The position numbers were made by a program, and so were the translations under genes. Positions 1-64,000 of a stretch of 64,000 bases of DNA are shown one piece after another. Positions within the stretch are counted from its first letter, which is position 1; every line of letters starts with the position of its first letter. Below the pieces are notes generated by a model. The model searched no databases. It saw nothing but the letters and a program-made list of their open reading frames with translations, and had not been told where the DNA came from. The stretch is from an uncultured Chlorobiota bacterium (lineage in GTDB: Bacteria; Bacteroidota; Ignavibacteria; UBA10030; UBA6906): positions 52,716 through 116,715 of the forward strand of contig CAADGV010000032.1 of assembly GCA_900696645.1 (NCBI GenBank), read 5' to 3'.

Positions 1-6
1 TCCAAG

Positions 7-1161
7 TTGCGCATACACGACGAGAAGCGGGATGGTAATGCTTCTTCCAAATCAAAGAAACTCGTTATCACAATAACGTTGGCTGCCGTTTTGCTTGTGA
101 GCATACTCATCTGGCTCGATGGATTTTTTTCATCAGCAGTTGAAGTTGAAGTTGCGACGGCTTCGCTCACGTATCCATCCTCCGCAAACGCCGTGCTGAC
201 TGCTTCGGGTTATGTGGTAGCACAACAGAAAGCCGCCATTGCGTCAAAAGCAACCGGCCGGCTTGTGTTTCTTGGTGTTGAGGAAGGCGACCGCGTGAAG
301 AAAAATCAGATCATCGCCCGAATTGAAGATCAGGATGTGTTGGCTGCACTGGCGCAGGCCCGTGCAAACTTCGAGCTGGCAAAAGCCGACTTCGACGATG
401 CAAGCCGATGGCTCGAACGGCAGAAATCTCTCTTTGGATCGGGTTCGACGTCGAAGGCGGAACTCGATGCAGCAGAAGCGCGACACAGGCGGGTTGAAGC
501 GTCAATCAAATCTGCCGAAGCGGCGGTTCGCTCTGCTGAAGTTGCGCTCGAGAACACACGGATTCGGGCTCCGTTCGATGGTACAGTCCTTAGCAAAAAT
601 GCGAATGTCGGAGAAGTTGTTGCGCCGTTTGCGGCCGCGGCGAGTTCCCGTGCCGCCGTTGTCACCATTGCAGATATGCTGTCACTTGAAGTGGAAGCCG
701 ATGTGTCCGAATCTAACATTACCCGCGTAACAGCAGGCGGCCCCTGCGAGATCGTGCTTGATGCCTATCCCGACCGCCGCTATCCCGGATTCGTTCACAA
801 GATTGTCCCGACAGCAGATCGTGCCAAGGCTACCGTGCTGACAAAAGTTCGATTCAAGGAGCGCGACGATCGCGTGCTACCTGAAATGAGCGCAAAGGTA
901 ACGTTTCTTTCTCAAGCGCCGGAACCGGGAGATGCAAACCAGCCTCCGAAACTCACTGTGCCCTCAGGTGCAGTTGTTTCGCGGGACGGACAAGACATCG
1001 TATTGGTTGTCAAGAATGGAACTGTAAACGAGACACCGGTTCGCTCCGGTGGCCGAATCGGTGACCGAACCATAGTAGAGGAAGGGATTCTTCAGGGAGA
1101 TCAGGTCATCATCCGCCCCGAACCATCCCTGAAAACGGGGACACGAGTAAAGGCAAAATAG
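7..1161 (+). CDS. HlyD/MacA-type periplasmic adaptor (efflux RND/ABC adaptor subunit)
   Basis: Membrane-fusion adaptor that would link the ABC transporter encoded just downstream to an outer-membrane channel. One membrane segment lies at about residues 21-42. A biotinyl/lipoyl-like segment follows (GYVVAQQKAAIASKATGR... EGDRVKKNQ), then a long Ala-rich alpha-hairpin (about 110-185), a second half-lipoyl motif (IRAPFDGTVLSKNANVGEVV) and a beta-barrel region. The TTG at position 7 is the first possible start in the window, but the frame is open to the left edge and no ribosome site is visible, so the true start may lie outside. The stop is 23 bases before the ATPase gene, consistent with one operon. 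Family membership is clear; the exported substrate is unknown. Confidence 0.9.
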   Translation: MRIHDEKRDGNASSKSKKLVITITLAAVLLVSILIWLDGFFSSAVEVEVATASLTYPSSANAVLTASGYVVAQQKAAIASKATGRLVFLGVEEGDRVKKNQIIARIEDQDVLAALAQARANFELAKADFDDASRWLERQKSLFGSGSTSKAELDAAEARHRRVEASIKSAEAAVRSAEVALENTRIRAPFDGTVLSKNANVGEVVAPFAAAASSRAAVVTIADMLSLEVEADVSESNITRVTAGGPCEIVLDAYPDRRYPGFVHKIVPTADRAKATVLTKVRFKERDDRVLPEMSAKVTFLSQAPEPGDANQPPKLTVPSGAVVSRDGQDIVLVVKNGTVNETPVRSGGRIGDRTIVEEGILQGDQVIIRPEPSLKTGTRVKAK

Positions 1162-1184
1162 CAGACACTACTACGGAGAGAAAT

Positions 1185-1868
1185 ATGGCAGGAACTAACG
1201 GCACTATCATTAGTGTCAACAAAGTGAGGAAATCGTACTATCGGGATACAATCGAAATCCCTGTCCTCAACAATATCTCGATCAACGTCCCCGAAGGCGA
1301 ATTCCTTGCGCTTATGGGGCCATCAGGGTCCGGCAAAACGACGTTGCTGAATCTGATTGCCGGAATCGATCGACCGGATGAAGGCGAAGTTGTTGTCGGC
1401 GGCGTAAACATTGCGGCGCTCAGCGAATCCGAACTTTCGAAATGGCGTGCCCGGCATGTTGGATTTGTGTTTCAGTTCTACAATCTCCTTCCTGTTCTTA
1501 CTGCATACGAGAACGTTGAGCTGCCCTTGCTGCTCACCAATCTCTCAAAAAAGGAAAAACACGAACACGTGGAATTTGCGTTGAAGCTTGTTGGCTTGAG
1601 CGACAGAATGTATAACAAGCCGGGTCAACTTTCCGGAGGCCAGGAACAGCGCGTCGCAATTGCCAGAGCCGTTGTCACAGATCCGACAATTCTCGTTGCG
1701 GATGAACCCACGGGCGATCTTGACAAAGTGTCCGCCGCCGAGATCATGGAATTACTCGACCGGCTGAACAAGGAGTACAAGAAAACAATCGTGATGGTAA
1801 CGCACGACCCGCGTGCGGCAGAAAAGGCTCACACCGTCCGTCATCTTGAGAAAGGAGAACTCACGTAG
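1185..1868 (+). CDS. ABC transporter ATP-binding protein (MacB/LolD type)
   Basis: Cytoplasmic ATPase of 227 residues that powers the two permeases downstream. Visible motifs are Walker A GPSGSGKT at 45-52, the Q-loop within [10 protein letters not shown], the signature [14 protein letters not shown] and Walker [13 protein letters not shown], followed by the H-loop VMVTHD. The signature has GQE where GQQ or GQR is usual, a mild variation. Length and motif spacing match the LolD/MacB/FtsE subgroup that works with FtsX-type permeases. ATG at 1185 follows GGAGAG with good spacing. It sits between the adaptor gene and permease genes in one plus-strand operon. Confidence 0.95.
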
Positions 1869-1869
1869 C

Positions 1870-3024
1870 ATGTTTCGGATTGTCATCAAAAATGCGCTCC
1901 GGCATGTACTGAGATCGTCTCTTACCATTCTCGGTATAGCGATTGCGGTTATTGCCTTCTGCCTGCTGCGCACGGTCGTTACCGTATGGTACTCCGGCAT
2001 TGAAGTCTCAGCCGCCAACCGATTGATCACACGTCAAGCCGTATCGTTTATCTTCCCGCTTCCCTATGCGTATCGTGATCAGATAGGGCGTGTGGATGGC
2101 GTTGAACAAGTGTCGTTTGCCAACTGGTTCGGAGGCACATACATCGACAAGAAGCAGTTCTTCGCACGGCTCGCCGTTGATCATGAGACTTTTTTCGACG
2201 TGTACCCGGAATTCCTAATCTCGCCCGAGGAGTTACAGGCGTTCAAGCGTGAGCGCAACGCCTGTGTGGTCGGTGAGGATCTGGTTAAGCGATACGGGTT
2301 CAAAATTGGAGATATCATTCAAATCGAAGGTGACATCTTCCCGGGCCAATGGCAGTTTGTCGTCCGCGGAGTTTACAAGCCGCGTGAGCCTGCAATCGAT
2401 CCCTCGAATTTTCTGTTCCGATGGGATTACCTTGACGAGCGGTTGCGGCAAGACTCGCCCACCCGTGCAGGATATGTCGGTTGGTATATTGTGAAAACGA
2501 AAGATGCCGCTGCAACAGCGCAAGTATCACAGAACATCGACAATTTGTTTGCTAATTCACGTGCCGAGACAAAGACGGAAACCGAGCGACAGTTCCAACA
2601 AGGCTTCATTGCAGCGTTCAGCGCGGTTATTGACGCAATGAATTTCATTTCATTCGTTATCATCGGCATTATCATGCTCGTTCTCGGAAACACGATGATT
2701 ATGTCATCGCGTGAGCGAACACGGGAGTACGCCGTTCTTAAAACAATCGGGTTCTCCGGACGGCAATTGCTTATCATGATTGCGGGAGAATCGCTGCTTA
2801 TTGCAGCCTTGGGCGGCTTGCTCGGGCTTCTTGCAACGTTTCCTTCGATTACTTTCTTCCAGGCGCTGATGCCGAAAGGGTTCTTCCCTGTCTTCTTCAT
2901 TGAGCCCATTACAATCGTGTTGGCGGTGACAGCGGCTATTCTTGTCGGCGTCGTGGCCGCAATCTTCCCTGTTCACAGAACACTGCGGACGAAGATTGTT
3001 GAAGGCTTGCGCTTCATCGGATAA
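1870..3024 (+). CDS. ABC transporter permease, FtsX/MacB family (first of two)
   Basis: Membrane permease of 384 residues. It has one N-terminal membrane helix (LTILGIAIAVIAFCLL), a large extracytoplasmic MacB-type domain of about 230 residues, then three C-terminal helices of the FtsX domain with the typical cytoplasmic stretch RERTREYAVLKTIGFSG. The open frame extends upstream to 1813, but ATG at 1870 is preferred. It lies just after the ATPase stop, follows AAGGAG, and yields the usual FtsX N-terminus (MFRIVIKNALRH). It probably pairs with the paralogous permease that starts 17 bases after its stop. Confidence 0.92.
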   Translation: MFRIVIKNALRHVLRSSLTILGIAIAVIAFCLLRTVVTVWYSGIEVSAANRLITRQAVSFIFPLPYAYRDQIGRVDGVEQVSFANWFGGTYIDKKQFFARLAVDHETFFDVYPEFLISPEELQAFKRERNACVVGEDLVKRYGFKIGDIIQIEGDIFPGQWQFVVRGVYKPREPAIDPSNFLFRWDYLDERLRQDSPTRAGYVGWYIVKTKDAAATAQVSQNIDNLFANSRAETKTETERQFQQGFIAAFSAVIDAMNFISFVIIGIIMLVLGNTMIMSSRERTREYAVLKTIGFSGRQLLIMIAGESLLIAALGGLLGLLATFPSITFFQALMPKGFFPVFFIEPITIVLAVTAAILVGVVAAIFPVHRTLRTKIVEGLRFIG

Positions 3025-3040
3025 GTCAGAAAGGCATATA

Positions 3041-4213
3041 ATGAAGATTCCATTGAAATATACATTCCGCAACCTCCAGAGCCGCCGTCTGACAACAGCA
3101 TTGACAATTCTTGGAATAACCCTCGTTGTGTTTGTCTTTGCGGCCGTGTTGATGATGGCACATGGTGTTGAGAAAACCCTTGTCGCAACCGGTTCCGAGG
3201 AGAATATCCTCATCAGTCGAAAAGCATCGAACGGAGAGATTTCGAGTATCATCGACGGCGAGACGGTCAACATCATTCTCGCTATGAACCAGGTCGCCCG
3301 AACGCCGGCAGGTGCTCCGTTCGCAACGAAAGACGTGGCGACCGTTATCAATCTCCCGAAAACAGACTATGTCGGGATTACCAATGTGACTGTGCGAGGT
3401 GTGTCGCCCGATGCATTTGCCCTGCGACCAATGGTGAAGATTGTGGAGGGAAGAGCCTTTCAATGGGGCGCACGTGAAATCATCATCGGCAATTCGATTG
3501 CACGCAGAATCCTGAACGCACGCGTGGGCGGCACCATCAAGATAGGCGGAGATCAATGGACCATCGTCGGTAGGTTTGATGCGGAAGGATGCGGATTCGA
3601 CTCCGAAATCTGGGGAGATGTCCTTCAGCTTACTGATGCCCTCGGGCGCAGTAATGCCTTTTCAACATTGACACTGAAACTCCGTTCACCGCAGGAGTTT
3701 GATTCGTTCAAAGAGGCGTTTGAATCGGATGCCCGCTTGCAACAATTCGTCCCCAAAACGGAGCGGCAATTCTTCGAGGAACAGTCCGAGACAATGGCAC
3801 TTTTCATACGCGTTCTCGGAATCTTTATTACAGTAATTTTCAGTGCAGGTGCTGTTATTGGAGCGATGATAACCATGTACGGGGCGGTTGCTAATCGAAC
3901 AGTGGAAATTGGCACGCTGCGGGCGCTCGGTTTCCGTCGCAGAAGCGTTCTTTCCGCTTACTTGATTGAATCACTAATGATTGCACTCATCGGAGGCATT
4001 GTCGGTGTTGTGCTCGCATCATTCCTGCAGTTCTTCAGCATATCAACAATCAACTTCGACTCTTTTGCAGAAATCGAATTTTCTTTTGCCCTCTCAACCG
4101 GCATCATCATCTCGTCGCTAATGTTTGCTGTGGTCATGGGTTTTGTGGGAGGCTTTCTGCCTGCATTCCGAGCTGCGCGTCTGAACATTGTTTCGGCCTT
4201 GCGCGCATCCTAA
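3041..4213 (+). CDS. ABC transporter permease, FtsX/MacB family (second of two)
   Basis: Second FtsX-type permease, 390 residues, with the same layout as its neighbour: N-terminal helix (TTALTILGITLVVFVFAAVL), periplasmic MacB-like domain, and three C-terminal helices with NRTVEIGTLRALGFRRRS between the first two. ATG at 3041 is chosen over the longer frame because it gives the conserved start MKIPLKYTFRNLQSRR and follows the previous stop. Two different permeases with one ATPase and one adaptor suggest a heterodimeric transporter. A hairpin that could end the transcript lies 23 bases past the stop. Substrate unknown. Confidence 0.92.
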   Translation: MKIPLKYTFRNLQSRRLTTALTILGITLVVFVFAAVLMMAHGVEKTLVATGSEENILISRKASNGEISSIIDGETVNIILAMNQVARTPAGAPFATKDVATVINLPKTDYVGITNVTVRGVSPDAFALRPMVKIVEGRAFQWGAREIIIGNSIARRILNARVGGTIKIGGDQWTIVGRFDAEGCGFDSEIWGDVLQLTDALGRSNAFSTLTLKLRSPQEFDSFKEAFESDARLQQFVPKTERQFFEEQSETMALFIRVLGIFITVIFSAGAVIGAMITMYGAVANRTVEIGTLRALGFRRRSVLSAYLIESLMIALIGGIVGVVLASFLQFFSISTINFDSFAEIEFSFALSTGIIISSLMFAVVMGFVGGFLPAFRAARLNIVSALRAS

Positions 4214-4549
4214 GATCATCTCTTCTTTCCTGAGGGAGCCCGCCCGGAGCGGGCTTCGTCATTCCTCCAATCTCACACCCATGTATGTACATATTCCCTG
4301 CTTTCTGCAAACGTTTCAACCGATCCACGTTCATTCCTACATACACTCCCGCCCACTGCCTTCATCAATCTTCGGGCTGAGAAAATCCACTTCCAAATGA
4401 CAGTTAATTCCGGTTTACTTTGGCATCAAAGTAGTTTGTCTCTGCATTGAAGGAACACACATTGAGGCTGTGTCCTCCGAATCACCGGAGCAATGAATGA
4501 GTTTTCAAACCCAAACCAGAATAGTCAGTCATGTAGGGAGATTTGCGAG
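4214..4549. other. Intergenic region after the ABC operon
   Basis: This 336-base gap holds the hairpin at 4237-4255 and presumably the promoter of the beta-propeller gene. No convincing open frame or RNA gene is visible. An in-frame ATG at 4493 would extend the next protein by 19 residues, but those residues precede a good signal peptide and do not look coding. Confidence 0.5.
4237..4255 (+). terminator. Probable transcription terminator of the ABC operon
   Basis: Perfect 7-bp inverted repeat AGCCCGC / GCGGGCT with a CCGGA loop, 23 bases after the permease stop. The T-run after it is weak (TCGTCATTCC), so efficiency is uncertain. Confidence 0.5.
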
Positions 4550-5488
4550 ATGTTTCAGGTAATTGTAAGATGCTTGTTTGCCGGAACCCTGTTTCTCGTT
4601 CCCGCACTGGTGTCTGCTCAGAGTGCATGGCAATCAACCAATGGGCCGTGTACAGGATTCGTATACTCACAAGCAGTTGACGCGACGGGAACCATCTACG
4701 CCGGAACCGGCGGCCGTGGTGTCTATGTTGTCGAGAAGGTCAAAGGCAGCGCATGGCAACAACGCAACGCAGGATTGCAGACAAATGCCGTCTATGCAAT
4801 TGTTGTAGACCGGAATAACAAGGTGTTTGTCGGGACGGATGAAGGGGTCTATTCGTCAACCAATTCCGGGGCGCAATGGATACTTTCGAGTGATGGCTTG
4901 ACAACAACATTTGTGAATGCGCTCGCTGTAGGCAAGAACGGTTCTCTGTTCGCAGCAACCGGCGGAGGAGGCATTTTCCGTTCCGATGACAACGGCGAAA
5001 GCTGGAAACCTGTAAACGCAGGATTGACCTCCCTCATCGTGCTGTCCCTGGCAACCGACGATGGGGGCAACTTGTATGCCGGAACAGATGGCAGCGGCAT
5101 TTTCCGATCACACAACAATGGTGATACTTGGAACGATGCAAGCAAGGGCCTGACCAACTCAGCTGTGCTTACGTTGCTCGTCGATCCAAAAGGCATAGTC
5201 TATGCAGGGACACGCGGCGGCGGAGTGTTTCGCTCAACCGACTACGCAGGGTCATGGAGCGAGGCAAATACCTCTCTTCGGGCCAGTTCGATCTACACAT
5301 TAGTGACTGATAACAGCGGAAATATTTTTGCGGGAACCGATCAAGGCGCGTTTGCCTCTACGAATATGGCTTGGAGCTGGACTCCCATCAATACCGGCTT
5401 GACAAATCCTGTGGTGCTTTCGCTGGCGGTTACGTCTTCAGCGCTTCTCGCCGGAACAGGCGGGTCAGGGGTGTTCCGATTGCAGTAG
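4550..5488 (+). CDS. Secreted beta-propeller protein with BNR/Ycf48-like repeats
   Basis: Extracytoplasmic protein of 312 residues from ATG 4550. The signal peptide is about residues 1-23, with a VSA|QS cleavage site. The rest is six to seven repeats of about 40 residues of the form (Y/F)AGT-GGG-(I/V)FRS-(D/N)NG-SW---N-GLT----V-SLA-D, typical of Asp-box (BNR) or Ycf48-like beta-propellers. An upstream in-frame ATG at 4493 is possible, but AGGGAG before 4550 and the signal peptide favour the shorter form. No catalytic residues are recognised and no T9SS sorting domain is present. It is monocistronic and converges on the heme operon. Confidence 0.8.
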   Translation: MFQVIVRCLFAGTLFLVPALVSAQSAWQSTNGPCTGFVYSQAVDATGTIYAGTGGRGVYVVEKVKGSAWQQRNAGLQTNAVYAIVVDRNNKVFVGTDEGVYSSTNSGAQWILSSDGLTTTFVNALAVGKNGSLFAATGGGGIFRSDDNGESWKPVNAGLTSLIVLSLATDDGGNLYAGTDGSGIFRSHNNGDTWNDASKGLTNSAVLTLLVDPKGIVYAGTRGGGVFRSTDYAGSWSEANTSLRASSIYTLVTDNSGNIFAGTDQGAFASTNMAWSWTPINTGLTNPVVLSLAVTSSALLAGTGGSGVFRLQ

Positions 5489-5523
5489 ATTTTTACCAAA
5501 CGCGTTGGTCGAGGGGGGGACGC

Positions 5524-5556
5524 AAAGGGCCGGTGTTGGGGGAACACCGGCTCTTT
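5524..5556. terminator. Bidirectional terminator between convergent genes
   Basis: A 14-bp stem (5524-5537 paired with 5543-5556, one G-U pair) encloses a GGGGG loop; the inner GCCGGTGTT/AACACCGGC is perfect. T-rich bases border it on the right (CTCTTTGCATTTT) and A-rich bases on the left. It lies between the stops of the beta-propeller gene and hemL, so it can serve both. Confidence 0.8.
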
Positions 5557-5574
5557 GCATTTTGAATCATTGTC

Positions 5575-6873
5575 CTATTCAGCCCGCAGTGTCCGTTCCA
5601 ACGCCTTCCGATTCGCTCGAATAGTCTTCTCGATCATTTCATCCGTGTGTGCAGAGGAAACAAATCCTGCTTCAAATTGCGACGGCGCAAGATAGATGCC
5701 TTCTTCCAACATTGCATTGAAGTATGCAGCATAGCGTTTCGTATCGGATGTGAGAGCAGATTGATAGTCTCGAACATTGGAAGACGTAAAGAACAGCGTT
5801 GACATTGACCCAATTCGATTCGAGGTCGCGGGTATTCCGAGACTTCTGACGTTTTCGGCAAATCCCACCTCAAGGGCTTGAGACTTTTTCTCAAGCTTCT
5901 GATAGAATTTTTCATCTTCAAGAATAACCGAGAGAGTTTCAAATCCAGCCGTCATCGCAAGAGGATTTCCCGATAACGTCCCCGCCTGATACATGGGACC
6001 ACTTGGAGCGACGATCTGCATGATGTCCCCTCTTCCGCCATAAGCCCCAACGGGAAGCCCGCCCCCAATAATTTTGCCGAATGTTGTAAGGTCGGGTTGG
6101 ATGTTATAGCGTTCTTGTGCTCCTCCGAGAGCCAGCCTGAATCCCGTCATTACTTCATCGAAAATGAGGATGATTCCTTCTTTCGTGCAAAGTGATCGGA
6201 GATTTTCCAGGAAGCCATCGACGGGGGGCACGCAACCCATATTCCCGACAACAGGTTCGACGATGATTGCTGCGATCTCATGCTTGTTCTGATCGACAAT
6301 CTCCTTCACTGATTCTATCGAGTTGAACCTTGCCGTCAACGTCAGTCTCGCAATAGCGGACGGAACGCCGGGACTATCAGGAACGCCGAACGTCATGGCT
6401 CCCGAACCCGCTTTGATGAGAAACGAATCGCCATGTCCGTGATAGCATCCCTCACACTTGATGATTTTCTCTCTGCCTGTTAATGCGCGTGCCAAGCGAA
6501 TAGCGCTCATCGTTGCCTCGGTGCCGGAATTGACCATCCGAACCATCTCCACCGATGGGACGAGTCGGCAAATCAACTCAGCCATTTTCACTTCAAGTTC
6601 CGTTGGTGCCCCAAAGCTCGTACCGTCCATTGCAACTTTCCTGATCGCCTCAATCACCCGTGGGTGAGCATGACCGAGAATTGCAGGCCCCCACGTTCCG
6701 ACGTAGTCGATATACTCGTTGCCATCCACATCCCACAGCTTTGCGCCGGCGGCTTTTGCAATGAACAATGGATTCCGTCCAACAGATTTGAATGCGCGGA
6801 CGGGTGAGTTCACACCGCCGGGAATCGATTGTTTTGCCCGTTCAAAAAGTGAATTTGACGTCTTCGTATTCAT
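5575..6873 (-). CDS. hemL: Glutamate-1-semialdehyde 2,1-aminomutase
   Basis: PLP-dependent cytosolic enzyme converting glutamate-1-semialdehyde to 5-aminolevulinate, second step of the C5 heme pathway. The N-terminus [21 protein letters not shown] is nearly diagnostic. The PLP lysine lies in [16 protein letters not shown], and FDEVMTGFR carries the cofactor-binding Asp. I place the start at ATG 6873 (432 residues, the usual length); ATG 6885 and a TTG at 6909 are alternatives, and none has a strong ribosome site. It is the last gene of the heme operon, 54 bases after hemB. A 6-bp GGGCAC/GTGCCC hairpin (6902-6918) in that gap may adjust its expression. Confidence 0.97.
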
Positions 6874-6901
6874 GAAAGACTTCATAGGTTGAGAATGAGA
6901 A

Positions 6902-6918
6902 GGGCACAACTCGTGCCC
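6902..6918 (-). other. Hairpin between hemB and hemL
   Basis: Perfect inverted repeat GGGCAC-AACTC-GTGCCC in the 54-base gap between hemB and hemL. There is no T-run, so it is more likely an mRNA processing or stability element than a terminator. Confidence 0.35.
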
Positions 6919-6927
6919 CGGTGTTTT

Positions 6928-7947
6928 CTATTTCTGTTTGTCGAGAACGGCGGAAGCTTCCTTCGCAAAATATGTCAAAATCATATCTGCCCCGGCGCGT
7001 TTGATCCCGGTCAGCATTTCCATCATGACCCGCTCGCCGTCAATCCAGCCATTCTGCGCCGCCGCTTTCACCATCGAGAACTCGCCACTTACGTTGTAGG
7101 CAGCAGTAGGCATCCCGAATCTATCCTTCACGCGCCTGATGATGTCGAGATACGGTGTTGCGGGTTTCACCATCACAATATCCGCCCCTTCAATGATGTC
7201 CTGCTCGACCTCACGCAGGGCCTCGTTGGAATTCGCGGGATCCATCTGATGCGAGCGGCGATCGCCGAAATGCGGTGTGCTTTCGGCGGCCTCACGAAAC
7301 GGGCCGTAGAACCCGGAAGCGTACTTCGCCGCATACGACATGATGGGAATATTCTTGAAACCGTTCTCATCGAGAATGGAACGGATGGCCTTGACGCGAC
7401 CGTCAAACATATCCGAGGGGGCGACCATATCCGCACCCGCCTGCGTATGCGTCAGAGCTTCCTTTGCCAGAAGTTCGATGGATTCATCATTCACGATCTC
7501 ATTGCCACGAACAATGCCGCAATGTCCGTGGGATGTGTATTCGCAGAGGCAGACGTCGGTAATCACGACGAGTTCCGGCACTTCTTTCTTAATGGCCCTT
7601 GTCGCTTGTTGAACAATTCCGAGCTCATCATACGCCCCCGACCCGACCTCATCCTTTTCTTTTGGGATGCCGAACAAGATTACTGCCGGAATTCCCATCT
7701 TCTTCACATCAACACATTCCCGCACGATATGATCAACAGACATCTGATAGACGCCGGGCATTGACGAGACTTCTTTTTTGAAGTTCTTGCCCTCAACTAC
7801 GAATAAAGGATAAATGAAATCGTTTTTCGAAAGCTCGGTTTCACGTACCATCGAGCGGAGCGGTTCCGTCATTCGTGTACGCCGCAATCGCTTGAACGGC
7901 TCGGTTTCTGTTCTTGAATACGTGCCCGGAACAAGTGGTGTTTGCAT
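6928..7947 (-). CDS. hemB: Delta-aminolevulinic acid dehydratase (porphobilinogen synthase)
   Basis: Condenses two 5-aminolevulinate molecules to porphobilinogen; 339 residues, homo-octameric in the family. The active-site lysines sit in [18 protein letters not shown] and [14 protein letters not shown] (Schiff base). [14 protein letters not shown] carries three cysteines, marking the Zn-dependent rather than the Mg-only subtype. ATG at 7947 is preceded by AGGAG at ideal spacing. It sits between hemY (36 bases upstream) and hemL (54 bases downstream) in the same transcript. Confidence 0.98.
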
Positions 7948-7983
7948 TGTTATCTCCTCGTGATAATCACATTCGCTGGTTGC

Positions 7984-9366
7984 TCATGCTGCAACAGCAT
8001 TTGCACTTTGCATTGAAATAATCTTCTCAGCAACCTTCTTCCCGCTCATAACACAATCTCCGACAGCAATTCCTCCCTTGAAGTTGCTGCAGAAGTAGAG
8101 TCCGGGATTGTTGTGTTCACACCTCTCCAGTTCTTCAACAATCTTGCCGTAACCAAGATTGTACTGTGGAATCGCCTTCGGCCAGCGGATGAGTTTTGAG
8201 AATACAGGATTGCCGACAACATTCATCAACAACTGCAACTCCGTAGTCACCATTTTGACAATCTCTGTATCAGTCCGGTCACACAATTCAGGCTGGCGAG
8301 AGCCGCCGACGAATGTTGTCAGTGCAACGTGGCCCTCCGGGGCACGTCCCGGGAAAAGGACAGACGACCAGATTGTGCCGAGAATGCTCCGCTGTTCTTT
8401 CGCCGGAACAAGAAACCCGAATCCATCCAGTGATCGATTGATTTGTTCATGACGAAAACCCAAGAACACCTCTGCAACGGGCGGATAATAGATTGTATCA
8501 AGAGAGGATGAAAGATGTCCTGCCAGTTGGCTGATGACTTTGCTTGCAACTGAAGCAGGCGTTGCAACAACGACCGCATCGGTAGAAATCGTGTACTCAC
8601 GTCCGTTGTCACGCAGCGTAATTTTGAAACCATCGTCTCGTGAAACAGATAGCACCTCGCAACCAAACCGGAGACGATCACCGAGTCGTGTGGCAATTGC
8701 CAGCGGAAACGTCTCCATCCCCTTCAGAAACGAAAACATCCTTGCACGATCTTTTGCCTTCTCTGCCCGTTGTTTGCGTTCCTTCGCCCCCTTGATCATG
8801 CCCTTGATGAGTCCGCCATACTTTTCTTCCAAGGCGTAGAGTTTCGGAAATGCCGCACGCACACTCAACTGCTCGGGATTTCCTGCATAGACACCGGCAA
8901 CGAAGGGATTGATAGCGTAGTCGAGAAACTCGCGGCCGAGTCTCCTCTCGACAAATTCTGCAATTGTTTCCTCTTTCTCAGCCCTGCCAATGAACGGTTC
9001 TTTCAAAAGCCGCAACTTCCCCCGAACACTCCACAACGATGTTCCCAGAAACGCCCCCGGTGACATTGGTAGCGCTTGCAGTTTACCATCACGGAGAATG
9101 TAGCGGGTGTTCGCCCTCTCTTCTGCATACAACCGCTCGCTCAGAATTCCTAATCCCTCAAACATCTCGTTGAAAAGCGGTGTTGTTTCCAGAGCGCTGT
9201 TCGGTCCGGTTTCAATCAGCCAGCCCTCTTCCCTCAATGTACGCATCGTGCCACCGGCCGTATTGTTCTTCTCAAGAACAGTAACATCTGTTCCGGCTTT
9301 GTGAAGCCAGTATGCGGCCGTCAAACCGGATATGCCGGCACCAATGATAACCACATTGCGACTCAT
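7984..9366 (-). CDS. hemY: Protoporphyrinogen IX oxidase, HemY type
   Basis: FAD-dependent, O2-using oxidation of protoporphyrinogen IX to protoporphyrin IX; 460 residues, a normal length. The N-terminal Rossmann motif is GAGISGLTAAYWLHKAG, followed by LEKNNTAGG; the C-terminal FAD motif is NNPGLYFCSNFKGGIAVGDC. It starts at ATG 9366, overlapping the end of hemH by four bases (ATGA), so translation is coupled. Sequence alone does not fully separate HemY from the coproporphyrinogen oxidase CgoX. The hemF and hemH neighbours and the absence of chdC in the window favour the protoporphyrin route. Confidence 0.93.
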   Translation of the reverse strand: MSRNVVIIGAGISGLTAAYWLHKAGTDVTVLEKNNTAGGTMRTLREEGWLIETGPNSALETTPLFNEMFEGLGILSERLYAEERANTRYILRDGKLQALPMSPGAFLGTSLWSVRGKLRLLKEPFIGRAEKEETIAEFVERRLGREFLDYAINPFVAGVYAGNPEQLSVRAAFPKLYALEEKYGGLIKGMIKGAKERKQRAEKAKDRARMFSFLKGMETFPLAIATRLGDRLRFGCEVLSVSRDDGFKITLRDNGREYTISTDAVVVATPASVASKVISQLAGHLSSSLDTIYYPPVAEVFLGFRHEQINRSLDGFGFLVPAKEQRSILGTIWSSVLFPGRAPEGHVALTTFVGGSRQPELCDRTDTEIVKMVTTELQLLMNVVGNPVFSKLIRWPKAIPQYNLGYGKIVEELERCEHNNPGLYFCSNFKGGIAVGDCVMSGKKVAEKIISMQSANAVAA

Positions 9367-10346
9367 GTGTTCACTTTCTTCAAGACAACATCCGCGAGCG
9401 CCCGAATGAACAGGCGGTTCGTATGCAACGCAGGCATCATGTCAAAGTACCGGATACCCAATTCCCTTGCTTCCTGCTTTCCTTCCATGTTAATTTCGGA
9501 AAGCGTCTCGATGTGATCGGATACAAAAGCGATGGGAATAACAACCATATGTGTCACCTTCTCGCGGGCAAGCCGCTCGATGGTTCCATCAAGCGACGGT
9601 TCGAGCCACTTCTGCGGACCGACCTTGCTTTGAAAGCACAAATGATGCGGCAAACCGAATTTCCCCTCCTCGACTACAGCCTCGTACGTCTTTCGTATGT
9701 GATGCGAGTAGGGATCTCCCTCCTTCACCAACTTCATCGGAGTACCGTGTGCGCTGAACACAAGATGCACCTTTGAACGCTCGGCAGGCTTCACACGCTT
9801 CAACGCAATTGTGATATTGTTCACCAACGCCTTGATGTAGAGGGGATGGTCGCAATACTGCTCGATCAACTTCGTCTCTACCCCGTTATAGCGTACACGA
9901 TTGAGAACCCTGTTCCACTCGTTGACGCTTGACCCCGTTGTTGATCTTGAATAGTGCGGATAAAGGGGTAGAAGGACGATTTTCTCAACACGATCACGGC
10001 GGATATGTTCAACCGCCTCCTCCGTCGTCGGATGCCAGTAGCGCATCGCGACATACACTTTTGCGTTGATCGATTTGCGCAGTTCCAGTTCTAATGCCCG
10101 TGCTTGCCTGTTTGTCAGTTTGAGGATCGGCGACTTGCCGCCGATATGTTTGTACAAGTCCTGAACTTTCGGGGCACGCTTCACGGAAATGAACTTCGCC
10201 AGCCGCTCACGAAACAGAAATGCAAGCGGAAGGTCGATAATATCGGGATCGCAGAAAAGGTTATAGAGAAACGGCTCTACGCTTTCGAGCGAGTCGGGCC
10301 CACCCAACTGCAGAAGAACTACTCCAACCGGTTTGTCATGATTCAT
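9363..10346 (-). CDS. hemH: Ferrochelatase
   Basis: Inserts Fe2+ into protoporphyrin IX, the last step to protoheme; 327 residues. Family landmarks are the N-terminal VVLLQLGGPDSLESVEPFL and the metal-site histidine in VHLVFSAHGTPMKL, plus IPIAFVSDHIETLSEI near the C-terminus, which carries the conserved Glu/His set. No [2Fe-2S] cysteine motif is seen at the C-terminus. It is 21 bases downstream of hemF and overlaps hemY by four bases. Confidence 0.97.
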   Translation of the reverse strand: MNHDKPVGVVLLQLGGPDSLESVEPFLYNLFCDPDIIDLPLAFLFRERLAKFISVKRAPKVQDLYKHIGGKSPILKLTNRQARALELELRKSINAKVYVAMRYWHPTTEEAVEHIRRDRVEKIVLLPLYPHYSRSTTGSSVNEWNRVLNRVRYNGVETKLIEQYCDHPLYIKALVNNITIALKRVKPAERSKVHLVFSAHGTPMKLVKEGDPYSHHIRKTYEAVVEEGKFGLPHHLCFQSKVGPQKWLEPSLDGTIERLAREKVTHMVVIPIAFVSDHIETLSEINMEGKQEARELGIRYFDMMPALHTNRLFIRALADVVLKKVNT

Positions 10347-10367
10347 ATGAGCACAAATTCCTCGGAA

Positions 10368-11303
10368 CTATTCCACCCAATTTCTTGGCAACTTCAACAA
10401 TTCAACAAGCTTTGCCTCACGCGAGTTCGGAGCCGGGTGGAAGTTGTAATGCCATTCCACCTTCGGCGGAAGTGAGACGAGAATAGACTCTATTCTCCCT
10501 CTTGTTTCAAGGCCGAATGTCGTTCCCCTGTCATACACAAGATTGAACTCTACATACCTGCCGCGCCGAAGCGCCTGCCAGGCACGCTCACGCTCTCCCC
10601 ACGGCTCGTTCATCCTCTTCCTGACAATGGGAAGATATGCGTCAAGCAAGGCCTCGCCGACTGATCTCACAAAATCAAAATACTGTTCCGTATCGCCACG
10701 CAAGTAGTCGAAAAACAACCCGCCGACTCCGCGTGCCTCTTCCCGATGCTTGATGAAGAAGTATTCGTCGCACCATTTCTTAAAGCGCTGATAATACTCC
10801 GATCCGTTTGCATCGCAAGCCTTCTTTAACACTGAATGAAAATGCCTGATGTCTTCCTCGTAAGGATAGTAAGGTGTCAAATCTGTGCCGCCTCCAAACC
10901 AACAATCTCCATTAGCCTGTTCGAAGTAGCGAAAATTGGCATGTACTGTCGGCACCATGGGGCTAAGGGGATGAACGATAAGCGAAATACCGGTCGCATA
11001 GAACTCGGTGGGAGAGACATTCATCTTAAGCGCAAGTGATTCGGGCAATCCGCCGAACACCGTTGACGTCAAGACTCCGGCCTTCTCGAACACCTTTCCC
11101 CCTTCAAGAACGCGGGTCAACCCGCCGCCGCCTGATTGGTCGGGATGTCGCCCATCGGCTCGCTCCCAACGATCTTCAGTAAAATATTTCTCGTTCTCGA
11201 ACGATTCAAGCCCGGCACAGATTGCCCGCTGGAGTTGCTCGAAGTACGCTCGTGCACGCTCTCCCAGCGGGGACATCGAACCCGATTTATGAAGATTGAA
11301 CAT
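10368..11303 (-). CDS. hemF: Oxygen-dependent coproporphyrinogen III oxidase
   Basis: Aerobic oxidative decarboxylation of coproporphyrinogen III to protoporphyrinogen IX; 311 residues, a normal length. Signature segments are WFGGGTDLTPYYPYEEDIRHFH, RGVGGLFFDYL and the C-terminal LPPKVEWHYNFHP. ATG at 11303 is used; an internal ATG at 11276 is possible, as neither has a strong ribosome site. It is ten bases after hemE. Its presence, together with HemY, implies heme synthesis under oxygen. Confidence 0.97.
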   Translation of the reverse strand: MFNLHKSGSMSPLGERARAYFEQLQRAICAGLESFENEKYFTEDRWERADGRHPDQSGGGGLTRVLEGGKVFEKAGVLTSTVFGGLPESLALKMNVSPTEFYATGISLIVHPLSPMVPTVHANFRYFEQANGDCWFGGGTDLTPYYPYEEDIRHFHSVLKKACDANGSEYYQRFKKWCDEYFFIKHREEARGVGGLFFDYLRGDTEQYFDFVRSVGEALLDAYLPIVRKRMNEPWGERERAWQALRRGRYVEFNLVYDRGTTFGLETRGRIESILVSLPPKVEWHYNFHPAPNSREAKLVELLKLPRNWVE

Positions 11304-11313
11304 CGTTCAGCGT

Positions 11314-12351
11314 TCACGAATGATACTGCGGGCTTTCCTCTTTCACTGCCCGCACAAAGGCTTGTGCATGCTCCACCGGCACATCAGGAAAAATGCCGTG
11401 ACCGAGATTGAACACGTGCCCAGTTCCTTTCCCGTACTTCTGCAGAATCGATTTCACTTCACGACGAATTGATTCGGGAGAGGAGTACAACGCCGACGGG
11501 TCAAGGTTTCCTTGCAGCGCCACCTTGTCTCCAATCACACTCTTTGCGTCCGCAATGTCGATCGTCCAATCAAGTCCGACAACATCGGCGCCAATGTCGG
11601 CGATCTCCTTTAGTGAATGATTGGCCCCCTTTGAGAATACAATAACAGGCTGTCCGTTGCGATGCAACTTGGACACAATCTGATGAATGTACTCAAGCGA
11701 AAACCGTTTGTACTGATCCGGCGTCAACACTCCTCCCCACGTATCAAAAATTTGAACCGCATCGGCACCCGCGGCCAACTGGGCCTCCAGGTACAGACGG
11801 ACTGACTCTGCAAGTGTGCCGAGAAGTTCTTTCATCAACTCAGGTTCGTCGAGCATCATGCGCTTCGCATACTTCCACTCCTTGCCACCCGATCCTTCAA
11901 TCATGTATGCGGAGAGTGTCCATGGCGACCCGGAAAATCCGATGAGCGGCACACGCCCGGCAAGGGCATGTTTCGTTGTTTCCAGCGCTTGCATGACGTA
12001 TCGCAGTGATTTCTCGGGATCAGGAATCTTGAGAGAATGAACATCCTCCCGGGTACGAACCGGGTTGTGAAACTTCGGGCCTTTCGACTCCACCATCTCC
12101 AGATGTAAACCCATCGCTTCGGGAATGACGAGAATATCGGAGAAGATAATCGCTGCATCGACGCCGATGATGTCGACCGGCTGCACAGTTACCTCAGCCG
12201 CTAGCTCCGGCGTTTTGCACATTGTAAGAAAATCGGATTTGGCTCGCACAGCTCTGTATTCGGGAAGATAGCGTCCTGCTTGGCGCATCATCCAGACTGG
12301 CGTTCGCTCAACTTTTTGGCGCTTGCATGCTCGAAGGAATAGGTCGTTCAT
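11314..12351 (-). CDS. hemE: Uroporphyrinogen decarboxylase
   Basis: Decarboxylates the four acetate side chains of uroporphyrinogen III to give coproporphyrinogen III; 345 residues. The N-terminal PVWMMRQAGRYLPEYRAVR is the family signature, with the substrate-binding arginines. IIFSDILVIPEAMG contains the catalytic Asp. FNLGHGIFPDVPVEH is the typical C-terminal motif. ATG 12351 follows TAGGA at good spacing and lies six bases after hemD. Confidence 0.98.
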   Translation of the reverse strand: MNDLFLRACKRQKVERTPVWMMRQAGRYLPEYRAVRAKSDFLTMCKTPELAAEVTVQPVDIIGVDAAIIFSDILVIPEAMGLHLEMVESKGPKFHNPVRTREDVHSLKIPDPEKSLRYVMQALETTKHALAGRVPLIGFSGSPWTLSAYMIEGSGGKEWKYAKRMMLDEPELMKELLGTLAESVRLYLEAQLAAGADAVQIFDTWGGVLTPDQYKRFSLEYIHQIVSKLHRNGQPVIVFSKGANHSLKEIADIGADVVGLDWTIDIADAKSVIGDKVALQGNLDPSALYSSPESIRREVKSILQKYGKGTGHVFNLGHGIFPDVPVEHAQAFVRAVKEESPQYHS

Positions 12352-12357
12352 GAAATC

Positions 12358-13140
12358 CTAATGTCCGTTGTTGTTTTGATAGTATTCGTCGATTGCCTCA
12401 ACCAATCCTCTGCTCGTGGATTCCTTCGCTTCTATATCGACGTAAAATCCGAGCCGTTCAACGGCGTCACGAGTTGTCGGCCCGATTACTGCGATTTTTG
12501 TTTTTCGCGAAAGTCGTAAGCCTCCTGCACTAATCACTGCATTGAAATTCTTCGCAGCAGAGGGACTGGCAAATGTCACAACGTCACACCCGCCATCGAG
12601 CCATTGCTTCAGTTCCTGCACTGCGGATTCTTCAGGTGGATCGTTGCGGTACACTTGAACGGCATCGACTTCCGCACCCAGACTCACAAGTTCTTTCCCA
12701 AGATCATCTTTGCCGAGGTTACCGCGAACGAGTAAGAACCGTCTTCCGCGTACTTCATTCTGTTTGAAATAATCGATCAATCCTTCAGCAGAGAATAGGT
12801 CGGGTATGTGACGAACCCGAAAGCTCCTTTTCTCGATTTCTTCTGCCGTCTTCTCACCGACAGGAAATATGTCTGTGTGAGAAAGAGCGGAAGGATCCAG
12901 CTTACGTTCCTCAATTCGACGGAAGAACGCCTCCACGCCGTTGGTACTTGCAAACACAACCGCTTGATAGGTGGATAGCCGATCCAACGCCTCATCGCAT
13001 TCTTTCCAACTCTCCGGATCGGAAATGCTGATCATCGGAATGACAACTGCGTGTCCACCCCGTTTCTCAATCTCCTCGGTGAGTTGACCCGACTGCATTC
13101 GCTGACGGGTAACGAGAATTGTCTTGCCGGCGAGGCTCAT
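12358..13140 (-). CDS. hemD: Uroporphyrinogen-III synthase
   Basis: Cyclises hydroxymethylbilane with inversion of ring D. The protein has 260 residues in two similar alpha/beta domains, as usual for this poorly conserved family. Supporting segments are KTILVTRQRMQSGQL at the N-terminus, VVFASTNGVEAFF, FLLVRGNLGKDDLGKEL, DVVTFASPSAAKNF and KIAVIGPTTRDAVERLGF. Position between hemC and hemE, with six-base gaps on both sides, strongly supports the call. Confidence 0.94.
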   Translation of the reverse strand: MSLAGKTILVTRQRMQSGQLTEEIEKRGGHAVVIPMISISDPESWKECDEALDRLSTYQAVVFASTNGVEAFFRRIEERKLDPSALSHTDIFPVGEKTAEEIEKRSFRVRHIPDLFSAEGLIDYFKQNEVRGRRFLLVRGNLGKDDLGKELVSLGAEVDAVQVYRNDPPEESAVQELKQWLDGGCDVVTFASPSAAKNFNAVISAGGLRLSRKTKIAVIGPTTRDAVERLGFYVDIEAKESTSRGLVEAIDEYYQNNNGH

Positions 13141-13146
13141 GATTAA

Positions 13147-14127
13147 TTAGTTGCCGCCATCGCCGGCTTGCGGAACCGATGCTGACCGAATTGCGTCGAG
13201 GATGCGATCAGCCCCGCCTGCAAGAAGCGTTTCAGCCAGTCTTGTTCCAATACTCTCCGCCGACGAGATGTGGCCGTGCATTTTCCCGCGGACAATCGTC
13301 TTACCGTCCAACGAGCCTACAATAGCATCAAGTTTCAGAACTTGATCTCCGTTTTCATTTCCGACACGCCCGAATGTTCCAATCGGCACCTGACAGCCGC
13401 CTTCAAGTTTTCGCAACAGCGCACGCTCAGCCAACGCCGCTTGTGCAGTGATATGATGGTGAAGTGATTTCGCAAGCTCCGCCGTTCGTGCATCACCCAC
13501 TCTGATTTCTATACCCAATGCCCCCTGCCCGACTGCGGGAAGTATCGTCTCCGCATCAATGTTCTCGCCGATACGCGCCTCCCAACCAAGCCGGACAACG
13601 CCGGCACGGGCAAGAATCATTCCCGCCCAACTGCTTTCCCCAAGCTTCTTCATCCTCGTATTGAGGTTTCCGCGAATGTCAATGATTTCGAAATCAGGAC
13701 GAAGGCTCAACAACTGGCACTTCCTCCGTAAGCTCCCCGTAGCAATTTGTGCGCCTTGCGGTTGGCCTGACAATATTTTTTCCGGATTGTCGGGATGAGG
13801 AATGAACACATCCCTCACATCTTCACGCTCGCAAATTGCGCCGAGCGTAAGGCCGTCCGGAAGATGTGTCGGGAGATCTTTCAGACTGTGAACGGCAAGG
13901 TCAATCTGTTTGGTGAGAAGGGCCCCTTCGATCTCTCGCGTGAACAACCCTTTGTCGCCAATTTGCGAAAGAGGGGAATCGAGAACCTTATCCCCTTTCG
14001 TTTTGATAATCTCGATCGGGATTTCGAGATTGGGAAATCGCTTCAGCAATTCTCCTTGCACCCAATGTGCCTGCCACAAAGCAAGTTCACTGCCACGGCT
14101 TCCGATAATAATCCTCTCAGCCGCCAT
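13147..14127 (-). CDS. hemC: Porphobilinogen deaminase (hydroxymethylbilane synthase)
   Basis: Polymerises four porphobilinogens into hydroxymethylbilane; 326 residues from ATG 14127, which is preceded by AAGGA and gives the classic start RIIIGSRGSELALWQ. The dipyrromethane cofactor cysteine is C245 in LEGGCQVPIG. VHSLKDLPT carries the catalytic Asp, and GSLRRKCQL carries substrate-binding arginines. A longer frame to 14160 exists but adds 11 non-conserved residues. The start lies inside the end of hemA (11-base overlap). Confidence 0.98.
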   Translation of the reverse strand: MAAERIIIGSRGSELALWQAHWVQGELLKRFPNLEIPIEIIKTKGDKVLDSPLSQIGDKGLFTREIEGALLTKQIDLAVHSLKDLPTHLPDGLTLGAICEREDVRDVFIPHPDNPEKILSGQPQGAQIATGSLRRKCQLLSLRPDFEIIDIRGNLNTRMKKLGESSWAGMILARAGVVRLGWEARIGENIDAETILPAVGQGALGIEIRVGDARTAELAKSLHHHITAQAALAERALLRKLEGGCQVPIGTFGRVGNENGDQVLKLDAIVGSLDGKTIVRGKMHGHISSAESIGTRLAETLLAGGADRILDAIRSASVPQAGDGGN

Positions 14128-15412
14128 GAGTATCCTTCTCTTCGATTCCGAACAAATCACGCAGCGCTTTTATGCGGGTCACTGTCTCGGAACCCCGGGC
14201 GCCGTTTTGCGCCCCGTTTCGCAGGTTTGTAATCGGTTGGTGGAGGATTTTGTTGATGATGCGTTTTGTCAGCATTTCCACGAGTTCACGATCTTCCGGC
14301 TTGAAGCGGTTGATGTTCTTCTCTACTTCCAAGTGGCGAATCGCTTCAATCGCAGAGGTCAGTTCTTGTATTGTCGGGCCGACTTGCAACGAATTATGCC
14401 ACTTGAAAAACTCGACCGTCTCTTCGCGTACGATCGTGGTTACTTTCGGCAACTCGGCTTTGCGCTTTTCAATGTTCTTGTCAACAATAGCGCTGAGCGA
14501 ATCCATATCGTACACGAACACATTCTCTACCTTGTTGCACGAGGGATCGACACTGCGCGGAACGCTGATATCGATAATGAACAGCGGATTATTCGAACGC
14601 TGCTTCATTACGCTGCGTACATGATCGGGCTGAACGATGTACGCCGGACTGTTGACAGAGGTAATCACAATATCCACCGTGCGGAGTGCCTCCGAAATCT
14701 GTTCGTAGTCCAGCACTTCGCCAATGGCGTGCGCTTCCAGGGTTGCAATCAGAGCCTCGGCTTTTTCCCGTGTGCGGTTGGCTATTTTTATTCTCCCAAT
14801 CCCTTTGCCGATCAGATGCTTCATAGTCAGTTCGCCGGTTTCTCCCGCACCGATGAGCAGCGCCGATTTCTTGGGGAGTTCGGCGAAAATCTTGCTGGCC
14901 AACTCCACGGCAGCATAGCTTACGGAAACAGCGCCTTCGCAAATCGTTGTCTCCGTTCGGACTCGCTTTCCGACATGCAGCGTTGCCTGCATCAGCCGGT
15001 TCATCACCGGACCCATTGCCCCGATTTCCGTCGAGAGATTGAATGCTTCTTTCACCTGATTCAAAATCTGAATATCACCAATAACCATCGAATCAACGCC
15101 TGCGGCAACTTTGAACAAGTGGCTTACCGACCCGCCGGCAAGGCTGCCGTAGAAGTGGTTCGGTGTTACGACTCCCGATGCGCCTTTGAAATCAATAAGG
15201 AACTTCTTCAATCCAGCATCGTCAACTTGTGTGTCAGGCGTAAGCCCGTACAACTCCGTGCGGTTGCAGGTCGAGACCAGCATCGCTTCGTTGAAGTACT
15301 TTCCCTTCAACTGTTTCAATGCTTCCTTCACTTCGTCGTTCGACATCCACATCTTCTCACGAATATCGAGAGAAGCGGTGTTGTGACTTATGCCTATGGA
15401 AAGAAGATTCAT
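14117..15412 (-). CDS. hemA: Glutamyl-tRNA reductase
   Basis: NADPH-dependent reduction of Glu-tRNA(Glu) to glutamate-1-semialdehyde, the committed and usually rate-limiting step; 431 residues. The catalytic cysteine lies in LVSTCNRTELYG. LLIGAGETGELTMKHL is the NADPH-binding motif, followed by the C-terminal dimerisation helix region. The start is ATG 15412, one base after the hemX stop, and the end overlaps hemC by 11 bases, so expression with both is likely coupled. Confidence 0.98.
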   Translation of the reverse strand: MNLLSIGISHNTASLDIREKMWMSNDEVKEALKQLKGKYFNEAMLVSTCNRTELYGLTPDTQVDDAGLKKFLIDFKGASGVVTPNHFYGSLAGGSVSHLFKVAAGVDSMVIGDIQILNQVKEAFNLSTEIGAMGPVMNRLMQATLHVGKRVRTETTICEGAVSVSYAAVELASKIFAELPKKSALLIGAGETGELTMKHLIGKGIGRIKIANRTREKAEALIATLEAHAIGEVLDYEQISEALRTVDIVITSVNSPAYIVQPDHVRSVMKQRSNNPLFIIDISVPRSVDPSCNKVENVFVYDMDSLSAIVDKNIEKRKAELPKVTTIVREETVEFFKWHNSLQVGPTIQELTSAIEAIRHLEVEKNINRFKPEDRELVEMLTKRIINKILHQPITNLRNGAQNGARGSETVTRIKALRDLFGIEEKDTHGG

Positions 15413-15413
15413 C

Positions 15414-16244
15414 TCAATAGAAACTGTGAAAACCGCTCATGTACATGTTTATCACCGTCATCGACAGAAATACAAATCCGAATGCGATGAGGGAAACGAT
15501 CATCATCTTGCGTCCCTGCCACCCTAATTTCCTTTTTGCCGCAAGACTAATTGCATACAATGCCCACACCGTCATTGTCCCGATCAGTTTCGGATCGAGA
15601 TATGAGAAACTGTCGAACGCCTTGGGGAGCCAAATCAAGCCGATGGCAATGGCAACGGTAAGCATGATGAAGCCGAAAATCTCGGACTTGCTGCTCATCT
15701 TCTCCAGCATCTCAAGGTTGGGCAGTTTGTTGTAGATCAGCCCGAAGCTTGATGATTTGATTTCGCGGTACAGCATCAGATACAGGAAGCCGTACACGGC
15801 AGAAAGTGAAATTGCCGTATAGCCCAACAACGCAGTAGAGACGTGAAAACCAAGCAGACGGCTTCTGAGGATCGGCGCAATTTCTGTCAAGTCTTTGATG
15901 TAGAAAGAAGAAACAAGCTGGAACACAAAGGCCAGCAGTAGAATGAACATACCTGTATTGCTTGCCTTTGTCCGCAGTTCGATGTAGGTGTACGCAATCG
16001 AAATGCACACGGCAAGCATCGTCATGATTTCAAATACTGTTGTAATGGGAGGATGGTCAAAAGCAACGGTACGGACTGCGATGTAAATGATGTGGAGTCC
16101 AACTGTGAAAAGCAGAGCGGGAGTTTTTAGTCGCGTGATGGCTGGCGCGTTGCGAAAAAAAGATACCGCGTAGATTCCCACCAAAAACGCATACAGCAGG
16201 GGCATTGCCACAACAAGAACGTCGACGAGCGTTACGATATCCAT
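15414..16244 (-). CDS. hemX: HemX/CcsA-family integral membrane protein
   Basis: Eight-helix membrane protein of 276 residues from ATG 16244 (GGAG at -5; the open frame continues to 16325). It belongs to the cytochrome c assembly (CcsA/CcmC/HemX) fold. The HPP--TVFE and LLGFHVSTALLGYTA segments align with conserved histidine regions of this family. The heme-handling tryptophan motif is degenerate: where CcsA has a W-rich stretch ending in WDPKE, this protein has SFSYLDPKLIGT. It precedes hemA as in Bacillus hemAXCDBL-type operons, where HemX influences HemA levels. A HemX role is therefore more likely than cytochrome c ligation, though ccsA remains an alternative name. Confidence 0.8.
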   Translation of the reverse strand: MDIVTLVDVLVVAMPLLYAFLVGIYAVSFFRNAPAITRLKTPALLFTVGLHIIYIAVRTVAFDHPPITTVFEIMTMLAVCISIAYTYIELRTKASNTGMFILLLAFVFQLVSSFYIKDLTEIAPILRSRLLGFHVSTALLGYTAISLSAVYGFLYLMLYREIKSSSFGLIYNKLPNLEMLEKMSSKSEIFGFIMLTVAIAIGLIWLPKAFDSFSYLDPKLIGTMTVWALYAISLAAKRKLGWQGRKMMIVSLIAFGFVFLSMTVINMYMSGFHSFY

Positions 16245-16389
16245 GAACTCCGATTGAAGAATGAAGAACGCTGAAAATATACGAAAAACGGGCTGAAACA
16301 GAAACAATGATGTAAATTTCAACATCTGTGCCGAAACACATCAAGCGATGATGGAGAAAAGGGCAGTTAAAATGATGGTCGGAAGGATG

Positions 16390-16419
16390 GTTAGACAAAT
16401 ACGTTGAGGGATTTGTCAA
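16390..16419 (-). promoter_or_regulatory. Candidate promoter and operator of the heme operon
   Basis: On the minus strand, TTGACA (16419-16414) is followed after 18 bases by TCTAAC (16395-16390). The -35 lies on a perfect inverted repeat GACAAAT-N10-ATTTGTC (16394-16417), a good shape for a dimeric regulator site. It is about 150 bases upstream of hemX. The -10 is weak, so this is tentative. Confidence 0.4.
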
Positions 16420-16464
16420 ATTCAGGAAGGGACATTCCGATATTTGAAACTGAACGGCTTGGTC

Positions 16465-16860
16465 TTAGCGCTTCCGCAACATCTTCGAAGCGACAACGGC
16501 AAACAGTCCGACGACGAGACCGTACGTGAGGCCGATAGCCGGCCCAATCAACAAAATGAAATATCGACCGGGGATTGCATCAGGAATCTGGCTGAACCCT
16601 TTTGCCGCCGTCGGGTTGTTTGCGCGATACATGTCGAAGAATGCGGCTTGCACCAACGAGTTGCAGACACCCATCGCTACAGCAGACAAGAGTCCGTGGA
16701 GAAACGGCTTCGGCGCTCGTCGTTTCGCTATCCAATACGCTGCAAAGAATGCTATGAACAGCCACAGCAAGGGTTCGATACGTTCGGTTAGTCCGAACAG
16801 CGATGCCGTTCCCATTGCAATGCCAAAGAACGCAAGTGTAAGGATGATTTTCCAGTTCAT
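16465..16860 (-). CDS. Small membrane protein of unknown function (four helices)
   Basis: 131 residues from ATG 16860, which has a strong GGAGGGGG ribosome site; the open frame runs further upstream but the extension is not convincing. Four hydrophobic segments are visible: residues about 4-24, 30-45, 55-75 and 98-125. I recognise no family. It is the last gene of the acs transcript, 28 bases after the 82-residue protein gene, and no link to acetate metabolism is evident from the sequence. Confidence 0.75.
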   Translation of the reverse strand: MNWKIILTLAFFGIAMGTASLFGLTERIEPLLWLFIAFFAAYWIAKRRAPKPFLHGLLSAVAMGVCNSLVQAAFFDMYRANNPTAAKGFSQIPDAIPGRYFILLIGPAIGLTYGLVVGLFAVVASKMLRKR

Positions 16861-16888
16861 ATCCCCCTCCTTGCTGTTTGGTTTGCTA

Positions 16889-17137
16889 CTATGCGCTCTC
16901 TTCAAGATGTGATTTGATTTGCTCAAGTTCTTCATTCGTCGAGGGGGAGCCTGAAAACTCTCTCCCGGCTCTCCGGTACCAGTAGCGGCTGTTGCTTTCA
17001 TCCCCTTCAATCTTGTGCAGCACGGCATGAATCCAGCAAGCAACCTCATCGTCGTAGTCTTGCACAATGCGATGGGCATCATCCCATTGACTGGCAAGGG
17101 CAAGGTTGACTGCTGTCAGAAGTGCATTCGTGTTCAC
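16889..17137 (-). CDS. Conserved small protein of unknown function
   Basis: 82 residues with GTG start and no membrane segment. The core WDDAHRIVQDYDDE-ACWIHAVLHKIEGD---RYWYRRAGR resembles a small, mostly alpha-helical conserved family that I recall from many proteobacteria; its function is not known to me. The His, Trp and Arg residues in this core are the conserved ones. It is 35 bases after the NTF2-like gene and probably co-transcribed with acs. Confidence 0.75.
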   Translation of the reverse strand: MNTNALLTAVNLALASQWDDAHRIVQDYDDEVACWIHAVLHKIEGDESNSRYWYRRAGREFSGSPSTNEELEQIKSHLEESA

Positions 17138-17172
17138 GATTAACTAATCTAAACAATGGAATCGGAGAACTG

Positions 17173-17544
17173 TCAGGGACATAGATACTCTTTCGGTACG
17201 GGAATGTGCTGAATCTTGAAAAACGTCAACTGATCGAAATACCCTCTCTGGAACAGAATCAGGTCGTTCTTGATCTCAAAGAAGCCGCATCCCTGCAATC
17301 CGAGCGGGTCGCGCCATTCGAGTATAGCCCAATCGCCGACCTCATGAATTTTCACCTGAATGCAAACCATCTTTGCGCGGGCGAACTCAGTTTCGAACAA
17401 TTTCCTGATTTCCGCTCTCCCTTTCAACGGTTCCGTTACGACTTGATGGTTGATAGCGTCTTCCGCATACAATGCCATCAGGCCGTCAATATCGGTGGCG
17501 TTGAAACGGTCAATCCACAACTGGACAATTTGTGTCGGCGACAT
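17173..17544 (-). CDS. SnoaL/NTF2-like family protein
   Basis: 123 residues forming a single NTF2-like cone fold: helix IVQLWIDRFNATDIDGLMALYAEDAINHQV, then the strand-rich half with a GRAEIRKLFETEF helix and a C-terminal DLILFQRGYFDQLTFF strand. Members bind small ligands or act as isomerases/hydrolases; no specific catalytic set is identifiable here. It starts 12 bases after the acs stop and is likely in the same transcript. Confidence 0.85.
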   Translation of the reverse strand: MSPTQIVQLWIDRFNATDIDGLMALYAEDAINHQVVTEPLKGRAEIRKLFETEFARAKMVCIQVKIHEVGDWAILEWRDPLGLQGCGFFEIKNDLILFQRGYFDQLTFFKIQHIPVPKEYLCP

Positions 17545-17556
17545 CTTCAGCCTGTG

Positions 17557-19449
17557 TTACTCTTCCAACGTCGTCAAATTCCCCGGATCCTGCCCTAACG
17601 CTCTCGCTTTCAATACACGACGCATAATTTTTCCGCTGCGTGTCTTCGGCAGCGAGTCGACGATTTCGATGTGTTCGGGTTTGGCAATCGGGCCGAGTTC
17701 TTTTGAGACGTGTTGGCGAAGGTCCTCCACCAGCGTATCGGTTTTCTGCTGTCCCGCCTTGAGCATTACGTATGCGTGAATTGCGTTGCCTTTTACTTCA
17801 TGCGGCAGGCCAATTGCAGCCGCCTCGGCAATTGCGTGATGGCTCACCAACGCACTTTCAATCTCCGCCGTGCCGAGACGGTAACCCGAGACTTTGATCA
17901 CGTCATCAACGCGACCGATTACCCAATAGTAGCCGTCTTCGTCGCGGCGGGCGGAATCGCCTGTCATGTACATACCGGGATATTTTGACCAGTACTGCTG
18001 CACGTAGCGTTCGGGGTCCTTGTACAGCGTTCGCAGCATTGCAGGCCACGGCGTTTTAATAACGAGGAAGCCCTCTTCGTTCGGCTTCACGGGCTTCCCG
18101 TCTTCGCTGAGAATATCCATTTTGACTCCGGGAAAGGGACGTGTACCGGAGCCCGGTTTCAACGGCACACACGGCATCGGCGTAATCATGAACATGCCAG
18201 TTTCCGTCTGCCACCACGTGTCCATGATGGGGCATCGCCCTTTGCCGATGACACGGTGATACCATTTCCATGCTTCGGGATTGATGGGCTCGCCGACGGA
18301 ACCGAGCAAGCGCAACGACGAAAGATCGTGCCGGTTCGGCCACGCCTCGCCGAAGCGCATCAGTCCGCGAATAGCGGTCGGCGCAGTGTACAAAATGTTA
18401 ATGCCATATTTCTCAATCATCTGCCACCAGCGGTTGGGATACGGATACGTCGGTGCCCCCTCGTACATGAATGATGTTGCGCCGTTCAGCAGCGGACCAT
18501 ACACAATGTAGCTATGTCCCGTGACCCATCCCGGATCGGCGGCACACCAGAAGCGATCTTCTTCATGAATATCAAACACATACTTGAGCGTCGTGTACGT
18601 GCCGACCATATAGCCGCCGTGTGTATGCAGGATTGCCTTCGGTTTCCCTGTCGTGCCGGAAGTGTAGAGCATGTAAAGCGGATCTTCCGCATCCATCACT
18701 TCAATCTGACATCCGCCGTTTGCAATCGGCAGCGCCATCAGCTCGTGATACCACAAATCTCTTCCTTGTTCCATGTTAATCGGCTCGCCGGTTCGCTTCA
18801 CAACGAGTACGCTTTCGATTGTCCCAGCCCGCTGAACTGCTTCATCGGCGATCTGTTTGAGAGGAACAATCTTCCCCCGCTGGTAAGCGCCGTCGCATGT
18901 AATCAACAACTTCGACTGACTATCCTCGATTCTTTCAGCCAACGCCTCAACAGTAAAGCCGCCGTAGACCACGGAATGAACGGCTCCGATGCGTGCCGTT
19001 GCAAGCATCGCAATCGGCAGCTCCGGCACTCTTCCCATATAAATCGTAACACGATCACCTTTTTTTACGCCGAGACTTTTGAGAACATTTGCAAAGCGAC
19101 ATACTTCCCTTCGCAAAGCGAAGTAGGAAAATGATCGGAACTCTCCCTTCTCGCCTTCCCAAAGCAACGCAAGCTTATTGCGGCGGGCTGTTTCGGCGTG
19201 ACGGTCAAGGCAGTTGTACACGATGTTTGTCTTCCCGCCGACAAACCATTGGAAGAAGGGCTTCTTCGAATCATCCAGTACTTTGTCCCAATGCTGAAAC
19301 CAGTGCAGTTCATTAGCCTCTTTTGCCCAGAATCCTTCGAGGTCGCGCTCCGCCTCTTCACGCATCTTGTCCCAGTCTTTTACGTGCGCTTGCCGGATTG
19401 CGTCCTCTGTCGGGTAGAAAACTTCGCCGGAAAGAGTCTTGTCTGCCAT
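17557..19449 (-). CDS. acs: Acetyl-CoA synthetase
   Basis: AMP-forming acetate:CoA ligase, 630 residues, cytosolic. It has an N-terminal ACAS_N region ([20 protein letters not shown]), the P-loop-like [19 protein letters not shown], the adenylate-binding segment [15 protein letters not shown] and the hinge motif [24 protein letters not shown]. The C-terminal catalytic and regulatory lysine is in [11 protein letters not shown], the site acetylated in characterised Acs proteins. ATG 19449 follows AAGGA. It heads a four-gene minus-strand group with the NTF2-like, 82-residue and membrane protein genes. Confidence 0.96.
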
Positions 19450-19579
19450 GGTCCAGTATCCTTGAAATAGTTTGTGAGATGATTTGATTTCGACGGGGGA
19501 TGTTCGACTTATCGCATGTATCCGCGTGAATAATATTGAAAACCGTCAAGAGAGATGCAAGAGGATTGACGATCAAGGA

Positions 19580-20599
19580 TTACTGTTTCGGGCTTACTCC
19601 TATCCCGAATCCTGCCGGCATTATCAACTTACCCTCGTGAATCGTAGCTCCGACAAACGGATCATTCGTAATCAGGGAAGCGCCATCAAGATCGGCATAA
19701 TCCGCAAGTGGCGATAATTGTGTTGCTGCCGAGATTGCGCACGAAGTCTCCGTCATGCAGCCGAGCATTACTCTGAGGTTGAAAGCCCGGGCAAGCAGAA
19801 TCATCTTGTACGCTTCGTGCATGCCGGTACATTTCATGAGTTTGATGTTGATCCCGTCGTAGATTCCCACGGCTTCTCCGATATCGGAAAGGCGGACAAC
19901 GGCTTCATCAGCAATAATGGGCAGCGGACTTCGTTCCTTCAACCAGGCCTGGTCATCGATCATCTCCTTCGGCAGAGGCTGTTCGACAAGCTCGACGCCT
20001 TGGGTTGAAAGCCATTCAATCATCTCCAGTGACTTCTCCTTCTTCTTCCATCCCTGATTGACATCAACCCGCAACGGTTTGTCGGTTACTTCGCGAATCG
20101 TTCTGACAATATCTCTATCGTTCTCACTCCCCAATTTCACCTTAAGAACTTTGAACGTATCAGCCTCCCGCACCTTTTGCCGGAGGATATCGTTGTTACT
20201 CTCAATCCCAATCGTAAACGTCGTAAGAGGTGTGTTCGAAGGGTCAAGTCCCCACGCCTGATACCATGCAAAGCCACCTTTCTTTCCAAGCCAATCATGC
20301 AGCGCAATATCGATTGCCGCCTTTGCTGCATGATTGCCCGAGGCAATAGTATCAATATCCTTCAGAACATCATCAAACGCAGCCGGATATTCATATTTGC
20401 TCAGATCCGTTTGCGAAAGAAATGAAGTTGCTGATTCAAGAGTGTCGCCAAGATATGGGGGCATCGCCGCCTCGCCGTAACCGACAATGCCGTCCTCTTC
20501 AACCTCCACCATCATTGCCGGTGTTGTCGTGCGTGAATACGTCGAGACAGTGAACGTATGACGAAGTTGAAGTGTGTAAGGATGGAATCGCAGTTGCAT
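19580..20599 (-). CDS. Dipeptide epimerase (L-Ala-D/L-Glu epimerase type), enolase superfamily
   Basis: 339 residues with the muconate-lactonising-enzyme subgroup layout. The catalytic KxK lysine pair is in FKVLKVKLG. The metal ligands Asp, Glu, Asp fall in LRVDVNQGW, VELVEQPL and IIADEAV, and the second catalytic Lys is in INIKLMKCTG. This set matches dipeptide epimerases that recycle murein peptides (YcjG/YkfB type). o-Succinylbenzoate synthase is less likely because no menaquinone genes are nearby. It is separated from acs by 130 bases, so it may have its own transcript. Confidence 0.85.
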   Translation of the reverse strand: MQLRFHPYTLQLRHTFTVSTYSRTTTPAMMVEVEEDGIVGYGEAAMPPYLGDTLESATSFLSQTDLSKYEYPAAFDDVLKDIDTIASGNHAAKAAIDIALHDWLGKKGGFAWYQAWGLDPSNTPLTTFTIGIESNNDILRQKVREADTFKVLKVKLGSENDRDIVRTIREVTDKPLRVDVNQGWKKKEKSLEMIEWLSTQGVELVEQPLPKEMIDDQAWLKERSPLPIIADEAVVRLSDIGEAVGIYDGINIKLMKCTGMHEAYKMILLARAFNLRVMLGCMTETSCAISAATQLSPLADYADLDGASLITNDPFVGATIHEGKLIMPAGFGIGVSPKQ

Positions 20600-20657
20600 G
20601 CTTGATCAGCGTCCGGGAAGATTCACATTGTTGACAAGCATGTTCATGCATACCTCG

Positions 20658-23600
20658 TCATTTGGCACCGAGCGAAGATGATGGTGATCCCGACTGAAGT
20701 GATTTCACGGCCGACTGCAGTTCCTGAATTTGCTTTTGTTGCTCTTTGATAACGTTGAGCAAATACACGGCGATTTTGTCGTACTTCACGCCTTGAGGAG
20801 TTCCTTCATTGTTATAGAAAACAAGATCGGGCACGACTTTCTCGACCTCTTCGGCAATCAATCCGACATCTTCTTCATTTGTCGATTTCCATTGGAAGCG
20901 AACGGGATTCAAATCAAGCACAGACGAGGGTTCGAGTTGGCGTATGTTCTTTTTGTACCGGATACTGGACGCTGATTGCAGTAAATTCCCTGCACCATCC
21001 ACGGCAACGGGAGCGCCCGTTCCTGTGCTGAGAAGTCGTGCACGAATGCCGCCGTTTACATCGAGTGCCGCTGTCGGGCTCGACGTTCTGATTCCGACAC
21101 TCTGAAACACATTATCAATCAACAGCGTGTTTGAATCTGCAGGGAATGAAACTCTGTTTGCAGAATAATTGAAGCCGACGAAATTCCTGAACAGCCCCGT
21201 TCCATCTTCTCCAAAAATCCAGAAATCCCTGTTTGTCGAGCGTTGCGACAGGACAAACCGGACATTCGATGGTGAGACTGTGCCGGGCCGCTTAACGGTA
21301 ATATCATTTGAATTTGTAGCACTTGTATTCTGAACTACGGTACCCCCTCGTACATCGAGAGCCCCTTCATGAGTTGACGTGCCAATGCCGAGGGAAAGGC
21401 TGGAAATGCCGACCGATACTGCCGGAACAGTGTTGCTCTGCTGGAAAATCATCTGATCCGTAAGATCGTTGTACGCAAGTCCCCACGTTGCAAACGCCGG
21501 TGAATGGGCTGCAACCAAACGCGAGGGATTTGTTGAGCCGGACTCGAAGATGTAAGTCATTGGCACAGTACTGTTCTTGAATCCCAGCGTGTTGGATAAT
21601 GTCAGTTGGGTGTACGGTGTCGTCGTTCCGATACCAAGTCGGGCAAGACTGTTGTTCCAGAACAGATTGCTGTCGCTGAACATGGTGGTGGCTCCGGTCC
21701 AGAATGCCACGCGCCCGTTCACGCCGGTTCCTGTTATTCCGCTGCTGAGGGAGTCGTTACGGGGAGCCCACGCTGTGCCGGTCCATTTCATCACTTGTCC
21801 TGCAGTGGCACCATTTTGCCCGATATCCTGAAAAAGAATCGAGCCATCGGCTATTTTCGCCGATGTCACAGAGCTTGAGGCAAGCTTGAAGCTGTCAACG
21901 CCTGCATTTGCGATTGCAATTGTGCCGGTTGTTGTGATCGGATTTGGTGAGAATGTAAGGCCGCTGGTTCCTGTTGGCGTACCCGGAGTCCCGGCAGCGA
22001 TACCGGTGACTGTTCCGAATCCTCCAACTTCATCATTCCCGGGAATCCATTGAAGTATTTCGTTATCCCATTTCAGCACTTGATTGTGAAACGGCGTTGA
22101 ATCTGCAATTGCCCTATTGAACAATCCTTTGACAACAGGATTAGGATATGTACCGGATAAGTCCCCTCCAGCATTTCCGCTGGGAGGTAGAGTTACCCCT
22201 GCCGCAATTTTTGCCTGCGTGACTGCACCGTTGAGAATTTTGGTAGATGTGACGGCATTCGTTGCAATGACGGGATTGGGGTAGGTTCCGGTCAAATCAC
22301 CACCGGCTGCCCCGCTTGGCGGCAGCGTAACTCCGGCTCCGATTTTCGCCTGCGTAACAGCGCCATCTACAATCTTTGCTGATGTTACTGCATTTGCCGC
22401 AATCGTCGGATTCGGATACGTGCCCGTCAGATCGCCTCCAGCCGCACCGCCCGGAGGCAGAACCACTCCTGCCGCAATCTTTGCTTGCGTGACTGCAGCA
22501 TCTGCAATTTTTGTTGTGCCGACTGCCCCATCGGCGATTTTCGTGTTGGTAACGGCTGCGTTGAGAATCTTTGTAGATGTAACGGCATTTGTAGCAATTA
22601 CCGGATTGGGATATGTTCCTGTCAGATCACCGCCAGCAGTTCCGCTCGGAGGAAGCGTAACGCCCGGACCAATCTTCGCCTGAGTAACAGACGCGTCAAC
22701 AATCTTCAGCGTGCTGACCGAGCCATCCGCGAGTTTCGCTGTTGTAACGGCATTGTTAGCAATGGTTGGATTGGGAAACGTGCCTGTAAGATCGCCACCT
22801 GCTGCGCCGCCCGGCGGCAGAGTCACGCCGGCACCGATCTTCGCTTGAGTCACCGCCCCATCTGCAAGCTTTGCGGTGGTGATCGCATTGCTCGCAACCG
22901 TAGGATTGGGATACGTGCCTGTCAAATCCCCTCCGGCCGCACCGCTCGGAGGCAACGTAACGCCCGCGGCAATTTTTGCTTGTGTCACAGCTCCATCAGC
23001 AATTTTTGTAGTGACGACGGCATTGTCGGTAAGTTGCAGTGTTCCAATCCCCGAATCTCTTACGTTGATGGTCGCCGTCGGGCCTGTCGGGTTGAGAATT
23101 GTCAATGTGTTGTTTGTGTTCTGAATTCCTTGTATTCCGCTCCCTCCGCCACCTGCCGCATCAATGTAGATCGTATCGTTGCTGGTTGTTACTGTCGCCG
23201 AGCCGCGTCCGACAAGGCGAAGTTCATCTCGAACATTATTTATCCCTTTCACTACTTGCCCTGATGCAATTTTCTGGGAAGTGATCGAATTGTTGAGGAT
23301 TCTTGAATTCACGACAGAGTTTACAGCAAGCTTGCTGCTGTCGATTGAACCGGCAGGAATCGGCGGTGCATTTCTGACAAAATCCGATGTATCAGAAAGA
23401 GGCGCCTTGAAGTTTGTTGCAACATCCAACCGCTGAATCGTGCCGTTCAGAATCTTCGCAGAAGTAATCGCATTATCAGGAACAGTTCCCGCAATCCGGG
23501 CGCTGTCGATGGGCGGGAGATTCTTAACGTAATCGGCCGAGTCGGCTTGAGGAGATTTGAAATTTGCGGCAACGTCGATGCGCTGAATTGTTCCGTTCAG

Positions 23601-24227
23601 AATCTTTGCAGAAGTAATCGCATTATCAGGAACAGTTCCTGCAATCCGGGCACTGTCGATTGGCGGAAGATTCTTGACGTAATCCGCCGAGTCGGCTTGA
23701 GGAGATTTGAAATTTGCGGCAACGTCGATGCGCTGAATTGTTCCGTTCAGAATCTTTGCAGAAGTAATCACGTTGTCCGGCACGGTGCCTGCAATGCGGG
23801 CGCTATCGACAGTCTGCTGTGCCGGAGCACTTAGCGCAATGGCAGCCGTGTCTGCTTTGATTGATCGAAAACTGTATGCCGTGGACGCAAGAGGTATTCG
23901 TCTTGATATTTCTGATTCCCCCGCGATCTGAATACTGAGCCATCGCAATCCCGAGAAGAGTGATTCAAAACCCTGTTGCCCTCCCAACCGTGCGGAGAAG
24001 AGACCGCGCCTGAGTTGCAGCGTCTGTTGATTTGTCCAGATAGGAGTTCCTCCCGTGCTATCGACATACAAGCGGAAGGTAAATGTATAATTGCCGTCGG
24101 GCTTTGGCATCCCGGTACTATCGGTGAGGGATCCCTGGTACGAAATGAAGCGCGGCACCTGAGCCTCCGCGACAAACACTCCGGTCCCCGAAAGGAGAAT
24201 CAGCAAAGCAATGGCTGTTGCTTTCAT
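20658..24227 (-). CDS. Large secreted repeat protein with C-terminal S74 intramolecular chaperone domain
   Basis: 1189 residues. The signal peptide is about 1-22 (VAEA|QVP). A head domain (about 24-130) is followed by three 50-residue repeats (141-290, DSARIAGTVPDN...). A second array of six repeats (about 415-702) has GGDLTGTYPNP as core. A non-repetitive region follows, and residues about 1090-1180 form an S74-type domain with SSIRYKKNIRQLEP, VGLIAEEVEKVVPDL and GVKYDKIAVYLLNVI. S74 domains trimerise and then cleave themselves from phage tail spikes and similar fibres. The protein is probably a trimeric surface fibre. It is not obviously prophage, as no other phage genes are present. AAAGG precedes the ATG. 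Confidence 0.85.
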   Translation of the reverse strand: MKATAIALLILLSGTGVFVAEAQVPRFISYQGSLTDSTGMPKPDGNYTFTFRLYVDSTGGTPIWTNQQTLQLRRGLFSARLGGQQGFESLFSGLRWLSIQIAGESEISRRIPLASTAYSFRSIKADTAAIALSAPAQQTVDSARIAGTVPDNVITSAKILNGTIQRIDVAANFKSPQADSADYVKNLPPIDSARIAGTVPDNAITSAKILNGTIQRIDVAANFKSPQADSADYVKNLPPIDSARIAGTVPDNAITSAKILNGTIQRLDVATNFKAPLSDTSDFVRNAPPIPAGSIDSSKLAVNSVVNSRILNNSITSQKIASGQVVKGINNVRDELRLVGRGSATVTTSNDTIYIDAAGGGGSGIQGIQNTNNTLTILNPTGPTATINVRDSGIGTLQLTDNAVVTTKIADGAVTQAKIAAGVTLPPSGAAGGDLTGTYPNPTVASNAITTAKLADGAVTQAKIGAGVTLPPGGAAGGDLTGTFPNPTIANNAVTTAKLADGSVSTLKIVDASVTQAKIGPGVTLPPSGTAGGDLTGTYPNPVIATNAVTSTKILNAAVTNTKIADGAVGTTKIADAAVTQAKIAAGVVLPPGGAAGGDLTGTYPNPTIAANAVTSAKIVDGAVTQAKIGAGVTLPPSGAAGGDLTGTYPNPVIATNAVTSTKILNGAVTQAKIAAGVTLPPSGNAGGDLSGTYPNPVVKGLFNRAIADSTPFHNQVLKWDNEILQWIPGNDEVGGFGTVTGIAAGTPGTPTGTSGLTFSPNPITTTGTIAIANAGVDSFKLASSSVTSAKIADGSILFQDIGQNGATAGQVMKWTGTAWAPRNDSLSSGITGTGVNGRVAFWTGATTMFSDSNLFWNNSLARLGIGTTTPYTQLTLSNTLGFKNSTVPMTYIFESGSTNPSRLVAAHSPAFATWGLAYNDLTDQMIFQQSNTVPAVSVGISSLSLGIGTSTHEGALDVRGGTVVQNTSATNSNDITVKRPGTVSPSNVRFVLSQRSTNRDFWIFGEDGTGLFRNFVGFNYSANRVSFPADSNTLLIDNVFQSVGIRTSSPTAALDVNGGIRARLLSTGTGAPVAVDGAGNLLQSASSIRYKKNIRQLEPSSVLDLNPVRFQWKSTNEEDVGLIAEEVEKVVPDLVFYNNEGTPQGVKYDKIAVYLLNVIKEQQKQIQELQSAVKSLQSGSPSSSLGAK
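22120..22985 (-). repeat. In-frame repeat array of 45 residues plus 10-residue modules
   Basis: Six imperfect copies of a TQAKI-AGVTLPP-G-AGGDLTGTYPNP---NAVT--K--DGAV unit inside the S74 fibre gene. Successive unit lengths are 45, 55, 65, 45 and 45 residues, then a partial unit. The longer ones contain extra 10-residue T-KIADGAV blocks, so copy number varies at two levels. Confidence 0.85.
23358..23807 (-). repeat. Three tandem 150-bp in-frame repeats
   Basis: Three adjacent 150-bp units (23658-23807, 23508-23657, 23358-23507), each encoding 50 residues starting DSARIAGTVPDN. The first two are almost identical at DNA level and the third is diverged (for example RLDVATNFKAP instead of RIDVAANFKSP). 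This is recent duplication within the fibre gene. Confidence 0.9.
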
Positions 24228-24369
24228 TGCACACCTTTAAGAAAAATGTTCATAAATAGAAAATGCTTTCGGAAAAGGGGAACGAAGAAGCAGATAAGCA
24301 CTCGCATACGTCAGGCTGACTTCGCCAGCCTCCGAATGCGGTACACTTGTCTCCCCCGCGGCAACACAA

Positions 24370-26166
24370 TCACCGCAATAAGAGGAGTTTTTTGCTTGCC
24401 CGGTATTCACCGGCCCGCAGTTGGTACAGATACACGCCGCTTGCAGCACCGGAACCGCTCTCAGTTACGCCATCCCACACTACACTGTATGTGCCTGTTA
24501 TCTGCTCGCCGCTGACGAGGGTTTTAACCTTCTGCCCGAGCAGATTGTAGATGGAAAGCGAAACATCGCTTCGCTTGTTCAACGCATAGCGGATTGTCGT
24601 GGACGGATTGAACGGATTCGGGAAATTTTGTTCCAACGTATATGCAAGCGGCACAAGCGGGATACCTTCATTGTTCATTTCAGCATATTCCTTCGTTCCG
24701 ATAATCAACTTCAATGAACGGCGGGTGTCACGCAGATTCAGAGAGAACCGGGAATTCAAAACCGGAATCGCATTGAAGTCATCCCTATCTAATACGTAGA
24801 TGTCGAACCTTTCGGGACGCGAGCCGTATTCCGCGAGCTTTACATTCACTCGCCGGTTCGGAATTGTTGATGATATGCTGAGATTCCACTGCTCACCCTC
24901 GCCCGGCAGAGGTTTGAAGTTACTGAGATACGATCTCCCATCTTCAATAGACAGTTGAACAACATCTCCGATTGATGGAGGCTCGCGCTGGTCAAGAATG
25001 TCATCACCCGGCAAAGCCCCCTCTATAAACCCGACGTAGTTGTAAACGTCTTTCAGAGAGGATTGTTCCAACTCTGCCGATATTTGAAGGATGAAGTCAC
25101 TGCGGGACAATGTCTGCTCGTTTTGTTTCGGAACAGAAGGCGACGCTTCAACCGGCGCAACCTGCAGCACAACCTGTTCACCCGATCTGTTCTCGATGAA
25201 GTATCCCTCCCACGGCTCAAGGACGTTCACGTTCGGCACGTACGGACTTTCGCCATCATAGAAGTAGAGATTGCTCACATTGCCGCTGGGTGAAACGCTG
25301 TTCATGCTTACCCTGAATGCAAACGGATTTGCGATTTGGTTCCATCCCGTATCCAACACAATAGATAACGGCAGAAGTGAGGGAACCGATTTCCCGTTGT
25401 CTATCCCGAAACCGTTTGCGGCGTGACTAACAAGCCAGAATGCCTCACCGGGCGTGAAGTGTGCGCGAATGTCCGGGAATTCAACATTTCTGTTGTTCTC
25501 CCAACGGAACAATCTCCACACATTAGGATCATAGCTGCCGAAATCATCCCCTAACACCGAGAGAAGCGACTGGTTCGCCAACTCTACGGGAACAGAAATC
25601 ATTTTGTAAACACGACTTCGGAAGGTTGAAGGGCTCATGAAGGTTTCGATGTTCACCCGTAGAGTGTCCACGCCAAAACCGGGAAACCGGATAGGCCCTT
25701 GGGCGGAAGCAGCGCTGATGTAGTACTCAACACCCCGGATTGTTGTGGCCACCGCCGGAATTGCCGCGGAAAGTGTGTCCCCCACTCTTGCAAGCGCAAT
25801 CCGGCTGAATGTCTGTTCGCCGCCTTTCCGGTAGAACAAACTCTCCGCCGTTGTTTGAAGATGTGCAGGCACAAACATCCTGATTCCAACAGGCCGTCCG
25901 AGCGTTGCAATCTCCGATTGCACCGCAAAGATGAGGCCCGTATTTCCCAGATTGACGTTGTTGACAAAGCCGCTTTCGATACGCGTATTCTGAGCCTCAA
26001 TGTTGCCGATGGTCGGTTCACCGGCGATGCCGATGATGTTCGAGTTGGATGAGGGAAGAATTCCGAAGCCCATGCCGAAGGCGGAAAAATCCACACGGCT
26101 CGCTTGTGCACGTAAAGTAACAGCGGTCAGAACCAACAAGGATGTGATATGCAGGAACCTGTTCAT
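24370..26166 (-). CDS. Secreted protein with T9SS type A sorting domain
   Basis: 598 residues from ATG 26166 (AAAGG upstream; the frame is open to 26229). The signal peptide is about 1-20 (LRA|QASR). The middle part contains a YKMISVPVELANQS... WRLFRWENNRNVEFP module that recurs in the 1547-residue protein encoded at 27602-32245. The last 85 residues are a Por/T9SS sorting domain: NPFNPSTTIRYAL, SIYNLLGQKVKTLV, WDG, SGVYLYQLRAG and a basic KKLLLLR tail. Cargo of this type is exported across the outer membrane and anchored or released. No enzymatic motif is recognised. Confidence 0.88.
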   Translation of the reverse strand: MNRFLHITSLLVLTAVTLRAQASRVDFSAFGMGFGILPSSNSNIIGIAGEPTIGNIEAQNTRIESGFVNNVNLGNTGLIFAVQSEIATLGRPVGIRMFVPAHLQTTAESLFYRKGGEQTFSRIALARVGDTLSAAIPAVATTIRGVEYYISAASAQGPIRFPGFGVDTLRVNIETFMSPSTFRSRVYKMISVPVELANQSLLSVLGDDFGSYDPNVWRLFRWENNRNVEFPDIRAHFTPGEAFWLVSHAANGFGIDNGKSVPSLLPLSIVLDTGWNQIANPFAFRVSMNSVSPSGNVSNLYFYDGESPYVPNVNVLEPWEGYFIENRSGEQVVLQVAPVEASPSVPKQNEQTLSRSDFILQISAELEQSSLKDVYNYVGFIEGALPGDDILDQREPPSIGDVVQLSIEDGRSYLSNFKPLPGEGEQWNLSISSTIPNRRVNVKLAEYGSRPERFDIYVLDRDDFNAIPVLNSRFSLNLRDTRRSLKLIIGTKEYAEMNNEGIPLVPLAYTLEQNFPNPFNPSTTIRYALNKRSDVSLSIYNLLGQKVKTLVSGEQITGTYSVVWDGVTESGSGAASGVYLYQLRAGEYRASKKLLLLR

Positions 26167-26475
26167 TTGAACCTTTCCAGTGTCGCGGTAGCAAGCCACA
26201 AGGGGTGCTGCCGGAAAATGGTAACACACTTCGTTGCTTCTCGTTCTCTAACTAAGAACTGTAATGGCAATCAAATGTTGCCCCCCATCATACGCCTTCA
26301 GCAGTATGCTGATATGTCGTTGCAACCTATTTGTTGCCGGGGAGGCGGATCAAAGGAAGTAGATGAAAACATCGCATATAAAGCAAGACGTTATGGCAAG
26401 TCTTCATCCGATGCGTGTTGCACAGAATGCGAGAATACGGTTTCTCGCGTGTCAATTCCTTACGTGAGGTTTCGT
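26167..26475. other. Intergenic region between two secreted-protein genes
   Basis: 309 bases without a credible gene. It contains a TCAGCA-GTA-TGCTGA hairpin (26298-26312) and a GCGAGAA/TTCTCGC hairpin (26429-26448). It probably carries the end of the upstream transcript and the start of the one for the 598-residue T9SS protein; no strong promoter is obvious. Confidence 0.5.
26429..26448 (-). terminator. Possible terminator after the outer-membrane barrel gene
   Basis: Perfect 7-bp stem GCGAGAA-N6-TTCTCGC starting 28 bases after the stop at 26476 on the minus strand, with only a short ATTCT afterwards. It may end the long operon that starts at 52.6 kb. Confidence 0.35.
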
Positions 26476-27579
26476 TCAGTAACTCAAGACAAGTCCGACG
26501 CCGGCTTCGATGCCGGAAAGAGCCCCGCTTGTGCTGGTCACATTCCCGTACACATACTTTAATCTCAGAGGAAGCGAAATACCGTCGGCAAGAACAAATG
26601 TCGGCTGTACCCCGACTTCAACGAGGGTAAACCCCGAAAATGGTACGGCAGTCGATTCAAAGAACCGGCCTTCAAGCGAGAATTGCGTCGAGAAGTTCTT
26701 GCTGAGCTCCGATGAGTAGGATACAAACAATTCACCCAACGCCGGCTCAAGCCGATCTTTCAGCGGCGTAAGGATTCTTCCGAGAGCAACGTCGGGTTTT
26801 GCCCTCGTCCGGTACGTGCCATGAATGAGCAGTTCATCAAGATCGAAGAATGTCCGGTATTGCAGAACAGACAAAATCTTGTCCCCTGCCGAAAAGAAAT
26901 CGGCATCGTTCAGTTTATCAACGCCGTAATGTGTGTAGATGACATCGCCGGAAAGCGAGGAAGCGTCGCCGATACGGACTTCGAACCCTGCGGTTGCCGA
27001 TACCTCGTCGCCCGGATCGTATTTCCCGAAATTCTGCAGCGGCTCAAATCGCCCACGATACTGGTACGTAAGGCCGAATCCGAGCACAACATCTTCACTC
27101 ATGGGCAATGCCCACAAAACGCCGGGAGACAATCGAACACCCTCACCAAAATGAGGAATCTGGAATCGAAACAGTGTGTTCGCCAAAACGAGCGACGTGC
27201 CGAACTCATCAGCTGTCAGTTCCTTCTTGCCGCTTGGAATCCCGATGCCGAGATTGAACACAAGATTGGCAGATTCAAGATGATACGTTCCGGAAAGTTC
27301 CATATCCGCCACTCCGCCAAGCGATGAAATATCGCCTGAAGTCGAACCGAAAGCTCCCCGCAGCGACACACTCGCCTCCCTGCTGACAGGATAGTAGAGG
27401 GAAACAATCGAGCTCGCTTCAGCAAATGCAACGCTGTCCATTGACCATCGCTGATACAACGGCATCACACTCAACGTCCCCGTCTGACTGATGAGCTGTG
27501 CTTCCCGGTCGGCTCGCGGTTGCGCATTCGATTCAAGCACAAACATGGAAAAGAACAATACGACTATCGTCAGTTTCAT
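26476..27579 (-). CDS. Outer-membrane beta-barrel protein of unknown function
   Basis: 367 residues from ATG 27579 (GGAG upstream; other starts at 27594 and 27663 are in frame). The signal peptide is about 1-19 (SNA|QPR). The mature part is rich in alternating polar/aromatic strands with short turns (for example VSLRGAFGSTSGD, VVLGFGLTYQYRGRF) and ends in VGLVLSY, a C-terminal pattern compatible with BAM-dependent insertion. The residues STSGD and IPSGKKELTADEF sit in predicted loops. It lies 22 bases after the gene for the 1547-residue T9SS protein and may be its outer-membrane partner or a channel; that is inference. Confidence 0.75.
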   Translation of the reverse strand: MKLTIVVLFFSMFVLESNAQPRADREAQLISQTGTLSVMPLYQRWSMDSVAFAEASSIVSLYYPVSREASVSLRGAFGSTSGDISSLGGVADMELSGTYHLESANLVFNLGIGIPSGKKELTADEFGTSLVLANTLFRFQIPHFGEGVRLSPGVLWALPMSEDVVLGFGLTYQYRGRFEPLQNFGKYDPGDEVSATAGFEVRIGDASSLSGDVIYTHYGVDKLNDADFFSAGDKILSVLQYRTFFDLDELLIHGTYRTRAKPDVALGRILTPLKDRLEPALGELFVSYSSELSKNFSTQFSLEGRFFESTAVPFSGFTLVEVGVQPTFVLADGISLPLRLKYVYGNVTSTSGALSGIEAGVGLVLSY

Positions 27580-27601
27580 GAGTAATTTCTCCATAGTCAA
27601 C

Positions 27602-30600
27602 TCACCGCAACAAGAGAAGTTTTCTGGCGGCCTGAAACTCACCGGCGCGCAGGTGATACACATACACTCCGCTTGCCGCCTGAGAGCCGCTGTCCGTCAA
27701 GCCGTCCCAAACTACCGCGTATGTTCCTGTCGTCTGCTCTCCGCTGACCAGCGTCCTCAACTTTTGTCCGAGCAGATTGTAGATAGAAAGTGAAACGTTG
27801 CTTCGCTTGCCTATTGCGTAGCGGATGGTTGTCGATGGATTGAACGGGTTGGGATAATTCTGACCGAGTACATATTCCACAGGGACGAGAGGAATGCCGC
27901 CGCTTGCCTCGCGGGCAAATTTCGGAGTTCCTATAATGACCTTGAATGATCGGGCGGTGTTTGCTTCGCCGAGACGAACCGGGAATGAGCCGTTCGTCAA
28001 CGGAACATACGCAAATTCATCCTCATCCAGCACGTACACGTCAAAACCTTCGATGCGGGTTCCGACCTCACGAACCGAAATGTTGGCCGTTTGATGAGAA
28101 AGTGTTGAGACAATACGGACGCGCCACTGTTCCCCATCGGTAGAAACCGGCTTGAAGTTGCCCAGATACTTCCTCCCGCCTTCCTCGATTGACAGATTGA
28201 TATGTTCACCTATCAGCGGAGGCTCTATGATATCCAACCTGTCAGACTCCGCCGTTGCATTTACCATGAAACCGAGATAGTTGTAGCTATCCTTCATTGT
28301 GCCGGAGGCAGCGGAAAGCTGCAAGACAAAATCGCTGTCGCTTCTCAACGGAAATGGCCCGATATTTTTCGGCCTTCGGAACGTCGATTCGAACGAGGGA
28401 ACAGAAAGTGTGATTGGTTGGGATGAATCGTTCAGAACGAAGTATCCTTCCCACGGGTGAAGCGTCTCGACATCAGGATCGTATTCATCACCGTTCCAGA
28501 ACACAGGCCGTTGAACAAGATTACTGTTTTCGATCCCTTCCCAATCGACAGAAAAGGCAAACGGCGTCGCGATTTGATTCCAGCCCGGTATGAGTTGGAT
28601 GTTGAATGGAATCCCCGACAACACGGATTTTCCATCCTTTGCGTCGAAGCGCTTTCCATCCGATGTGATAAGCCAGAATGCGTAACCGGGACGGAAGTCA
28701 TGTTGAATAGCAGGAAACTCGACGTTCCTGTCATCTTCCCAGCGGAACAATCGCCAGCGCGTTTGATTGTACGGGCCGTAGTCATCGATAAGCTGCTCTC
28801 CCGCATCCGCATCAGCCAGATCCAGCGGAATCGAAATCATCCTGTATTTTCGGGGCTCAAATTGCAGCGATGTCAAGAGGGCTCCGACTTTCACCCGGAC
28901 GATAGCAGGATTCTCTTCAGGATTGAGTTCGGGGTTGGTGATTGATTCCTCCGTTCCTGTCAGCCTCACAAAATACTCAATCCCACGCGACGTGACCACG
29001 CTGTCGGGAAAGGAACCTGTGTATGCTTGTCCGCTCACAAATAGATCAAGAGAATCATAGTTGATGCGTCCGGCTGAGCGGTAATGCAACACAGCACGCA
29101 GAATCTGGAAGCCGGGCGGCCCTTGTGCAATCACATTGATCTGTGTACCCAGAAGAGTATCGCCTCCGATCGTCACTTGAATAAGTGTGTTTCTCCCCGA
29201 ACCTCTGAGCAACACAGTATCAACCGGAACGAGAGCATCGCTTTGAAGAACAAGCGATGCCGACTTGTTTGCCTGCAGTGAAACCGGAGAGAAACGTATC
29301 GGTATTCTCAGCGTATCGGTGATTGGCCCCACCGGTGGAAACGGGCCTGTTGTTCCGACAATAGCAAACTCATTCGCGTTCGGCCCGATGATTCTAATGT
29401 TGGAAACATTGAGGGCTGCATCTCCGGCATTCACGATTGATACAATTCGTGTGCGGCGGCTGCCCACCGCAACAGAATCGAACTGCACAATACGCGGCAG
29501 CGGTACAAGCACGGACGCGACCCCTGTACCTGAAATATCAATTGAGGTCGGAGAACCGGCAGCATTGTGAACAAATCGTAGAAGTCCGCCAAACGCTCCG
29601 CGATATCCGGGTCTGAACGTAACAGTAAACACTCTGTTCGCCGAAGGAAGAATGTTTGCAAGAGAAGGTGAAACGGTGAACTGCGTGTCGGTGACTGCTG
29701 CAAGGCTGATCTTGAGTGTGTCGTTGCCAGCATTCGCAATCGTTATCGTGTCCTGTTTGGTTGTGCCGACCCGGATACTCCCGAATTGCATATCAAGTTT
29801 CGAGGCAACGAGGAACGGCCCAAAACCCGTTCCACTGACAGGAAGAGCAGCAGGCGACCCCGCAGCAGTGTGTGTAAACGTGATTACTCCGGTTTGCGGC
29901 CCGCCGGTAACCGGCAAGAACGAAACAGAATAGACACGGCTTTGACCGGGCAAAATTTCAACCGGAGGGAAGGGCAGAAGGAGGACTGTAAAGGCCGGGT
30001 TGCTAGTCGCTATGTCAATAAGAGTCAGAGATGAACCACCGGTATTTGTGACAACCACCGCCGCCGATCCCTCACCGCCAAGAGGAACCGTGCCGAAAGG
30101 AATTGAGGTTCTATTCATCACAAACGCAGGAAGCAGCACCGCCGGGTCTGTGATTCCCGCCAACGACGGACGAAGATCACCCAGCGCGTGCGTGAACCTC
30201 CCTCCCGCATATACACTCGTATCGTTAACCGAAACCGCTATCGCCGACACGCCACCAACAACCTGTGGATTCCATTGATTGATGGCTCCGGAAACCCTGT
30301 TCACAGAAATCAGATCGGAAGTGGAGTTGAGGATGCCGCCGACATACAGCGAGTTTCCGGCAGGTACGATCACATTCACACTGCTTTGCGGCGAAAGTCC
30401 GGCGTTGAAATCCGTTACATCCCCTCGTGTCAGGTCGAGCGCTGCAAGTGCATTGCGCTGCTGACCGCCGATTGTGGTGAACGCCCCACCGATATACACG
30501 GCAGGCCCGGTTACGGCCAATGCGGAAACAGAAGTCACTCCGGCCGTATTCGGCTCCCACAACGTTGGCGCTCCCGTCGCGAGATTGATTGCGGCAACCC

Positions 30601-32245
30601 GATTGCGGGTTTCTGTGCCGATTTGAGAGAAAAGCCCCGCGGCATACATTACTCCCCCGGAAAACTTCAGGGCCAGTACATGATCGTTCGGATTCGGATT
30701 CCATGCTGTCAGCGAGCCGGTTGCCGAATCCAGGGCAACAAGATATCTCCTTTGAGTTGTGCCGACCGTAGTAAACGTCCCACCCGCATAGACGGTCGAT
30801 CCTGAAAGTTCGATTGCGTTGACGATTCCATCGGGACCAACCTGCGGCCTCCACGTAGTCGGGAAGCCCGAGTTCGCATTCACGGCCGCGAGCCTCGTGA
30901 TTCGCTGCCCTGAAACCGTGTCGAATGCCCCGCCGAGATAAAGCGTGGCTCCTGAAAGTTTCATTGCGTTGACGCCGCCATTCACATTCGGATTGAAAGC
31001 CGTGGCTCCTGCAGTATCGTCAAGCGCAGCAACATTTTTGCGAACGGCGCCATTCACACTTCTGAACAATCCGCCTAAAAACACATTTGATTGAACACCG
31101 ATAACTTTTACTTCAGAACCGGCAACCGGGTTCCAGCCGGAGACGCCGCCCAAAACAGAATCGACAGACGCTATGTTTCTGCGCTGCGCAATTCCGACGG
31201 ACGAGAACAGCCCTCCGACGTAGAACATCCCCCCGAAAAATTCCATTGTGTTGACCGGCCCGTTCAGATTCGGATTCCACGGCAGAAGCCGGTTGACAAA
31301 CGGATCAACAGCGGCTGCATTGCCGCGAACGGAATCAAGGATTGCGGTAAACCTCCCGCCCACATGCAACCGCGAGCCTGTCAATCTCAACACATGTACC
31401 GGCCCGTTCGGGCGGGGATTCCAGTCTGAAACGAACCCCGTACCCCCGCTCGTTACTGAAGCAAGATGTGGCCGCGATGCGGTGTCGATCAACGAAAAAT
31501 CTCCCCCCAACCATACATTGTTCTGACCTGCCGCAGTGAAAATTGAAAGAACAAATCCGTTGGGCGAAGGACTCCAGACAGAGTCAGCAACACCCGCCGA
31601 TAGATCCGTTCTCGCAACATAGTTGCGGGCGAACGGAACAACGCCGATGGCTGTAAACTCTCCGCCGACATACACATACGGCGGAACAACATGTATTGTT
31701 CTGACAGTATTGTTGGGATTTGGATTCCAGGCAAGTACTGCCGCATTTGTCGGATTGAGAAGAGCGGCATTATTGCGGACGGTAGCCCCGACCCGAGAGA
31801 AATTCCCGCCGATATATATTCCGGCAGTTCCAACAACTATCGTATAAACAGGGCCGTCGAATTGCGGATTCCACGTATTGTCGAGAGAGCCGTTCGGAAG
31901 GATTTTTGCGGCTCGCGAACGGACAACGCCGTTAACCTCCGTGAAGTTGCCGCCGATGTACCATCCGTTGTTGCCGTCGCCTGCAACTGCCAGCACATCG
32001 CCATTGATCTTTGGTGAGAAAGGAAGAACGATCCCGGTTGCCAGGCCAAGCGTGACACCGCCGCCCGTAACCGGTCCGACATAACCGAATGAGCCGCCGA
32101 CATAGGATATTCTGCCGCTCTTTACGATAGCACGAACCTCGCCGTCAGTAACCCAGAGTCTTTGCTTCACCGTTTGAGCGTTCGTTACCCATGAACAAAG
32201 AACGAGAATGGCGAGAGAGATGAAGAATGTGAACGTGGGTTTCAT
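27602..32245 (-). CDS. Giant secreted protein: beta-propeller, choice-of-anchor D repeats, T9SS sorting domain
   Basis: 1547 residues from ATG 32245, with AGGTGAT just upstream; ATG 32251 overlapping the previous stop is an alternative. The signal peptide is about 1-23 (TNA|QTV). Residues about 30-690 are a dozen or more repeats of about 48 residues with pattern YVGG-F---G---R---A-----G----WNPN, forming one or more propellers (delta-60/DUF5122-like). About 700-1000 holds three choice-of-anchor D/ASH-like domains (IPFGTVPLGGEGSAAVVVTNTG). Next comes the module shared with the 598-residue T9SS protein (YRMISIPLDLAD... WRLFRWEDDRNVEFP), then a T9SS domain ending KLLLLR. It is probably a cell-surface binding protein. 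Confidence 0.88.
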   Translation of the reverse strand: MKPTFTFFISLAILVLCSWVTNAQTVKQRLWVTDGEVRAIVKSGRISYVGGSFGYVGPVTGGGVTLGLATGIVLPFSPKINGDVLAVAGDGNNGWYIGGNFTEVNGVVRSRAAKILPNGSLDNTWNPQFDGPVYTIVVGTAGIYIGGNFSRVGATVRNNAALLNPTNAAVLAWNPNPNNTVRTIHVVPPYVYVGGEFTAIGVVPFARNYVARTDLSAGVADSVWSPSPNGFVLSIFTAAGQNNVWLGGDFSLIDTASRPHLASVTSGGTGFVSDWNPRPNGPVHVLRLTGSRLHVGGRFTAILDSVRGNAAAVDPFVNRLLPWNPNLNGPVNTMEFFGGMFYVGGLFSSVGIAQRRNIASVDSVLGGVSGWNPVAGSEVKVIGVQSNVFLGGLFRSVNGAVRKNVAALDDTAGATAFNPNVNGGVNAMKLSGATLYLGGAFDTVSGQRITRLAAVNANSGFPTTWRPQVGPDGIVNAIELSGSTVYAGGTFTTVGTTQRRYLVALDSATGSLTAWNPNPNDHVLALKFSGGVMYAAGLFSQIGTETRNRVAAINLATGAPTLWEPNTAGVTSVSALAVTGPAVYIGGAFTTIGGQQRNALAALDLTRGDVTDFNAGLSPQSSVNVIVPAGNSLYVGGILNSTSDLISVNRVSGAINQWNPQVVGGVSAIAVSVNDTSVYAGGRFTHALGDLRPSLAGITDPAVLLPAFVMNRTSIPFGTVPLGGEGSAAVVVTNTGGSSLTLIDIATSNPAFTVLLLPFPPVEILPGQSRVYSVSFLPVTGGPQTGVITFTHTAAGSPAALPVSGTGFGPFLVASKLDMQFGSIRVGTTKQDTITIANAGNDTLKISLAAVTDTQFTVSPSLANILPSANRVFTVTFRPGYRGAFGGLLRFVHNAAGSPTSIDISGTGVASVLVPLPRIVQFDSVAVGSRRTRIVSIVNAGDAALNVSNIRIIGPNANEFAIVGTTGPFPPVGPITDTLRIPIRFSPVSLQANKSASLVLQSDALVPVDTVLLRGSGRNTLIQVTIGGDTLLGTQINVIAQGPPGFQILRAVLHYRSAGRINYDSLDLFVSGQAYTGSFPDSVVTSRGIEYFVRLTGTEESITNPELNPEENPAIVRVKVGALLTSLQFEPRKYRMISIPLDLADADAGEQLIDDYGPYNQTRWRLFRWEDDRNVEFPAIQHDFRPGYAFWLITSDGKRFDAKDGKSVLSGIPFNIQLIPGWNQIATPFAFSVDWEGIENSNLVQRPVFWNGDEYDPDVETLHPWEGYFVLNDSSQPITLSVPSFESTFRRPKNIGPFPLRSDSDFVLQLSAASGTMKDSYNYLGFMVNATAESDRLDIIEPPLIGEHINLSIEEGGRKYLGNFKPVSTDGEQWRVRIVSTLSHQTANISVREVGTRIEGFDVYVLDEDEFAYVPLTNGSFPVRLGEANTARSFKVIIGTPKFAREASGGIPLVPVEYVLGQNYPNPFNPSTTIRYAIGKRSNVSLSIYNLLGQKLRTLVSGEQTTGTYAVVWDGLTDSGSQAASGVYVYHLRAGEFQAARKLLLLR

Positions 32246-32250
32246 GGCCA

Positions 32251-33555
32251 TCACCTGCCCGGAGGCGGAGGAGGTTCAGGAAGTCGCCCGACGCCGGCGC
32301 CGTTTCTGCCGGCTTCTTCAACCGTTTTGCGGTTATCTTCCCCTGAATTGAACGTGCCGCCGATTCCCTGCCCCAAATGTCTCAACCGATCAAGAACGAG
32401 GTTGGTTTTCTTTTTCGCTTTCTTCGGGCCAAGTTCAAGTTCTTCGGCTGCGAGCAAGGCATTTTCCTTCGGGCCGCCGGCAATACTCAGCGCCTCCATC
32501 GCCTCTGCTTTTGACTTTGCAAGATTGAAGCCGGGATCGAGCGATGCTGCCTCGTTGTACAATACCTTCGCAGCCCGGAAATCACGGGCATCTTCACTCT
32601 TCAACGCAAGACAATACGTGAGAAACGCGAACGTGTTTCTCGTCGGGACGAGTTGGATTTTTTCCCGTTCCTCGACAGTCAGCGTGATGCCGAGTTCACG
32701 AATAATGCCGAAGACAAGTTCTTTTTGTATTCTGAACAACTTGTCCAGTTCATCGGATCCTGATTGGAAGCCGGGAAATTTCTTTGCCACAATATCCCAC
32801 GCAGCAACATCCATTCGCAGGTTGAAGTTGTTCACATTAAACGAACCGGAAACAATCCGGCCCGCGCTCAATAACTTGCCCATCCGCGGAGCGGACGAAC
32901 GATCAACTGATGCCGACTGTCCGAACTGAATCTCTTCCAACAACGCCTCGATACGGATGCGCTCGACCAGTTGGAGACTCTTCACCTGACCCAGATCAAT
33001 CAGAATCATCTCGCTCAATCCTTTTCCCAACGCCTCATATCTGGGATCCGTCCCTTGATATGTGAGAGGAAAAACGGCAACTGCCTTCGGGGCAATTTTT
33101 TCCGTCCCGAGTTTTTGTTCGTCGGCAACAAGCTGCTTGAACTGCCGGCGAATGAATTCGTGCGTTAGCGACCGGTAACGTCCTTCGATCAATTTCCGGT
33201 ATTGCGAGATTGCGGGCACTTCCGAGTAGTTGATATACACGGAAAGCGCCCCTTGAATATCTTCCAAGTATTCAAGTGTCATCCCGTAATAAAAGATCGT
33301 GCGGGGATCGTCCTTTACCTGACTGTAGGAGCGGGAGAGATATGATTTTGCGGGCTCATAGCGATTCGTTTGAAAATACACAACGCCAAGATCGCGCAAC
33401 GCAGCCGGATCGTTGGGATTGACGGTCAACTGGCGTTGCAACTTCGCCATGTCGGAGGAGTAGTTCTGCTCTTTTCCTCCCTGCCTCAATCCGGCGCAGG
33501 AAGGAATGAAGATGAGAACGAGACCGGCTATAAGGAACGAACGGAGTTTCTGCAT
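32251..33555 (-). CDS. Lipoprotein with TPR and CsgG-like domain
   Basis: 434 residues. A lipobox IFIPSC places the lipidated cysteine at 20. TPR-like helices (about 35-110, LRDLGVVYFQTNRYEPAKSYL) are followed by a CsgG/FlgO-like domain (about 158-290: AVAVFPLTYQGTDPRYEALGKGLSEMI, LVERIRIEALLEEI, ADR-type GRIVSGSF) and a further TPR pair. CsgG forms an outer-membrane secretion pore in curli systems, but here the hydrophobic pore-forming strands are not evident. A periplasmic sensor or assembly role is as likely. It is paralogous to the protein encoded at 33638-34663, and its stop overlaps or abuts the T9SS protein gene. Confidence 0.82.
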   Translation of the reverse strand: MQKLRSFLIAGLVLIFIPSCAGLRQGGKEQNYSSDMAKLQRQLTVNPNDPAALRDLGVVYFQTNRYEPAKSYLSRSYSQVKDDPRTIFYYGMTLEYLEDIQGALSVYINYSEVPAISQYRKLIEGRYRSLTHEFIRRQFKQLVADEQKLGTEKIAPKAVAVFPLTYQGTDPRYEALGKGLSEMILIDLGQVKSLQLVERIRIEALLEEIQFGQSASVDRSSAPRMGKLLSAGRIVSGSFNVNNFNLRMDVAAWDIVAKKFPGFQSGSDELDKLFRIQKELVFGIIRELGITLTVEEREKIQLVPTRNTFAFLTYCLALKSEDARDFRAAKVLYNEAASLDPGFNLAKSKAEAMEALSIAGGPKENALLAAEELELGPKKAKKKTNLVLDRLRHLGQGIGGTFNSGEDNRKTVEEAGRNGAGVGRLPEPPPPPGR

Positions 33556-33637
33556 TGAGTCCTCAATGCTTCGTTGTAGTTAGTTGGATTTGCCCCCCCC
33601 GAGTACTTCTTACAAAAGAAAGAACAATTGCAAACGT

Positions 33638-34663
33638 TTACCCGAGCAACGGCTTAAGGCTTTCGGCCTTCATCTTTGCTTTGTCGTATTTTGGATCCAT
33701 TTCAAGCGCTTGCATGAATTTATCGTAGGCCCCTTTGTAGTTGCCTTTTTCCAGCATTACGAGGCCTTCAGAATACGACATCATGGCATCGAGGGATTTT
33801 GTTTCGTTCCCCTTCTGAATTTCGGCTTTCGTCAGCGTCGCGTTGATTTTCTTGGCAACTTTGAGACTGAGATTTTCGGCAATCTCGAAGAAATCATCCG
33901 CTTTGCCGTCGGCCTGCTCTGTCGCGAGGATTTCACTCGTCTCGACCTTCACCAGGCGGGCAAGAAGTTTCATATTGTTCTTCACTTTAATGAAGCTGCC
34001 CAGAAGAATTGTATGCACGCCAAGTTGCTTCCCGATTCGCACAGCCGACGACTGGTCGAACTTGGTTGGATCGTTTTCCATTCCTATTTCTTCCAGAATC
34101 CACTGGATACGCTCACGTTCAATCACTTTCAGATCAACCGAGCCGTTGAGCTGATCGATCATCAATTCGGCAAATCCTTTCTCCAGCGGATCGTACTTGT
34201 CCTTATCGTCAACAGAACGGTTCTTGAAATCAAGAATGGCAATTGTCTTTATTCCCGGATCCGGTCGCTGCTCAACTTGCAGTGTCCCCGATTTGGTTTT
34301 CCGTGCTTCATAATAGACCTTGAGAAGCGGCGGAGCTTCCGTATCGGGATCGGGCTCAATTATCGGGGGTTCAAGTTCGAGCAATTTGATCATCGCATCC
34401 GTCGCCTGTTTCTTATCTCCCTTTGCCACATACGACCGGCCTAATGCGAGAAGGACATTCTTCCTGATCTTCTTGTCCACCGAAACGTCATCCGCCATTG
34501 GCGCGAGAATTTCAATCGCCTTGTCGAAATTGGCGGAACTGTACCATTTCATCGCTTCATCCCATTGTTTGGCGCCGTGGCCTTGCGCTTGAGCAGCAAT
34601 GCTCACGCCACACGTCAGCACACAAATCAACGCAACACGGATACTCCACAAAGAACGAATCAT
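33638..34663 (-). CDS. Periplasmic TPR/CsgG-like protein
   Basis: 341 residues from ATG 34663, which has a strong GGGAGG site; the frame is open to 34717. The signal peptide is about 1-26 (AQA|QGH). Order: N-terminal TPR (about 30-110), acidic linker with PPIIEPDPDTE, CsgG/FlgO-like domain (about 132-270: KTIAILDFKNRSVDD, LEKGFAELMIDQL, VIERERIQWILEEIG, VHTILLGSFIKV), C-terminal TPR (SEGLVMLEKGNYKGAYDKFMQALEMDPKY). Unlike its paralogue it lacks a lipobox. It sits 57 bases after the Ser/Thr kinase gene, so it may respond to or be read by the kinase's external PEGA domains. Confidence 0.82.
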   Translation of the reverse strand: MIRSLWSIRVALICVLTCGVSIAAQAQGHGAKQWDEAMKWYSSANFDKAIEILAPMADDVSVDKKIRKNVLLALGRSYVAKGDKKQATDAMIKLLELEPPIIEPDPDTEAPPLLKVYYEARKTKSGTLQVEQRPDPGIKTIAILDFKNRSVDDKDKYDPLEKGFAELMIDQLNGSVDLKVIERERIQWILEEIGMENDPTKFDQSSAVRIGKQLGVHTILLGSFIKVKNNMKLLARLVKVETSEILATEQADGKADDFFEIAENLSLKVAKKINATLTKAEIQKGNETKSLDAMMSYSEGLVMLEKGNYKGAYDKFMQALEMDPKYDKAKMKAESLKPLLG

Positions 34664-34720
34664 AGCTTCCTCCCTTGGTTTGAATATAGACTTTCCACTT
34701 CGCAATTGAAATGGCATTTT

Positions 34721-36514
34721 CTACCCTTCTTTCTTCAATGTAAACGTCAACGGAACCGTCTTCTCTTCGAAAGAGGGAGCCACGAGAACCTCCCTTTCCC
34801 CGCCCTGTGTTTCATATCCGAATCTCGTTACAGTTACGCGATGCCTTCCCGGTCCGAGTGGAAATCGAGCAACAGGCGCAAAAATATCGGTAGCTTTGCC
34901 GTTCACCGAAATCATGCCGCCGGAGGCATCGCCCTGCACCACAATGCTGAAGTACGTCTCGAAATAGCATGTCAGAGTTTTGGTCTCGCCCGGGTTCACC
35001 TTGATAGTTGTACGTTTGGTTCCGTATTGCGGATGTTCAAACACCAGCTCGCGATCACCGGCAGCAACCTGAAAGGACATTCCGCTTTTTCCGATACTTG
35101 ACCTCGATCCGTCAATGGAAACTGATCCGTCAGGAACCATTGCCAGCCGCAACGTTCCGAGACCAACGGGTCTCGGATCAACCGGCCTGGCTGTTCGCGT
35201 TTCATCTCGCACAGGCTTCGTGGCAGCAACTTCAGTGTTCAGGGCATTATCTTCAGTTGCGGAAGGAACCTCGCTGGTTAGTCCGGGCTTTTCTTCCGTG
35301 ATAATCTGTTCGGGAAGCTTGTTCAGGGCAAGCGAAAGCCCGAAGACCTGGCCTTCAGACAACACAATGGATGTATCCTTTACATAGTAACCCTCACGAT
35401 CAATACGTACGGAAATCTTTCCGGGATCAACTGCAAGATCTTTGAGTGGTGTCGTGCCGACGAGTTTGCCATTGAGCATCACCTTCGAGCCGTCCGGATT
35501 GGATTGAACAGACAACGTGGCGTCCGACGGAAAGAGTACAGGCCTAAGAGCGAACAATGCCGCAATGAGTGCTACCCCCGCGCCGAGTGTTATGTACAGA
35601 GGACGCCGCGCTGACGTTTGTTTTTTGAGATTCGGCGCAGGAAGGATTGGTTGCCCTGTCGATTCCTTCACAACAGCCAACTGTCCAACATCAACCCGCG
35701 ACAACATATCCCACATTTCAGCGGCTGACTGGAATCGCTTTGCAGGATCCTTTTCAAGAGACTTTGAGATTGCTTTGACGACTTCTTTCGGGAGAGAAGG
35801 ATTGAACTTGTCCGCGGGAGGAATTTTCCCTTCAACAATCATCTGACGGATATCAAAATCCGTTGCATTGTTCCCGAACGGAACCCGCCCGGTCACCGTT
35901 TCGTACAGCGTCATGCCGAGCGAGTACACGTCGCCGCGTGCGTCTACATTGGCGAGCCCGCGTATTTGCTCGGGCGACATATAATACAGCGTGCCGCCGG
36001 TTCCCATTGTCACAGTGGCGCTGGAAACCTGTTGAATCTTGGCAAGGCCGAAATCCGTCACCTTGACAACATCCTGAGGCGTCAGCATCACGTTACCCGG
36101 CTTGATGTCGCGGTGGATAATGCCGAGACGATGGGCATGATCCAATGCCGTGAGCAGTTGTTTGAAGATGGGCAGAGTCTTGTTCAGCGGCAGAGCGCCA
36201 TTCAGGCGGATGCGGTCGGCAAGCGTGTTTCCTTCTACAAACTCCATCACCAGCGCAAAGCCGATTTCCGTTTCACGCAACGCAAACACGCTCACGATGT
36301 TCGAGTTCTGCAACTTCGCCAGAGCCTTGGCTTCGGACTTGAATCGTTTGAGGAATTCCTCGTCCCGCGCAAAGTTTGCATCCATCATCTTCAGAGCAAC
36401 GTCACGGTCAAGCGTCATGTCCTTCGCTTTGTACACAACGCCCATCCCGCCTTTGCCGAGAATTCCGGTAATCTCGTAATTGTCGATAGTTTTGCCGATG
36501 ATGGATTGCTGCAT
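34721..36514 (-). CDS. Membrane Ser/Thr protein kinase with C-terminal PEGA domains
   Basis: 597 residues. The Hanks-type kinase domain spans about 12-275 with glycine loop LGKGGMGVV (19-27), K42, the catalytic HRDIKPGN (134-141), DFG (154-156) and SPE (180-182), so it should be active. A membrane helix at about 304-324 is followed by extracytoplasmic PEGA-type repeats (ATLSVQSNPDGSKVMLNGKLVGTTPL and two diverged copies). PEGA domains are thought to bind surface polymers or partner proteins. The gene starts three bases after the PP2C phosphatase gene, so kinase and phosphatase form a pair acting on threonines likely read by the FHA proteins encoded upstream. Confidence 0.95.
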   Translation of the reverse strand: MQQSIIGKTIDNYEITGILGKGGMGVVYKAKDMTLDRDVALKMMDANFARDEEFLKRFKSEAKALAKLQNSNIVSVFALRETEIGFALVMEFVEGNTLADRIRLNGALPLNKTLPIFKQLLTALDHAHRLGIIHRDIKPGNVMLTPQDVVKVTDFGLAKIQQVSSATVTMGTGGTLYYMSPEQIRGLANVDARGDVYSLGMTLYETVTGRVPFGNNATDFDIRQMIVEGKIPPADKFNPSLPKEVVKAISKSLEKDPAKRFQSAAEMWDMLSRVDVGQLAVVKESTGQPILPAPNLKKQTSARRPLYITLGAGVALIAALFALRPVLFPSDATLSVQSNPDGSKVMLNGKLVGTTPLKDLAVDPGKISVRIDREGYYVKDTSIVLSEGQVFGLSLALNKLPEQIITEEKPGLTSEVPSATEDNALNTEVAATKPVRDETRTARPVDPRPVGLGTLRLAMVPDGSVSIDGSRSSIGKSGMSFQVAAGDRELVFEHPQYGTKRTTIKVNPGETKTLTCYFETYFSIVVQGDASGGMISVNGKATDIFAPVARFPLGPGRHRVTVTRFGYETQGGEREVLVAPSFEEKTVPLTFTLKKEG

Positions 36515-36517
36515 CGC

Positions 36518-37300
36518 CTATCTCGATCCAAAAACTGTTTTCAAAAAACTGTCCGAACCCTTAACCTGAATGATCTGAACCGTAATATTATCATGTCCGC
36601 CGCGTTGTTTCGCAAGGTCAACAAGCTTGTCGCATGACTTCTGCAGGGAGTTGGAGAGAACAATTTCCTTCAGCTCTTCATCCTCAACATACGACGTCAG
36701 CCCGTCTGTGCACATTAGAAAATATTCGTCACCGCCCAGTTCAATACTGTTGATCAGATCGTAGTCAAAATCAGCCCGCACGCCCATAGCACGGTACAAC
36801 ATCGAACGTTCGGGATGAATCTTGCTTTCATCAGCCGTTATCAGCCCGCGTCTCACCATCTCTGCAACTTTGGAATGGTCGTGTGTAAGTTGCTCAATGC
36901 GTTTGGATGTAATTCGATACAATCTGCTATCGCCGACATGAGCCGCATACGCGGTTCCTTTCTGAAGAACCAGGGCTATGCACGTGGTTCCCATCCCGTG
37001 AAATTGCGGATGATGAAGACTGTATTCGTAGATGGCCCGGTTCGCATCGGTAAACGCTTTCTTCAATCCGGCCACTATTGAGCCGTTCGACGCAAAATAG
37101 GATTCGCCGATTGTTTCAACGGCCAGCCTGCTTGCCTCCCGTCCTCCTGCATGACCTCCCATGCCGTCGGCTACAACAAAGAGTTGCCCCTTGGGTCCGG
37201 AAAGGTCAAGATCATCATCCGGAAATTTAGCAAAGGCATCCTGGTTCTCGGTTCGAACCATTCCCACATCACTTTTCCCTGCAAACAAAATTGATTTCAC
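36518..37300 (-). CDS. PP2C-family Ser/Thr phosphatase (PPM/Stp1 type)
   Basis: 260 residues, soluble, Mn/Mg-dependent. Conserved metal-binding segments are TENQD, ADGMGGHAGG, HVGDSRLYRI, CTDGLTSYVED and GGHDNITVQII, all intact. Start is GTG 37300, overlapping the upstream reductase-FHA gene by four bases (GTGA), which implies translational coupling. Its obvious partner is the membrane kinase encoded three bases downstream. It should reset the phosphorylation state of kinase and substrates. Confidence 0.95.
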   Translation of the reverse strand: MKSILFAGKSDVGMVRTENQDAFAKFPDDDLDLSGPKGQLFVVADGMGGHAGGREASRLAVETIGESYFASNGSIVAGLKKAFTDANRAIYEYSLHHPQFHGMGTTCIALVLQKGTAYAAHVGDSRLYRITSKRIEQLTHDHSKVAEMVRRGLITADESKIHPERSMLYRAMGVRADFDYDLINSIELGGDEYFLMCTDGLTSYVEDEELKEIVLSNSLQKSCDKLVDLAKQRGGHDNITVQIIQVKGSDSFLKTVFGSR

Positions 37301-39588
37301 GAAGTAAGTATCTCCAGTTCAACGGCGTCTGAAGGCTTCGCCATGCACGCAAGCCTGCACTCGCCCGGTTTCAAACCGCAAATGTCTTCGAGCGTTCCGC
37401 GTTCATCCTCCCCAACCGGATTCAGATATTCTCCGCCCGAAATAATCCTGACTGGATCGCTGCCGCAGATTCCTGCATGACATTCTGCAACGATCTTGAT
37501 CCCATTATTCTCGGCAATTGTACAAATGGTTTGCCCTGTCTCAAACGGAACCGACTTGCCGAGATTCTTGAAGACAACCACCATTCCGGATGCTGCCGGC
37601 GCGGAAACCGGCTCGACAGGTTTTGCAGCAGGCTTCGCAGCAGGTGGCGCTTTTGTTGTCACCCTGACCCGATCAACGACACCCTCTTCCTGCATACTCA
37701 GCCTGAATGTCTGACTCCCGACACGAAACATTTCTCCGGGCTCGATCCTGACGGCATTTCGAACCTTGAGGTACGTACCGTTAACACTCTTGAGATCTTT
37801 GATAAACACCTTTCGATCTTTTGTAGCGATGGAAAGGTGCCGCCGGGAAAGGGTCATGTCGTTGGCATCAAGCGTAATATCTGGAGCTTCGCGGCCAAGT
37901 ACAATGGTTTTTTCTTGTGTCGGAAAATATTTGCCGACCTGCCTTCCCGATTGATTGTAATGAAAGATTGCCAGCTGCCCGTTTTCCTCCCTGAAGATAA
38001 GAAACTGTCTACCCAATCTCAGCAGGTCTCCGTCGGTCACTTCGACCGGCTTCGCTTCGGTTGTTCGCAAAAATATACCTGTCTGACTTCCGTCGTCACG
38101 CAGGAAGAATCCATCTCCGCCATGTGAAATTGAGGCATGACGTTCCGAAAGATTTGTGTCCTCCGGAAACACAATGTCGCAAAATTTCCGCCCGATTGTT
38201 GTAACGCCGTTCATGTTCACCGTGAACTCATCCTCCTCCACCCCGCCGGCAGTCAGCCGGACAAGGTACGCCCGTTTCTCCGTCGCCTTTTCCTGCGGCG
38301 GCTCCGTAATTTTTGAGAACACGGTCATGAGCGGAGATAGGGGAACCGGCTCTTGTTCGATCTTTGGCGCTTCATCCGCAAGCTGGACGTTCACCTCAAT
38401 CTCCTTCTTCCCTTCCACCCGCTGCGCAACGACTTCCGCAACGATTACTCCGTCGATCATTCCTGCCTTGATATTGCCTCTGTGTTTTACTTCACGGAAT
38501 GTCGACGGATCGGCGGTGAAATCTTGTGTTTCAAGATAGACCTGGCTGAGTATGTCGCCAATGAGATACACGTTCGGTTGTTGCGTTTCAAGAAGTGGCG
38601 TGACACACATTCGCTTCTTGTTTGTGAGGCCGCCTGTCACCATTCTGATGCCGAGAGAATTCAGAAACGCTTCCGGGATATCCTCGCCGATGCAAGCGAT
38701 GCAGAGTTCTTTCAGAAACTCGAGATGCAACGTTTCATTCGGGCGGCCCGCAATCGCTTTCCGATCGGTTCTGAGTGAAAGAAATTCCTGCTTGTCATCT
38801 CCGGCAACAATTGCCACAGGCTCGCTGTTGGGAAAGTAGCGGATATTGCCGTTGCCGATGTACGCCTCAAAGAACACATCCGCGAGAGCCTTCGACACCT
38901 TGGGAAGCTTGTCGCCGCGATACGACCAGTACACAGCCGAGGACTCGTTTGCTTTCACTTTTGCATTGGAGATGGCGATAACGGCCTCGGCAGCCGATGT
39001 ACCGCCGCCGATGACAAGCGCCGGGCCTTTCACGTAGGCTTGCGCGTCGGCAAGGCGGTAGGCAATCCCGTCTGTGTTCCCGGGAATATCAAATCGCCGC
39101 GGCACGCCCCGCCCGATTCCGATGGCAATGTGTTTGGCAAGAATCTGCTGTTCGGATTTTGTGTTGTGATTCCATGTCTTTATCTGCCACACGCCATCGC
39201 CGCGCCGGTGCAGTCCAAGCAGTTCGATTCCTATTTGAGCGGGGATGTTGTTGGCAACATACAGGAGCTTCCATTCATCCACCATCTCATCTTTATCGAT
39301 AGCGGAGAAATGGAGTGCCGAGATGAGATCGCCGCCCTTCGGAAAGCGCATCTGATCACCACCGCCGAAGTCGGGAAGGATCAGCTTGTCTTTGGGATAA
39401 TCGCGGATGCGCTTCATCAAATCGTCGTAGTCGATCACCAGCGCATTGAGGCCGAGTTCCTTTGCGCGGAATGCCGCGGCTGTTCCCGCAGGCCCGCCGC
39501 CAACAACCAGCAGGTCGAGAACCTCAGGCAGCGCAACTGATGTTGCCAGCAGCAACGAACCATCCGCCGAGTAAGTCACACTCGTCAT
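37297..39588 (-). CDS. Flavin-dependent NAD(P)-binding oxidoreductase fused to two FHA domains and a [2Fe-2S] ferredoxin domain
   Basis: 763 residues, an unusual fusion. Residues about 24-370 form a thioredoxin-reductase/YpdA-like two-Rossmann flavoprotein (LLVVGGGPAGTAAAFRAKELG at 27-47; second nucleotide site ALVIGGGTSAAEA). FHA domain 1 is near 460-530 (TTIGRKF, LSERHASI) and FHA domain 2 near 560-640 (VLGREAPDI, LSRRHLSI, SVNGTYL). After a Pro/Ala linker, the C-terminal 95 residues are a plant-type ferredoxin domain with C703, C708, D711, C737, C744 and C748; the usual third ligand cysteine is replaced by D711. It overlaps the FHA gene upstream by four bases. Inferred role: a cytoplasmic electron-transfer enzyme docked to phosphothreonine sites. 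Confidence 0.88.
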   Translation of the reverse strand: MTSVTYSADGSLLLATSVALPEVLDLLVVGGGPAGTAAAFRAKELGLNALVIDYDDLMKRIRDYPKDKLILPDFGGGDQMRFPKGGDLISALHFSAIDKDEMVDEWKLLYVANNIPAQIGIELLGLHRRGDGVWQIKTWNHNTKSEQQILAKHIAIGIGRGVPRRFDIPGNTDGIAYRLADAQAYVKGPALVIGGGTSAAEAVIAISNAKVKANESSAVYWSYRGDKLPKVSKALADVFFEAYIGNGNIRYFPNSEPVAIVAGDDKQEFLSLRTDRKAIAGRPNETLHLEFLKELCIACIGEDIPEAFLNSLGIRMVTGGLTNKKRMCVTPLLETQQPNVYLIGDILSQVYLETQDFTADPSTFREVKHRGNIKAGMIDGVIVAEVVAQRVEGKKEIEVNVQLADEAPKIEQEPVPLSPLMTVFSKITEPPQEKATEKRAYLVRLTAGGVEEDEFTVNMNGVTTIGRKFCDIVFPEDTNLSERHASISHGGDGFFLRDDGSQTGIFLRTTEAKPVEVTDGDLLRLGRQFLIFREENGQLAIFHYNQSGRQVGKYFPTQEKTIVLGREAPDITLDANDMTLSRRHLSIATKDRKVFIKDLKSVNGTYLKVRNAVRIEPGEMFRVGSQTFRLSMQEEGVVDRVRVTTKAPPAAKPAAKPVEPVSAPAASGMVVVFKNLGKSVPFETGQTICTIAENNGIKIVAECHAGICGSDPVRIISGGEYLNPVGEDERGTLEDICGLKPGECRLACMAKPSDAVELEILTS

Positions 39589-40526
39589 CTTGACGGCTTC
39601 CTGACGAGACGAGCCTTGACAAGGCCGAATGTGATTTTCATGCCTTCCTTCACTTCCACTTCTTTTGAAATTCTCTGATTATCGATGTATGTATGATTCT
39701 TGCTTCCGAGATCTTTTAGCGTAAGCGTTCCTCCCTTTAACACAAATTCGGCATGTTTGCGCGACATCGAGCCATCGTCGATGAATATGGCGGATGATTG
39801 TTCGCGACCGACAATCATCGAACCTTCCTTCAGATCGAAAGCAGCGGGCCCTCCTTTCAATCCCTCAAAAATGAGAACGTAATGCGGCAACGATTCCGGG
39901 GCGGCAGGCTTCGGCGGTTTCGAAGGCTCGACAAATGACGGAACGGGCGTGAAATCAACACCAACTTTCGTGCGTTGGATATCATCCGAAACCGGCGGCT
40001 CCGGTTTCTCTTGAAACGCAGGAAGCGAGAATGCGCCATCGTCAAAGACAGTCTTCTGCCGTTCGTCTGTTTTGGGACTCACAGGCTCATCCTCCTTCGA
40101 TAATGATGGGAGGGGAACGAAATCCTCGCTGACTTTCGTCTTCCGATCAGGAACGGAAGGCTTGAGAGGAGCCGGATTCTGCGGCAGTTGCTTAACGGGT
40201 TTCCTATCCCGCTCCTCTGATACATCCTCCATTACTTGAAAAAGAAAATCGAACGCGTTTGAGAATGTGATGATATTCAGTTCGCTCAGGCGCTCTTTCC
40301 CTCGTACTCGAACGCCATCAACACGAGTACCGTTACGGCTGCCGAGATCTTCGATGATGAATCTCTTCTCTTTCTCATCGAACACAATGCGTGCATGCTT
40401 CCCCGAAATTGACTGCGGATAGAGTTGAATCGAATTCCCGGGAGCCTTGCCGATAGTTGCCTCCCTGCCGATTTCGAACAAGGCTCCGGCCAACTGACCT
40501 GTTTTGCAGAACAATCGCGCTTTCAT
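39585..40526 (-). CDS. Double-FHA-domain phosphothreonine-binding protein
   Basis: 313 residues from ATG 40526, which overlaps the decaheme cytochrome stop by one base and follows AGAGG; the frame runs on to 40631. FHA1 spans about 12-98 (IGREATIG, SGKHARI, LGSRNGTRV) and FHA2 about 216-307 (VGREQSSAI, SRKHAEF, LGSKNHTYI). The linker (100-210) is proline-rich and holds three copies of a T-(K)V--DF-P-PSF motif around T130, T159 and T186, plausible kinase targets. It likely bridges the kinase and redox proteins. No membrane segment. Confidence 0.92.
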   Translation of the reverse strand: MKARLFCKTGQLAGALFEIGREATIGKAPGNSIQLYPQSISGKHARIVFDEKEKRFIIEDLGSRNGTRVDGVRVRGKERLSELNIITFSNAFDFLFQVMEDVSEERDRKPVKQLPQNPAPLKPSVPDRKTKVSEDFVPLPSLSKEDEPVSPKTDERQKTVFDDGAFSLPAFQEKPEPPVSDDIQRTKVGVDFTPVPSFVEPSKPPKPAAPESLPHYVLIFEGLKGGPAAFDLKEGSMIVGREQSSAIFIDDGSMSRKHAEFVLKGGTLTLKDLGSKNHTYIDNQRISKEVEVKEGMKITFGLVKARLVRKPSR

Positions 40527-42103
40527 CATTTCCTCTCCACATACAATTGCAAACTGCCGCGATTCTGCTTGTTCGGATGCATGAAGTGGCACGACACGCA
40601 GTTGCTCAGTCCGGCACTTTGTGTATGACATTCGGTGCAGTTGTCAAGTTTCGGTATGTTGTGCGTTGACGCCTTGTCGATTGCTGCTACACCTGTTGTG
40701 TCGCCTGCTATTGCCCGTTCGACAGGAATCACATTGTGACAATCAAGACACCGTCGCTGGATGATATGCGCCCGATGATCGAACTCGGCACGCAGAAACG
40801 ATCGCTGACTCGCTTTGACGTTAAGGATTGATGCTCCTTGAACGTAATGGCATTCGAGACATGGCTTTGCCAGCTTCTGTGCAAAGTCATCAATCTCTTG
40901 TCGTTGAGTAACTGCTTTGACACTTTGCGCAAGGCCGGGAAGTTCCGGCAACATGTCGCCGAATGAAATCCGTCGCTGCGCGGCTTTCAGCAGTGAATCG
41001 ATCATCGTCAGCTCCCGCTGAATCTCGGCTTCAGGATGCGAACGCAAACCAATTACGTATTCCTGAAGAGTCTTGATTGCTTCATGATACACCTCTTCTT
41101 TGCTTCTCGTCGTACCCTGACCTGAAGCGGCCAACAAATCAGCCAATGTCGAATCGGAATGCATAATCCGGTAAAGCTGTTTCAGGTTTTCGAGAACCCA
41201 CGGATCGCGATGATACACGGGCGATTTCTTGACACGGGAGCCGCTCACAGTAAACTCGTTCGGGTTTGTGTAGAAAGCCCACGTTGTGCCCGGTCCGCGT
41301 CGTCGCTGAATCATCTCAAGCGTCTCAACACCAATAGACGACGGATTTGCAGCATCTTTTATTGCAAGCGACGACGTCTCGACATTCGCTGTCAGATGGC
41401 AATCGCCGCAATGCGCGTCGAAGTCGAGAGATTTGAATCCTTTGCCGTCGGGTTGGGCTTCGTGGCAGTATAAGCACGCCTGCTCAGCGTTTGGAGTCTT
41501 TAGCAACTTCAGCACTTCCTTCGTGTGAAGGACATGTGTCATCTTCAATGTCGAATCATCCGGCGTATTTGTGCGGGCAAAGGCAAACTCGGGATGATTC
41601 TTGTTGAACGATGAAAAATGGCACGATGCACATTTCGAATCAGGAGTACGGGTAATTGCCGCCTCTCTTCCCTTGTGATCGGGATGACAGTTTGCGCATC
41701 GTTGTTCGTCCGACGCATGCTTTTTTTTCGCTGTTCCAATCCTGCCGGCATCTTCTGAGCGATAAAGATAGTGGGCAGAAAAGGTGTAAACGCCCAATTT
41801 GTCGTTTGCCTTCTCATGACACGTCGAGCATTTCGAGTCTGTCACACCTGCAAATGATTGGTGGCAGCTTGCGCAATTCGACTCGAATTGTGAATGATTG
41901 GATGAAAGATCACCGCTTGAGATGAATGTATTGTTGAGAAGCACGGCATCCGCCGCATAGTATAAAGCAATCAGGGCGCAACCAATTCCGCCCAACATCA
42001 TCATCTGTTTGCGGGAGACGGGAAAAACGTACTCCTTCGTCACCGGCAACCGGACATCACCGAAGGTTCCTTTCTTCCTGCTTTCGTCTTTCTGTTTTGC
42101 CAT
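40526..42103 (-). CDS. Membrane-anchored decaheme c-type cytochrome
   Basis: 525 residues from ATG 42103 (frame open to 42193). The N-terminal cytoplasmic 35 residues precede a single anchor helix (QMMMLGGIGCALIALYYAADAVLL). The rest is extracytoplasmic and contains ten CXXCH heme sites: CASCH, CSTCH, CANCH, CASCH, CLYCH, CGDCH, CLECH, CLDCH, CTECH, CVSCH. There is a heme-free stretch of roughly 180 residues between sites six and seven. It lies five bases after the cytochrome b gene and is its probable periplasmic electron partner, in the manner of Qrc/NrfH-type quinol:cytochrome modules. Confidence 0.93.
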   Translation of the reverse strand: MAKQKDESRKKGTFGDVRLPVTKEYVFPVSRKQMMMLGGIGCALIALYYAADAVLLNNTFISSGDLSSNHSQFESNCASCHQSFAGVTDSKCSTCHEKANDKLGVYTFSAHYLYRSEDAGRIGTAKKKHASDEQRCANCHPDHKGREAAITRTPDSKCASCHFSSFNKNHPEFAFARTNTPDDSTLKMTHVLHTKEVLKLLKTPNAEQACLYCHEAQPDGKGFKSLDFDAHCGDCHLTANVETSSLAIKDAANPSSIGVETLEMIQRRRGPGTTWAFYTNPNEFTVSGSRVKKSPVYHRDPWVLENLKQLYRIMHSDSTLADLLAASGQGTTRSKEEVYHEAIKTLQEYVIGLRSHPEAEIQRELTMIDSLLKAAQRRISFGDMLPELPGLAQSVKAVTQRQEIDDFAQKLAKPCLECHYVQGASILNVKASQRSFLRAEFDHRAHIIQRRCLDCHNVIPVERAIAGDTTGVAAIDKASTHNIPKLDNCTECHTQSAGLSNCVSCHFMHPNKQNRGSLQLYVERK

Positions 42104-42108
42104 AGTCG

Positions 42109-42945
42109 TTAGTAGTACCAGACGGCCCAGATATGCAACGCCACCATCAGCAACAGAACGAGCGAGAGCGGTACATGAGTTGCAAGCCACCATCGCAACG
42201 GACGTTGCAACGAGTAGTGTGCATCCAATTCCAGTTTTGTTCTATACAAATCCTGAAGCTGATCCAGCTTCTCTTTCTCCTCCAATGACAATACTTTCCG
42301 AAGAAACCCGAACTGTTTGATGGAGGATTGGATACCGCCGGTAACGTCAATGTAGTAAATCAGACGCGGCTGCGGCGCAATCAACGCTGCCGCAATGTTC
42401 GAGCGATAGAAATCCCTGACGGGTTCCGGGCATGATTCCACCATTTTCTCAGCCCTGGCTCGAATCTGCTCGACAAGTTCCGGAATTCTCTCGTACATTG
42501 CTTCCACCGACAATCCGGATGAGAGGATTTTGGGAATCCATTGTTGCAGCGCAACACCAAGCATTCCGCTGAGTGTAACCCAAATCGAAAGAAGCCACAG
42601 TATCCAATCAAACAGGCCATGCGGCAGGCGAAAACCCGTATGCAGCAGCACGAGCAGCCCTGCCAGCGTTCCTCCATACAGATGAAATTGGACCCACGCT
42701 TCCGATTTGCCGAGGTCGCGTTTCAACATTCTGCGGCGAACGGCGTAGAATCCCGCGCCGAGCATGAGCAGCGACGCGGCTGTTCCGTATGCTAATCCCC
42801 ACCAGTTTCCGGGATTGATTTCGGCAACAAGGCCATTCAGAAGGTACATGAGAATGAATGCGCTGGTGCCAAAAGCAAACGCAAGCGCCCATCGGGGGGA
42901 CTGGACGTAACGATGCCACTGAAATGATCTAAGTACTTTTAGCAT
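42109..42945 (-). CDS. Diheme membrane cytochrome b
   Basis: 278 residues from ATG 42945 (AGAGG upstream; frame open to 43077). Four to five membrane helices are visible. Two histidine pairs, each 14 apart, lie on predicted helices: H88/H102 (FHLYGG... LLHTGF) and H257/H271 (THVPLS... ALHIWAVWYY), the spacing expected for bis-His ligation of two b hemes across a four-helix bundle. A charged loop of about 100 residues sits between helices 4 and 5 (SVEAMYERIPELVEQIRARAE...). It starts one base after the CNB-FeS gene and probably carries electrons between quinone or the FeS protein and the decaheme cytochrome. Confidence 0.85.
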   Translation of the reverse strand: MLKVLRSFQWHRYVQSPRWALAFAFGTSAFILMYLLNGLVAEINPGNWWGLAYGTAASLLMLGAGFYAVRRRMLKRDLGKSEAWVQFHLYGGTLAGLLVLLHTGFRLPHGLFDWILWLLSIWVTLSGMLGVALQQWIPKILSSGLSVEAMYERIPELVEQIRARAEKMVESCPEPVRDFYRSNIAAALIAPQPRLIYYIDVTGGIQSSIKQFGFLRKVLSLEEKEKLDQLQDLYRTKLELDAHYSLQRPLRWWLATHVPLSLVLLLMVALHIWAVWYY

Positions 42946-42946
42946 C

Positions 42947-44578
42947 TCACGCCTCTTTCCACAAAAGATTTCTGAACTCTTCCAAGTTACCCACACGCAC
43001 GGCGCAACCATGAGGGCAACTGCGGACGCATGCAGGCCCTGCCGAATCCGTGTAGCAAAGATCGCATTTTGAGGCAAGTTGTTTTTCTTTGCCGCGCAAG
43101 CCTTCAGGAATCATGTCGGGCGGCCACTGTTCGCCTGTTTCGTGCATTGTGATTGCGTCATACGGACAGTTGTTTGCGCATGAGGCACAGCCAATGCAGA
43201 GTTTGTCATCAATTGCAACAACATCTCCCACATCTGTCCTGCGAATGGCGCCTGTCGGGCATCCGACCAAACACACAGGGTCCTCACAATGATAGCACGC
43301 CCGCGTGACAAGGAGGTTGCCCATTTTGTCTCCCTCACGAACAAAACGGGGAATTCCATCATGCGTATCCGCACAGCCGCGTACGCAGTCGTCGCAACGT
43401 GTGCAGATGTTCAGATCAATAACGAGAATGCTGTTTCCTTCCACTATTCCCTTGTTGAGCGCACTCGATATAAACTCCGATTGGCTGATGTTTTTCCTGC
43501 TGTAGCCGGCTTCCTTGACTCGAGCAACGATGCTATCCCACATCAAGCGTTCCATCGCCGGATGCCCGGTAAGCAGCGCGGCGAAATCTGTTCGTGAGAT
43601 CTTAATCAATTCAGCGTATTCCTTCGATGAGGCCGTGAACAACCACTTTCCCATTCCATCAAGAAGAAGTTCGGCTTGCCCGAAGATGTTTCCCTTCGAG
43701 AGATAGGAAACGACAATGCTGCCTTCTGCTATTTTCTTGGATACCTTGATGAAACCTGAACGAATGAGATAGAGGCAATCGGCCGGTTGCCCCTCTGCGG
43801 CGATTACTTCATCCGGCTCACAGGAAACAAGTTCCACCTTCTCTGCAAGTGCTTCAATCGACTGATCGCTGAGTTCTCTGAATAACGGCGTAGCGCGAAG
43901 CTGCGATTTCAGCGAGCGTTCCTTGTAGAGAGAATCGAGGCGTGACTTGAGGGCAGTTGAACGCTTTCGCATCATCCGAAGGGCCGAGGTACGAATTTGG
44001 ATCAGCCGGCATTCGGCGGATGTTTTTGCGGTGGCGGATTGCGGCCATCCGCTTAACGCGCCAATCTCACCAAACATCTCTCCGGCGCCAAGTTTCACGG
44101 CACCGCTTTTCGGCAGATCGAAGTCCAGCGACGCAAGAAATGTGATTGCTCCTTCGCTTCGGGATTGTTTTGCAATCTGCGCCTGAAACATTGTTTGCGC
44201 TACTCGGGGTCGCTCACTACCATCGGTCTTAACGGGTGCTGTTGCGACCATTGTGCGTGAGCGATTAAAGATTGGCGATGCCGAAGTCTGTTGCTTCTGA
44301 AAATACACGTCAACCGATCCCGACACAACGAAGAAAGCGATATCAATGTAGCTGCCCTCTTCAAAGAGAACAGTTCCCGCCTTCCACCGCGCTATGGAAA
44401 TATCCGGTGAGATTTTTTCAAGGAACTTGTTATCGTACTCTCTGAATATCTCAAACTGTTTCAATACATCGGGAGTAGGTTTTTCGGACAACTCCAAAAT
44501 GCCCGTATTGCCGCCGAAGGATGTCCAACGATCCTTGTACTGCTCGAGACGTTTGAGTTGTGTTTGACCGGATGACAT
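42947..44578 (-). CDS. Two cyclic-nucleotide-binding-like domains fused to a four-cluster [4Fe-4S] module
   Basis: 543 residues. CNB-like domain 1 spans about 50-215 and is split by an insertion at about 98-160; CNB-like domain 2 spans about 230-345. Residues 385-535 form a DmsB/HybA-type ferredoxin with sixteen cysteines in four sets: C392/395/398/402, C428/431/436/440, C461/464/467/471, C505/508/517/521. The phosphate-binding Arg of CNB domains is not conserved (GEIGALSGWPQSATA in the first; nothing similar in the second), so cAMP binding is doubtful. No signal peptide. It lies one base before the cytochrome b gene and is likely its cytoplasmic-side electron partner. Confidence 0.92.
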   Translation of the reverse strand: MSSGQTQLKRLEQYKDRWTSFGGNTGILELSEKPTPDVLKQFEIFREYDNKFLEKISPDISIARWKAGTVLFEEGSYIDIAFFVVSGSVDVYFQKQQTSASPIFNRSRTMVATAPVKTDGSERPRVAQTMFQAQIAKQSRSEGAITFLASLDFDLPKSGAVKLGAGEMFGEIGALSGWPQSATAKTSAECRLIQIRTSALRMMRKRSTALKSRLDSLYKERSLKSQLRATPLFRELSDQSIEALAEKVELVSCEPDEVIAAEGQPADCLYLIRSGFIKVSKKIAEGSIVVSYLSKGNIFGQAELLLDGMGKWLFTASSKEYAELIKISRTDFAALLTGHPAMERLMWDSIVARVKEAGYSRKNISQSEFISSALNKGIVEGNSILVIDLNICTRCDDCVRGCADTHDGIPRFVREGDKMGNLLVTRACYHCEDPVCLVGCPTGAIRRTDVGDVVAIDDKLCIGCASCANNCPYDAITMHETGEQWPPDMIPEGLRGKEKQLASKCDLCYTDSAGPACVRSCPHGCAVRVGNLEEFRNLLWKEA

Positions 44579-44650
44579 TTATGGAACCACTGATTATTCT
44601 TCTTCTAACTCAAAGATTAAAGTAACATGATTCAACAGGAGAGACGTTTG

Positions 44651-45610
44651 CTACCCGCCGGTTTTCTTGTACAACAACTCAAGCCGCTGCTTCAACAATA
44701 GTAGCACCGAGTCTACCCGGGTACTGTCGGTGATTGACGGAAACGGTGGAAGCACAATCGGCTCCTTTGGGGGAGGAGGTGCAGCGCTTACATCGGCCGG
44801 TACGGGCTTCGGAGGTGGCGGCGGCTTGCGCACGCGTTGACGCGGAGTTGAGTCTCCCTCCTGATCAGACCCCGCAACGCTTTGCGCTGCAACAGCTTGC
44901 GGAACCGAAGCTGTACCCGAGGAACTCGGGGCAGGTTTCCGAGCAGACCCTGCTGTGGCAGGTCCGCGTGCCTTCTTCGCATCGGCAAAGTATTTCACGT
45001 TCTGATCTTCGTCGGTGATGGGATGCCGCCAGTGTTTGGCAACAGATTTCATTCCCGATCGGTAGTTGAACTTCTCGCCCGACGGATGACCCGCGGCAAG
45101 AATCTTCTGATCTGTCAGATAGTGGCAACGCACGCACATTTTTGCACGAACATTCAAGTCTTGTTTGACATCAAGCAAGCCAAGCGGAAGGGATTTTGTG
45201 TAGCCGGGACGAATCGTGCCGGGAGCATACTTCCCTTCCTGATGCACGTCCTTGTACCCGCTGCCGGGTCCGTGGCAGCTTTCGCAGCTTACACCTTCCT
45301 CAACATCCTTGCTCTCCTTCCCCGAAATGATCGTGCCATGACACTCCATGCACTTCGATGTTCCCTTGAGATAATTTGCAGAGCCAATGCCTGAGAGTTC
45401 AGCATATTTTCTCGCATCTTCGCTGTCGGCAATATCATCAACGGAATTCTTGTGCTTATCGATCATGTTCTTGTTGTCGCCGGCGTGACAGTTGTTCTGC
45501 CCGACACCGCAACCTACGGGACCGAGTGTCTGATACTTCTGGCTCCACGCGGAGACCGGCAGAAGAGCCACAACGCTGAAGAGAATGATCGTATACAGAA
45601 CATTTTTCAC
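44651..45610 (-). CDS. Small multiheme cytochrome, c554-like
   Basis: 319 residues if started at GTG 45610, which gives a clean signal peptide (cleavage near AWS|QKY); ATGs at 45652/45649 overlap the previous gene. Three standard heme sites CMECH, CESCH and CVRCH are present plus an expanded CGVGQNNCH (CX6CH) at C34. The distribution resembles tetraheme cytochrome c554-type proteins. The C-terminal 120 residues are a Pro/Ala/Ser-rich tail ending in a short helix (VDSVLLLLKQRLELLYKKTG), perhaps for partner docking. It sits 16 bases after the decaheme-LVIVD gene; a 72-base gap separates it from the CNB-FeS gene. Confidence 0.85.
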   Translation of the reverse strand: MKNVLYTIILFSVVALLPVSAWSQKYQTLGPVGCGVGQNNCHAGDNKNMIDKHKNSVDDIADSEDARKYAELSGIGSANYLKGTSKCMECHGTIISGKESKDVEEGVSCESCHGPGSGYKDVHQEGKYAPGTIRPGYTKSLPLGLLDVKQDLNVRAKMCVRCHYLTDQKILAAGHPSGEKFNYRSGMKSVAKHWRHPITDEDQNVKYFADAKKARGPATAGSARKPAPSSSGTASVPQAVAAQSVAGSDQEGDSTPRQRVRKPPPPPKPVPADVSAAPPPPKEPIVLPPFPSITDSTRVDSVLLLLKQRLELLYKKTGG

Positions 45611-45626
45611 TGAACAGTCACGCCAA

Positions 45627-48600
45627 TTACTTTCTAAACACTTTCCCATCATCAGAAACAGTCCACAACTTTCCGTCTTTCAGATACATCTTCTGCATTT
45701 CCGGGAGTGTGAACGGACGGGAACCTAATCTCCCGAAAACGCTTACTTGATTTCCGCTTTCATCCACCGCCCGGTCACGATCCATCCCCTTCGAAATCGA
45801 CAATGCCCGGCCGGGTGTTTTGCGCGAAGCAATCAGAACGGGGGCAGGAGCCGGACTGAACCCCAAGTAACCGGGAACGGTTTTGGGAGATGTCAGTTGA
45901 ACTACCCGCAATCCGTTTTTACCGTCGGCAACGTAGGCAAAGAGGCTTGCATTCGTTGATGCAACTTTCACTCCTTGCGCATCGTTGATTTGCCCGTCCG
46001 CGGTAAAAATCTTCTCCAACTTCATCTTTTCCGGATTCTCGACATCGACGATTACGAGTCCCTGCCGTCCCGCTGCAACGTACGCGTACGTTCTCGCAAC
46101 GTACACATCATTGGCGCCCTGCAAAACCAGCGTACCTCCTGCAACAGGTTTCGGATCCTCATTGTTGGTGAGATCGATGCTCTTCACGCCTTCTTCATCG
46201 CAGACAAAAGCATATCGAAACTGAACGGCCACAGCTTTCGGGTTACGAATGAATGGTGCGCCAATCTCTTTCACAATGCGAGGTTGCAGCGGATTCTCGA
46301 TATTCACAACCACAATTCCCCTGTCAGCACAGATGTAGACGTAGTTCCCTGCTATCGTCAAATTGACGGCGCCGTTGAGCACGCTGTTGGGATTGAATGT
46401 CAGCGCCCTGTCCAGAAAGTTATTCCTCGGATCGGCATCGACAAGATTCATGACATCGACGAGAATCAGCCCTTCATATTTGTCCGTTACATAGGCGTAA
46501 CTGTACAACGGATGCAACGGGCCCTGCTCTTGATTCTCGGGCCTGACTTTCCGTCGTGTGTCGATCGGCATGTTTGTCGGCAATGCAACGGCAGTTGCGT
46601 ATTTCGTTTTGACGCGAGTATTCTGTCCGAGCGGAGAAACGGGAGCCGTCACGATGCGTTCGGAGTATCCTTTGTTGTCGATGTTCGCAACATCATACAC
46701 ACGAAAACCGTCGTCGCCGCACGCTGCATAGAGATACTCTCCGCGAAGTTCCGCTCTCAAGACAGTCCCGCTGTGAGAGTACGCCGCTTGCAAATTTTTC
46801 TTGCTACTGAGATGTGATTTATAATAGTCGGGAAATGCCAGACTGTGCAAGTAACTTCCGATAACGGCTTGCGGTTCGTCTCCCTCTGTCACCTGAACGG
46901 CCGCTACGCCGCCATTGCCGGCCGCAACATAAGCGTACTTGCCCATGAAGTTGACGAAGTTCGTTCCCTGAAGAAACAACTGGGCAATCCACGCGTTGTT
47001 ATCGTTCTTCGATGACACGTGGCAGTCCGTGCAGGTCCGGGTTTCCGTCGAGCGAACCGTATGCGCAAAATGCGGATTGAATGCCTGACTGCTGAAACCG
47101 GGCGATGAAATCGGCGCCTGCTGGTTGTAAATCTGCTCACGATTTGCATTTACAGAACTGAGAATCAGCGCGCTTGATGAACGTACGGTCGTTATCTTGC
47201 TTCCCTTCGTCGTCCCTGTCAGGCCAAGCATGTAGCCGTCATCGCGCAACACTTGGGGATTGTACGTCGTCCAGTTGCGCGAGACCTCACCTTCATAGTG
47301 ATTCATCTGCTTTTTCCAATTCGCCTGTTGCGGAAGGTGACATCCGAAGCAGTTGGTAATCCACGACGTGTGGCAACTCTGGCATTCCATTTTTTTGTAT
47401 GAGTGCGCAAACAGGTTTTCATCCGTACCCGGCTTGCCGACTGTGCCATCCTTCATCATCAAATGAGCGGCTTCCGCTTTGGCGTTATAGGCCTTCGATT
47501 CCTTCGTATGAAGGTCAACCGTCTGCAAAACTTCCCACTGCAGTGTATCGACAAGCGAGGAACGCTGCAGGATTCTTCCTCCCGACTTTCTGAACCGGCG
47601 CTCGCTGAAAGGTGTGTAGAGATCAGCGAGATTCGTACCGCCCGAAGGCGCCGCAACTCCGGATGTTCGCAGCGTTGCTTTTTCAGAGAACGTGCCATGG
47701 CAATCTACGCATTGAATTTCTACTGCGTTGTGAAACTCGCCGACCAATTTGCCGCTGCCGTGATTGTCCTGCTTGAAGTGACAATCAACGCAATGCATTC
47801 CTTTTTCAAGATGAATATCCTTCAAATGAACAGCCTTTTGTGCATTCTTGCTTGCAGGAGTGGGAATCGTCGGCGCAGCCCCTTCAACCGGAACAACACC
47901 CTCGAACTTGTACGGGGCGTTGAACGGAATAATGTTGCCATCTTTGTCAAGCAGATTTCCTTTCCTGTCTTTCTTGAACACGGCTCTGAAAACCCAGCCG
48001 TGCCCGTGATAGTCAGAGAATTGTGTGTGCGAGAGTTGAGGATTCAACTCGCTCGTCTTCGCTAGAAATTCATAATTGCTCCAGTTTCCTCTCAACACCG
48101 CTTCTTCCGGATTACCGGAGAGAATGGCGAACGCCTCAGCGTCCGAAGGATATTTCTGCTGCTTCGGATACATCAACTCGCCGTCGGTTTCGTAATCCCA
48201 CATTTGAAAACCGAGGTATGTATTCACGAACGAATTCGGCTGGTGCATGTGACAACTCATACACTGGCTTGAAGGAATCGACCTTGTGAATTGGTGTTTG
48301 ATGGGATGACCCGAAGCCGATTTCGAAATTGTCGTGTCGGTTGTTTGCGACTGGCCGCGGTTGCCGAACTTTGCGTACGGTCCCGCATTGAACGGCGAGC
48401 GATCATTAGCATATACAACGTGACAACCCGTGCATCCGCTGGAGCGGTAGTCGCCGGGATGATCATTCGTCCCAAGAAAAGAAAGATGCGGATCGTTCAG
48501 TCGTGTTTTGTGGATATTGAGAACGGGCGAACTGATGCGAAGCTGCGTGCCCGGTCCGCGGTCACTCAGCTTGTTGTCGGGCCTGCCCGGCTCTTCAAAC

Positions 48601-49304
48601 GGATTTGGGATTCCAATTTCTGACGGATTGATGCGGGGGACTTTTCCGCCCCGTTCAAAACTCCTGAAGTTATCCGGCGGCTGCGTAATTTCCCACCGGG
48701 GAAGCGGCAGAAGAAACGGAAGAATTCCTTTCTTCTCCATCTCCTCTTGTGTCGGTGCCGGAACGGTATTGATGCGTTGCGGCTTTCCATCCCGACTGTA
48801 ACTTTCTCCGAGGATGTAAGTCTTGACAGGCAGAATGCCGTTGTTATACGCTGCTCCGCCCCACAACAGTGCCGAAGTCGTCATCATGCTTTTCTGCACG
48901 TTGCGCACAATAGGATCGGCGGTGGTGTTGTGGCACGGGCCGCATGCTTTTTCTGCTGCACGCAAATCTCCCGGATTGACAAAGCGAACGAACTCGGGAT
49001 ATTCTTCATTGAGAAGAGTATATGAACGTTGTGGATTTGCCGCTGACTTCCAGCGATTCGGGAAACGCGGTTTCACATGTCCGGCCTCTTGCGTAGTGAC
49101 GTCGGCATTTCCGCCGTGGCAGTCTGTGCATCCCAACTTCACCGCGGTGTTCTTGTGCATCGGCTCGATGCCGCCGTGGCACGTGACGCATCCTCTGCTC
49201 TTGCGGTCAGCATCGGCTTGCGATTGGCGCATGAGATCGGCTTCCTGCGCGTTCCCTGCCGAAACGAGAAGCATCAACCCGAATATGTATTTCATTCGTT
49301 GCAT
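45627..49304 (-). CDS. Decaheme c-type cytochrome fused to LVIVD beta-propeller
   Basis: 1225 residues. The signal peptide is about 1-19 (GNA|QEA); ATG 49295 is an alternative start. The first 750 or so residues contain ten CXXCH sites: CVTCH, CTDCH, CGPCH, CTGCH, CMSCH, CVDCH, CVDCH, CQSCH, CFGCH, CTDCH. The C-terminal 400 or so residues are LVIVD-type repeats (YAYVAAGRQGLVIVDVENP, YVYICADRGIVVVNIENP, YAYVTDKYEGLILVDV), predicted to fold as a propeller. Extracytoplasmic and likely on the outer surface or held at the outer membrane. It lies nine bases after the beta-barrel gene, compatible with a porin-cytochrome arrangement. Confidence 0.92.
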   Translation of the reverse strand: MQRMKYIFGLMLLVSAGNAQEADLMRQSQADADRKSRGCVTCHGGIEPMHKNTAVKLGCTDCHGGNADVTTQEAGHVKPRFPNRWKSAANPQRSYTLLNEEYPEFVRFVNPGDLRAAEKACGPCHNTTADPIVRNVQKSMMTTSALLWGGAAYNNGILPVKTYILGESYSRDGKPQRINTVPAPTQEEMEKKGILPFLLPLPRWEITQPPDNFRSFERGGKVPRINPSEIGIPNPFEEPGRPDNKLSDRGPGTQLRISSPVLNIHKTRLNDPHLSFLGTNDHPGDYRSSGCTGCHVVYANDRSPFNAGPYAKFGNRGQSQTTDTTISKSASGHPIKHQFTRSIPSSQCMSCHMHQPNSFVNTYLGFQMWDYETDGELMYPKQQKYPSDAEAFAILSGNPEEAVLRGNWSNYEFLAKTSELNPQLSHTQFSDYHGHGWVFRAVFKKDRKGNLLDKDGNIIPFNAPYKFEGVVPVEGAAPTIPTPASKNAQKAVHLKDIHLEKGMHCVDCHFKQDNHGSGKLVGEFHNAVEIQCVDCHGTFSEKATLRTSGVAAPSGGTNLADLYTPFSERRFRKSGGRILQRSSLVDTLQWEVLQTVDLHTKESKAYNAKAEAAHLMMKDGTVGKPGTDENLFAHSYKKMECQSCHTSWITNCFGCHLPQQANWKKQMNHYEGEVSRNWTTYNPQVLRDDGYMLGLTGTTKGSKITTVRSSSALILSSVNANREQIYNQQAPISSPGFSSQAFNPHFAHTVRSTETRTCTDCHVSSKNDNNAWIAQLFLQGTNFVNFMGKYAYVAAGNGGVAAVQVTEGDEPQAVIGSYLHSLAFPDYYKSHLSSKKNLQAAYSHSGTVLRAELRGEYLYAACGDDGFRVYDVANIDNKGYSERIVTAPVSPLGQNTRVKTKYATAVALPTNMPIDTRRKVRPENQEQGPLHPLYSYAYVTDKYEGLILVDVMNLVDADPRNNFLDRALTFNPNSVLNGAVNLTIAGNYVYICADRGIVVVNIENPLQPRIVKEIGAPFIRNPKAVAVQFRYAFVCDEEGVKSIDLTNNEDPKPVAGGTLVLQGANDVYVARTYAYVAAGRQGLVIVDVENPEKMKLEKIFTADGQINDAQGVKVASTNASLFAYVADGKNGLRVVQLTSPKTVPGYLGFSPAPAPVLIASRKTPGRALSISKGMDRDRAVDESGNQVSVFGRLGSRPFTLPEMQKMYLKDGKLWTVSDDGKVFRK

Positions 49305-49313
49305 TGAAGAACT

Positions 49314-50993
49314 TCAGTATGTGAACGCGAACCCGACGGTTCCGGCATACAGCATGTCCCCTCTTTCATAGATATCTTTGAAGCCGGCAAGCGGCGAGAA
49401 CGCCGAGAATCCGAGTGTAATGATCGCATTGTTGTTCAACAACGGACGATACATAATGCCAAGACTTGCCTCCAACCCGATTTGTTTGTGAATGGCATTC
49501 TGATTCAGAAAATCAACAAGAACACCGGTGTCAACGAAACGGAGATAGGTCAGATTGAGGGATGTCTTGATTTTAGGAGTGAGCTCGGCGTCGTATCCTG
49601 CATTCAGCAGAATGAGTCCCGGATTAACGAAGTTGGCTTGCCCTTCAAGTTTGCTGCTGCGCAGCGTAGGCAGAAAACTGAGCTTCTGCACAAGTCCCAC
49701 CCCCTGCAACCCGATGCGCTGCAGTTGCCAGTAACTGAACGCGCCTCCTGCAAAGAACGGAGCATCAAGAATTGCATCAAAGCCCTTTCCTGCATCATCG
49801 GCGATATCGTCGTCGCCTGAGGCATAGAGGCCCGAAATCTTGAAGCGCTGCCAGTCATCATCAACCGAGAGTTCGAGCGCCGCCATTTGTGCATTGATAG
49901 TGATTTTCTTTCCTGCGAACGAATTGAAATCATCGGTGCCGAACACCTGATAGAACGCATGCGTGATATTCAGCCAATCGAAATGGCCGTCTCCCGCCCA
50001 ACCGACATAGTATGCTTTGATCTCATGCGGTTTCACGTTGCCGGCCAGCGCGGGGCGGACAAGAAATCCGTTATCGTCGTAATGCGTGCCGGGTTTGTCG
50101 TGATTGTAATGAAAACTGAATTGAGTTGTGTAGCCGAGCGCCCACCAATCTTGAATGTAAATGTTCGCTATACCGACATCCTGATTGCGCCGGTCGAACA
50201 CGGTATTCAACTCACTGTTTGTTTCCTTCTCTAACATCGGCAGGTAGATGAGATTCCACTGAATCCGGTTCGCGTTGAGATTCCCGAACAGTCTCGCCCC
50301 GAGATTGAAGTCACTGAAAAGGAATCCTCTGAAATCGCTTGAGAATTTCTGAATTCCGACCTTCAACGAAACAAAGTCATATCTGTCGCTCACATCGAAC
50401 AGATGTTTCTCGACAAACAACTCTTGAAATCCGATATGATTTTCCGTCCTCGTGTCACCTTTCCGGACGTTGATGTTCAGCCCGTTGAACTCTTTCAATT
50501 GCGTGAAATTCAGATTGAAGACGGCAGTTGCCTTCACCTCCCAATCACGCGGACGAAATGCTGTCTGACCGCCGTACAGTTCAACGGAGAGTCTCGCAAA
50601 TGAATTGTTGACGAGCCTGTTATTCTCTCCAAAGAATACATCTCCCAACGGCTCACGCGTGCTTATGCCGATGGGAGTCGGGTTGCGGAGGATTTCAAAG
50701 ACATTCTCGGCAGTTGCCATGAGAATCAGGAACGTATTCTGTCCGGCAATCGGGTAGTCGCCCTTGAGGATATTCTGATTGTACGGATCGGCGGCGCTTC
50801 CCTCGACAGTGTACTCGGAAGCAGGCGAAACAATTCTCCAACGATCTTCAATCACTTCGAAGTCCTTTAGTGCAGGTTGTTTTGCAGCAAGTGTATCAGG
50901 ATTAGATGTTGGGGTTTGAGCAGCCGATTGGATGCAGCTCAAGAAAGCAGCCGCGAGAATCAACACACTTTTGAGCAGAAGAGTATGCTTCAT
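49314..50993 (-). CDS. Outer-membrane beta-barrel protein, candidate porin of a porin-cytochrome complex
   Basis: 559 residues with signal peptide about 1-25 (SAA|QTP). The mature chain is built of many amphipathic strands ending in aromatic residues (DWEVKATAVFNLNF, RYDFVSLKVGIQKFSSDF, WWALGYTTQFSFHYNH) and finishes with GTVGFAFTY, the usual outer-membrane C-terminus. About 20-24 strands seem possible, but I cannot count them reliably. The start overlaps the GlcG-type gene stop by four bases and the end is nine bases from the decaheme-LVIVD gene. That context suggests a sheath for electron transfer; a plain channel is possible. Confidence 0.85.
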   Translation of the reverse strand: MKHTLLLKSVLILAAAFLSCIQSAAQTPTSNPDTLAAKQPALKDFEVIEDRWRIVSPASEYTVEGSAADPYNQNILKGDYPIAGQNTFLILMATAENVFEILRNPTPIGISTREPLGDVFFGENNRLVNNSFARLSVELYGGQTAFRPRDWEVKATAVFNLNFTQLKEFNGLNINVRKGDTRTENHIGFQELFVEKHLFDVSDRYDFVSLKVGIQKFSSDFRGFLFSDFNLGARLFGNLNANRIQWNLIYLPMLEKETNSELNTVFDRRNQDVGIANIYIQDWWALGYTTQFSFHYNHDKPGTHYDDNGFLVRPALAGNVKPHEIKAYYVGWAGDGHFDWLNITHAFYQVFGTDDFNSFAGKKITINAQMAALELSVDDDWQRFKISGLYASGDDDIADDAGKGFDAILDAPFFAGGAFSYWQLQRIGLQGVGLVQKLSFLPTLRSSKLEGQANFVNPGLILLNAGYDAELTPKIKTSLNLTYLRFVDTGVLVDFLNQNAIHKQIGLEASLGIMYRPLLNNNAIITLGFSAFSPLAGFKDIYERGDMLYAGTVGFAFTY

Positions 50994-52609
50994 TGAATTT
51001 CGGGCTGGCGTGGAAACTTGACGTACGGAAGACGTACACCCTGATAGTAGAACTGATCGGAACGAATGTTCGGCGGCGGTTCGAATCCCGAGGCGCCTGC
51101 GGCGGCAATCAAATCATCCTGATCAACTCCATCGCCGCTGATGCCGATAGCACCGACAAGTTGGCCGTTCTTGTACAGAGGAATCCCACCGGGAAAGATG
51201 GTGACGCCGTTGCCGCGGTTCGGGCCAAACGTCGGAAGACCTTGGGCAAGCAAGCGGAATTGGTACGTGAAGTTTGTTCCTTCAAATAGCGGGCCCGGGC
51301 CTGTCCGGTTGCCCAACGAATCCCTGTCAATCCCCGGCGGAAAAAAATCCTGCGCAAGAAAACCGATTGCACGGGTTGTTATGGCAAGGGGAGAATTGGA
51401 AGAGAGGCCGAGAATCGTTCTTATTCTCTGACTGAATTCGGTGTTATTTTGAGGATTGGGATTGTTCGGGTTGCTGAACACAAGGGCAGTGCGGGCTTTT
51501 TGGACACAGACATCATAGCTGAAAATAGTCGCATCCGGGGTTCGCCAGATACCGAGAACGGATCCATCCACATCAACAACTGAAATGAAAACCTGCGATG
51601 CCGCGCCCACCGGTCGGCGGATTGCAGCGCGGGTTCGTTCAGCTTGAGTCTTCGCTTGCACGACAATCGACTGAACCTCGGCAGCCGTCAACATCGATCC
51701 TCCAACAATCGGAAAATCAAATCCGCCACCCAGCAACACTTCGCCTTCGTTCGGAAAACGTTGCGCAGGAGTCGCCCGAATAGGATAGTCGGTATCAACT
51801 GATCCCAGTGCAAGCGCTTGAGCAAACGTCAGCGAGAAATTTCCGGCAGGCGATTCGGCGGTAGCGTAGAGGAATCTGATTCCGTCAATAAAGATTCGAT
51901 CTCCTCTTCGATCATCAGGTACGGAGTAGCCAAGAACGGCGCCAAGGGCAATTACTTCATCGGAACTGACTCCCGTGCAGAGTGATTGCTTGAATTGTGA
52001 TTCGGCTCCGATCACGCCGATGCCTCCTGCAAGACAATCACCTTTGTAGATGGGAATACCACCGGGAAGATCATTCAGCGCGTTGCCGTTCGGCATGATG
52101 TCGCTGCCGGGCAGATTGGACAAACCAACGCCGAACAATGGTCCGCCGGGAGCATTTGCGACACCGGGCGGAAAGTGCGAACGCGTAATGAAACATGCAG
52201 TTGTTGTCGAAAAAGCGTGCCCGTTGCTGCTGAGAAACGCAGCCGTACGTGCCTTGCGGATGCACGTATCAACAGTTGTTATTTGAACCGGGATATTGTT
52301 GACTGTAAGCGGCGCAGAAACAAACCGGGCGCCGGTCATTCGGAACACACCGAGGATATTTCCTTCCCGGTCAGAGACGGCAATGGTGACTCTTTGATTG
52401 AGACGCTGTGCTTGTTCGACTGCGCGGGAAATGAGTGTTTCAACTTCGCTTTGAGAAAGAAACGGCGTGCAGACTTGGGCAGATGAGGAAGGGTTCTGAA
52501 TCGTGTCGCAGGATGACACAAACATAGAGGGGAAAAGAAAGAACCCAGCTCTAAGCAATGCTGCCAATCGGCTTCGAACCGGAATGAACTTGTTGGCAAC
52601 TCCGTGCAT
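50990..52609 (-). CDS. Lipoprotein with two GlcG/HbpS-type heme-binding domains
   Basis: 539 residues from ATG 52609 (GGGGAG upstream; frame open to 52672). A lipobox FVSSC puts the lipidated cysteine at 34. Two tandem DUF336 domains follow (about 50-265 and 285-525), each with TIAVSDREGNILGVFR / VFISVVDVDGSVLGIWR and a GGIPIYK--- -GGIGVIG / GGIPLYKNGQLVGAIGISG core. HbpS-type proteins of this fold bind heme. As first gene of the long operon after a good promoter, it may handle heme or act as a redox sensor for the cytochromes encoded next; that is inference. Confidence 0.88.
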   Translation of the reverse strand: MHGVANKFIPVRSRLAALLRAGFFLFPSMFVSSCDTIQNPSSSAQVCTPFLSQSEVETLISRAVEQAQRLNQRVTIAVSDREGNILGVFRMTGARFVSAPLTVNNIPVQITTVDTCIRKARTAAFLSSNGHAFSTTTACFITRSHFPPGVANAPGGPLFGVGLSNLPGSDIMPNGNALNDLPGGIPIYKGDCLAGGIGVIGAESQFKQSLCTGVSSDEVIALGAVLGYSVPDDRRGDRIFIDGIRFLYATAESPAGNFSLTFAQALALGSVDTDYPIRATPAQRFPNEGEVLLGGGFDFPIVGGSMLTAAEVQSIVVQAKTQAERTRAAIRRPVGAASQVFISVVDVDGSVLGIWRTPDATIFSYDVCVQKARTALVFSNPNNPNPQNNTEFSQRIRTILGLSSNSPLAITTRAIGFLAQDFFPPGIDRDSLGNRTGPGPLFEGTNFTYQFRLLAQGLPTFGPNRGNGVTIFPGGIPLYKNGQLVGAIGISGDGVDQDDLIAAAGASGFEPPPNIRSDQFYYQGVRLPYVKFPRQPEIQ

Positions 52610-52663
52610 CAACTCCCCTTGTATCATGGACGGATTGTGGTGCGTGACAAAGAACTTGGCTAC

Positions 52664-52692
52664 ATAGTACAATTCGCATCACAGAAAAGCAA
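52664..52692 (-). promoter_or_regulatory. Promoter of the redox/signalling operon
   Basis: Minus strand: TTGCTT (52692-52687), 17-base spacer, TACTAT (52669-52664), about 55 bases before the GlcG-type start codon. Good sigma70-like match. It is divergent from the tRNA promoter 36 bases away. Confidence 0.7.
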
Positions 52693-52727
52693 GATGGCTT
52701 AAGAATCCTTGTTAGCTGCAGCACGCG

Positions 52728-52756
52728 TTGATTTTGGACAACCAAGTTCATATATT
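52728..52756 (+). promoter_or_regulatory. Promoter of tRNA-Ala
   Basis: TTGATT (52728-52733), exactly 17 bases, TATATT (52751-52756), with the tRNA starting 15 bases later. Sigma70-like consensus spacing and position. Confidence 0.75.
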
Positions 52757-52771
52757 GAATCGGTTTTGCAC

Positions 52772-52844
52772 GGGGCTGTAGCTCAGCTGGGAGAGCGCGT
52801 GAATGGCATTCACGAGGTCAGGGGTTCGATCCCCCTCAGCTCCA
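52772..52844 (+). tRNA. tRNA-Ala (anticodon GGC)
   Basis: 73-base cloverleaf. The acceptor stem GGGGCTG/CAGCTCC has one G-U pair, the D-arm is GCTC-AGCTGGGA-GAGC, the anticodon stem CGTGA/TCACG encloses loop ATGGCAT with anticodon GGC, and the T-arm is AGGGG-TTCGATC-CCCCT. The discriminator is A; CCA is not encoded. A promoter lies just upstream and a terminator at 52935. Confidence 0.97.
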
Positions 52845-52854
52845 CGAAACGATC

Positions 52855-52929
52855 GGGGTTCTGCGCCGAAGGCGCCCGCCTGCCGGACGGACAGGCATCC
52901 GCCTCTGGCGGAGATCCCCCTCAGTTCCA
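52855..52929 (+). repeat. Split copy of the tRNA-Ala 3' end around a hairpin-rich insert
   Basis: GGGGTTC (52855-52861) and GATCCCCCTCAGTTCCA (52913-52929) repeat the tRNA 3' arm (52821-52844) with one mismatch, but are separated by 51 bases. The insert holds the hairpins GCGCC-GAA-GGCGC and TCCGCC-TCT-GGCGGA around an imperfect CCTGCC/GGACAGG stem. It looks like a palindromic repeat element sitting in a duplicated tRNA end. Confidence 0.7.
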
Positions 52930-52934
52930 TATTT

Positions 52935-52958
52935 AAGGGAAGAGAGTCTTCCCTTTTT
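52935..52958 (+). terminator. Rho-independent terminator after tRNA-Ala
   Basis: Perfect 9-bp stem AAGGGAAGA-GAG-TCTTCCCTT running into TTTTTGCTTTT. A strong intrinsic terminator, ending the tRNA transcript after the split repeat. Confidence 0.9.
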
Positions 52959-53024
52959 GCTTTTCTGTCGAACTCTTTTGTCGTGATTTGTTGTTGTCAA
53001 GGGTAGGTTGAACAGTTTTCAGTT

Positions 53025-53459
53025 ATGATCTGCTTTCAAAAATCACTCATACGCGTTGCTTGTCTTGTTCTGGCAACTGGTTCAGTGTTGGCAGGTTGCA
53101 AGAAAGATGAAGGCATTATCGGGCCCGACGGCAGCCCGTCCGACGTGATCTTCCCGACAACCAACATAAGCTACTCGCAACACGTTCAGCGGCTTTTCAG
53201 CCAGACGTGCATGTACGTCGGATGTCACAGCCAGGCGGAGCCGGCCGATCAACTGAAGCTTGACACGTATGAGAACCTGAGGTATGGCGTCCGCGGATTG
53301 CCTGTTGTTATTCCGGGTTCACCCGAAACAAGCGAATTGGTATTTCGGATTGAAGGAAGAACCGGGCAGCGCATGCCCCCGAATACGACAAACCCTCTCA
53401 ATCAAAATCAGATCAATGGCATCCGAACGTGGATTGCTGAAGGTGCCTTGAAAAACTGA
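53025..53459 (+). CDS. Lipoprotein with a single c-type heme site
   Basis: 144 residues with lipobox VLAGC (C25). The mature part has a CMYVGCH site (C62, C67, H68), a CX4CH variant, and a later GQRMPPN whose Met is the likely second axial ligand, followed by NQINGIRTWIAEGA, a typical C-terminal helix of small monoheme domains. Similar CX4CH domains occur in planctomycete and Bacteroidota surface lipoproteins. It is monocistronic on the plus strand, five bases from the convergent nadK stop, with no obvious terminator between. Confidence 0.8.
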   Translation: MICFQKSLIRVACLVLATGSVLAGCKKDEGIIGPDGSPSDVIFPTTNISYSQHVQRLFSQTCMYVGCHSQAEPADQLKLDTYENLRYGVRGLPVVIPGSPETSELVFRIEGRTGQRMPPNTTNPLNQNQINGIRTWIAEGALKN

Positions 53460-53464
53460 AGTTG

Positions 53465-54346
53465 CTACTCTCCCTGCCTCACATCTTTCCCCCACAAGAG
53501 CTTTCCCCTTAACACTTCATAGTATGATCTGTCCACACACTTCACAAGCCGTAGCGTGTGATTTGCTTTCTTGATGAATATCTCGATTGGCGGCTCCAGT
53601 ATTCCGGTTTCCTGGCCGTCGGCGGAGAGCAACACTTCATTGGCAGTTGCATACGCGACAACACGAATCGTATCGGTATCAGGAACAATAAGAGGGCGCC
53701 CGCTGAGCGTATGCGGAGCAATCGGCGTAATGCCGATGACGTTTGACGTTGGCGTGACTATTGGCCCTCCGTTGGAAAGCGCATACGCTGTTGAACCTGT
53801 CGGCGTGGAGATGATCAGGCCGTCGCCTCTGTATGTTACGGCAAATGTTCCGTTGATGTAGGTTTCGACATCCATCACGCGTGCCGAGCGCGATTTATCC
53901 ACCACAATGTCATTCACGCCGTACAATGTTTGACCCGGCAACGACGGCGATGTCGCTTCCAGTACCATCCGTTCTTCAACGTGATAGTTGTTCGCGATAA
54001 CATTCTTGATTGAAGTCTCGAGCTCATCCGGAGCAAACTCGGCAAGGAATCCGAGCTTTCCGAGATTCACACCCAGAATTGGTGTGCTTTCGGTCCCCAC
54101 CGTCCGCGCAGCCGAAAGAATGGTTCCGTCTCCCCCCATCGCAATGACAATATCAACCCCTTGAACGCACTCCGCATGATTACGAGTCTCGACTGTTCCA
54201 AGCTGAACATTCTTGCTCTTCAGCAACTCGACAAGCTCACCATCGATCACGAACTCGACGCCCGAGCGGTTGAGTGTATCGACAAGCAACTTCACCACAC
54301 CTGGAAGTTCGTGCTTCGACCGGTTCCCGATTATTCCGAATTTCAT
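53465..54346 (-). CDS. nadK: NAD kinase
   Basis: ATP-dependent phosphorylation of NAD to NADP; 293 residues, cytosolic. It has the catalytic GGDGT in VIAMGGDGTILSAAR, the second signature YRGDGLIISTPTGSTAYALSNGGP and LGFLAEF between them. It starts with a four-base ATGA overlap on the DUF1844 gene. It is the last gene of the minus-strand operon that begins near 63.5 kb. Confidence 0.97.
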   Translation of the reverse strand: MKFGIIGNRSKHELPGVVKLLVDTLNRSGVEFVIDGELVELLKSKNVQLGTVETRNHAECVQGVDIVIAMGGDGTILSAARTVGTESTPILGVNLGKLGFLAEFAPDELETSIKNVIANNYHVEERMVLEATSPSLPGQTLYGVNDIVVDKSRSARVMDVETYINGTFAVTYRGDGLIISTPTGSTAYALSNGGPIVTPTSNVIGITPIAPHTLSGRPLIVPDTDTIRVVAYATANEVLLSADGQETGILEPPIEIFIKKANHTLRLVKCVDRSYYEVLRGKLLWGKDVRQGE

Positions 54347-54675
54347 TGCGATTTGCCTGTCTCTTCCTGTTTTGGAGCCTCTTCCTTGGGTTGCTCTTGC
54401 TTAGCCTTCTCATCTTTCACTTTTTCATCCACGAAATTTAATTTTAACTCACGGATGAGTTCTGTCAGAAAGCGGTCTTCTTCTTGTGAGAGATTCCCCT
54501 TTGTTTTCTCTTTCATCATGTCGAGAAGGTCAATCGTCCCTTGCGCCGCATGTAGATCCCGCTCGATCTTTCCGGTGATCGTGCTTTTGACTTTCCCGAG
54601 TTGTTCCATGCACGCAGCGTGATACATGAATACAAGTTGTAGAAACAGTTGGCTGTTCTTATCCTTGATGTCCAT
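54343..54675 (-). CDS. DUF1844 family protein
   Basis: 110 residues. The N-terminal 75 residues match the DUF1844 pattern (LFLQLVFMYHAACMEQLGKV, ARGTIDLLDMMKEKTKGNL-like AAQGTIDLLDMMKEKTKGNL, E-D-RFLTELIRELKLNFV). The C-terminus is a Lys/Glu-rich low-complexity tail. Function unknown; no membrane helix or enzymatic motif. GGAGG lies six bases before the ATG. It overlaps the glycosyltransferase gene by 17 bases and nadK by four. Confidence 0.88.
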   Translation of the reverse strand: MDIKDKNSQLFLQLVFMYHAACMEQLGKVKSTITGKIERDLHAAQGTIDLLDMMKEKTKGNLSQEEDRFLTELIRELKLNFVDEKVKDEKAKQEQPKEEAPKQEETGKSQ

Positions 54676-55438
54676 TCATTTCCTCCTTCATTGTCTTGTG
54701 TTGCAGTTCCCACAGTTTTACATATTTCGTAAACACATACGCCGATGACACGACAGAGAGAATAAACCCCTGAATGCCGTCGAGAAATCCCCTTCTCACA
54801 ATATACATCTTGAAAAAGAGAAACGGCGGGCGAACGAGAATGTCATACAATGAGAACTTCTTTCCCGCCGCTTGCATGTCTTTCGCCGCAAGACTTGTGT
54901 ATTTGTTGAACTTGTTGAAATAGTGTTGTAGATCGGGGTCCGTGAAATGCAACAAGTCATACTGCAGGTTGCCGATTTTTCCGACAACGACAATTTGCTC
55001 GTGAACATTGGTTTCCGTGAAGCGTGATTTATCCTTGCGGAACAGCCTCGTCACACGTCCCGGATACCAGCCGCAGTGCTTGATCCATTTACCAAGAAAG
55101 TACGCCCGTCTCGCAACATCAAAGCCTGCACACATTGTGTCTTCACGCAACACAGACTGAATTTCCTCAGCCAGTTCCGGGGGCACACGTTCATCGGCAT
55201 CAAGCCACAGAATCCAATCTCCCGTTGCGTGATCCAACGCCACATTCTTTGTTGCGCCGTAACCCTTCCACTCTACTGTCAATACCTTGTCGGTAAATTG
55301 TCGCGCCAAGTCGACAGTCTTGTCGGTACTGCCCGAATCTACAACAATAACCTCGTCCGCCCATTTCACGCTTTCGAGACAATCGACAATGTTATGCTCT
55401 TCATTCAATGCAAGAGTGATCACGGAAAGCTTAGCCAT
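54659..55438 (-). CDS. Family 2 glycosyltransferase (WaaE/KdtX-like)
   Basis: 259 residues, GT-A fold. The N-terminal LSVITLALNEEHNIVDCLESVKW is followed by VVDSGSTDKTVDLAR and the metal-binding DADERVPPELAEEI. FRKDKSRFTETNVHEQI matches the LPS-core beta-glucosyltransferase subgroup. A C-terminal hydrophobic stretch (GIQGFILSVVSSAYVF) suggests membrane association. It lies with the O-antigen ligase, MsbA-like exporter and a second transferase, so a lipopolysaccharide core or glycan role fits. Overlaps the ligase gene by eight bases. Confidence 0.92.
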   Translation of the reverse strand: MAKLSVITLALNEEHNIVDCLESVKWADEVIVVDSGSTDKTVDLARQFTDKVLTVEWKGYGATKNVALDHATGDWILWLDADERVPPELAEEIQSVLREDTMCAGFDVARRAYFLGKWIKHCGWYPGRVTRLFRKDKSRFTETNVHEQIVVVGKIGNLQYDLLHFTDPDLQHYFNKFNKYTSLAAKDMQAAGKKFSLYDILVRPPFLFFKMYIVRRGFLDGIQGFILSVVSSAYVFTKYVKLWELQHKTMKEEMNGHQG

Positions 55439-56672
55439 TTGCTGCCTCCGTCTGTGCTACTTTCCCGGCAGCCAACGCCATGCCGCACACCGCCCACACG
55501 ACCATGATAATCTCCGCATCACCAAAGTTCCATTCAAACAATCCGTTAATATGAAATCCCGCCATTGCCGCAAGCGCGCCCAGCGCAATTGATCCGTACA
55601 GCCAATCAGCCTGGCACTGCCGCTCGATCTTTTGAATGACCAACCATAACTTGACGAAGATTGCAGCAACTGCCGCAGTTCCCAACAATCCCACGGTCAC
55701 AAGCAACGTAATGAGATTGTTGTGAAGATGTCCTTCAGGCTTCCATTCTGGCGGCGCATACATCGGCCAGACCTGCTCGATGCCGATGTCGCCGATGCCG
55801 ATAATGGGATGATCTTTGAAGATGTTGATTCCCGTTTGCCACATCCGCAGCCGTTCGATGTTATGTTCGTGATACGGATTGAAGATGCTGGACATTCGTT
55901 CCTGCATTTCGGGGGATGCAAACATCACCACTGCAACAACAAGAAGAAACAGCGGCAGAAAGATCTTCTTCGCACGGAAAGCCCCGATGACGATTGCCCC
56001 GGCAAGAAACCCGAGCCAGGAACTTCGAGTGAAAGTGAAGAGAAGATTCGTACCGATAGGAATCAAAGCAAGAACCGCAAACCACCTGAGCTTCGACGGA
56101 GTTTTCGGATGAACGACAAACGGCAGCACAAGCAGCATTCCGAACATCATCATCCCTCCTGCCGTCATGTACATCTGAAACTCACGCAGCCGGCGGCCGA
56201 ACTGCAGATACTCGCTAAAGTGCAGGATGACGTCACGCAAACTCCACAACGAAACGAATACCATCGAGAGGACAAGCGTCCCGAAAACAATCTTCAATGT
56301 CCGGCGTGAGTTGATGTTCGCCAACAGAATGTACATGATCGGCAACAGTGTCACCCTTCGGTACATGTACAGGACTGATTGTTCTCTGTTGTAGGCAAAG
56401 ATGGTGGAGATGCCTTCTGCAACAATATATGCCAGGAAAAACTTGTCCAGCGGAGTAGCGGGAAACCCCCACGATCGTCTGACGGCCATCCTACCGATCC
56501 ACAAGAGCGCCGCCGACCCGTAAGCGATATTCATCGCGGCAATCGAAAGCGTGCTGCTGAAGAGGAACGCCATCAGCAACAAGATGATCGCCGCGTCGAG
56601 ACGCGTTGCAGAATCCGCCGCATCGCCGAAGAGAAACCGTCGTACATCTATTATGTTCGAGTGTTGAGTCAT
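55431..56672 (-). CDS. O-antigen ligase family (Wzy/WaaL-like) membrane protein
   Basis: 413 residues from ATG 56672 (AAGGGATA upstream; frame open to 56753). Ten or more membrane helices. The family loop is at about 285-325: NIERLRMWQTGINIFKDHPIIGIG... GHLHNNLITLLVTVGLLG, with the Wzy_C-type H-N pair. TRSSWLGFLAG is the other conserved segment. It transfers polymer to lipid A-core or polymerises repeat units in characterised members. Coupled by TAATG overlap with the upstream transferase. Confidence 0.9.
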   Translation of the reverse strand: MTQHSNIIDVRRFLFGDAADSATRLDAAIILLLMAFLFSSTLSIAAMNIAYGSAALLWIGRMAVRRSWGFPATPLDKFFLAYIVAEGISTIFAYNREQSVLYMYRRVTLLPIMYILLANINSRRTLKIVFGTLVLSMVFVSLWSLRDVILHFSEYLQFGRRLREFQMYMTAGGMMMFGMLLVLPFVVHPKTPSKLRWFAVLALIPIGTNLLFTFTRSSWLGFLAGAIVIGAFRAKKIFLPLFLLVVAVVMFASPEMQERMSSIFNPYHEHNIERLRMWQTGINIFKDHPIIGIGDIGIEQVWPMYAPPEWKPEGHLHNNLITLLVTVGLLGTAAVAAIFVKLWLVIQKIERQCQADWLYGSIALGALAAMAGFHINGLFEWNFGDAEIIMVVWAVCGMALAAGKVAQTEAANG

Positions 56673-57538
56673 TATCCCTTCTTTGCTGTTCCGAACCATC
56701 GCTGCAGTCGTTTCGTCAGAGGCTGCAAAAAAAGCATTACATGCCGCCACCAATCGGGCGGCTGTTCGTCGATCTTCGAATCAAAATTCCATTGTGACAC
56801 TGCGATGCGTTCTTTCATGACGGCAGGATGTGTGCCGGTAAACCGTTTCAAATGGCCGAGATGATAGTATGTGTGTTCGACCGGAGGAACCCGTTTCTTC
56901 ACTTCTTCATCGGAAAAGTAGAGTTGATGAAAGCCGACATTCTTGGTGTACATGACCTGCGGTGGACGAACCCAGCCGTAGTGATAAATCTCAGCATCGA
57001 TTTTTTTCCGCTTCAACAATGTTCCGTCACGATGGCGGAAATCCATGCCGTCGCCCCACGACGCGATGTTCGGATGGCGCTTGACGATGCGACATTCCTT
57101 CACATACCAGGTTCGATAATCATCCTGATAGAAATCGTAGCTGCCGTAAAAGTGCCGATAGCCGAACTGCAACGCCTCGATCTTCTCGTCCTTCAGATAC
57201 CGCTCCATTTCCGAGCGAACAACAGGAAAGTACTGTTCGTGCAACACTTCATCCGCTTGAATATAGAAACACCAATCGCCGGTACATCGGTCGAGGGCGT
57301 GGTTCGTCTCGACAGAAATCAACAGCCCTCCTTCGCGCAGACTCATGTCCCATTCACGCTCGATGATAATCAGCTTCGGGGAGGAAATCGTGCGAACGAG
57401 TTCAAGCGTTTCATCTTCGGACTTCCCCACATTCAAAATGAACTCATCGCATAACGGCAGAATGGACGATACCGCCTCGACGACGGGATAACCGTACTTC
57501 ACTCCATTCCGGATAATCGAAAAGCCGCTGACCTTCAC
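56672..57538 (-). CDS. Glycosyltransferase, family 2-like
   Basis: 288 residues with GTG start two bases after the MsbA-like stop, preceded by AGGTG. A GT-A-like core starts at KVSGFSIIRNGVKYGYPVVEAVSS, with EFILNVGKSEDETLELVR and the metal site QADEVLHEQYF (Asp-x-Glu variant of DxD). The second half (HFYGSYDFYQDD, IYHYGWVRPPQVM) is seen in glycan transferases of Bacteroidota. Acceptor unknown; operon context points to surface polysaccharide. Confidence 0.85.
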   Translation of the reverse strand: MKVSGFSIIRNGVKYGYPVVEAVSSILPLCDEFILNVGKSEDETLELVRTISSPKLIIIEREWDMSLREGGLLISVETNHALDRCTGDWCFYIQADEVLHEQYFPVVRSEMERYLKDEKIEALQFGYRHFYGSYDFYQDDYRTWYVKECRIVKRHPNIASWGDGMDFRHRDGTLLKRKKIDAEIYHYGWVRPPQVMYTKNVGFHQLYFSDEEVKKRVPPVEHTYYHLGHLKRFTGTHPAVMKERIAVSQWNFDSKIDEQPPDWWRHVMLFLQPLTKRLQRWFGTAKKG

Positions 57539-57540
57539 AC

Positions 57541-59364
57541 CTACACCTGGAACTGAAGTTCGTACAGCCTTCTGTACACGCCTTTGCTGTTTGCAAGCAA
57601 CGCCGCATGTTTCCCTTCTTCAACGATTTCTCCTTTCTCAATCACAATAATCCGGTCGGAGTGTTGAATGGTGGAAAGGCGATGCGCAATCACAACGGAT
57701 GTTCTTCCTGCAAGCGTTCTCTCGACCGCTTCCTGAACAAGGATTTCCGATTCGGTATCGAGCGCCGAGGTTGCTTCATCAAAAATCAGGATTGGAGGAT
57801 TTTTGAGAATTGCCCGCGCAAGTGAAATACGCTGCCGCTGCCCGCCCGAGAGTTTCGTTCCCCGGTCACCGATTTTCGTGTCATAGCCGTTGGGCAATCG
57901 TGAAATAAACTCATGTGCATTGGCAATCTTCGCCGCTTCGATAATGTGATCAAGTGAGGTGTCGCTTCTGCCGTAAGCGATGTTGTTCCGGACGGTATCG
58001 TTGAACAAAATCGTCTCTTGCGTTACGATTCCCATCAATTTACGCAGAGAATCCAACGTGATGTCACGAAGATCAATGCCGTCCAGCGTAATCCTCCCTT
58101 CGCGGGGATCATAGAACCTCGGCAGCAAATCCACCAGGGTTGATTTGCCTCCACCGCTCGGCCCGACGATTGCGACCCGTTCTCCCTGCTTGATTTCCAG
58201 CGATACGCCTTTCAAAACCACATCGCCCGTTTCATACTTGAACGAGACATTCTCGTACCGGATTTGATGTTTGAATTCGGTGATGGAAGTGGCGGAGGGT
58301 TTGTCAAGAATTGCCGGCTCCGTATCGAGAATTTTGAACACACGCCCCGCCGCTCCGATTCCCTCCTGCACACTGTTGAATGTCTGCCCGAACAGTTTGA
58401 TGGGCGGGAGCATTTGCGAGAGTACCACGATGTAGCCGATGAGGGCGCTCGAGGTTATTGAGCTTGTTCCGCTGATGACTCTGCCGCCGATAAACCAGAC
58501 GATCACAGCAATCGCGATCACGCCGAACATTTCGGAAATGGGAGACGCGAGATTTCTTCTTCGCTGGATTGTTTTCATCAGATCCGCATAGCGGGATGAT
58601 TCATTCGAGAATCTCCCCGTCTCAAACTCTTCCATCCCGAACGCCTTCACGATGCGCACATTCGCCAGCGACTCATCCAACACCGACATCATATCCGCCA
58701 TCTTCTCCTGCATAAAAATCGATTGCTTCTTCAGCTTGTCGGCGATGCGGCTGATGATGATGCCTCCAATCGGAATGATCAACGCCACAATCACTGTCAA
58801 CTGCCAATCGAGCAGCAGCAACACGGTTGTTGAAAGGACGATGGTGGGAGGATCTCTGAAGAAGCTGTTGACGACGGCCATCGCCGAGTCGTTCAGAATT
58901 CTCACGTCATTCACGACCGTGGCAATGAGGTTTCCCTTTCGCTCTTCGGTAAAGTATGAAAGGGAAAGATGCTGCAAATGGCGATACACATCATTGCGGA
59001 GCCGGTGCATGATCCCATGCTCAATGTCCGCCATCAGATACTGGTTCACGAGCGAGAAGAGATTTTTCAGCAGAAAGGATGCAAAGACGGCAATCACGAG
59101 AAATAGCAACGCAGTCGGCCGGTCGTATTGTGCTACAAGTCCGGCGAGGAACTGCTTGAGATAATTTCCAAGATTGAAGACGGATGTACCCGTGGCCGCT
59201 ATCTCCTCGACCTTCGGCGGAGAGAAGACGACATCGAGCATCGGGATGAGCAGGATGTACGACAGTAATTCCAGCGGCCGGCTGACAAGCATACACAGGT
59301 TGGCAGCAATCAGCCTCAACCGGTACGGCTTGACGTAGCTGATGACGCGCAGAAAGATTTTCAT
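57541..59364 (-). CDS. MsbA-like lipid/glycolipid ABC exporter (fused permease-ATPase)
   Basis: 607 residues: six membrane helices in about 1-320, then an ATPase domain with Walker A VGPSGGGKST, signature LSGGQRQRISLARA, Walker B ILIFDEATSALD and H-loop VIAHRLSTI. Flips lipid A-core or similar lipids across the inner membrane in characterised MsbA proteins. Location beside glycosyltransferases and an O-antigen ligase supports that. It begins 34 bases after leuS. Confidence 0.92.
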   Translation of the reverse strand: MKIFLRVISYVKPYRLRLIAANLCMLVSRPLELLSYILLIPMLDVVFSPPKVEEIAATGTSVFNLGNYLKQFLAGLVAQYDRPTALLFLVIAVFASFLLKNLFSLVNQYLMADIEHGIMHRLRNDVYRHLQHLSLSYFTEERKGNLIATVVNDVRILNDSAMAVVNSFFRDPPTIVLSTTVLLLLDWQLTVIVALIIPIGGIIISRIADKLKKQSIFMQEKMADMMSVLDESLANVRIVKAFGMEEFETGRFSNESSRYADLMKTIQRRRNLASPISEMFGVIAIAVIVWFIGGRVISGTSSITSSALIGYIVVLSQMLPPIKLFGQTFNSVQEGIGAAGRVFKILDTEPAILDKPSATSITEFKHQIRYENVSFKYETGDVVLKGVSLEIKQGERVAIVGPSGGGKSTLVDLLPRFYDPREGRITLDGIDLRDITLDSLRKLMGIVTQETILFNDTVRNNIAYGRSDTSLDHIIEAAKIANAHEFISRLPNGYDTKIGDRGTKLSGGQRQRISLARAILKNPPILIFDEATSALDTESEILVQEAVERTLAGRTSVVIAHRLSTIQHSDRIIVIEKGEIVEEGKHAALLANSKGVYRRLYELQFQV

Positions 59365-59398
59365 AACACGTCGGCCGGGTGGAATGGTGTGAAGCGAA

Positions 59399-62005
59399 TC
59401 ATTTCACGACGATGTTCACAAGTTTATTCTTCACAACAATCTTCTTTGCAATCTTCTTGCCGTCGATGTGCCTGCGCACGTTTTCATCGGCAAGAGTCAG
59501 AGTTTCCAAATCGTGCTCGGAAGTATCTTTTGCCACGGAGATTTTCGAGCGGACTTTCCCGTTTACCTGCAACACCACCTCAACCGTTGTCTCCTCCAAC
59601 TTTGCCGGATCGAATGAAGGCCACGATTCGTACGCCAGCGTTACGGTGTGACCCATCTTCTGCCACAACTCTTCTGCAATATGAGGGGCGAACGGCGAGA
59701 GAACTTTGATGAACGGTTCCAGTACCTGCCGGGGTTTCGTTTCGCTTTTCATCACCTCATTCACAAAAATCATCATCTGCGCGATAGCTGTGTTGAAGCT
59801 GAGTCGCTCGATATCGTCTCCGACCTTCTTGACCGTCGCATGGTACACACGCTCCACATCAGCCGATGGCGGAACGTCTTTAATATCGGGATCAAGATTT
59901 CCGGCATCGTCAACGTAGAGACGCCACACGCGGTTTAGGAAACGGAACACGCCTTCGACACCGCGGGTACTCCACGGCTTCATCTCCTCCAGCGGACCCA
60001 TGAACATTTCAAACATCCGCAGTGCATCGGCGCCGTACTCTTTCACAACATCATCCGGGTTGACAACATTGCCCAGCGATTTCGACATCTTCTTGGAATT
60101 CTCTCCGAGAATAATCCCCTGATGCCGCAGCTTCATGAAAGGCTCTTTCGTGCTGACGTAGCCAAGATCGTACAGCACTTTGTGCCAGAAGCGGGCATAC
60201 ATCAGGTGAAGTACGGCATGTTCCGAGCCGCCTACGTACAGATCAACGGGCATCCAGTACTTCTCTTTCTCCTTCGAGAAAATCTCATTGTCGTTCTTCG
60301 GATCGAGGTAGCGCAAATAGTACCAGCACGAACCTGCCCACTGCGGCATCGTATTGGTCTCGCGACGACCTTTGAGTCCGGTTTCCTTGTCGACGATATT
60401 CACCCAATCGGTTGCGAGCGCCAACGGTGATTCGGTTGTCCCGCTCGGCTGAAATTTCTGCAAGTCGGGTAATCGAAGCGGCAACTCATTCTCGCTCAAC
60501 GCCTTCAGCGTTCCGTCTTCGAGATGGATAATGGGAATCGGTTCCCCCCAATATCGCTGCCGCGAAAACAACCAGTCACGCAGCTTGAATTGGACTTTCC
60601 CCTTCCCTATTCCTTTTTCTGAAAGCCACTCGATGATCTTCTTCTTAGCATCGGCTACGCTCAGGCCGTTCAGCGACACTTCATCGTTTGAGGAGTTGAC
60701 GGCAACGCCATTTTCGTTATTGCTGAAGGCTGCCTCCTGCACGTTTCCTCCCGCCACCACTTCAACGATCGGCAACGAGAATTTCCGCGCAAACTCCCAA
60801 TCACGTTCGTCGTGACCCGGCACGGCCATGATGGCGCCCGTGCCATAACCCATCAGTACATAGTCGGCAATCCAGATCGGGATGTTTTGCTTCGTTGCCG
60901 GATTAACGGCATAGCCGCCAGTGAAGACGCCCGTCTTGTCTGTCTCAATTCCGCGTTCCAACTCGCTTTTCAGCTTCGCCTGGTTGCGGTAATCATCGAC
61001 GGCCTTTCGTTGCTCCGCAGTCGTGAGTGTCTCGACAAGCGGGTGTTCGGGAGCAAGCACCATGTACGTTGCTCCGAACACGGTATCGGGCCGCGTGGTA
61101 AAGACACGGATTTTCGCATCCGTTCCACTGACGGGAAAATCAATCTCGGCCCCTTCCGAACGCCCGATCCAGTTCGTTTGCTGTTCAACAGTTGATGCAG
61201 GCCAATCAAGCTCCTTGCCATCTTCAAGCAGCCGTTCGGCGTATGCGGTAATACGCATCATCCATTGCTTCATCGGCCGGCGCTCAACGGTGTAGCCTTT
61301 CTCAGTCCATTCGGCGACTTCCTCGTTCGCAAGCACTGTTCCCAATCCTTCACACCAATTCACGGGAATCTCGGCAATATAGCAGAGACGGAAATTCTTG
61401 AGAACGTTATGCTGCTCGATTCTGTTCATCTGCTTCCAGCCGTCGGCGGTGAAGCAGCAATGATCATCCCCGCAATAAAGTGAGCAGTCGATCTTCGAGC
61501 ATCCAACTGCCTCGAATTCCTTGACAAGTTCGTCAACGGGACGTGCTTTGTTGACCCGGTAGTCGTACCACGAGTTGTAGATCTTCAGAAAGATCCATTG
61601 CGTCCATTTGTAGTAATCGGGATCGGTTGTATCGACCTCACGATCCCAATCGTAACTCAATCCCAGCATCTTGATCTGTCGGCGGAAGGTGTTGATGTTC
61701 CGCTCGGTTGTAATGCGGGGATGAATATTCGTCTGCATAGCAAAGCGTTCCGCAGGCAGGCCGAATGCATCCCACCCGATCGGATGAAGAACATTGAATC
61801 CCTTCATCCGTTTGTAGCGGCAGAGAATATCCGTAGCCGTGTATCCTTCAGGGTGACCGACATGAAGTCCGGCACCGGAAGGATACGGGTACATATCAAG
61901 GATGAACACCTTCGGCTTGCCGGAGTAATCCTCCGTCCGGAACGTCTTATGATCGTCCCAGTAGGTTTGCCACTTCGGTTCTATTTCGTGAAAAGGGTAA
62001 GGCAT
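59399..62005 (-). CDS. leuS: Leucyl-tRNA synthetase
   Basis: Class I synthetase of 868 residues charging tRNA-Leu. The HIGH motif appears as HVGH in [25 protein letters not shown] as [13 protein letters not shown], and the editing CP1 domain contains [36 protein letters not shown] and the C-terminal anticodon-binding [16 protein letters not shown] complete the bacterial architecture. It lies 43 bases downstream of the recombinase-like gene. Confidence 0.98.
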
Positions 62006-62048
62006 CTTCAGAATTGCGAATGTCGAATTGTCAATGTCGGATTCCGGA

Positions 62049-62951
62049 TTATGAGTTCGCTTTCAGATATATCTTTGCGGTTTCTATTGTGCCGAGTCTC
62101 AGGCGCTGCCGGATTTCTTCAGGCGTTGCTCCGGATTCGGCCAGCCGCCGTGCTGCCGTGTAACACAACGAGTGGGGCGTAATTCCGCTTTCCTTATGAT
62201 TCCTGATGCCGGCAGCAATCAAATAATTGTACACCACATCACGGATGCCCCGCGTCGACATCCGCTCTCCCCTCGTCCGGTTGCCGGCACTGAGCAGCAG
62301 CGGGCTTCCGGATTTCAACTCATCCTTCCGCTCAATCATTCGGAATTCCAAATATTGTCTTGCTGCTTCAGCCACGCGGGAAGTCACAACAACGGCTTCG
62401 TCTTTGGATACCTTCCCCTTGCTCTGCACACGCAGCCGGTTGTTCGTTAAATCCTCGACGTTCGCATGAACAAGCTCCGATTCCGACAAGCCGCAGTCGA
62501 GCATCAGCAGAAGAATTACAGTGTCCCGCATGCCGATTTCATCTTCCGCACCGAGAGTATCAAGCAACCTGCGTACATCGTCATCCGATAATGCTTTTCT
62601 GACGTGAACCCTCGGTCTGCTGTTGCCGCCGACAAATTTCGCCGGATTCGCCTTCAGTATTCTCTTCTCAACAAGAAAAGAACACAAGCTGCGCAGTGAA
62701 GTCAGATATGCCGAAACGGAAACAGCGGAGAGTTTTCTCTCTTTCGTGAGATAGCGCTTGTATCGTTCGACATCTTGAACGAGAAACCGGAAATCCTTCT
62801 TCCTTCTGAACCAACGGACAAACTCGCGCAGGCTCCGTTCATACGTTCCGCGTGTTACAGAGTTCCCGAACGAATCGAGAAACGATGCGATGTACATCCG
62901 GAGCCGCTGCTCCGACAAGCGGGTTTTGACCGGCCGGGGTTGGGCATTCAT
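62049..62951 (-). CDS. Tyrosine-recombinase-like protein with degraded catalytic site
   Basis: 300 residues with an XerC/XerD layout: N-terminal SAM-like core-binding domain (about 15-105) and catalytic-fold domain (about 118-298). Aligned with the family, the first catalytic Arg (GLR) is S156 in [10 protein letters not shown], the HxLRH box is HSLCY (R to C263, H to Y264), and the LGH histidine is missing (LGTIET); K178/K180, H260 and Y295 remain. Strand-exchange activity is therefore unlikely. It sits seven bases after the yfiT-like gene in a housekeeping operon with no element ends, suggesting a DNA-binding role or decaying gene. Confidence 0.85.
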
Positions 62952-62958
62952 TCCGGCC

Positions 62959-63492
62959 TTACCAGTTCATCCGCTTTTTCAGATTGAGGATATGGGCCAG
63001 ATGATGTTTGCCGTGCCACGCATACATGCCGAGAATTCCGTCGAGCGAGAACTCTTTTTGATGTTCGGGATGAAAGAGCGTGCGCTTGAAGTCATTTCTC
63101 GTCATCGATTTCAGCAACACAACCCACCTCTTGTGAAGGGCATCTAACATTGCAAGCGACACCTCTACCGGAGTCAATTCGGAATCGGGAAGCATTGCCC
63201 AGCGATCTTCCATGTATGGCTTGATGGTCGGCCTCTCCTCAGTCAGCGCGAGCTTGAAGCGGCCGTAAGCCTGCAAATGACTGTCGGGAACGTGATGCAG
63301 AACCTGCCGGACAGTCCAACCTCCCTCGCGGTACGGAGTCGAGAGTTGCTCATCGGAAAGCCCTTTTACCGCCTCTTGAAACTGTCCCGGAGCCGCCGCA
63401 ATTTCGTCAATCCAATGAGCTATATCCGCCTCGGAGATAATGTCGGGGCGCTTGTATCTGCCAATCGGGTACTTCAGTTCCTCGATGTTCAT
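62959..63492 (-). CDS. DinB/YfiT-family putative metal-dependent hydrolase (bacillithiol-transferase-like)
   Basis: 177 residues closely following the YfiT pattern: LKYPIGRYKRP, WIDEIAAAPGQFQEAV, STPYREGGWTVRQVLHHVPDSH, RFKLALTEERPTIKPY, ALHKRWVVLL and YAWHGKHHLAHILNLKKRMNW. The metal-binding histidines are in LHHVPDSH and WHGKHH. The Bacillus relative was described as a metal-dependent hydrolase and grouped with thiol transferases; the substrate here is unknown. It heads the operon through leuS to nadK; no ribosome site is visible before its ATG. Confidence 0.92.
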   Translation of the reverse strand: MNIEELKYPIGRYKRPDIISEADIAHWIDEIAAAPGQFQEAVKGLSDEQLSTPYREGGWTVRQVLHHVPDSHLQAYGRFKLALTEERPTIKPYMEDRWAMLPDSELTPVEVSLAMLDALHKRWVVLLKSMTRNDFKRTLFHPEHQKEFSLDGILGMYAWHGKHHLAHILNLKKRMNW

Positions 63493-63497
63493 AACAC

Positions 63498-63525
63498 GCT
63501 ATAAATTCATGAGTTAAGTGCTCAA
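63498..63525 (-). promoter_or_regulatory. Possible promoter giving a leaderless mRNA
   Basis: Minus strand TTGAGC (63525-63520), 16-base spacer, TATAGC (63503-63498). The yfiT-like ATG begins only six bases later, so a transcript from here would start at or near the start codon. No Shine-Dalgarno is present, which agrees. Confidence 0.4.
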
Positions 63526-63570
63526 AATTTATCCAAATAGCGAGAGACAAGCAAGGTAGGGGACGTGAGG

Positions 63571-63632
63571 CGTAGCGCGGGACTCCCGTCCCACATCAGG
63601 CTTTGTAAAGCGGATTGGCAATCTGTTCCTAT
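63571..63632. repeat. Interspersed repeat, copy 1
   Basis: GTAGCGCGGGACTCCCGTCC followed by CCACATCAGGCTTTGTAAAG and CGGATTGGCAATCTG. It matches copy 2 over the CCCACATCA-GCTTTGTAAAGCGGATTG-CAATC core with a few changes. Confidence 0.75.
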
Positions 63633-63723
63633 GTGAAGGAATCGATCTGTCTCCCGCATCTATAAACTCCCGCCTCGTTGGGGCAGAATCCGTGCAAGAC
63701 GATTCAGGAGAATCGCCCTGCAA

Positions 63724-63794
63724 GTAGAGCGCGGAACCCCAACCCCACATCAAGCTTTGTAAAGCGGATTGCCAATCCGCTCAACATTCCTACG
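63724..63794. repeat. Interspersed repeat, copy 2
   Basis: AGAGCGCGGAACCCCAACCC leader, then the same core as copy 1, ending in the perfect inverted repeat AGCGGATTG-C-CAATCCGCT. A REP-like or small non-autonomous element is likely. Confidence 0.75.
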
Positions 63795-63912
63795 TTATTG
63801 TATCTGTTCTTCCCGCAATTCCCTGCCGTAAGATTCCGTTTCCCAAGAATTGGAAAATGGAGCTGATAGCCGTTTATCAAATCTGATAATTAGCCTGTTT
63901 TTCTCTGGCACT

Positions 63913-63936
63913 CTATATGAGTATATACTCATATAG
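63913..63936. promoter_or_regulatory. Perfect 24-bp palindrome, probable operator
   Basis: CTATATGAGTAT directly joined to its reverse complement, ending 21 bases before the ATG of the next gene. It contains TATACT, a near-consensus -10, so a bound repressor would block transcription. Fits autoregulation by the probable TetR-type product. Confidence 0.6.
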
Positions 63937-63957
63937 TTAATCACTCACGGATGAACA

Positions 63958-64000
63958 ATGAAAACCTCAGCAGATTTGAAGGCCGATATTCTCGTAGCAC
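63958..64000 (+). CDS. Start of a probable TetR-family regulator (cut by window end)
   Basis: Only 14 codons are visible: MKTSADLKADILVA. The spacing of hydrophobic residues fits the first helix of TetR-type HTH domains (T----R-AIL-AA), and the upstream palindrome supports a regulator. GGAT precedes the ATG; an overlapping out-of-frame ATG at 63951 gives MNNENLSRFEGRYS, which is less familiar. The call rests on little sequence. Confidence 0.4.
   Translation, partial: MKTSADLKADILVA

Follow-up and report, generated by a model that had tools for sequence, protein, structure and literature searches.

The analysed window comprises 64,000 nucleotides of a contig from an uncultured Chlorobiota bacterium and carries, between positions 34721 and 52609, a run of eleven genes. 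All of them, and all features described below, lie on the minus strand. Each open reading frame listed in the earlier note was recovered, and Pfam and NCBIfam agree with the assigned domains, including the heme counts, with a barrel protein and a cytochrome b remaining without a family match. Better starts were assigned to the cytochrome b (42945), decaheme (42103) and double-FHA (40529) genes, the last of which overlaps the decaheme stop as ATGA. Such 4-base start/stop overlaps join GlcG/barrel, decaheme/double-FHA, double-FHA/reductase and, as claimed before, reductase/PP2C. The single good promoter proposed at 52664-52692 did not hold up: the putative site upstream of the run, found by reading the sequence (TTGCTT-17-TACTAT), is weak, with 7/12 consensus bases, and is absent from the list of a promoter scan, and a single strong promoter for the run was rejected. 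Furthermore, the eleven genes are present but do not delimit the run, which goes on past 34721 with two TPR-CsgG genes (32251..34717; CsgG by Pfam; gaps of 3 and 82 bases after the kinase) and a gene for a 1550-aa propeller/T9SS protein, joined to the preceding TPR-CsgG gene by a 4-base overlap. A foreign island was ruled out by composition, the GC content being 0.51-0.52 across the whole window.

The run begins with an HbpS/GlcG-type lipoprotein (50990..52609) that has a lipobox-like VSSC and three stretches matching PF03928 (E 7.7e-30); its gene is kept at the same place in Ignavibacteria, Zixibacteria, KSB1 and Sphingobium. It is followed by an outer-membrane beta-barrel (49314..50993), predicted to have about 17-18 strands in an AlphaFold2 model with a mean pLDDT of only 50. 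No Pfam or NCBIfam family matches this protein, MtrB-type included, and Foldseek placed the low-confidence model closest to AlgE/MOMP/OprD. Next come a 10-heme cytochrome with a C-terminal LVIVD propeller (45627..49304; 10 CXXCH, heme part 46995-49304; LVIVD E 4e-18), for which similarity to the ExtM equivalog stays sub-threshold (89.8 bits vs cut-off 800), and a three-heme c554-like cytochrome (44651..45652; PF13435 E 5.8e-7), swapped for an 8-heme form in Acidobacteriota, Gemmatimonadota and Rhodothermota. The c554 protein is also the best match to TIGR03508, the DmsE/MtrA-family decaheme model, at 17.3 bits against a cut-off of 192. As modelled, the barrel is not MtrB-like. Given the missing MtrB family match, the TIGR03508 score below cut-off and the AlgE/OprD-like model, an MtrB/MtrA-type conduit was ruled out, and the porin-cytochrome conduit of the earlier note is not borne out as an Mtr-type one.

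The centre of the run encodes a cytoplasmic protein with tandem CNB domains and four [4Fe-4S] clusters (42947..44578; PF00027 plus Fer4 families), whose cluster cysteines are invariant in 39 relatives. Its CNB fold is PKA-R-like. The position of the phosphate-binding arginine is occupied by Gln180 in all 37 FHA-class proteins and by Arg in Sphingobium; because this residue is lost, cNMP control of the FHA-class CNB domains is doubtful and was rejected. A predicted disordered loop in CNB1 (44126..44296; pLDDT about 30 vs 85-95 in the CNB cores) contains the candidate phosphosites Thr109 (44252-44254) and Thr129 (44192-44194), conserved in 23/37 and 28/37 proteins, respectively, and is missing from the FHA-less Sphingobium protein. 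The adjacent diheme cytochrome b (42109..42945; His codons at 42682, 42640, 42175 and 42133) contains the pairs H132/H146 and H301/H315, each 14 residues apart on two helices and invariant in 37/37 relatives. It matches no Pfam or NCBIfam family, and its profile found no relatives among PDB sequences. The membrane-anchored decaheme cytochrome (40526..42103) has one N-terminal hydrophobic segment and 10 CXXCH motifs, which are invariant across 29 sequences.

The genome has five FHA domains, four of which sit in this gene run, in two neighbouring proteins. The double-FHA scaffold protein (39585..40529; FHA1 40263-40457, FHA2 39624-39815) scores 72.8 bits against the NCBIfam OdhI equivalog, with a cut-off of 200. 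The second protein is a fusion of an FAD/NAD(P) reductase (38389-39525), two FHA domains (38011-38202 and 37717-37905) and a 2Fe-2S domain (37300-37596), classified by Pfam as Pyr_redox-FHA-FHA-Fer2 (37297..39588), in which the FAD and NAD(P) glycine motifs and C-x4-C-x2-D...C are invariant. In both proteins FHA1 is degenerate and the phosphothreonine-binding Arg/Ser/Asn of FHA2 are essentially invariant (Arg 25/25, Asn 26/26 in the rows reaching the domain). The inter-FHA linker of the double-FHA protein (39876..40226) contains three threonine motifs, TKVSEDFVPLPSL (40101-40139), TVFDDGAFSLPAF (40014-40052) and TKVGVDFTPVPSF (39933-39971), and such repeated motifs stay conserved although the rest of the linker cannot be aligned. 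The pattern T-x-hydrophobic-[DEG]...P occurred 52 times in 25 double-FHA linkers against 3.7 expected, and 10 times against 0.8 in seven held-out linkers, in both cases compared with shuffles that ignore kinship. The strict pattern was absent from three of these seven (L070, L072 and L079), and the reductase linkers were not enriched. The evidence for phosphothreonine recognition is indirect but specific.

The remaining genes encode a PP2C phosphatase (36518..37300; PF13672 E 1e-18) with intact metal and catalytic motifs (DGMGG, GDSR, TDG, DNIT) and a Ser/Thr kinase (34721..36514; Pkinase E 2e-52), one of only three Pkinase domains in the genome, with intact HRD and DFG motifs, one transmembrane segment (residues 305-323) and a PEGA domain outside (E 2e-23). 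In 12 of 25 loci, a kinase or PP2C gene lies at most 1 kb from the reductase, and in 10 of them at most 150 bases away. The linkage of the kinase to the cytochrome/FHA unit is far above chance. Nevertheless, the complete set of the earlier note is not borne out as stated, since no more than about half of the loci have the kinase, and PP2C in cis is confined to Ignavibacteria and Rhodothermia.

An ordered core, consisting of the CNB-4x[4Fe-4S] protein, the diheme cytochrome b, the decaheme cytochrome, the double-FHA protein and the FAD reductase-FHA-FHA-2Fe2S fusion, is present in Ignavibacteriota, Zixibacteria, KSB1, Acidobacteriota, Gemmatimonadota, Rhodothermota and Myxococcota, and the decaheme gene is followed by the double-FHA gene in 29/34 loci. 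Among the carriers of the core is the cultivable Sulfidibacter corallicola M133 (L056). Hence, the combined neighbourhood on which the earlier note had staked its proposal does recur, and these comparisons support the view that the cytochrome genes and the FHA/reductase genes belong to one conserved unit. KSB1 locus L070 contains a detached trio of double-FHA, reductase and kinase genes, a trio is also found in L077, some KSB1 and Caldithrix genomes have the cytochromes with the full reductase missing, and L041 (Acidobacteriota) is without the reductase and a local double-FHA gene. The metagenome-assembled genomes in which the reductase or double-FHA gene is missing may be incomplete. In addition, the reductase is fused to the CNB-FeS protein in Sphingobium, and the CNB-FeS protein to cytochrome b in KSB1 and Caldithrix. 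These fusions point to the wiring of the electron path; since the FHA-less Sphingobium reductase is itself fused, no docking would be needed there.

We consider it rather probable that the locus encodes a regulated path, gated by phosphothreonine/FHA docking, on which electrons run from NAD(P)H via FAD, FeS and heme b to multiheme cytochromes. The cytoplasmic FAD enzyme would take electrons from NAD(P)H, and its own 2Fe-2S domain would hand them to the four-cluster CNB-FeS protein, from which they would pass by way of the membrane cytochrome b, with its two hemes, to the periplasmic decaheme and on, via the c554 and decaheme-LVIVD cytochromes, to an acceptor located in the periplasm or further out. 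The attachment of the reductase to the membrane complex would not be permanent. The Ser/Thr kinase would mark threonines of the double-FHA linker, and probably also of the FeS protein's CNB1 loop. Both the reductase and the double-FHA protein would bind these marks with their canonical FHA2 domains, which would keep the reductase attached to the membrane complex or, in a closed state, let it go; PP2C or a phosphatase encoded elsewhere would reset the switch. In this scheme the electrons would leave the negative side of the membrane for the positive one and bypass the quinone pool. Since this flow would waste membrane potential, it would explain why the valve needs a gate. Against the scheme stand the many loci with no kinase and phosphatase in cis, the genomes that have the cytochromes with the full reductase missing, and the held-out linkers in which the strict threonine pattern is absent. 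The FHA domains and threonine motifs fit the phosphothreonine docking put forward in the earlier note; phosphorylation, docking, direction of flow and acceptor are parts of the scheme that we infer.

A somewhat unlikely alternative is that the locus encodes, rather than a general conduit, a periplasmic system that reduces one particular solute (peroxide or an oxyanion of N, S or Se), with the c554 and HbpS-like proteins as the catalytic end and possibly the same gate. The c554 family, the sub-threshold resemblance to ExtM, the HbpS-like lipoprotein and a barrel that resembles AlgE/OprD more than MtrB are in agreement with this idea. However, none of the catalytic parts stays constant, since the front end is exchangeable between loci (GlcG-barrel-LVIVD vs 5-heme + 8-heme).

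It is unlikely that the FHA domains mainly form a fixed assembly scaffold in a constitutive complex, the kinase serving other targets such as the CsgG/propeller genes. The loci with no kinase in cis, the degenerate FHA1 domains and the CsgG genes that come after the kinase in L020, L026 and L032 as well would fit this explanation, but it is opposed by the retention, almost without exception, of the FHA2 binding residues, by the conserved linker motifs and by L070, where the kinase adjoins the double-FHA/reductase pair without CsgG or cytochromes.

Reverse flow, as in electron uptake or lithotrophy, appears quite improbable; here the cytochromes would receive electrons from donors in the periplasm or outside the cell, and NAD(P)+ or ferredoxin would be reduced by the flavin enzyme. 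The same anatomy permits either direction, but multiheme cytochromes are usually at potentials above NADH, so that uptake to NAD(P)+ would be uphill. In favour of uptake, a 'Forkhead-associated protein' with 10 heme motifs is found in 27/87 genomes of iron-oxidising Gallionellaceae (PMC10734462). Finally, tight gaps alone are no proof of linkage, but two unrelated operons lying side by side by chance can be dismissed, because the identical gene order is conserved in seven phyla.

Returning to the gated NAD(P)H-to-multiheme path, we found no description of an electron pathway with a built-in protein-phosphorylation switch in the 5.39 million open-access papers searched, in agreement with the claim that the joined kinase/FHA and cytochrome system is undescribed. 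More tentatively, with our judgement nearly balanced, the locus may represent a separate class of energy device: an NAD(P)H-to-multiheme valve, found in at least seven phyla, whose reductase is connected or disconnected through phosphothreonine on a double-FHA scaffold with repeated docking threonines. In this FHA class, kinase control appears to have replaced the cyclic-nucleotide control kept in Sphingobium. In bacteria, gene expression and substrate are usually regarded as what controls the flow of electrons in the periplasm or outside the cell. If true, the proposal would add a rapid and reversible post-translational gate on a transmembrane electron path. It would also connect Hanks-type kinases with respiration in several phyla that have been little studied and offer an FHA/motif pair amenable to testing. 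In addition, it hints at a function for the hitherto unnamed CNB-FeS, cytochrome b and double-FHA families.

Among known systems, simpler flavin/FeS-cytochrome b-multiheme clusters (L028, from the same order, and L080 from KSB1), for which we found no name in the literature, share a YpdA-like FAD domain with 4Fe-4S clusters, a related cytochrome b and adjacent multihemes; they differ in that FAD and FeS form one chain and no CNB, FHA, kinase or phosphatase occurs in the stretches read. The Sphingobium plasmid cluster (L067, L068) shares homologues of the CNB-FeS protein, cytochrome b, decaheme, GlcG, barrel and MHC-LVIVD proteins, whereas FAD is fused to CNB-FeS, FHA is missing from the stretch and the CNB pockets keep their Arg. 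Because this Arg is retained and a CpdA-like phosphoesterase gene adjoins the cluster, its sequence suggests cNMP control. The actinobacterial switches GarA and OdhI likewise combine FHA with a kinase-target threonine segment, which in GarA is of the T-x-hydrophobic type. However, each of them is a lone small FHA protein with 2-oxoglutarate dehydrogenase as its binding partner, while the locus has a double-FHA scaffold beside a reductase with its own FHA domains. As in the PpkA/PppA/Fha1 set of type VI secretion, a kinase, PP2C and FHA would govern another machine, but here the machine is an electron carrier and PP2C is present in a minority of loci only; the sheath gene VipB (PF05943) has no match in the genome, and a T6SS origin of the set was rejected. 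Mtr/Ext conduits also combine an outer-membrane barrel with multihemes, with weak ExtM similarity, but differ in the barrel (no MtrB-type Pfam match, AlgE/OprD-like model) and in the inner-membrane part. NADPH oxidase, whose assembly is driven by phosphorylation, and Fre-MsrQ-MsrP share a layout in which electrons pass from cytosolic NAD(P)H-flavin through two hemes b to the outside; no homology is claimed, and the locus uses an FeS protein and multiheme cytochromes instead.

To determine whether the arrangement extends beyond its source, we used the CNB-FeS alignment to scan 84,980 species genomes. The scan returned 36 true loci, distributed over the Ignavibacteriota, Zixibacteria, KSB1, Calditrichota, Acidobacteriota, Gemmatimonadota, Rhodothermota and Myxococcota. 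Domain annotation, combined with extension of cut-off loci, revealed an ordered core of CNB-FeS, cytochrome b, decaheme, double-FHA and reductase-FHA-FHA-2Fe2S. This core recurs across phyla, so that the conservation of the combined neighbourhood, on which the earlier note had staked its proposal, is confirmed. According to the annotation tables, the double-FHA gene adjoins the decaheme gene in 29/34 loci with readable sequence, the exceptions being L052, L053 and L058 of KSB1 together with L041 and L054. The front end takes two forms: one consists of GlcG, barrel, decaheme-LVIVD and a 3-heme c554, the other of a 5-heme and an 8-heme cytochrome. The distribution is patchy, since the CNB-FeS protein was found in 5 of 60 related genomes and the reductase is rare across 296 genomes of the phylum. 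Eight more genomes, in which the locus is cut off or rearranged, contain a full-length or near-full-length reductase; none was found in genomes G347, G354, G355 and G353.

In the window, the positions and protein domains claimed earlier for the eleven minus-strand genes (34721-52609) were borne out, the latter by domain annotation, with the starts of cytochrome b, decaheme and double-FHA corrected to 42945, 42103 and 40529. Four gene junctions show 4-base overlaps. The supposedly good promoter upstream (52664-52692) did not hold up, as it has a 7/12 match on reading of the sequence and is absent from the list of the promoter scan. Directly upstream of the operon lies a tRNA-Ala (GGC; 52772-52845), which the sister genome (L019) also has beside its copy and which is absent at the distant loci checked. 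Beyond the kinase gene the run continues with a pair of TPR-CsgG genes followed by a large propeller protein, an order shared with the sister genome (L019/L020, ~90% identity). Besides the TPR-CsgG pair, this downstream run (24370-34717) encodes two proteins that carry type IX sorting tails, a propeller/ASH protein of 1550 aa and another of 619 aa, together with a beta-rich protein; L020 keeps the run, loci L026 and L032 keep part of it, and in L044 it is convergent. Next to it is encoded a repeat-rich 1189-aa protein (20658-24227), whose C-terminal region resembles the self-cleaving S74-type chaperones of phage tail spikes. About 18 kb from the operon, a minus-strand run (5575-16325) encodes a nearly complete protoporphyrin heme pathway (hemL, hemB, hemG/Y, hemH, hemF, hemE, hemD, hemC and hemA, named by eye from sequence) with a CcsA-like gene behind.

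The source genome encodes five FHA domains, four of them within the operon, and three Pkinase domains, one within it. In 12 of the 25 loci with enough flanking sequence to judge, a kinase or PP2C gene lies less than 1 kb from the reductase (10 of these within 150 bases); entries L037 and L071 among the 25 are one genome. Finding at least 11/23 by chance has a p of ~1e-15, a rough figure based on a generous 1.25% chance per gene. In KSB1 locus L070, double-FHA, reductase and kinase stand alone, apart from the cytochromes, and in L077 and L074 the reductase is followed by a kinase. Since the kinase tail is PEGA in Ignavibacteria, Rhodothermia and Zixibacteria and TonB_C in two Acidobacteriota, the kinase input seems exchangeable and the FHA pair constant. 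Among the loci annotated, PP2C in cis is confined to Ignavibacteria and Rhodothermia.

In both the double-FHA protein and the reductase, the first FHA domain is degenerate; in the second, the phosphothreonine-binding residues Arg, Ser and Asn are essentially invariant. The linker between the domains of the double-FHA protein allows no overall alignment, yet repeats T-x-hydrophobic-[DEG]...P-x-hydrophobic in up to 4 copies. The full threonine pattern occurred 52 times, in 22/25 linkers, compared with 3.7 in shuffles (maximum 12), and in seven held-out linkers 10 times versus 0.8, in 4/7; both comparisons ignore the kinship of the sequences. The same pattern count revealed no enrichment in either linker of the reductase. 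Threonines are also found in a 57-residue loop within CNB1 of the CNB-FeS protein, predicted to be disordered (pLDDT ~30), with T129 present in 28/37 and T109 in 23/37 proteins. The loop is absent from the Sphingobium protein, whose locus is FHA-less. The phosphate-binding Arg of the CNB domain is replaced by Gln in 37/37 FHA-class proteins and kept in Sphingobium, where a CpdA-like phosphoesterase adjoins the locus. In fold, the tandem CNB domains most closely resemble PKA regulatory subunits, among them the cAMP-independent ones of trypanosomes.

Gene fusions bear on the electron wiring. On Sphingobium plasmids, FAD, CNB and 4Fe-4S domains form a single chain adjoining the cytochrome b and decaheme genes, and KSB1 and Caldithrix have CNB-FeS fused to cytochrome b. 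Taken together, these fusions are read as a putative path from FAD via FeS and heme b to decaheme. In cytochrome b, two pairs of His, each spaced by 14 residues, are invariant, and the glycine motifs for FAD and NAD(P) are conserved in the reductase, as is the cluster motif C-x4-C-x2-D...C. In its 2Fe-2S domain (37300-37596) Asp replaces the third Cys throughout the family; E. coli SdhB likewise has Asp at that cluster position. Electrons moving from the negative to the positive side of the membrane dissipate potential, and for this reason of general bioenergetics a gate, which would act through phosphothreonine docking, is proposed for the path.

No publication joining these parts was found in the open literature searched, and in membership tests no described family matched on all of its defining features. 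The Sphingobium loci L067 and L068, on large plasmids, combine the FAD-CNB-FeS fusion with cytochrome b, decaheme, GlcG, barrel and MHC-LVIVD genes, and twelve Sphingobium records match. Locus L028, from the same order as the source, and KSB1 locus L080 are simpler [4Fe-4S]-FAD, cytochrome b and multiheme clusters without CNB or FHA, for which no literature name was found. The closest lead in the literature is a decaheme cluster of Gallionellaceae annotated with FHA (PMC10734462). Each half of the operon, the cytochrome part and the kinase/FHA part, resembles a known kind, and there is a substantial chance that the operon type deserves a class of its own.
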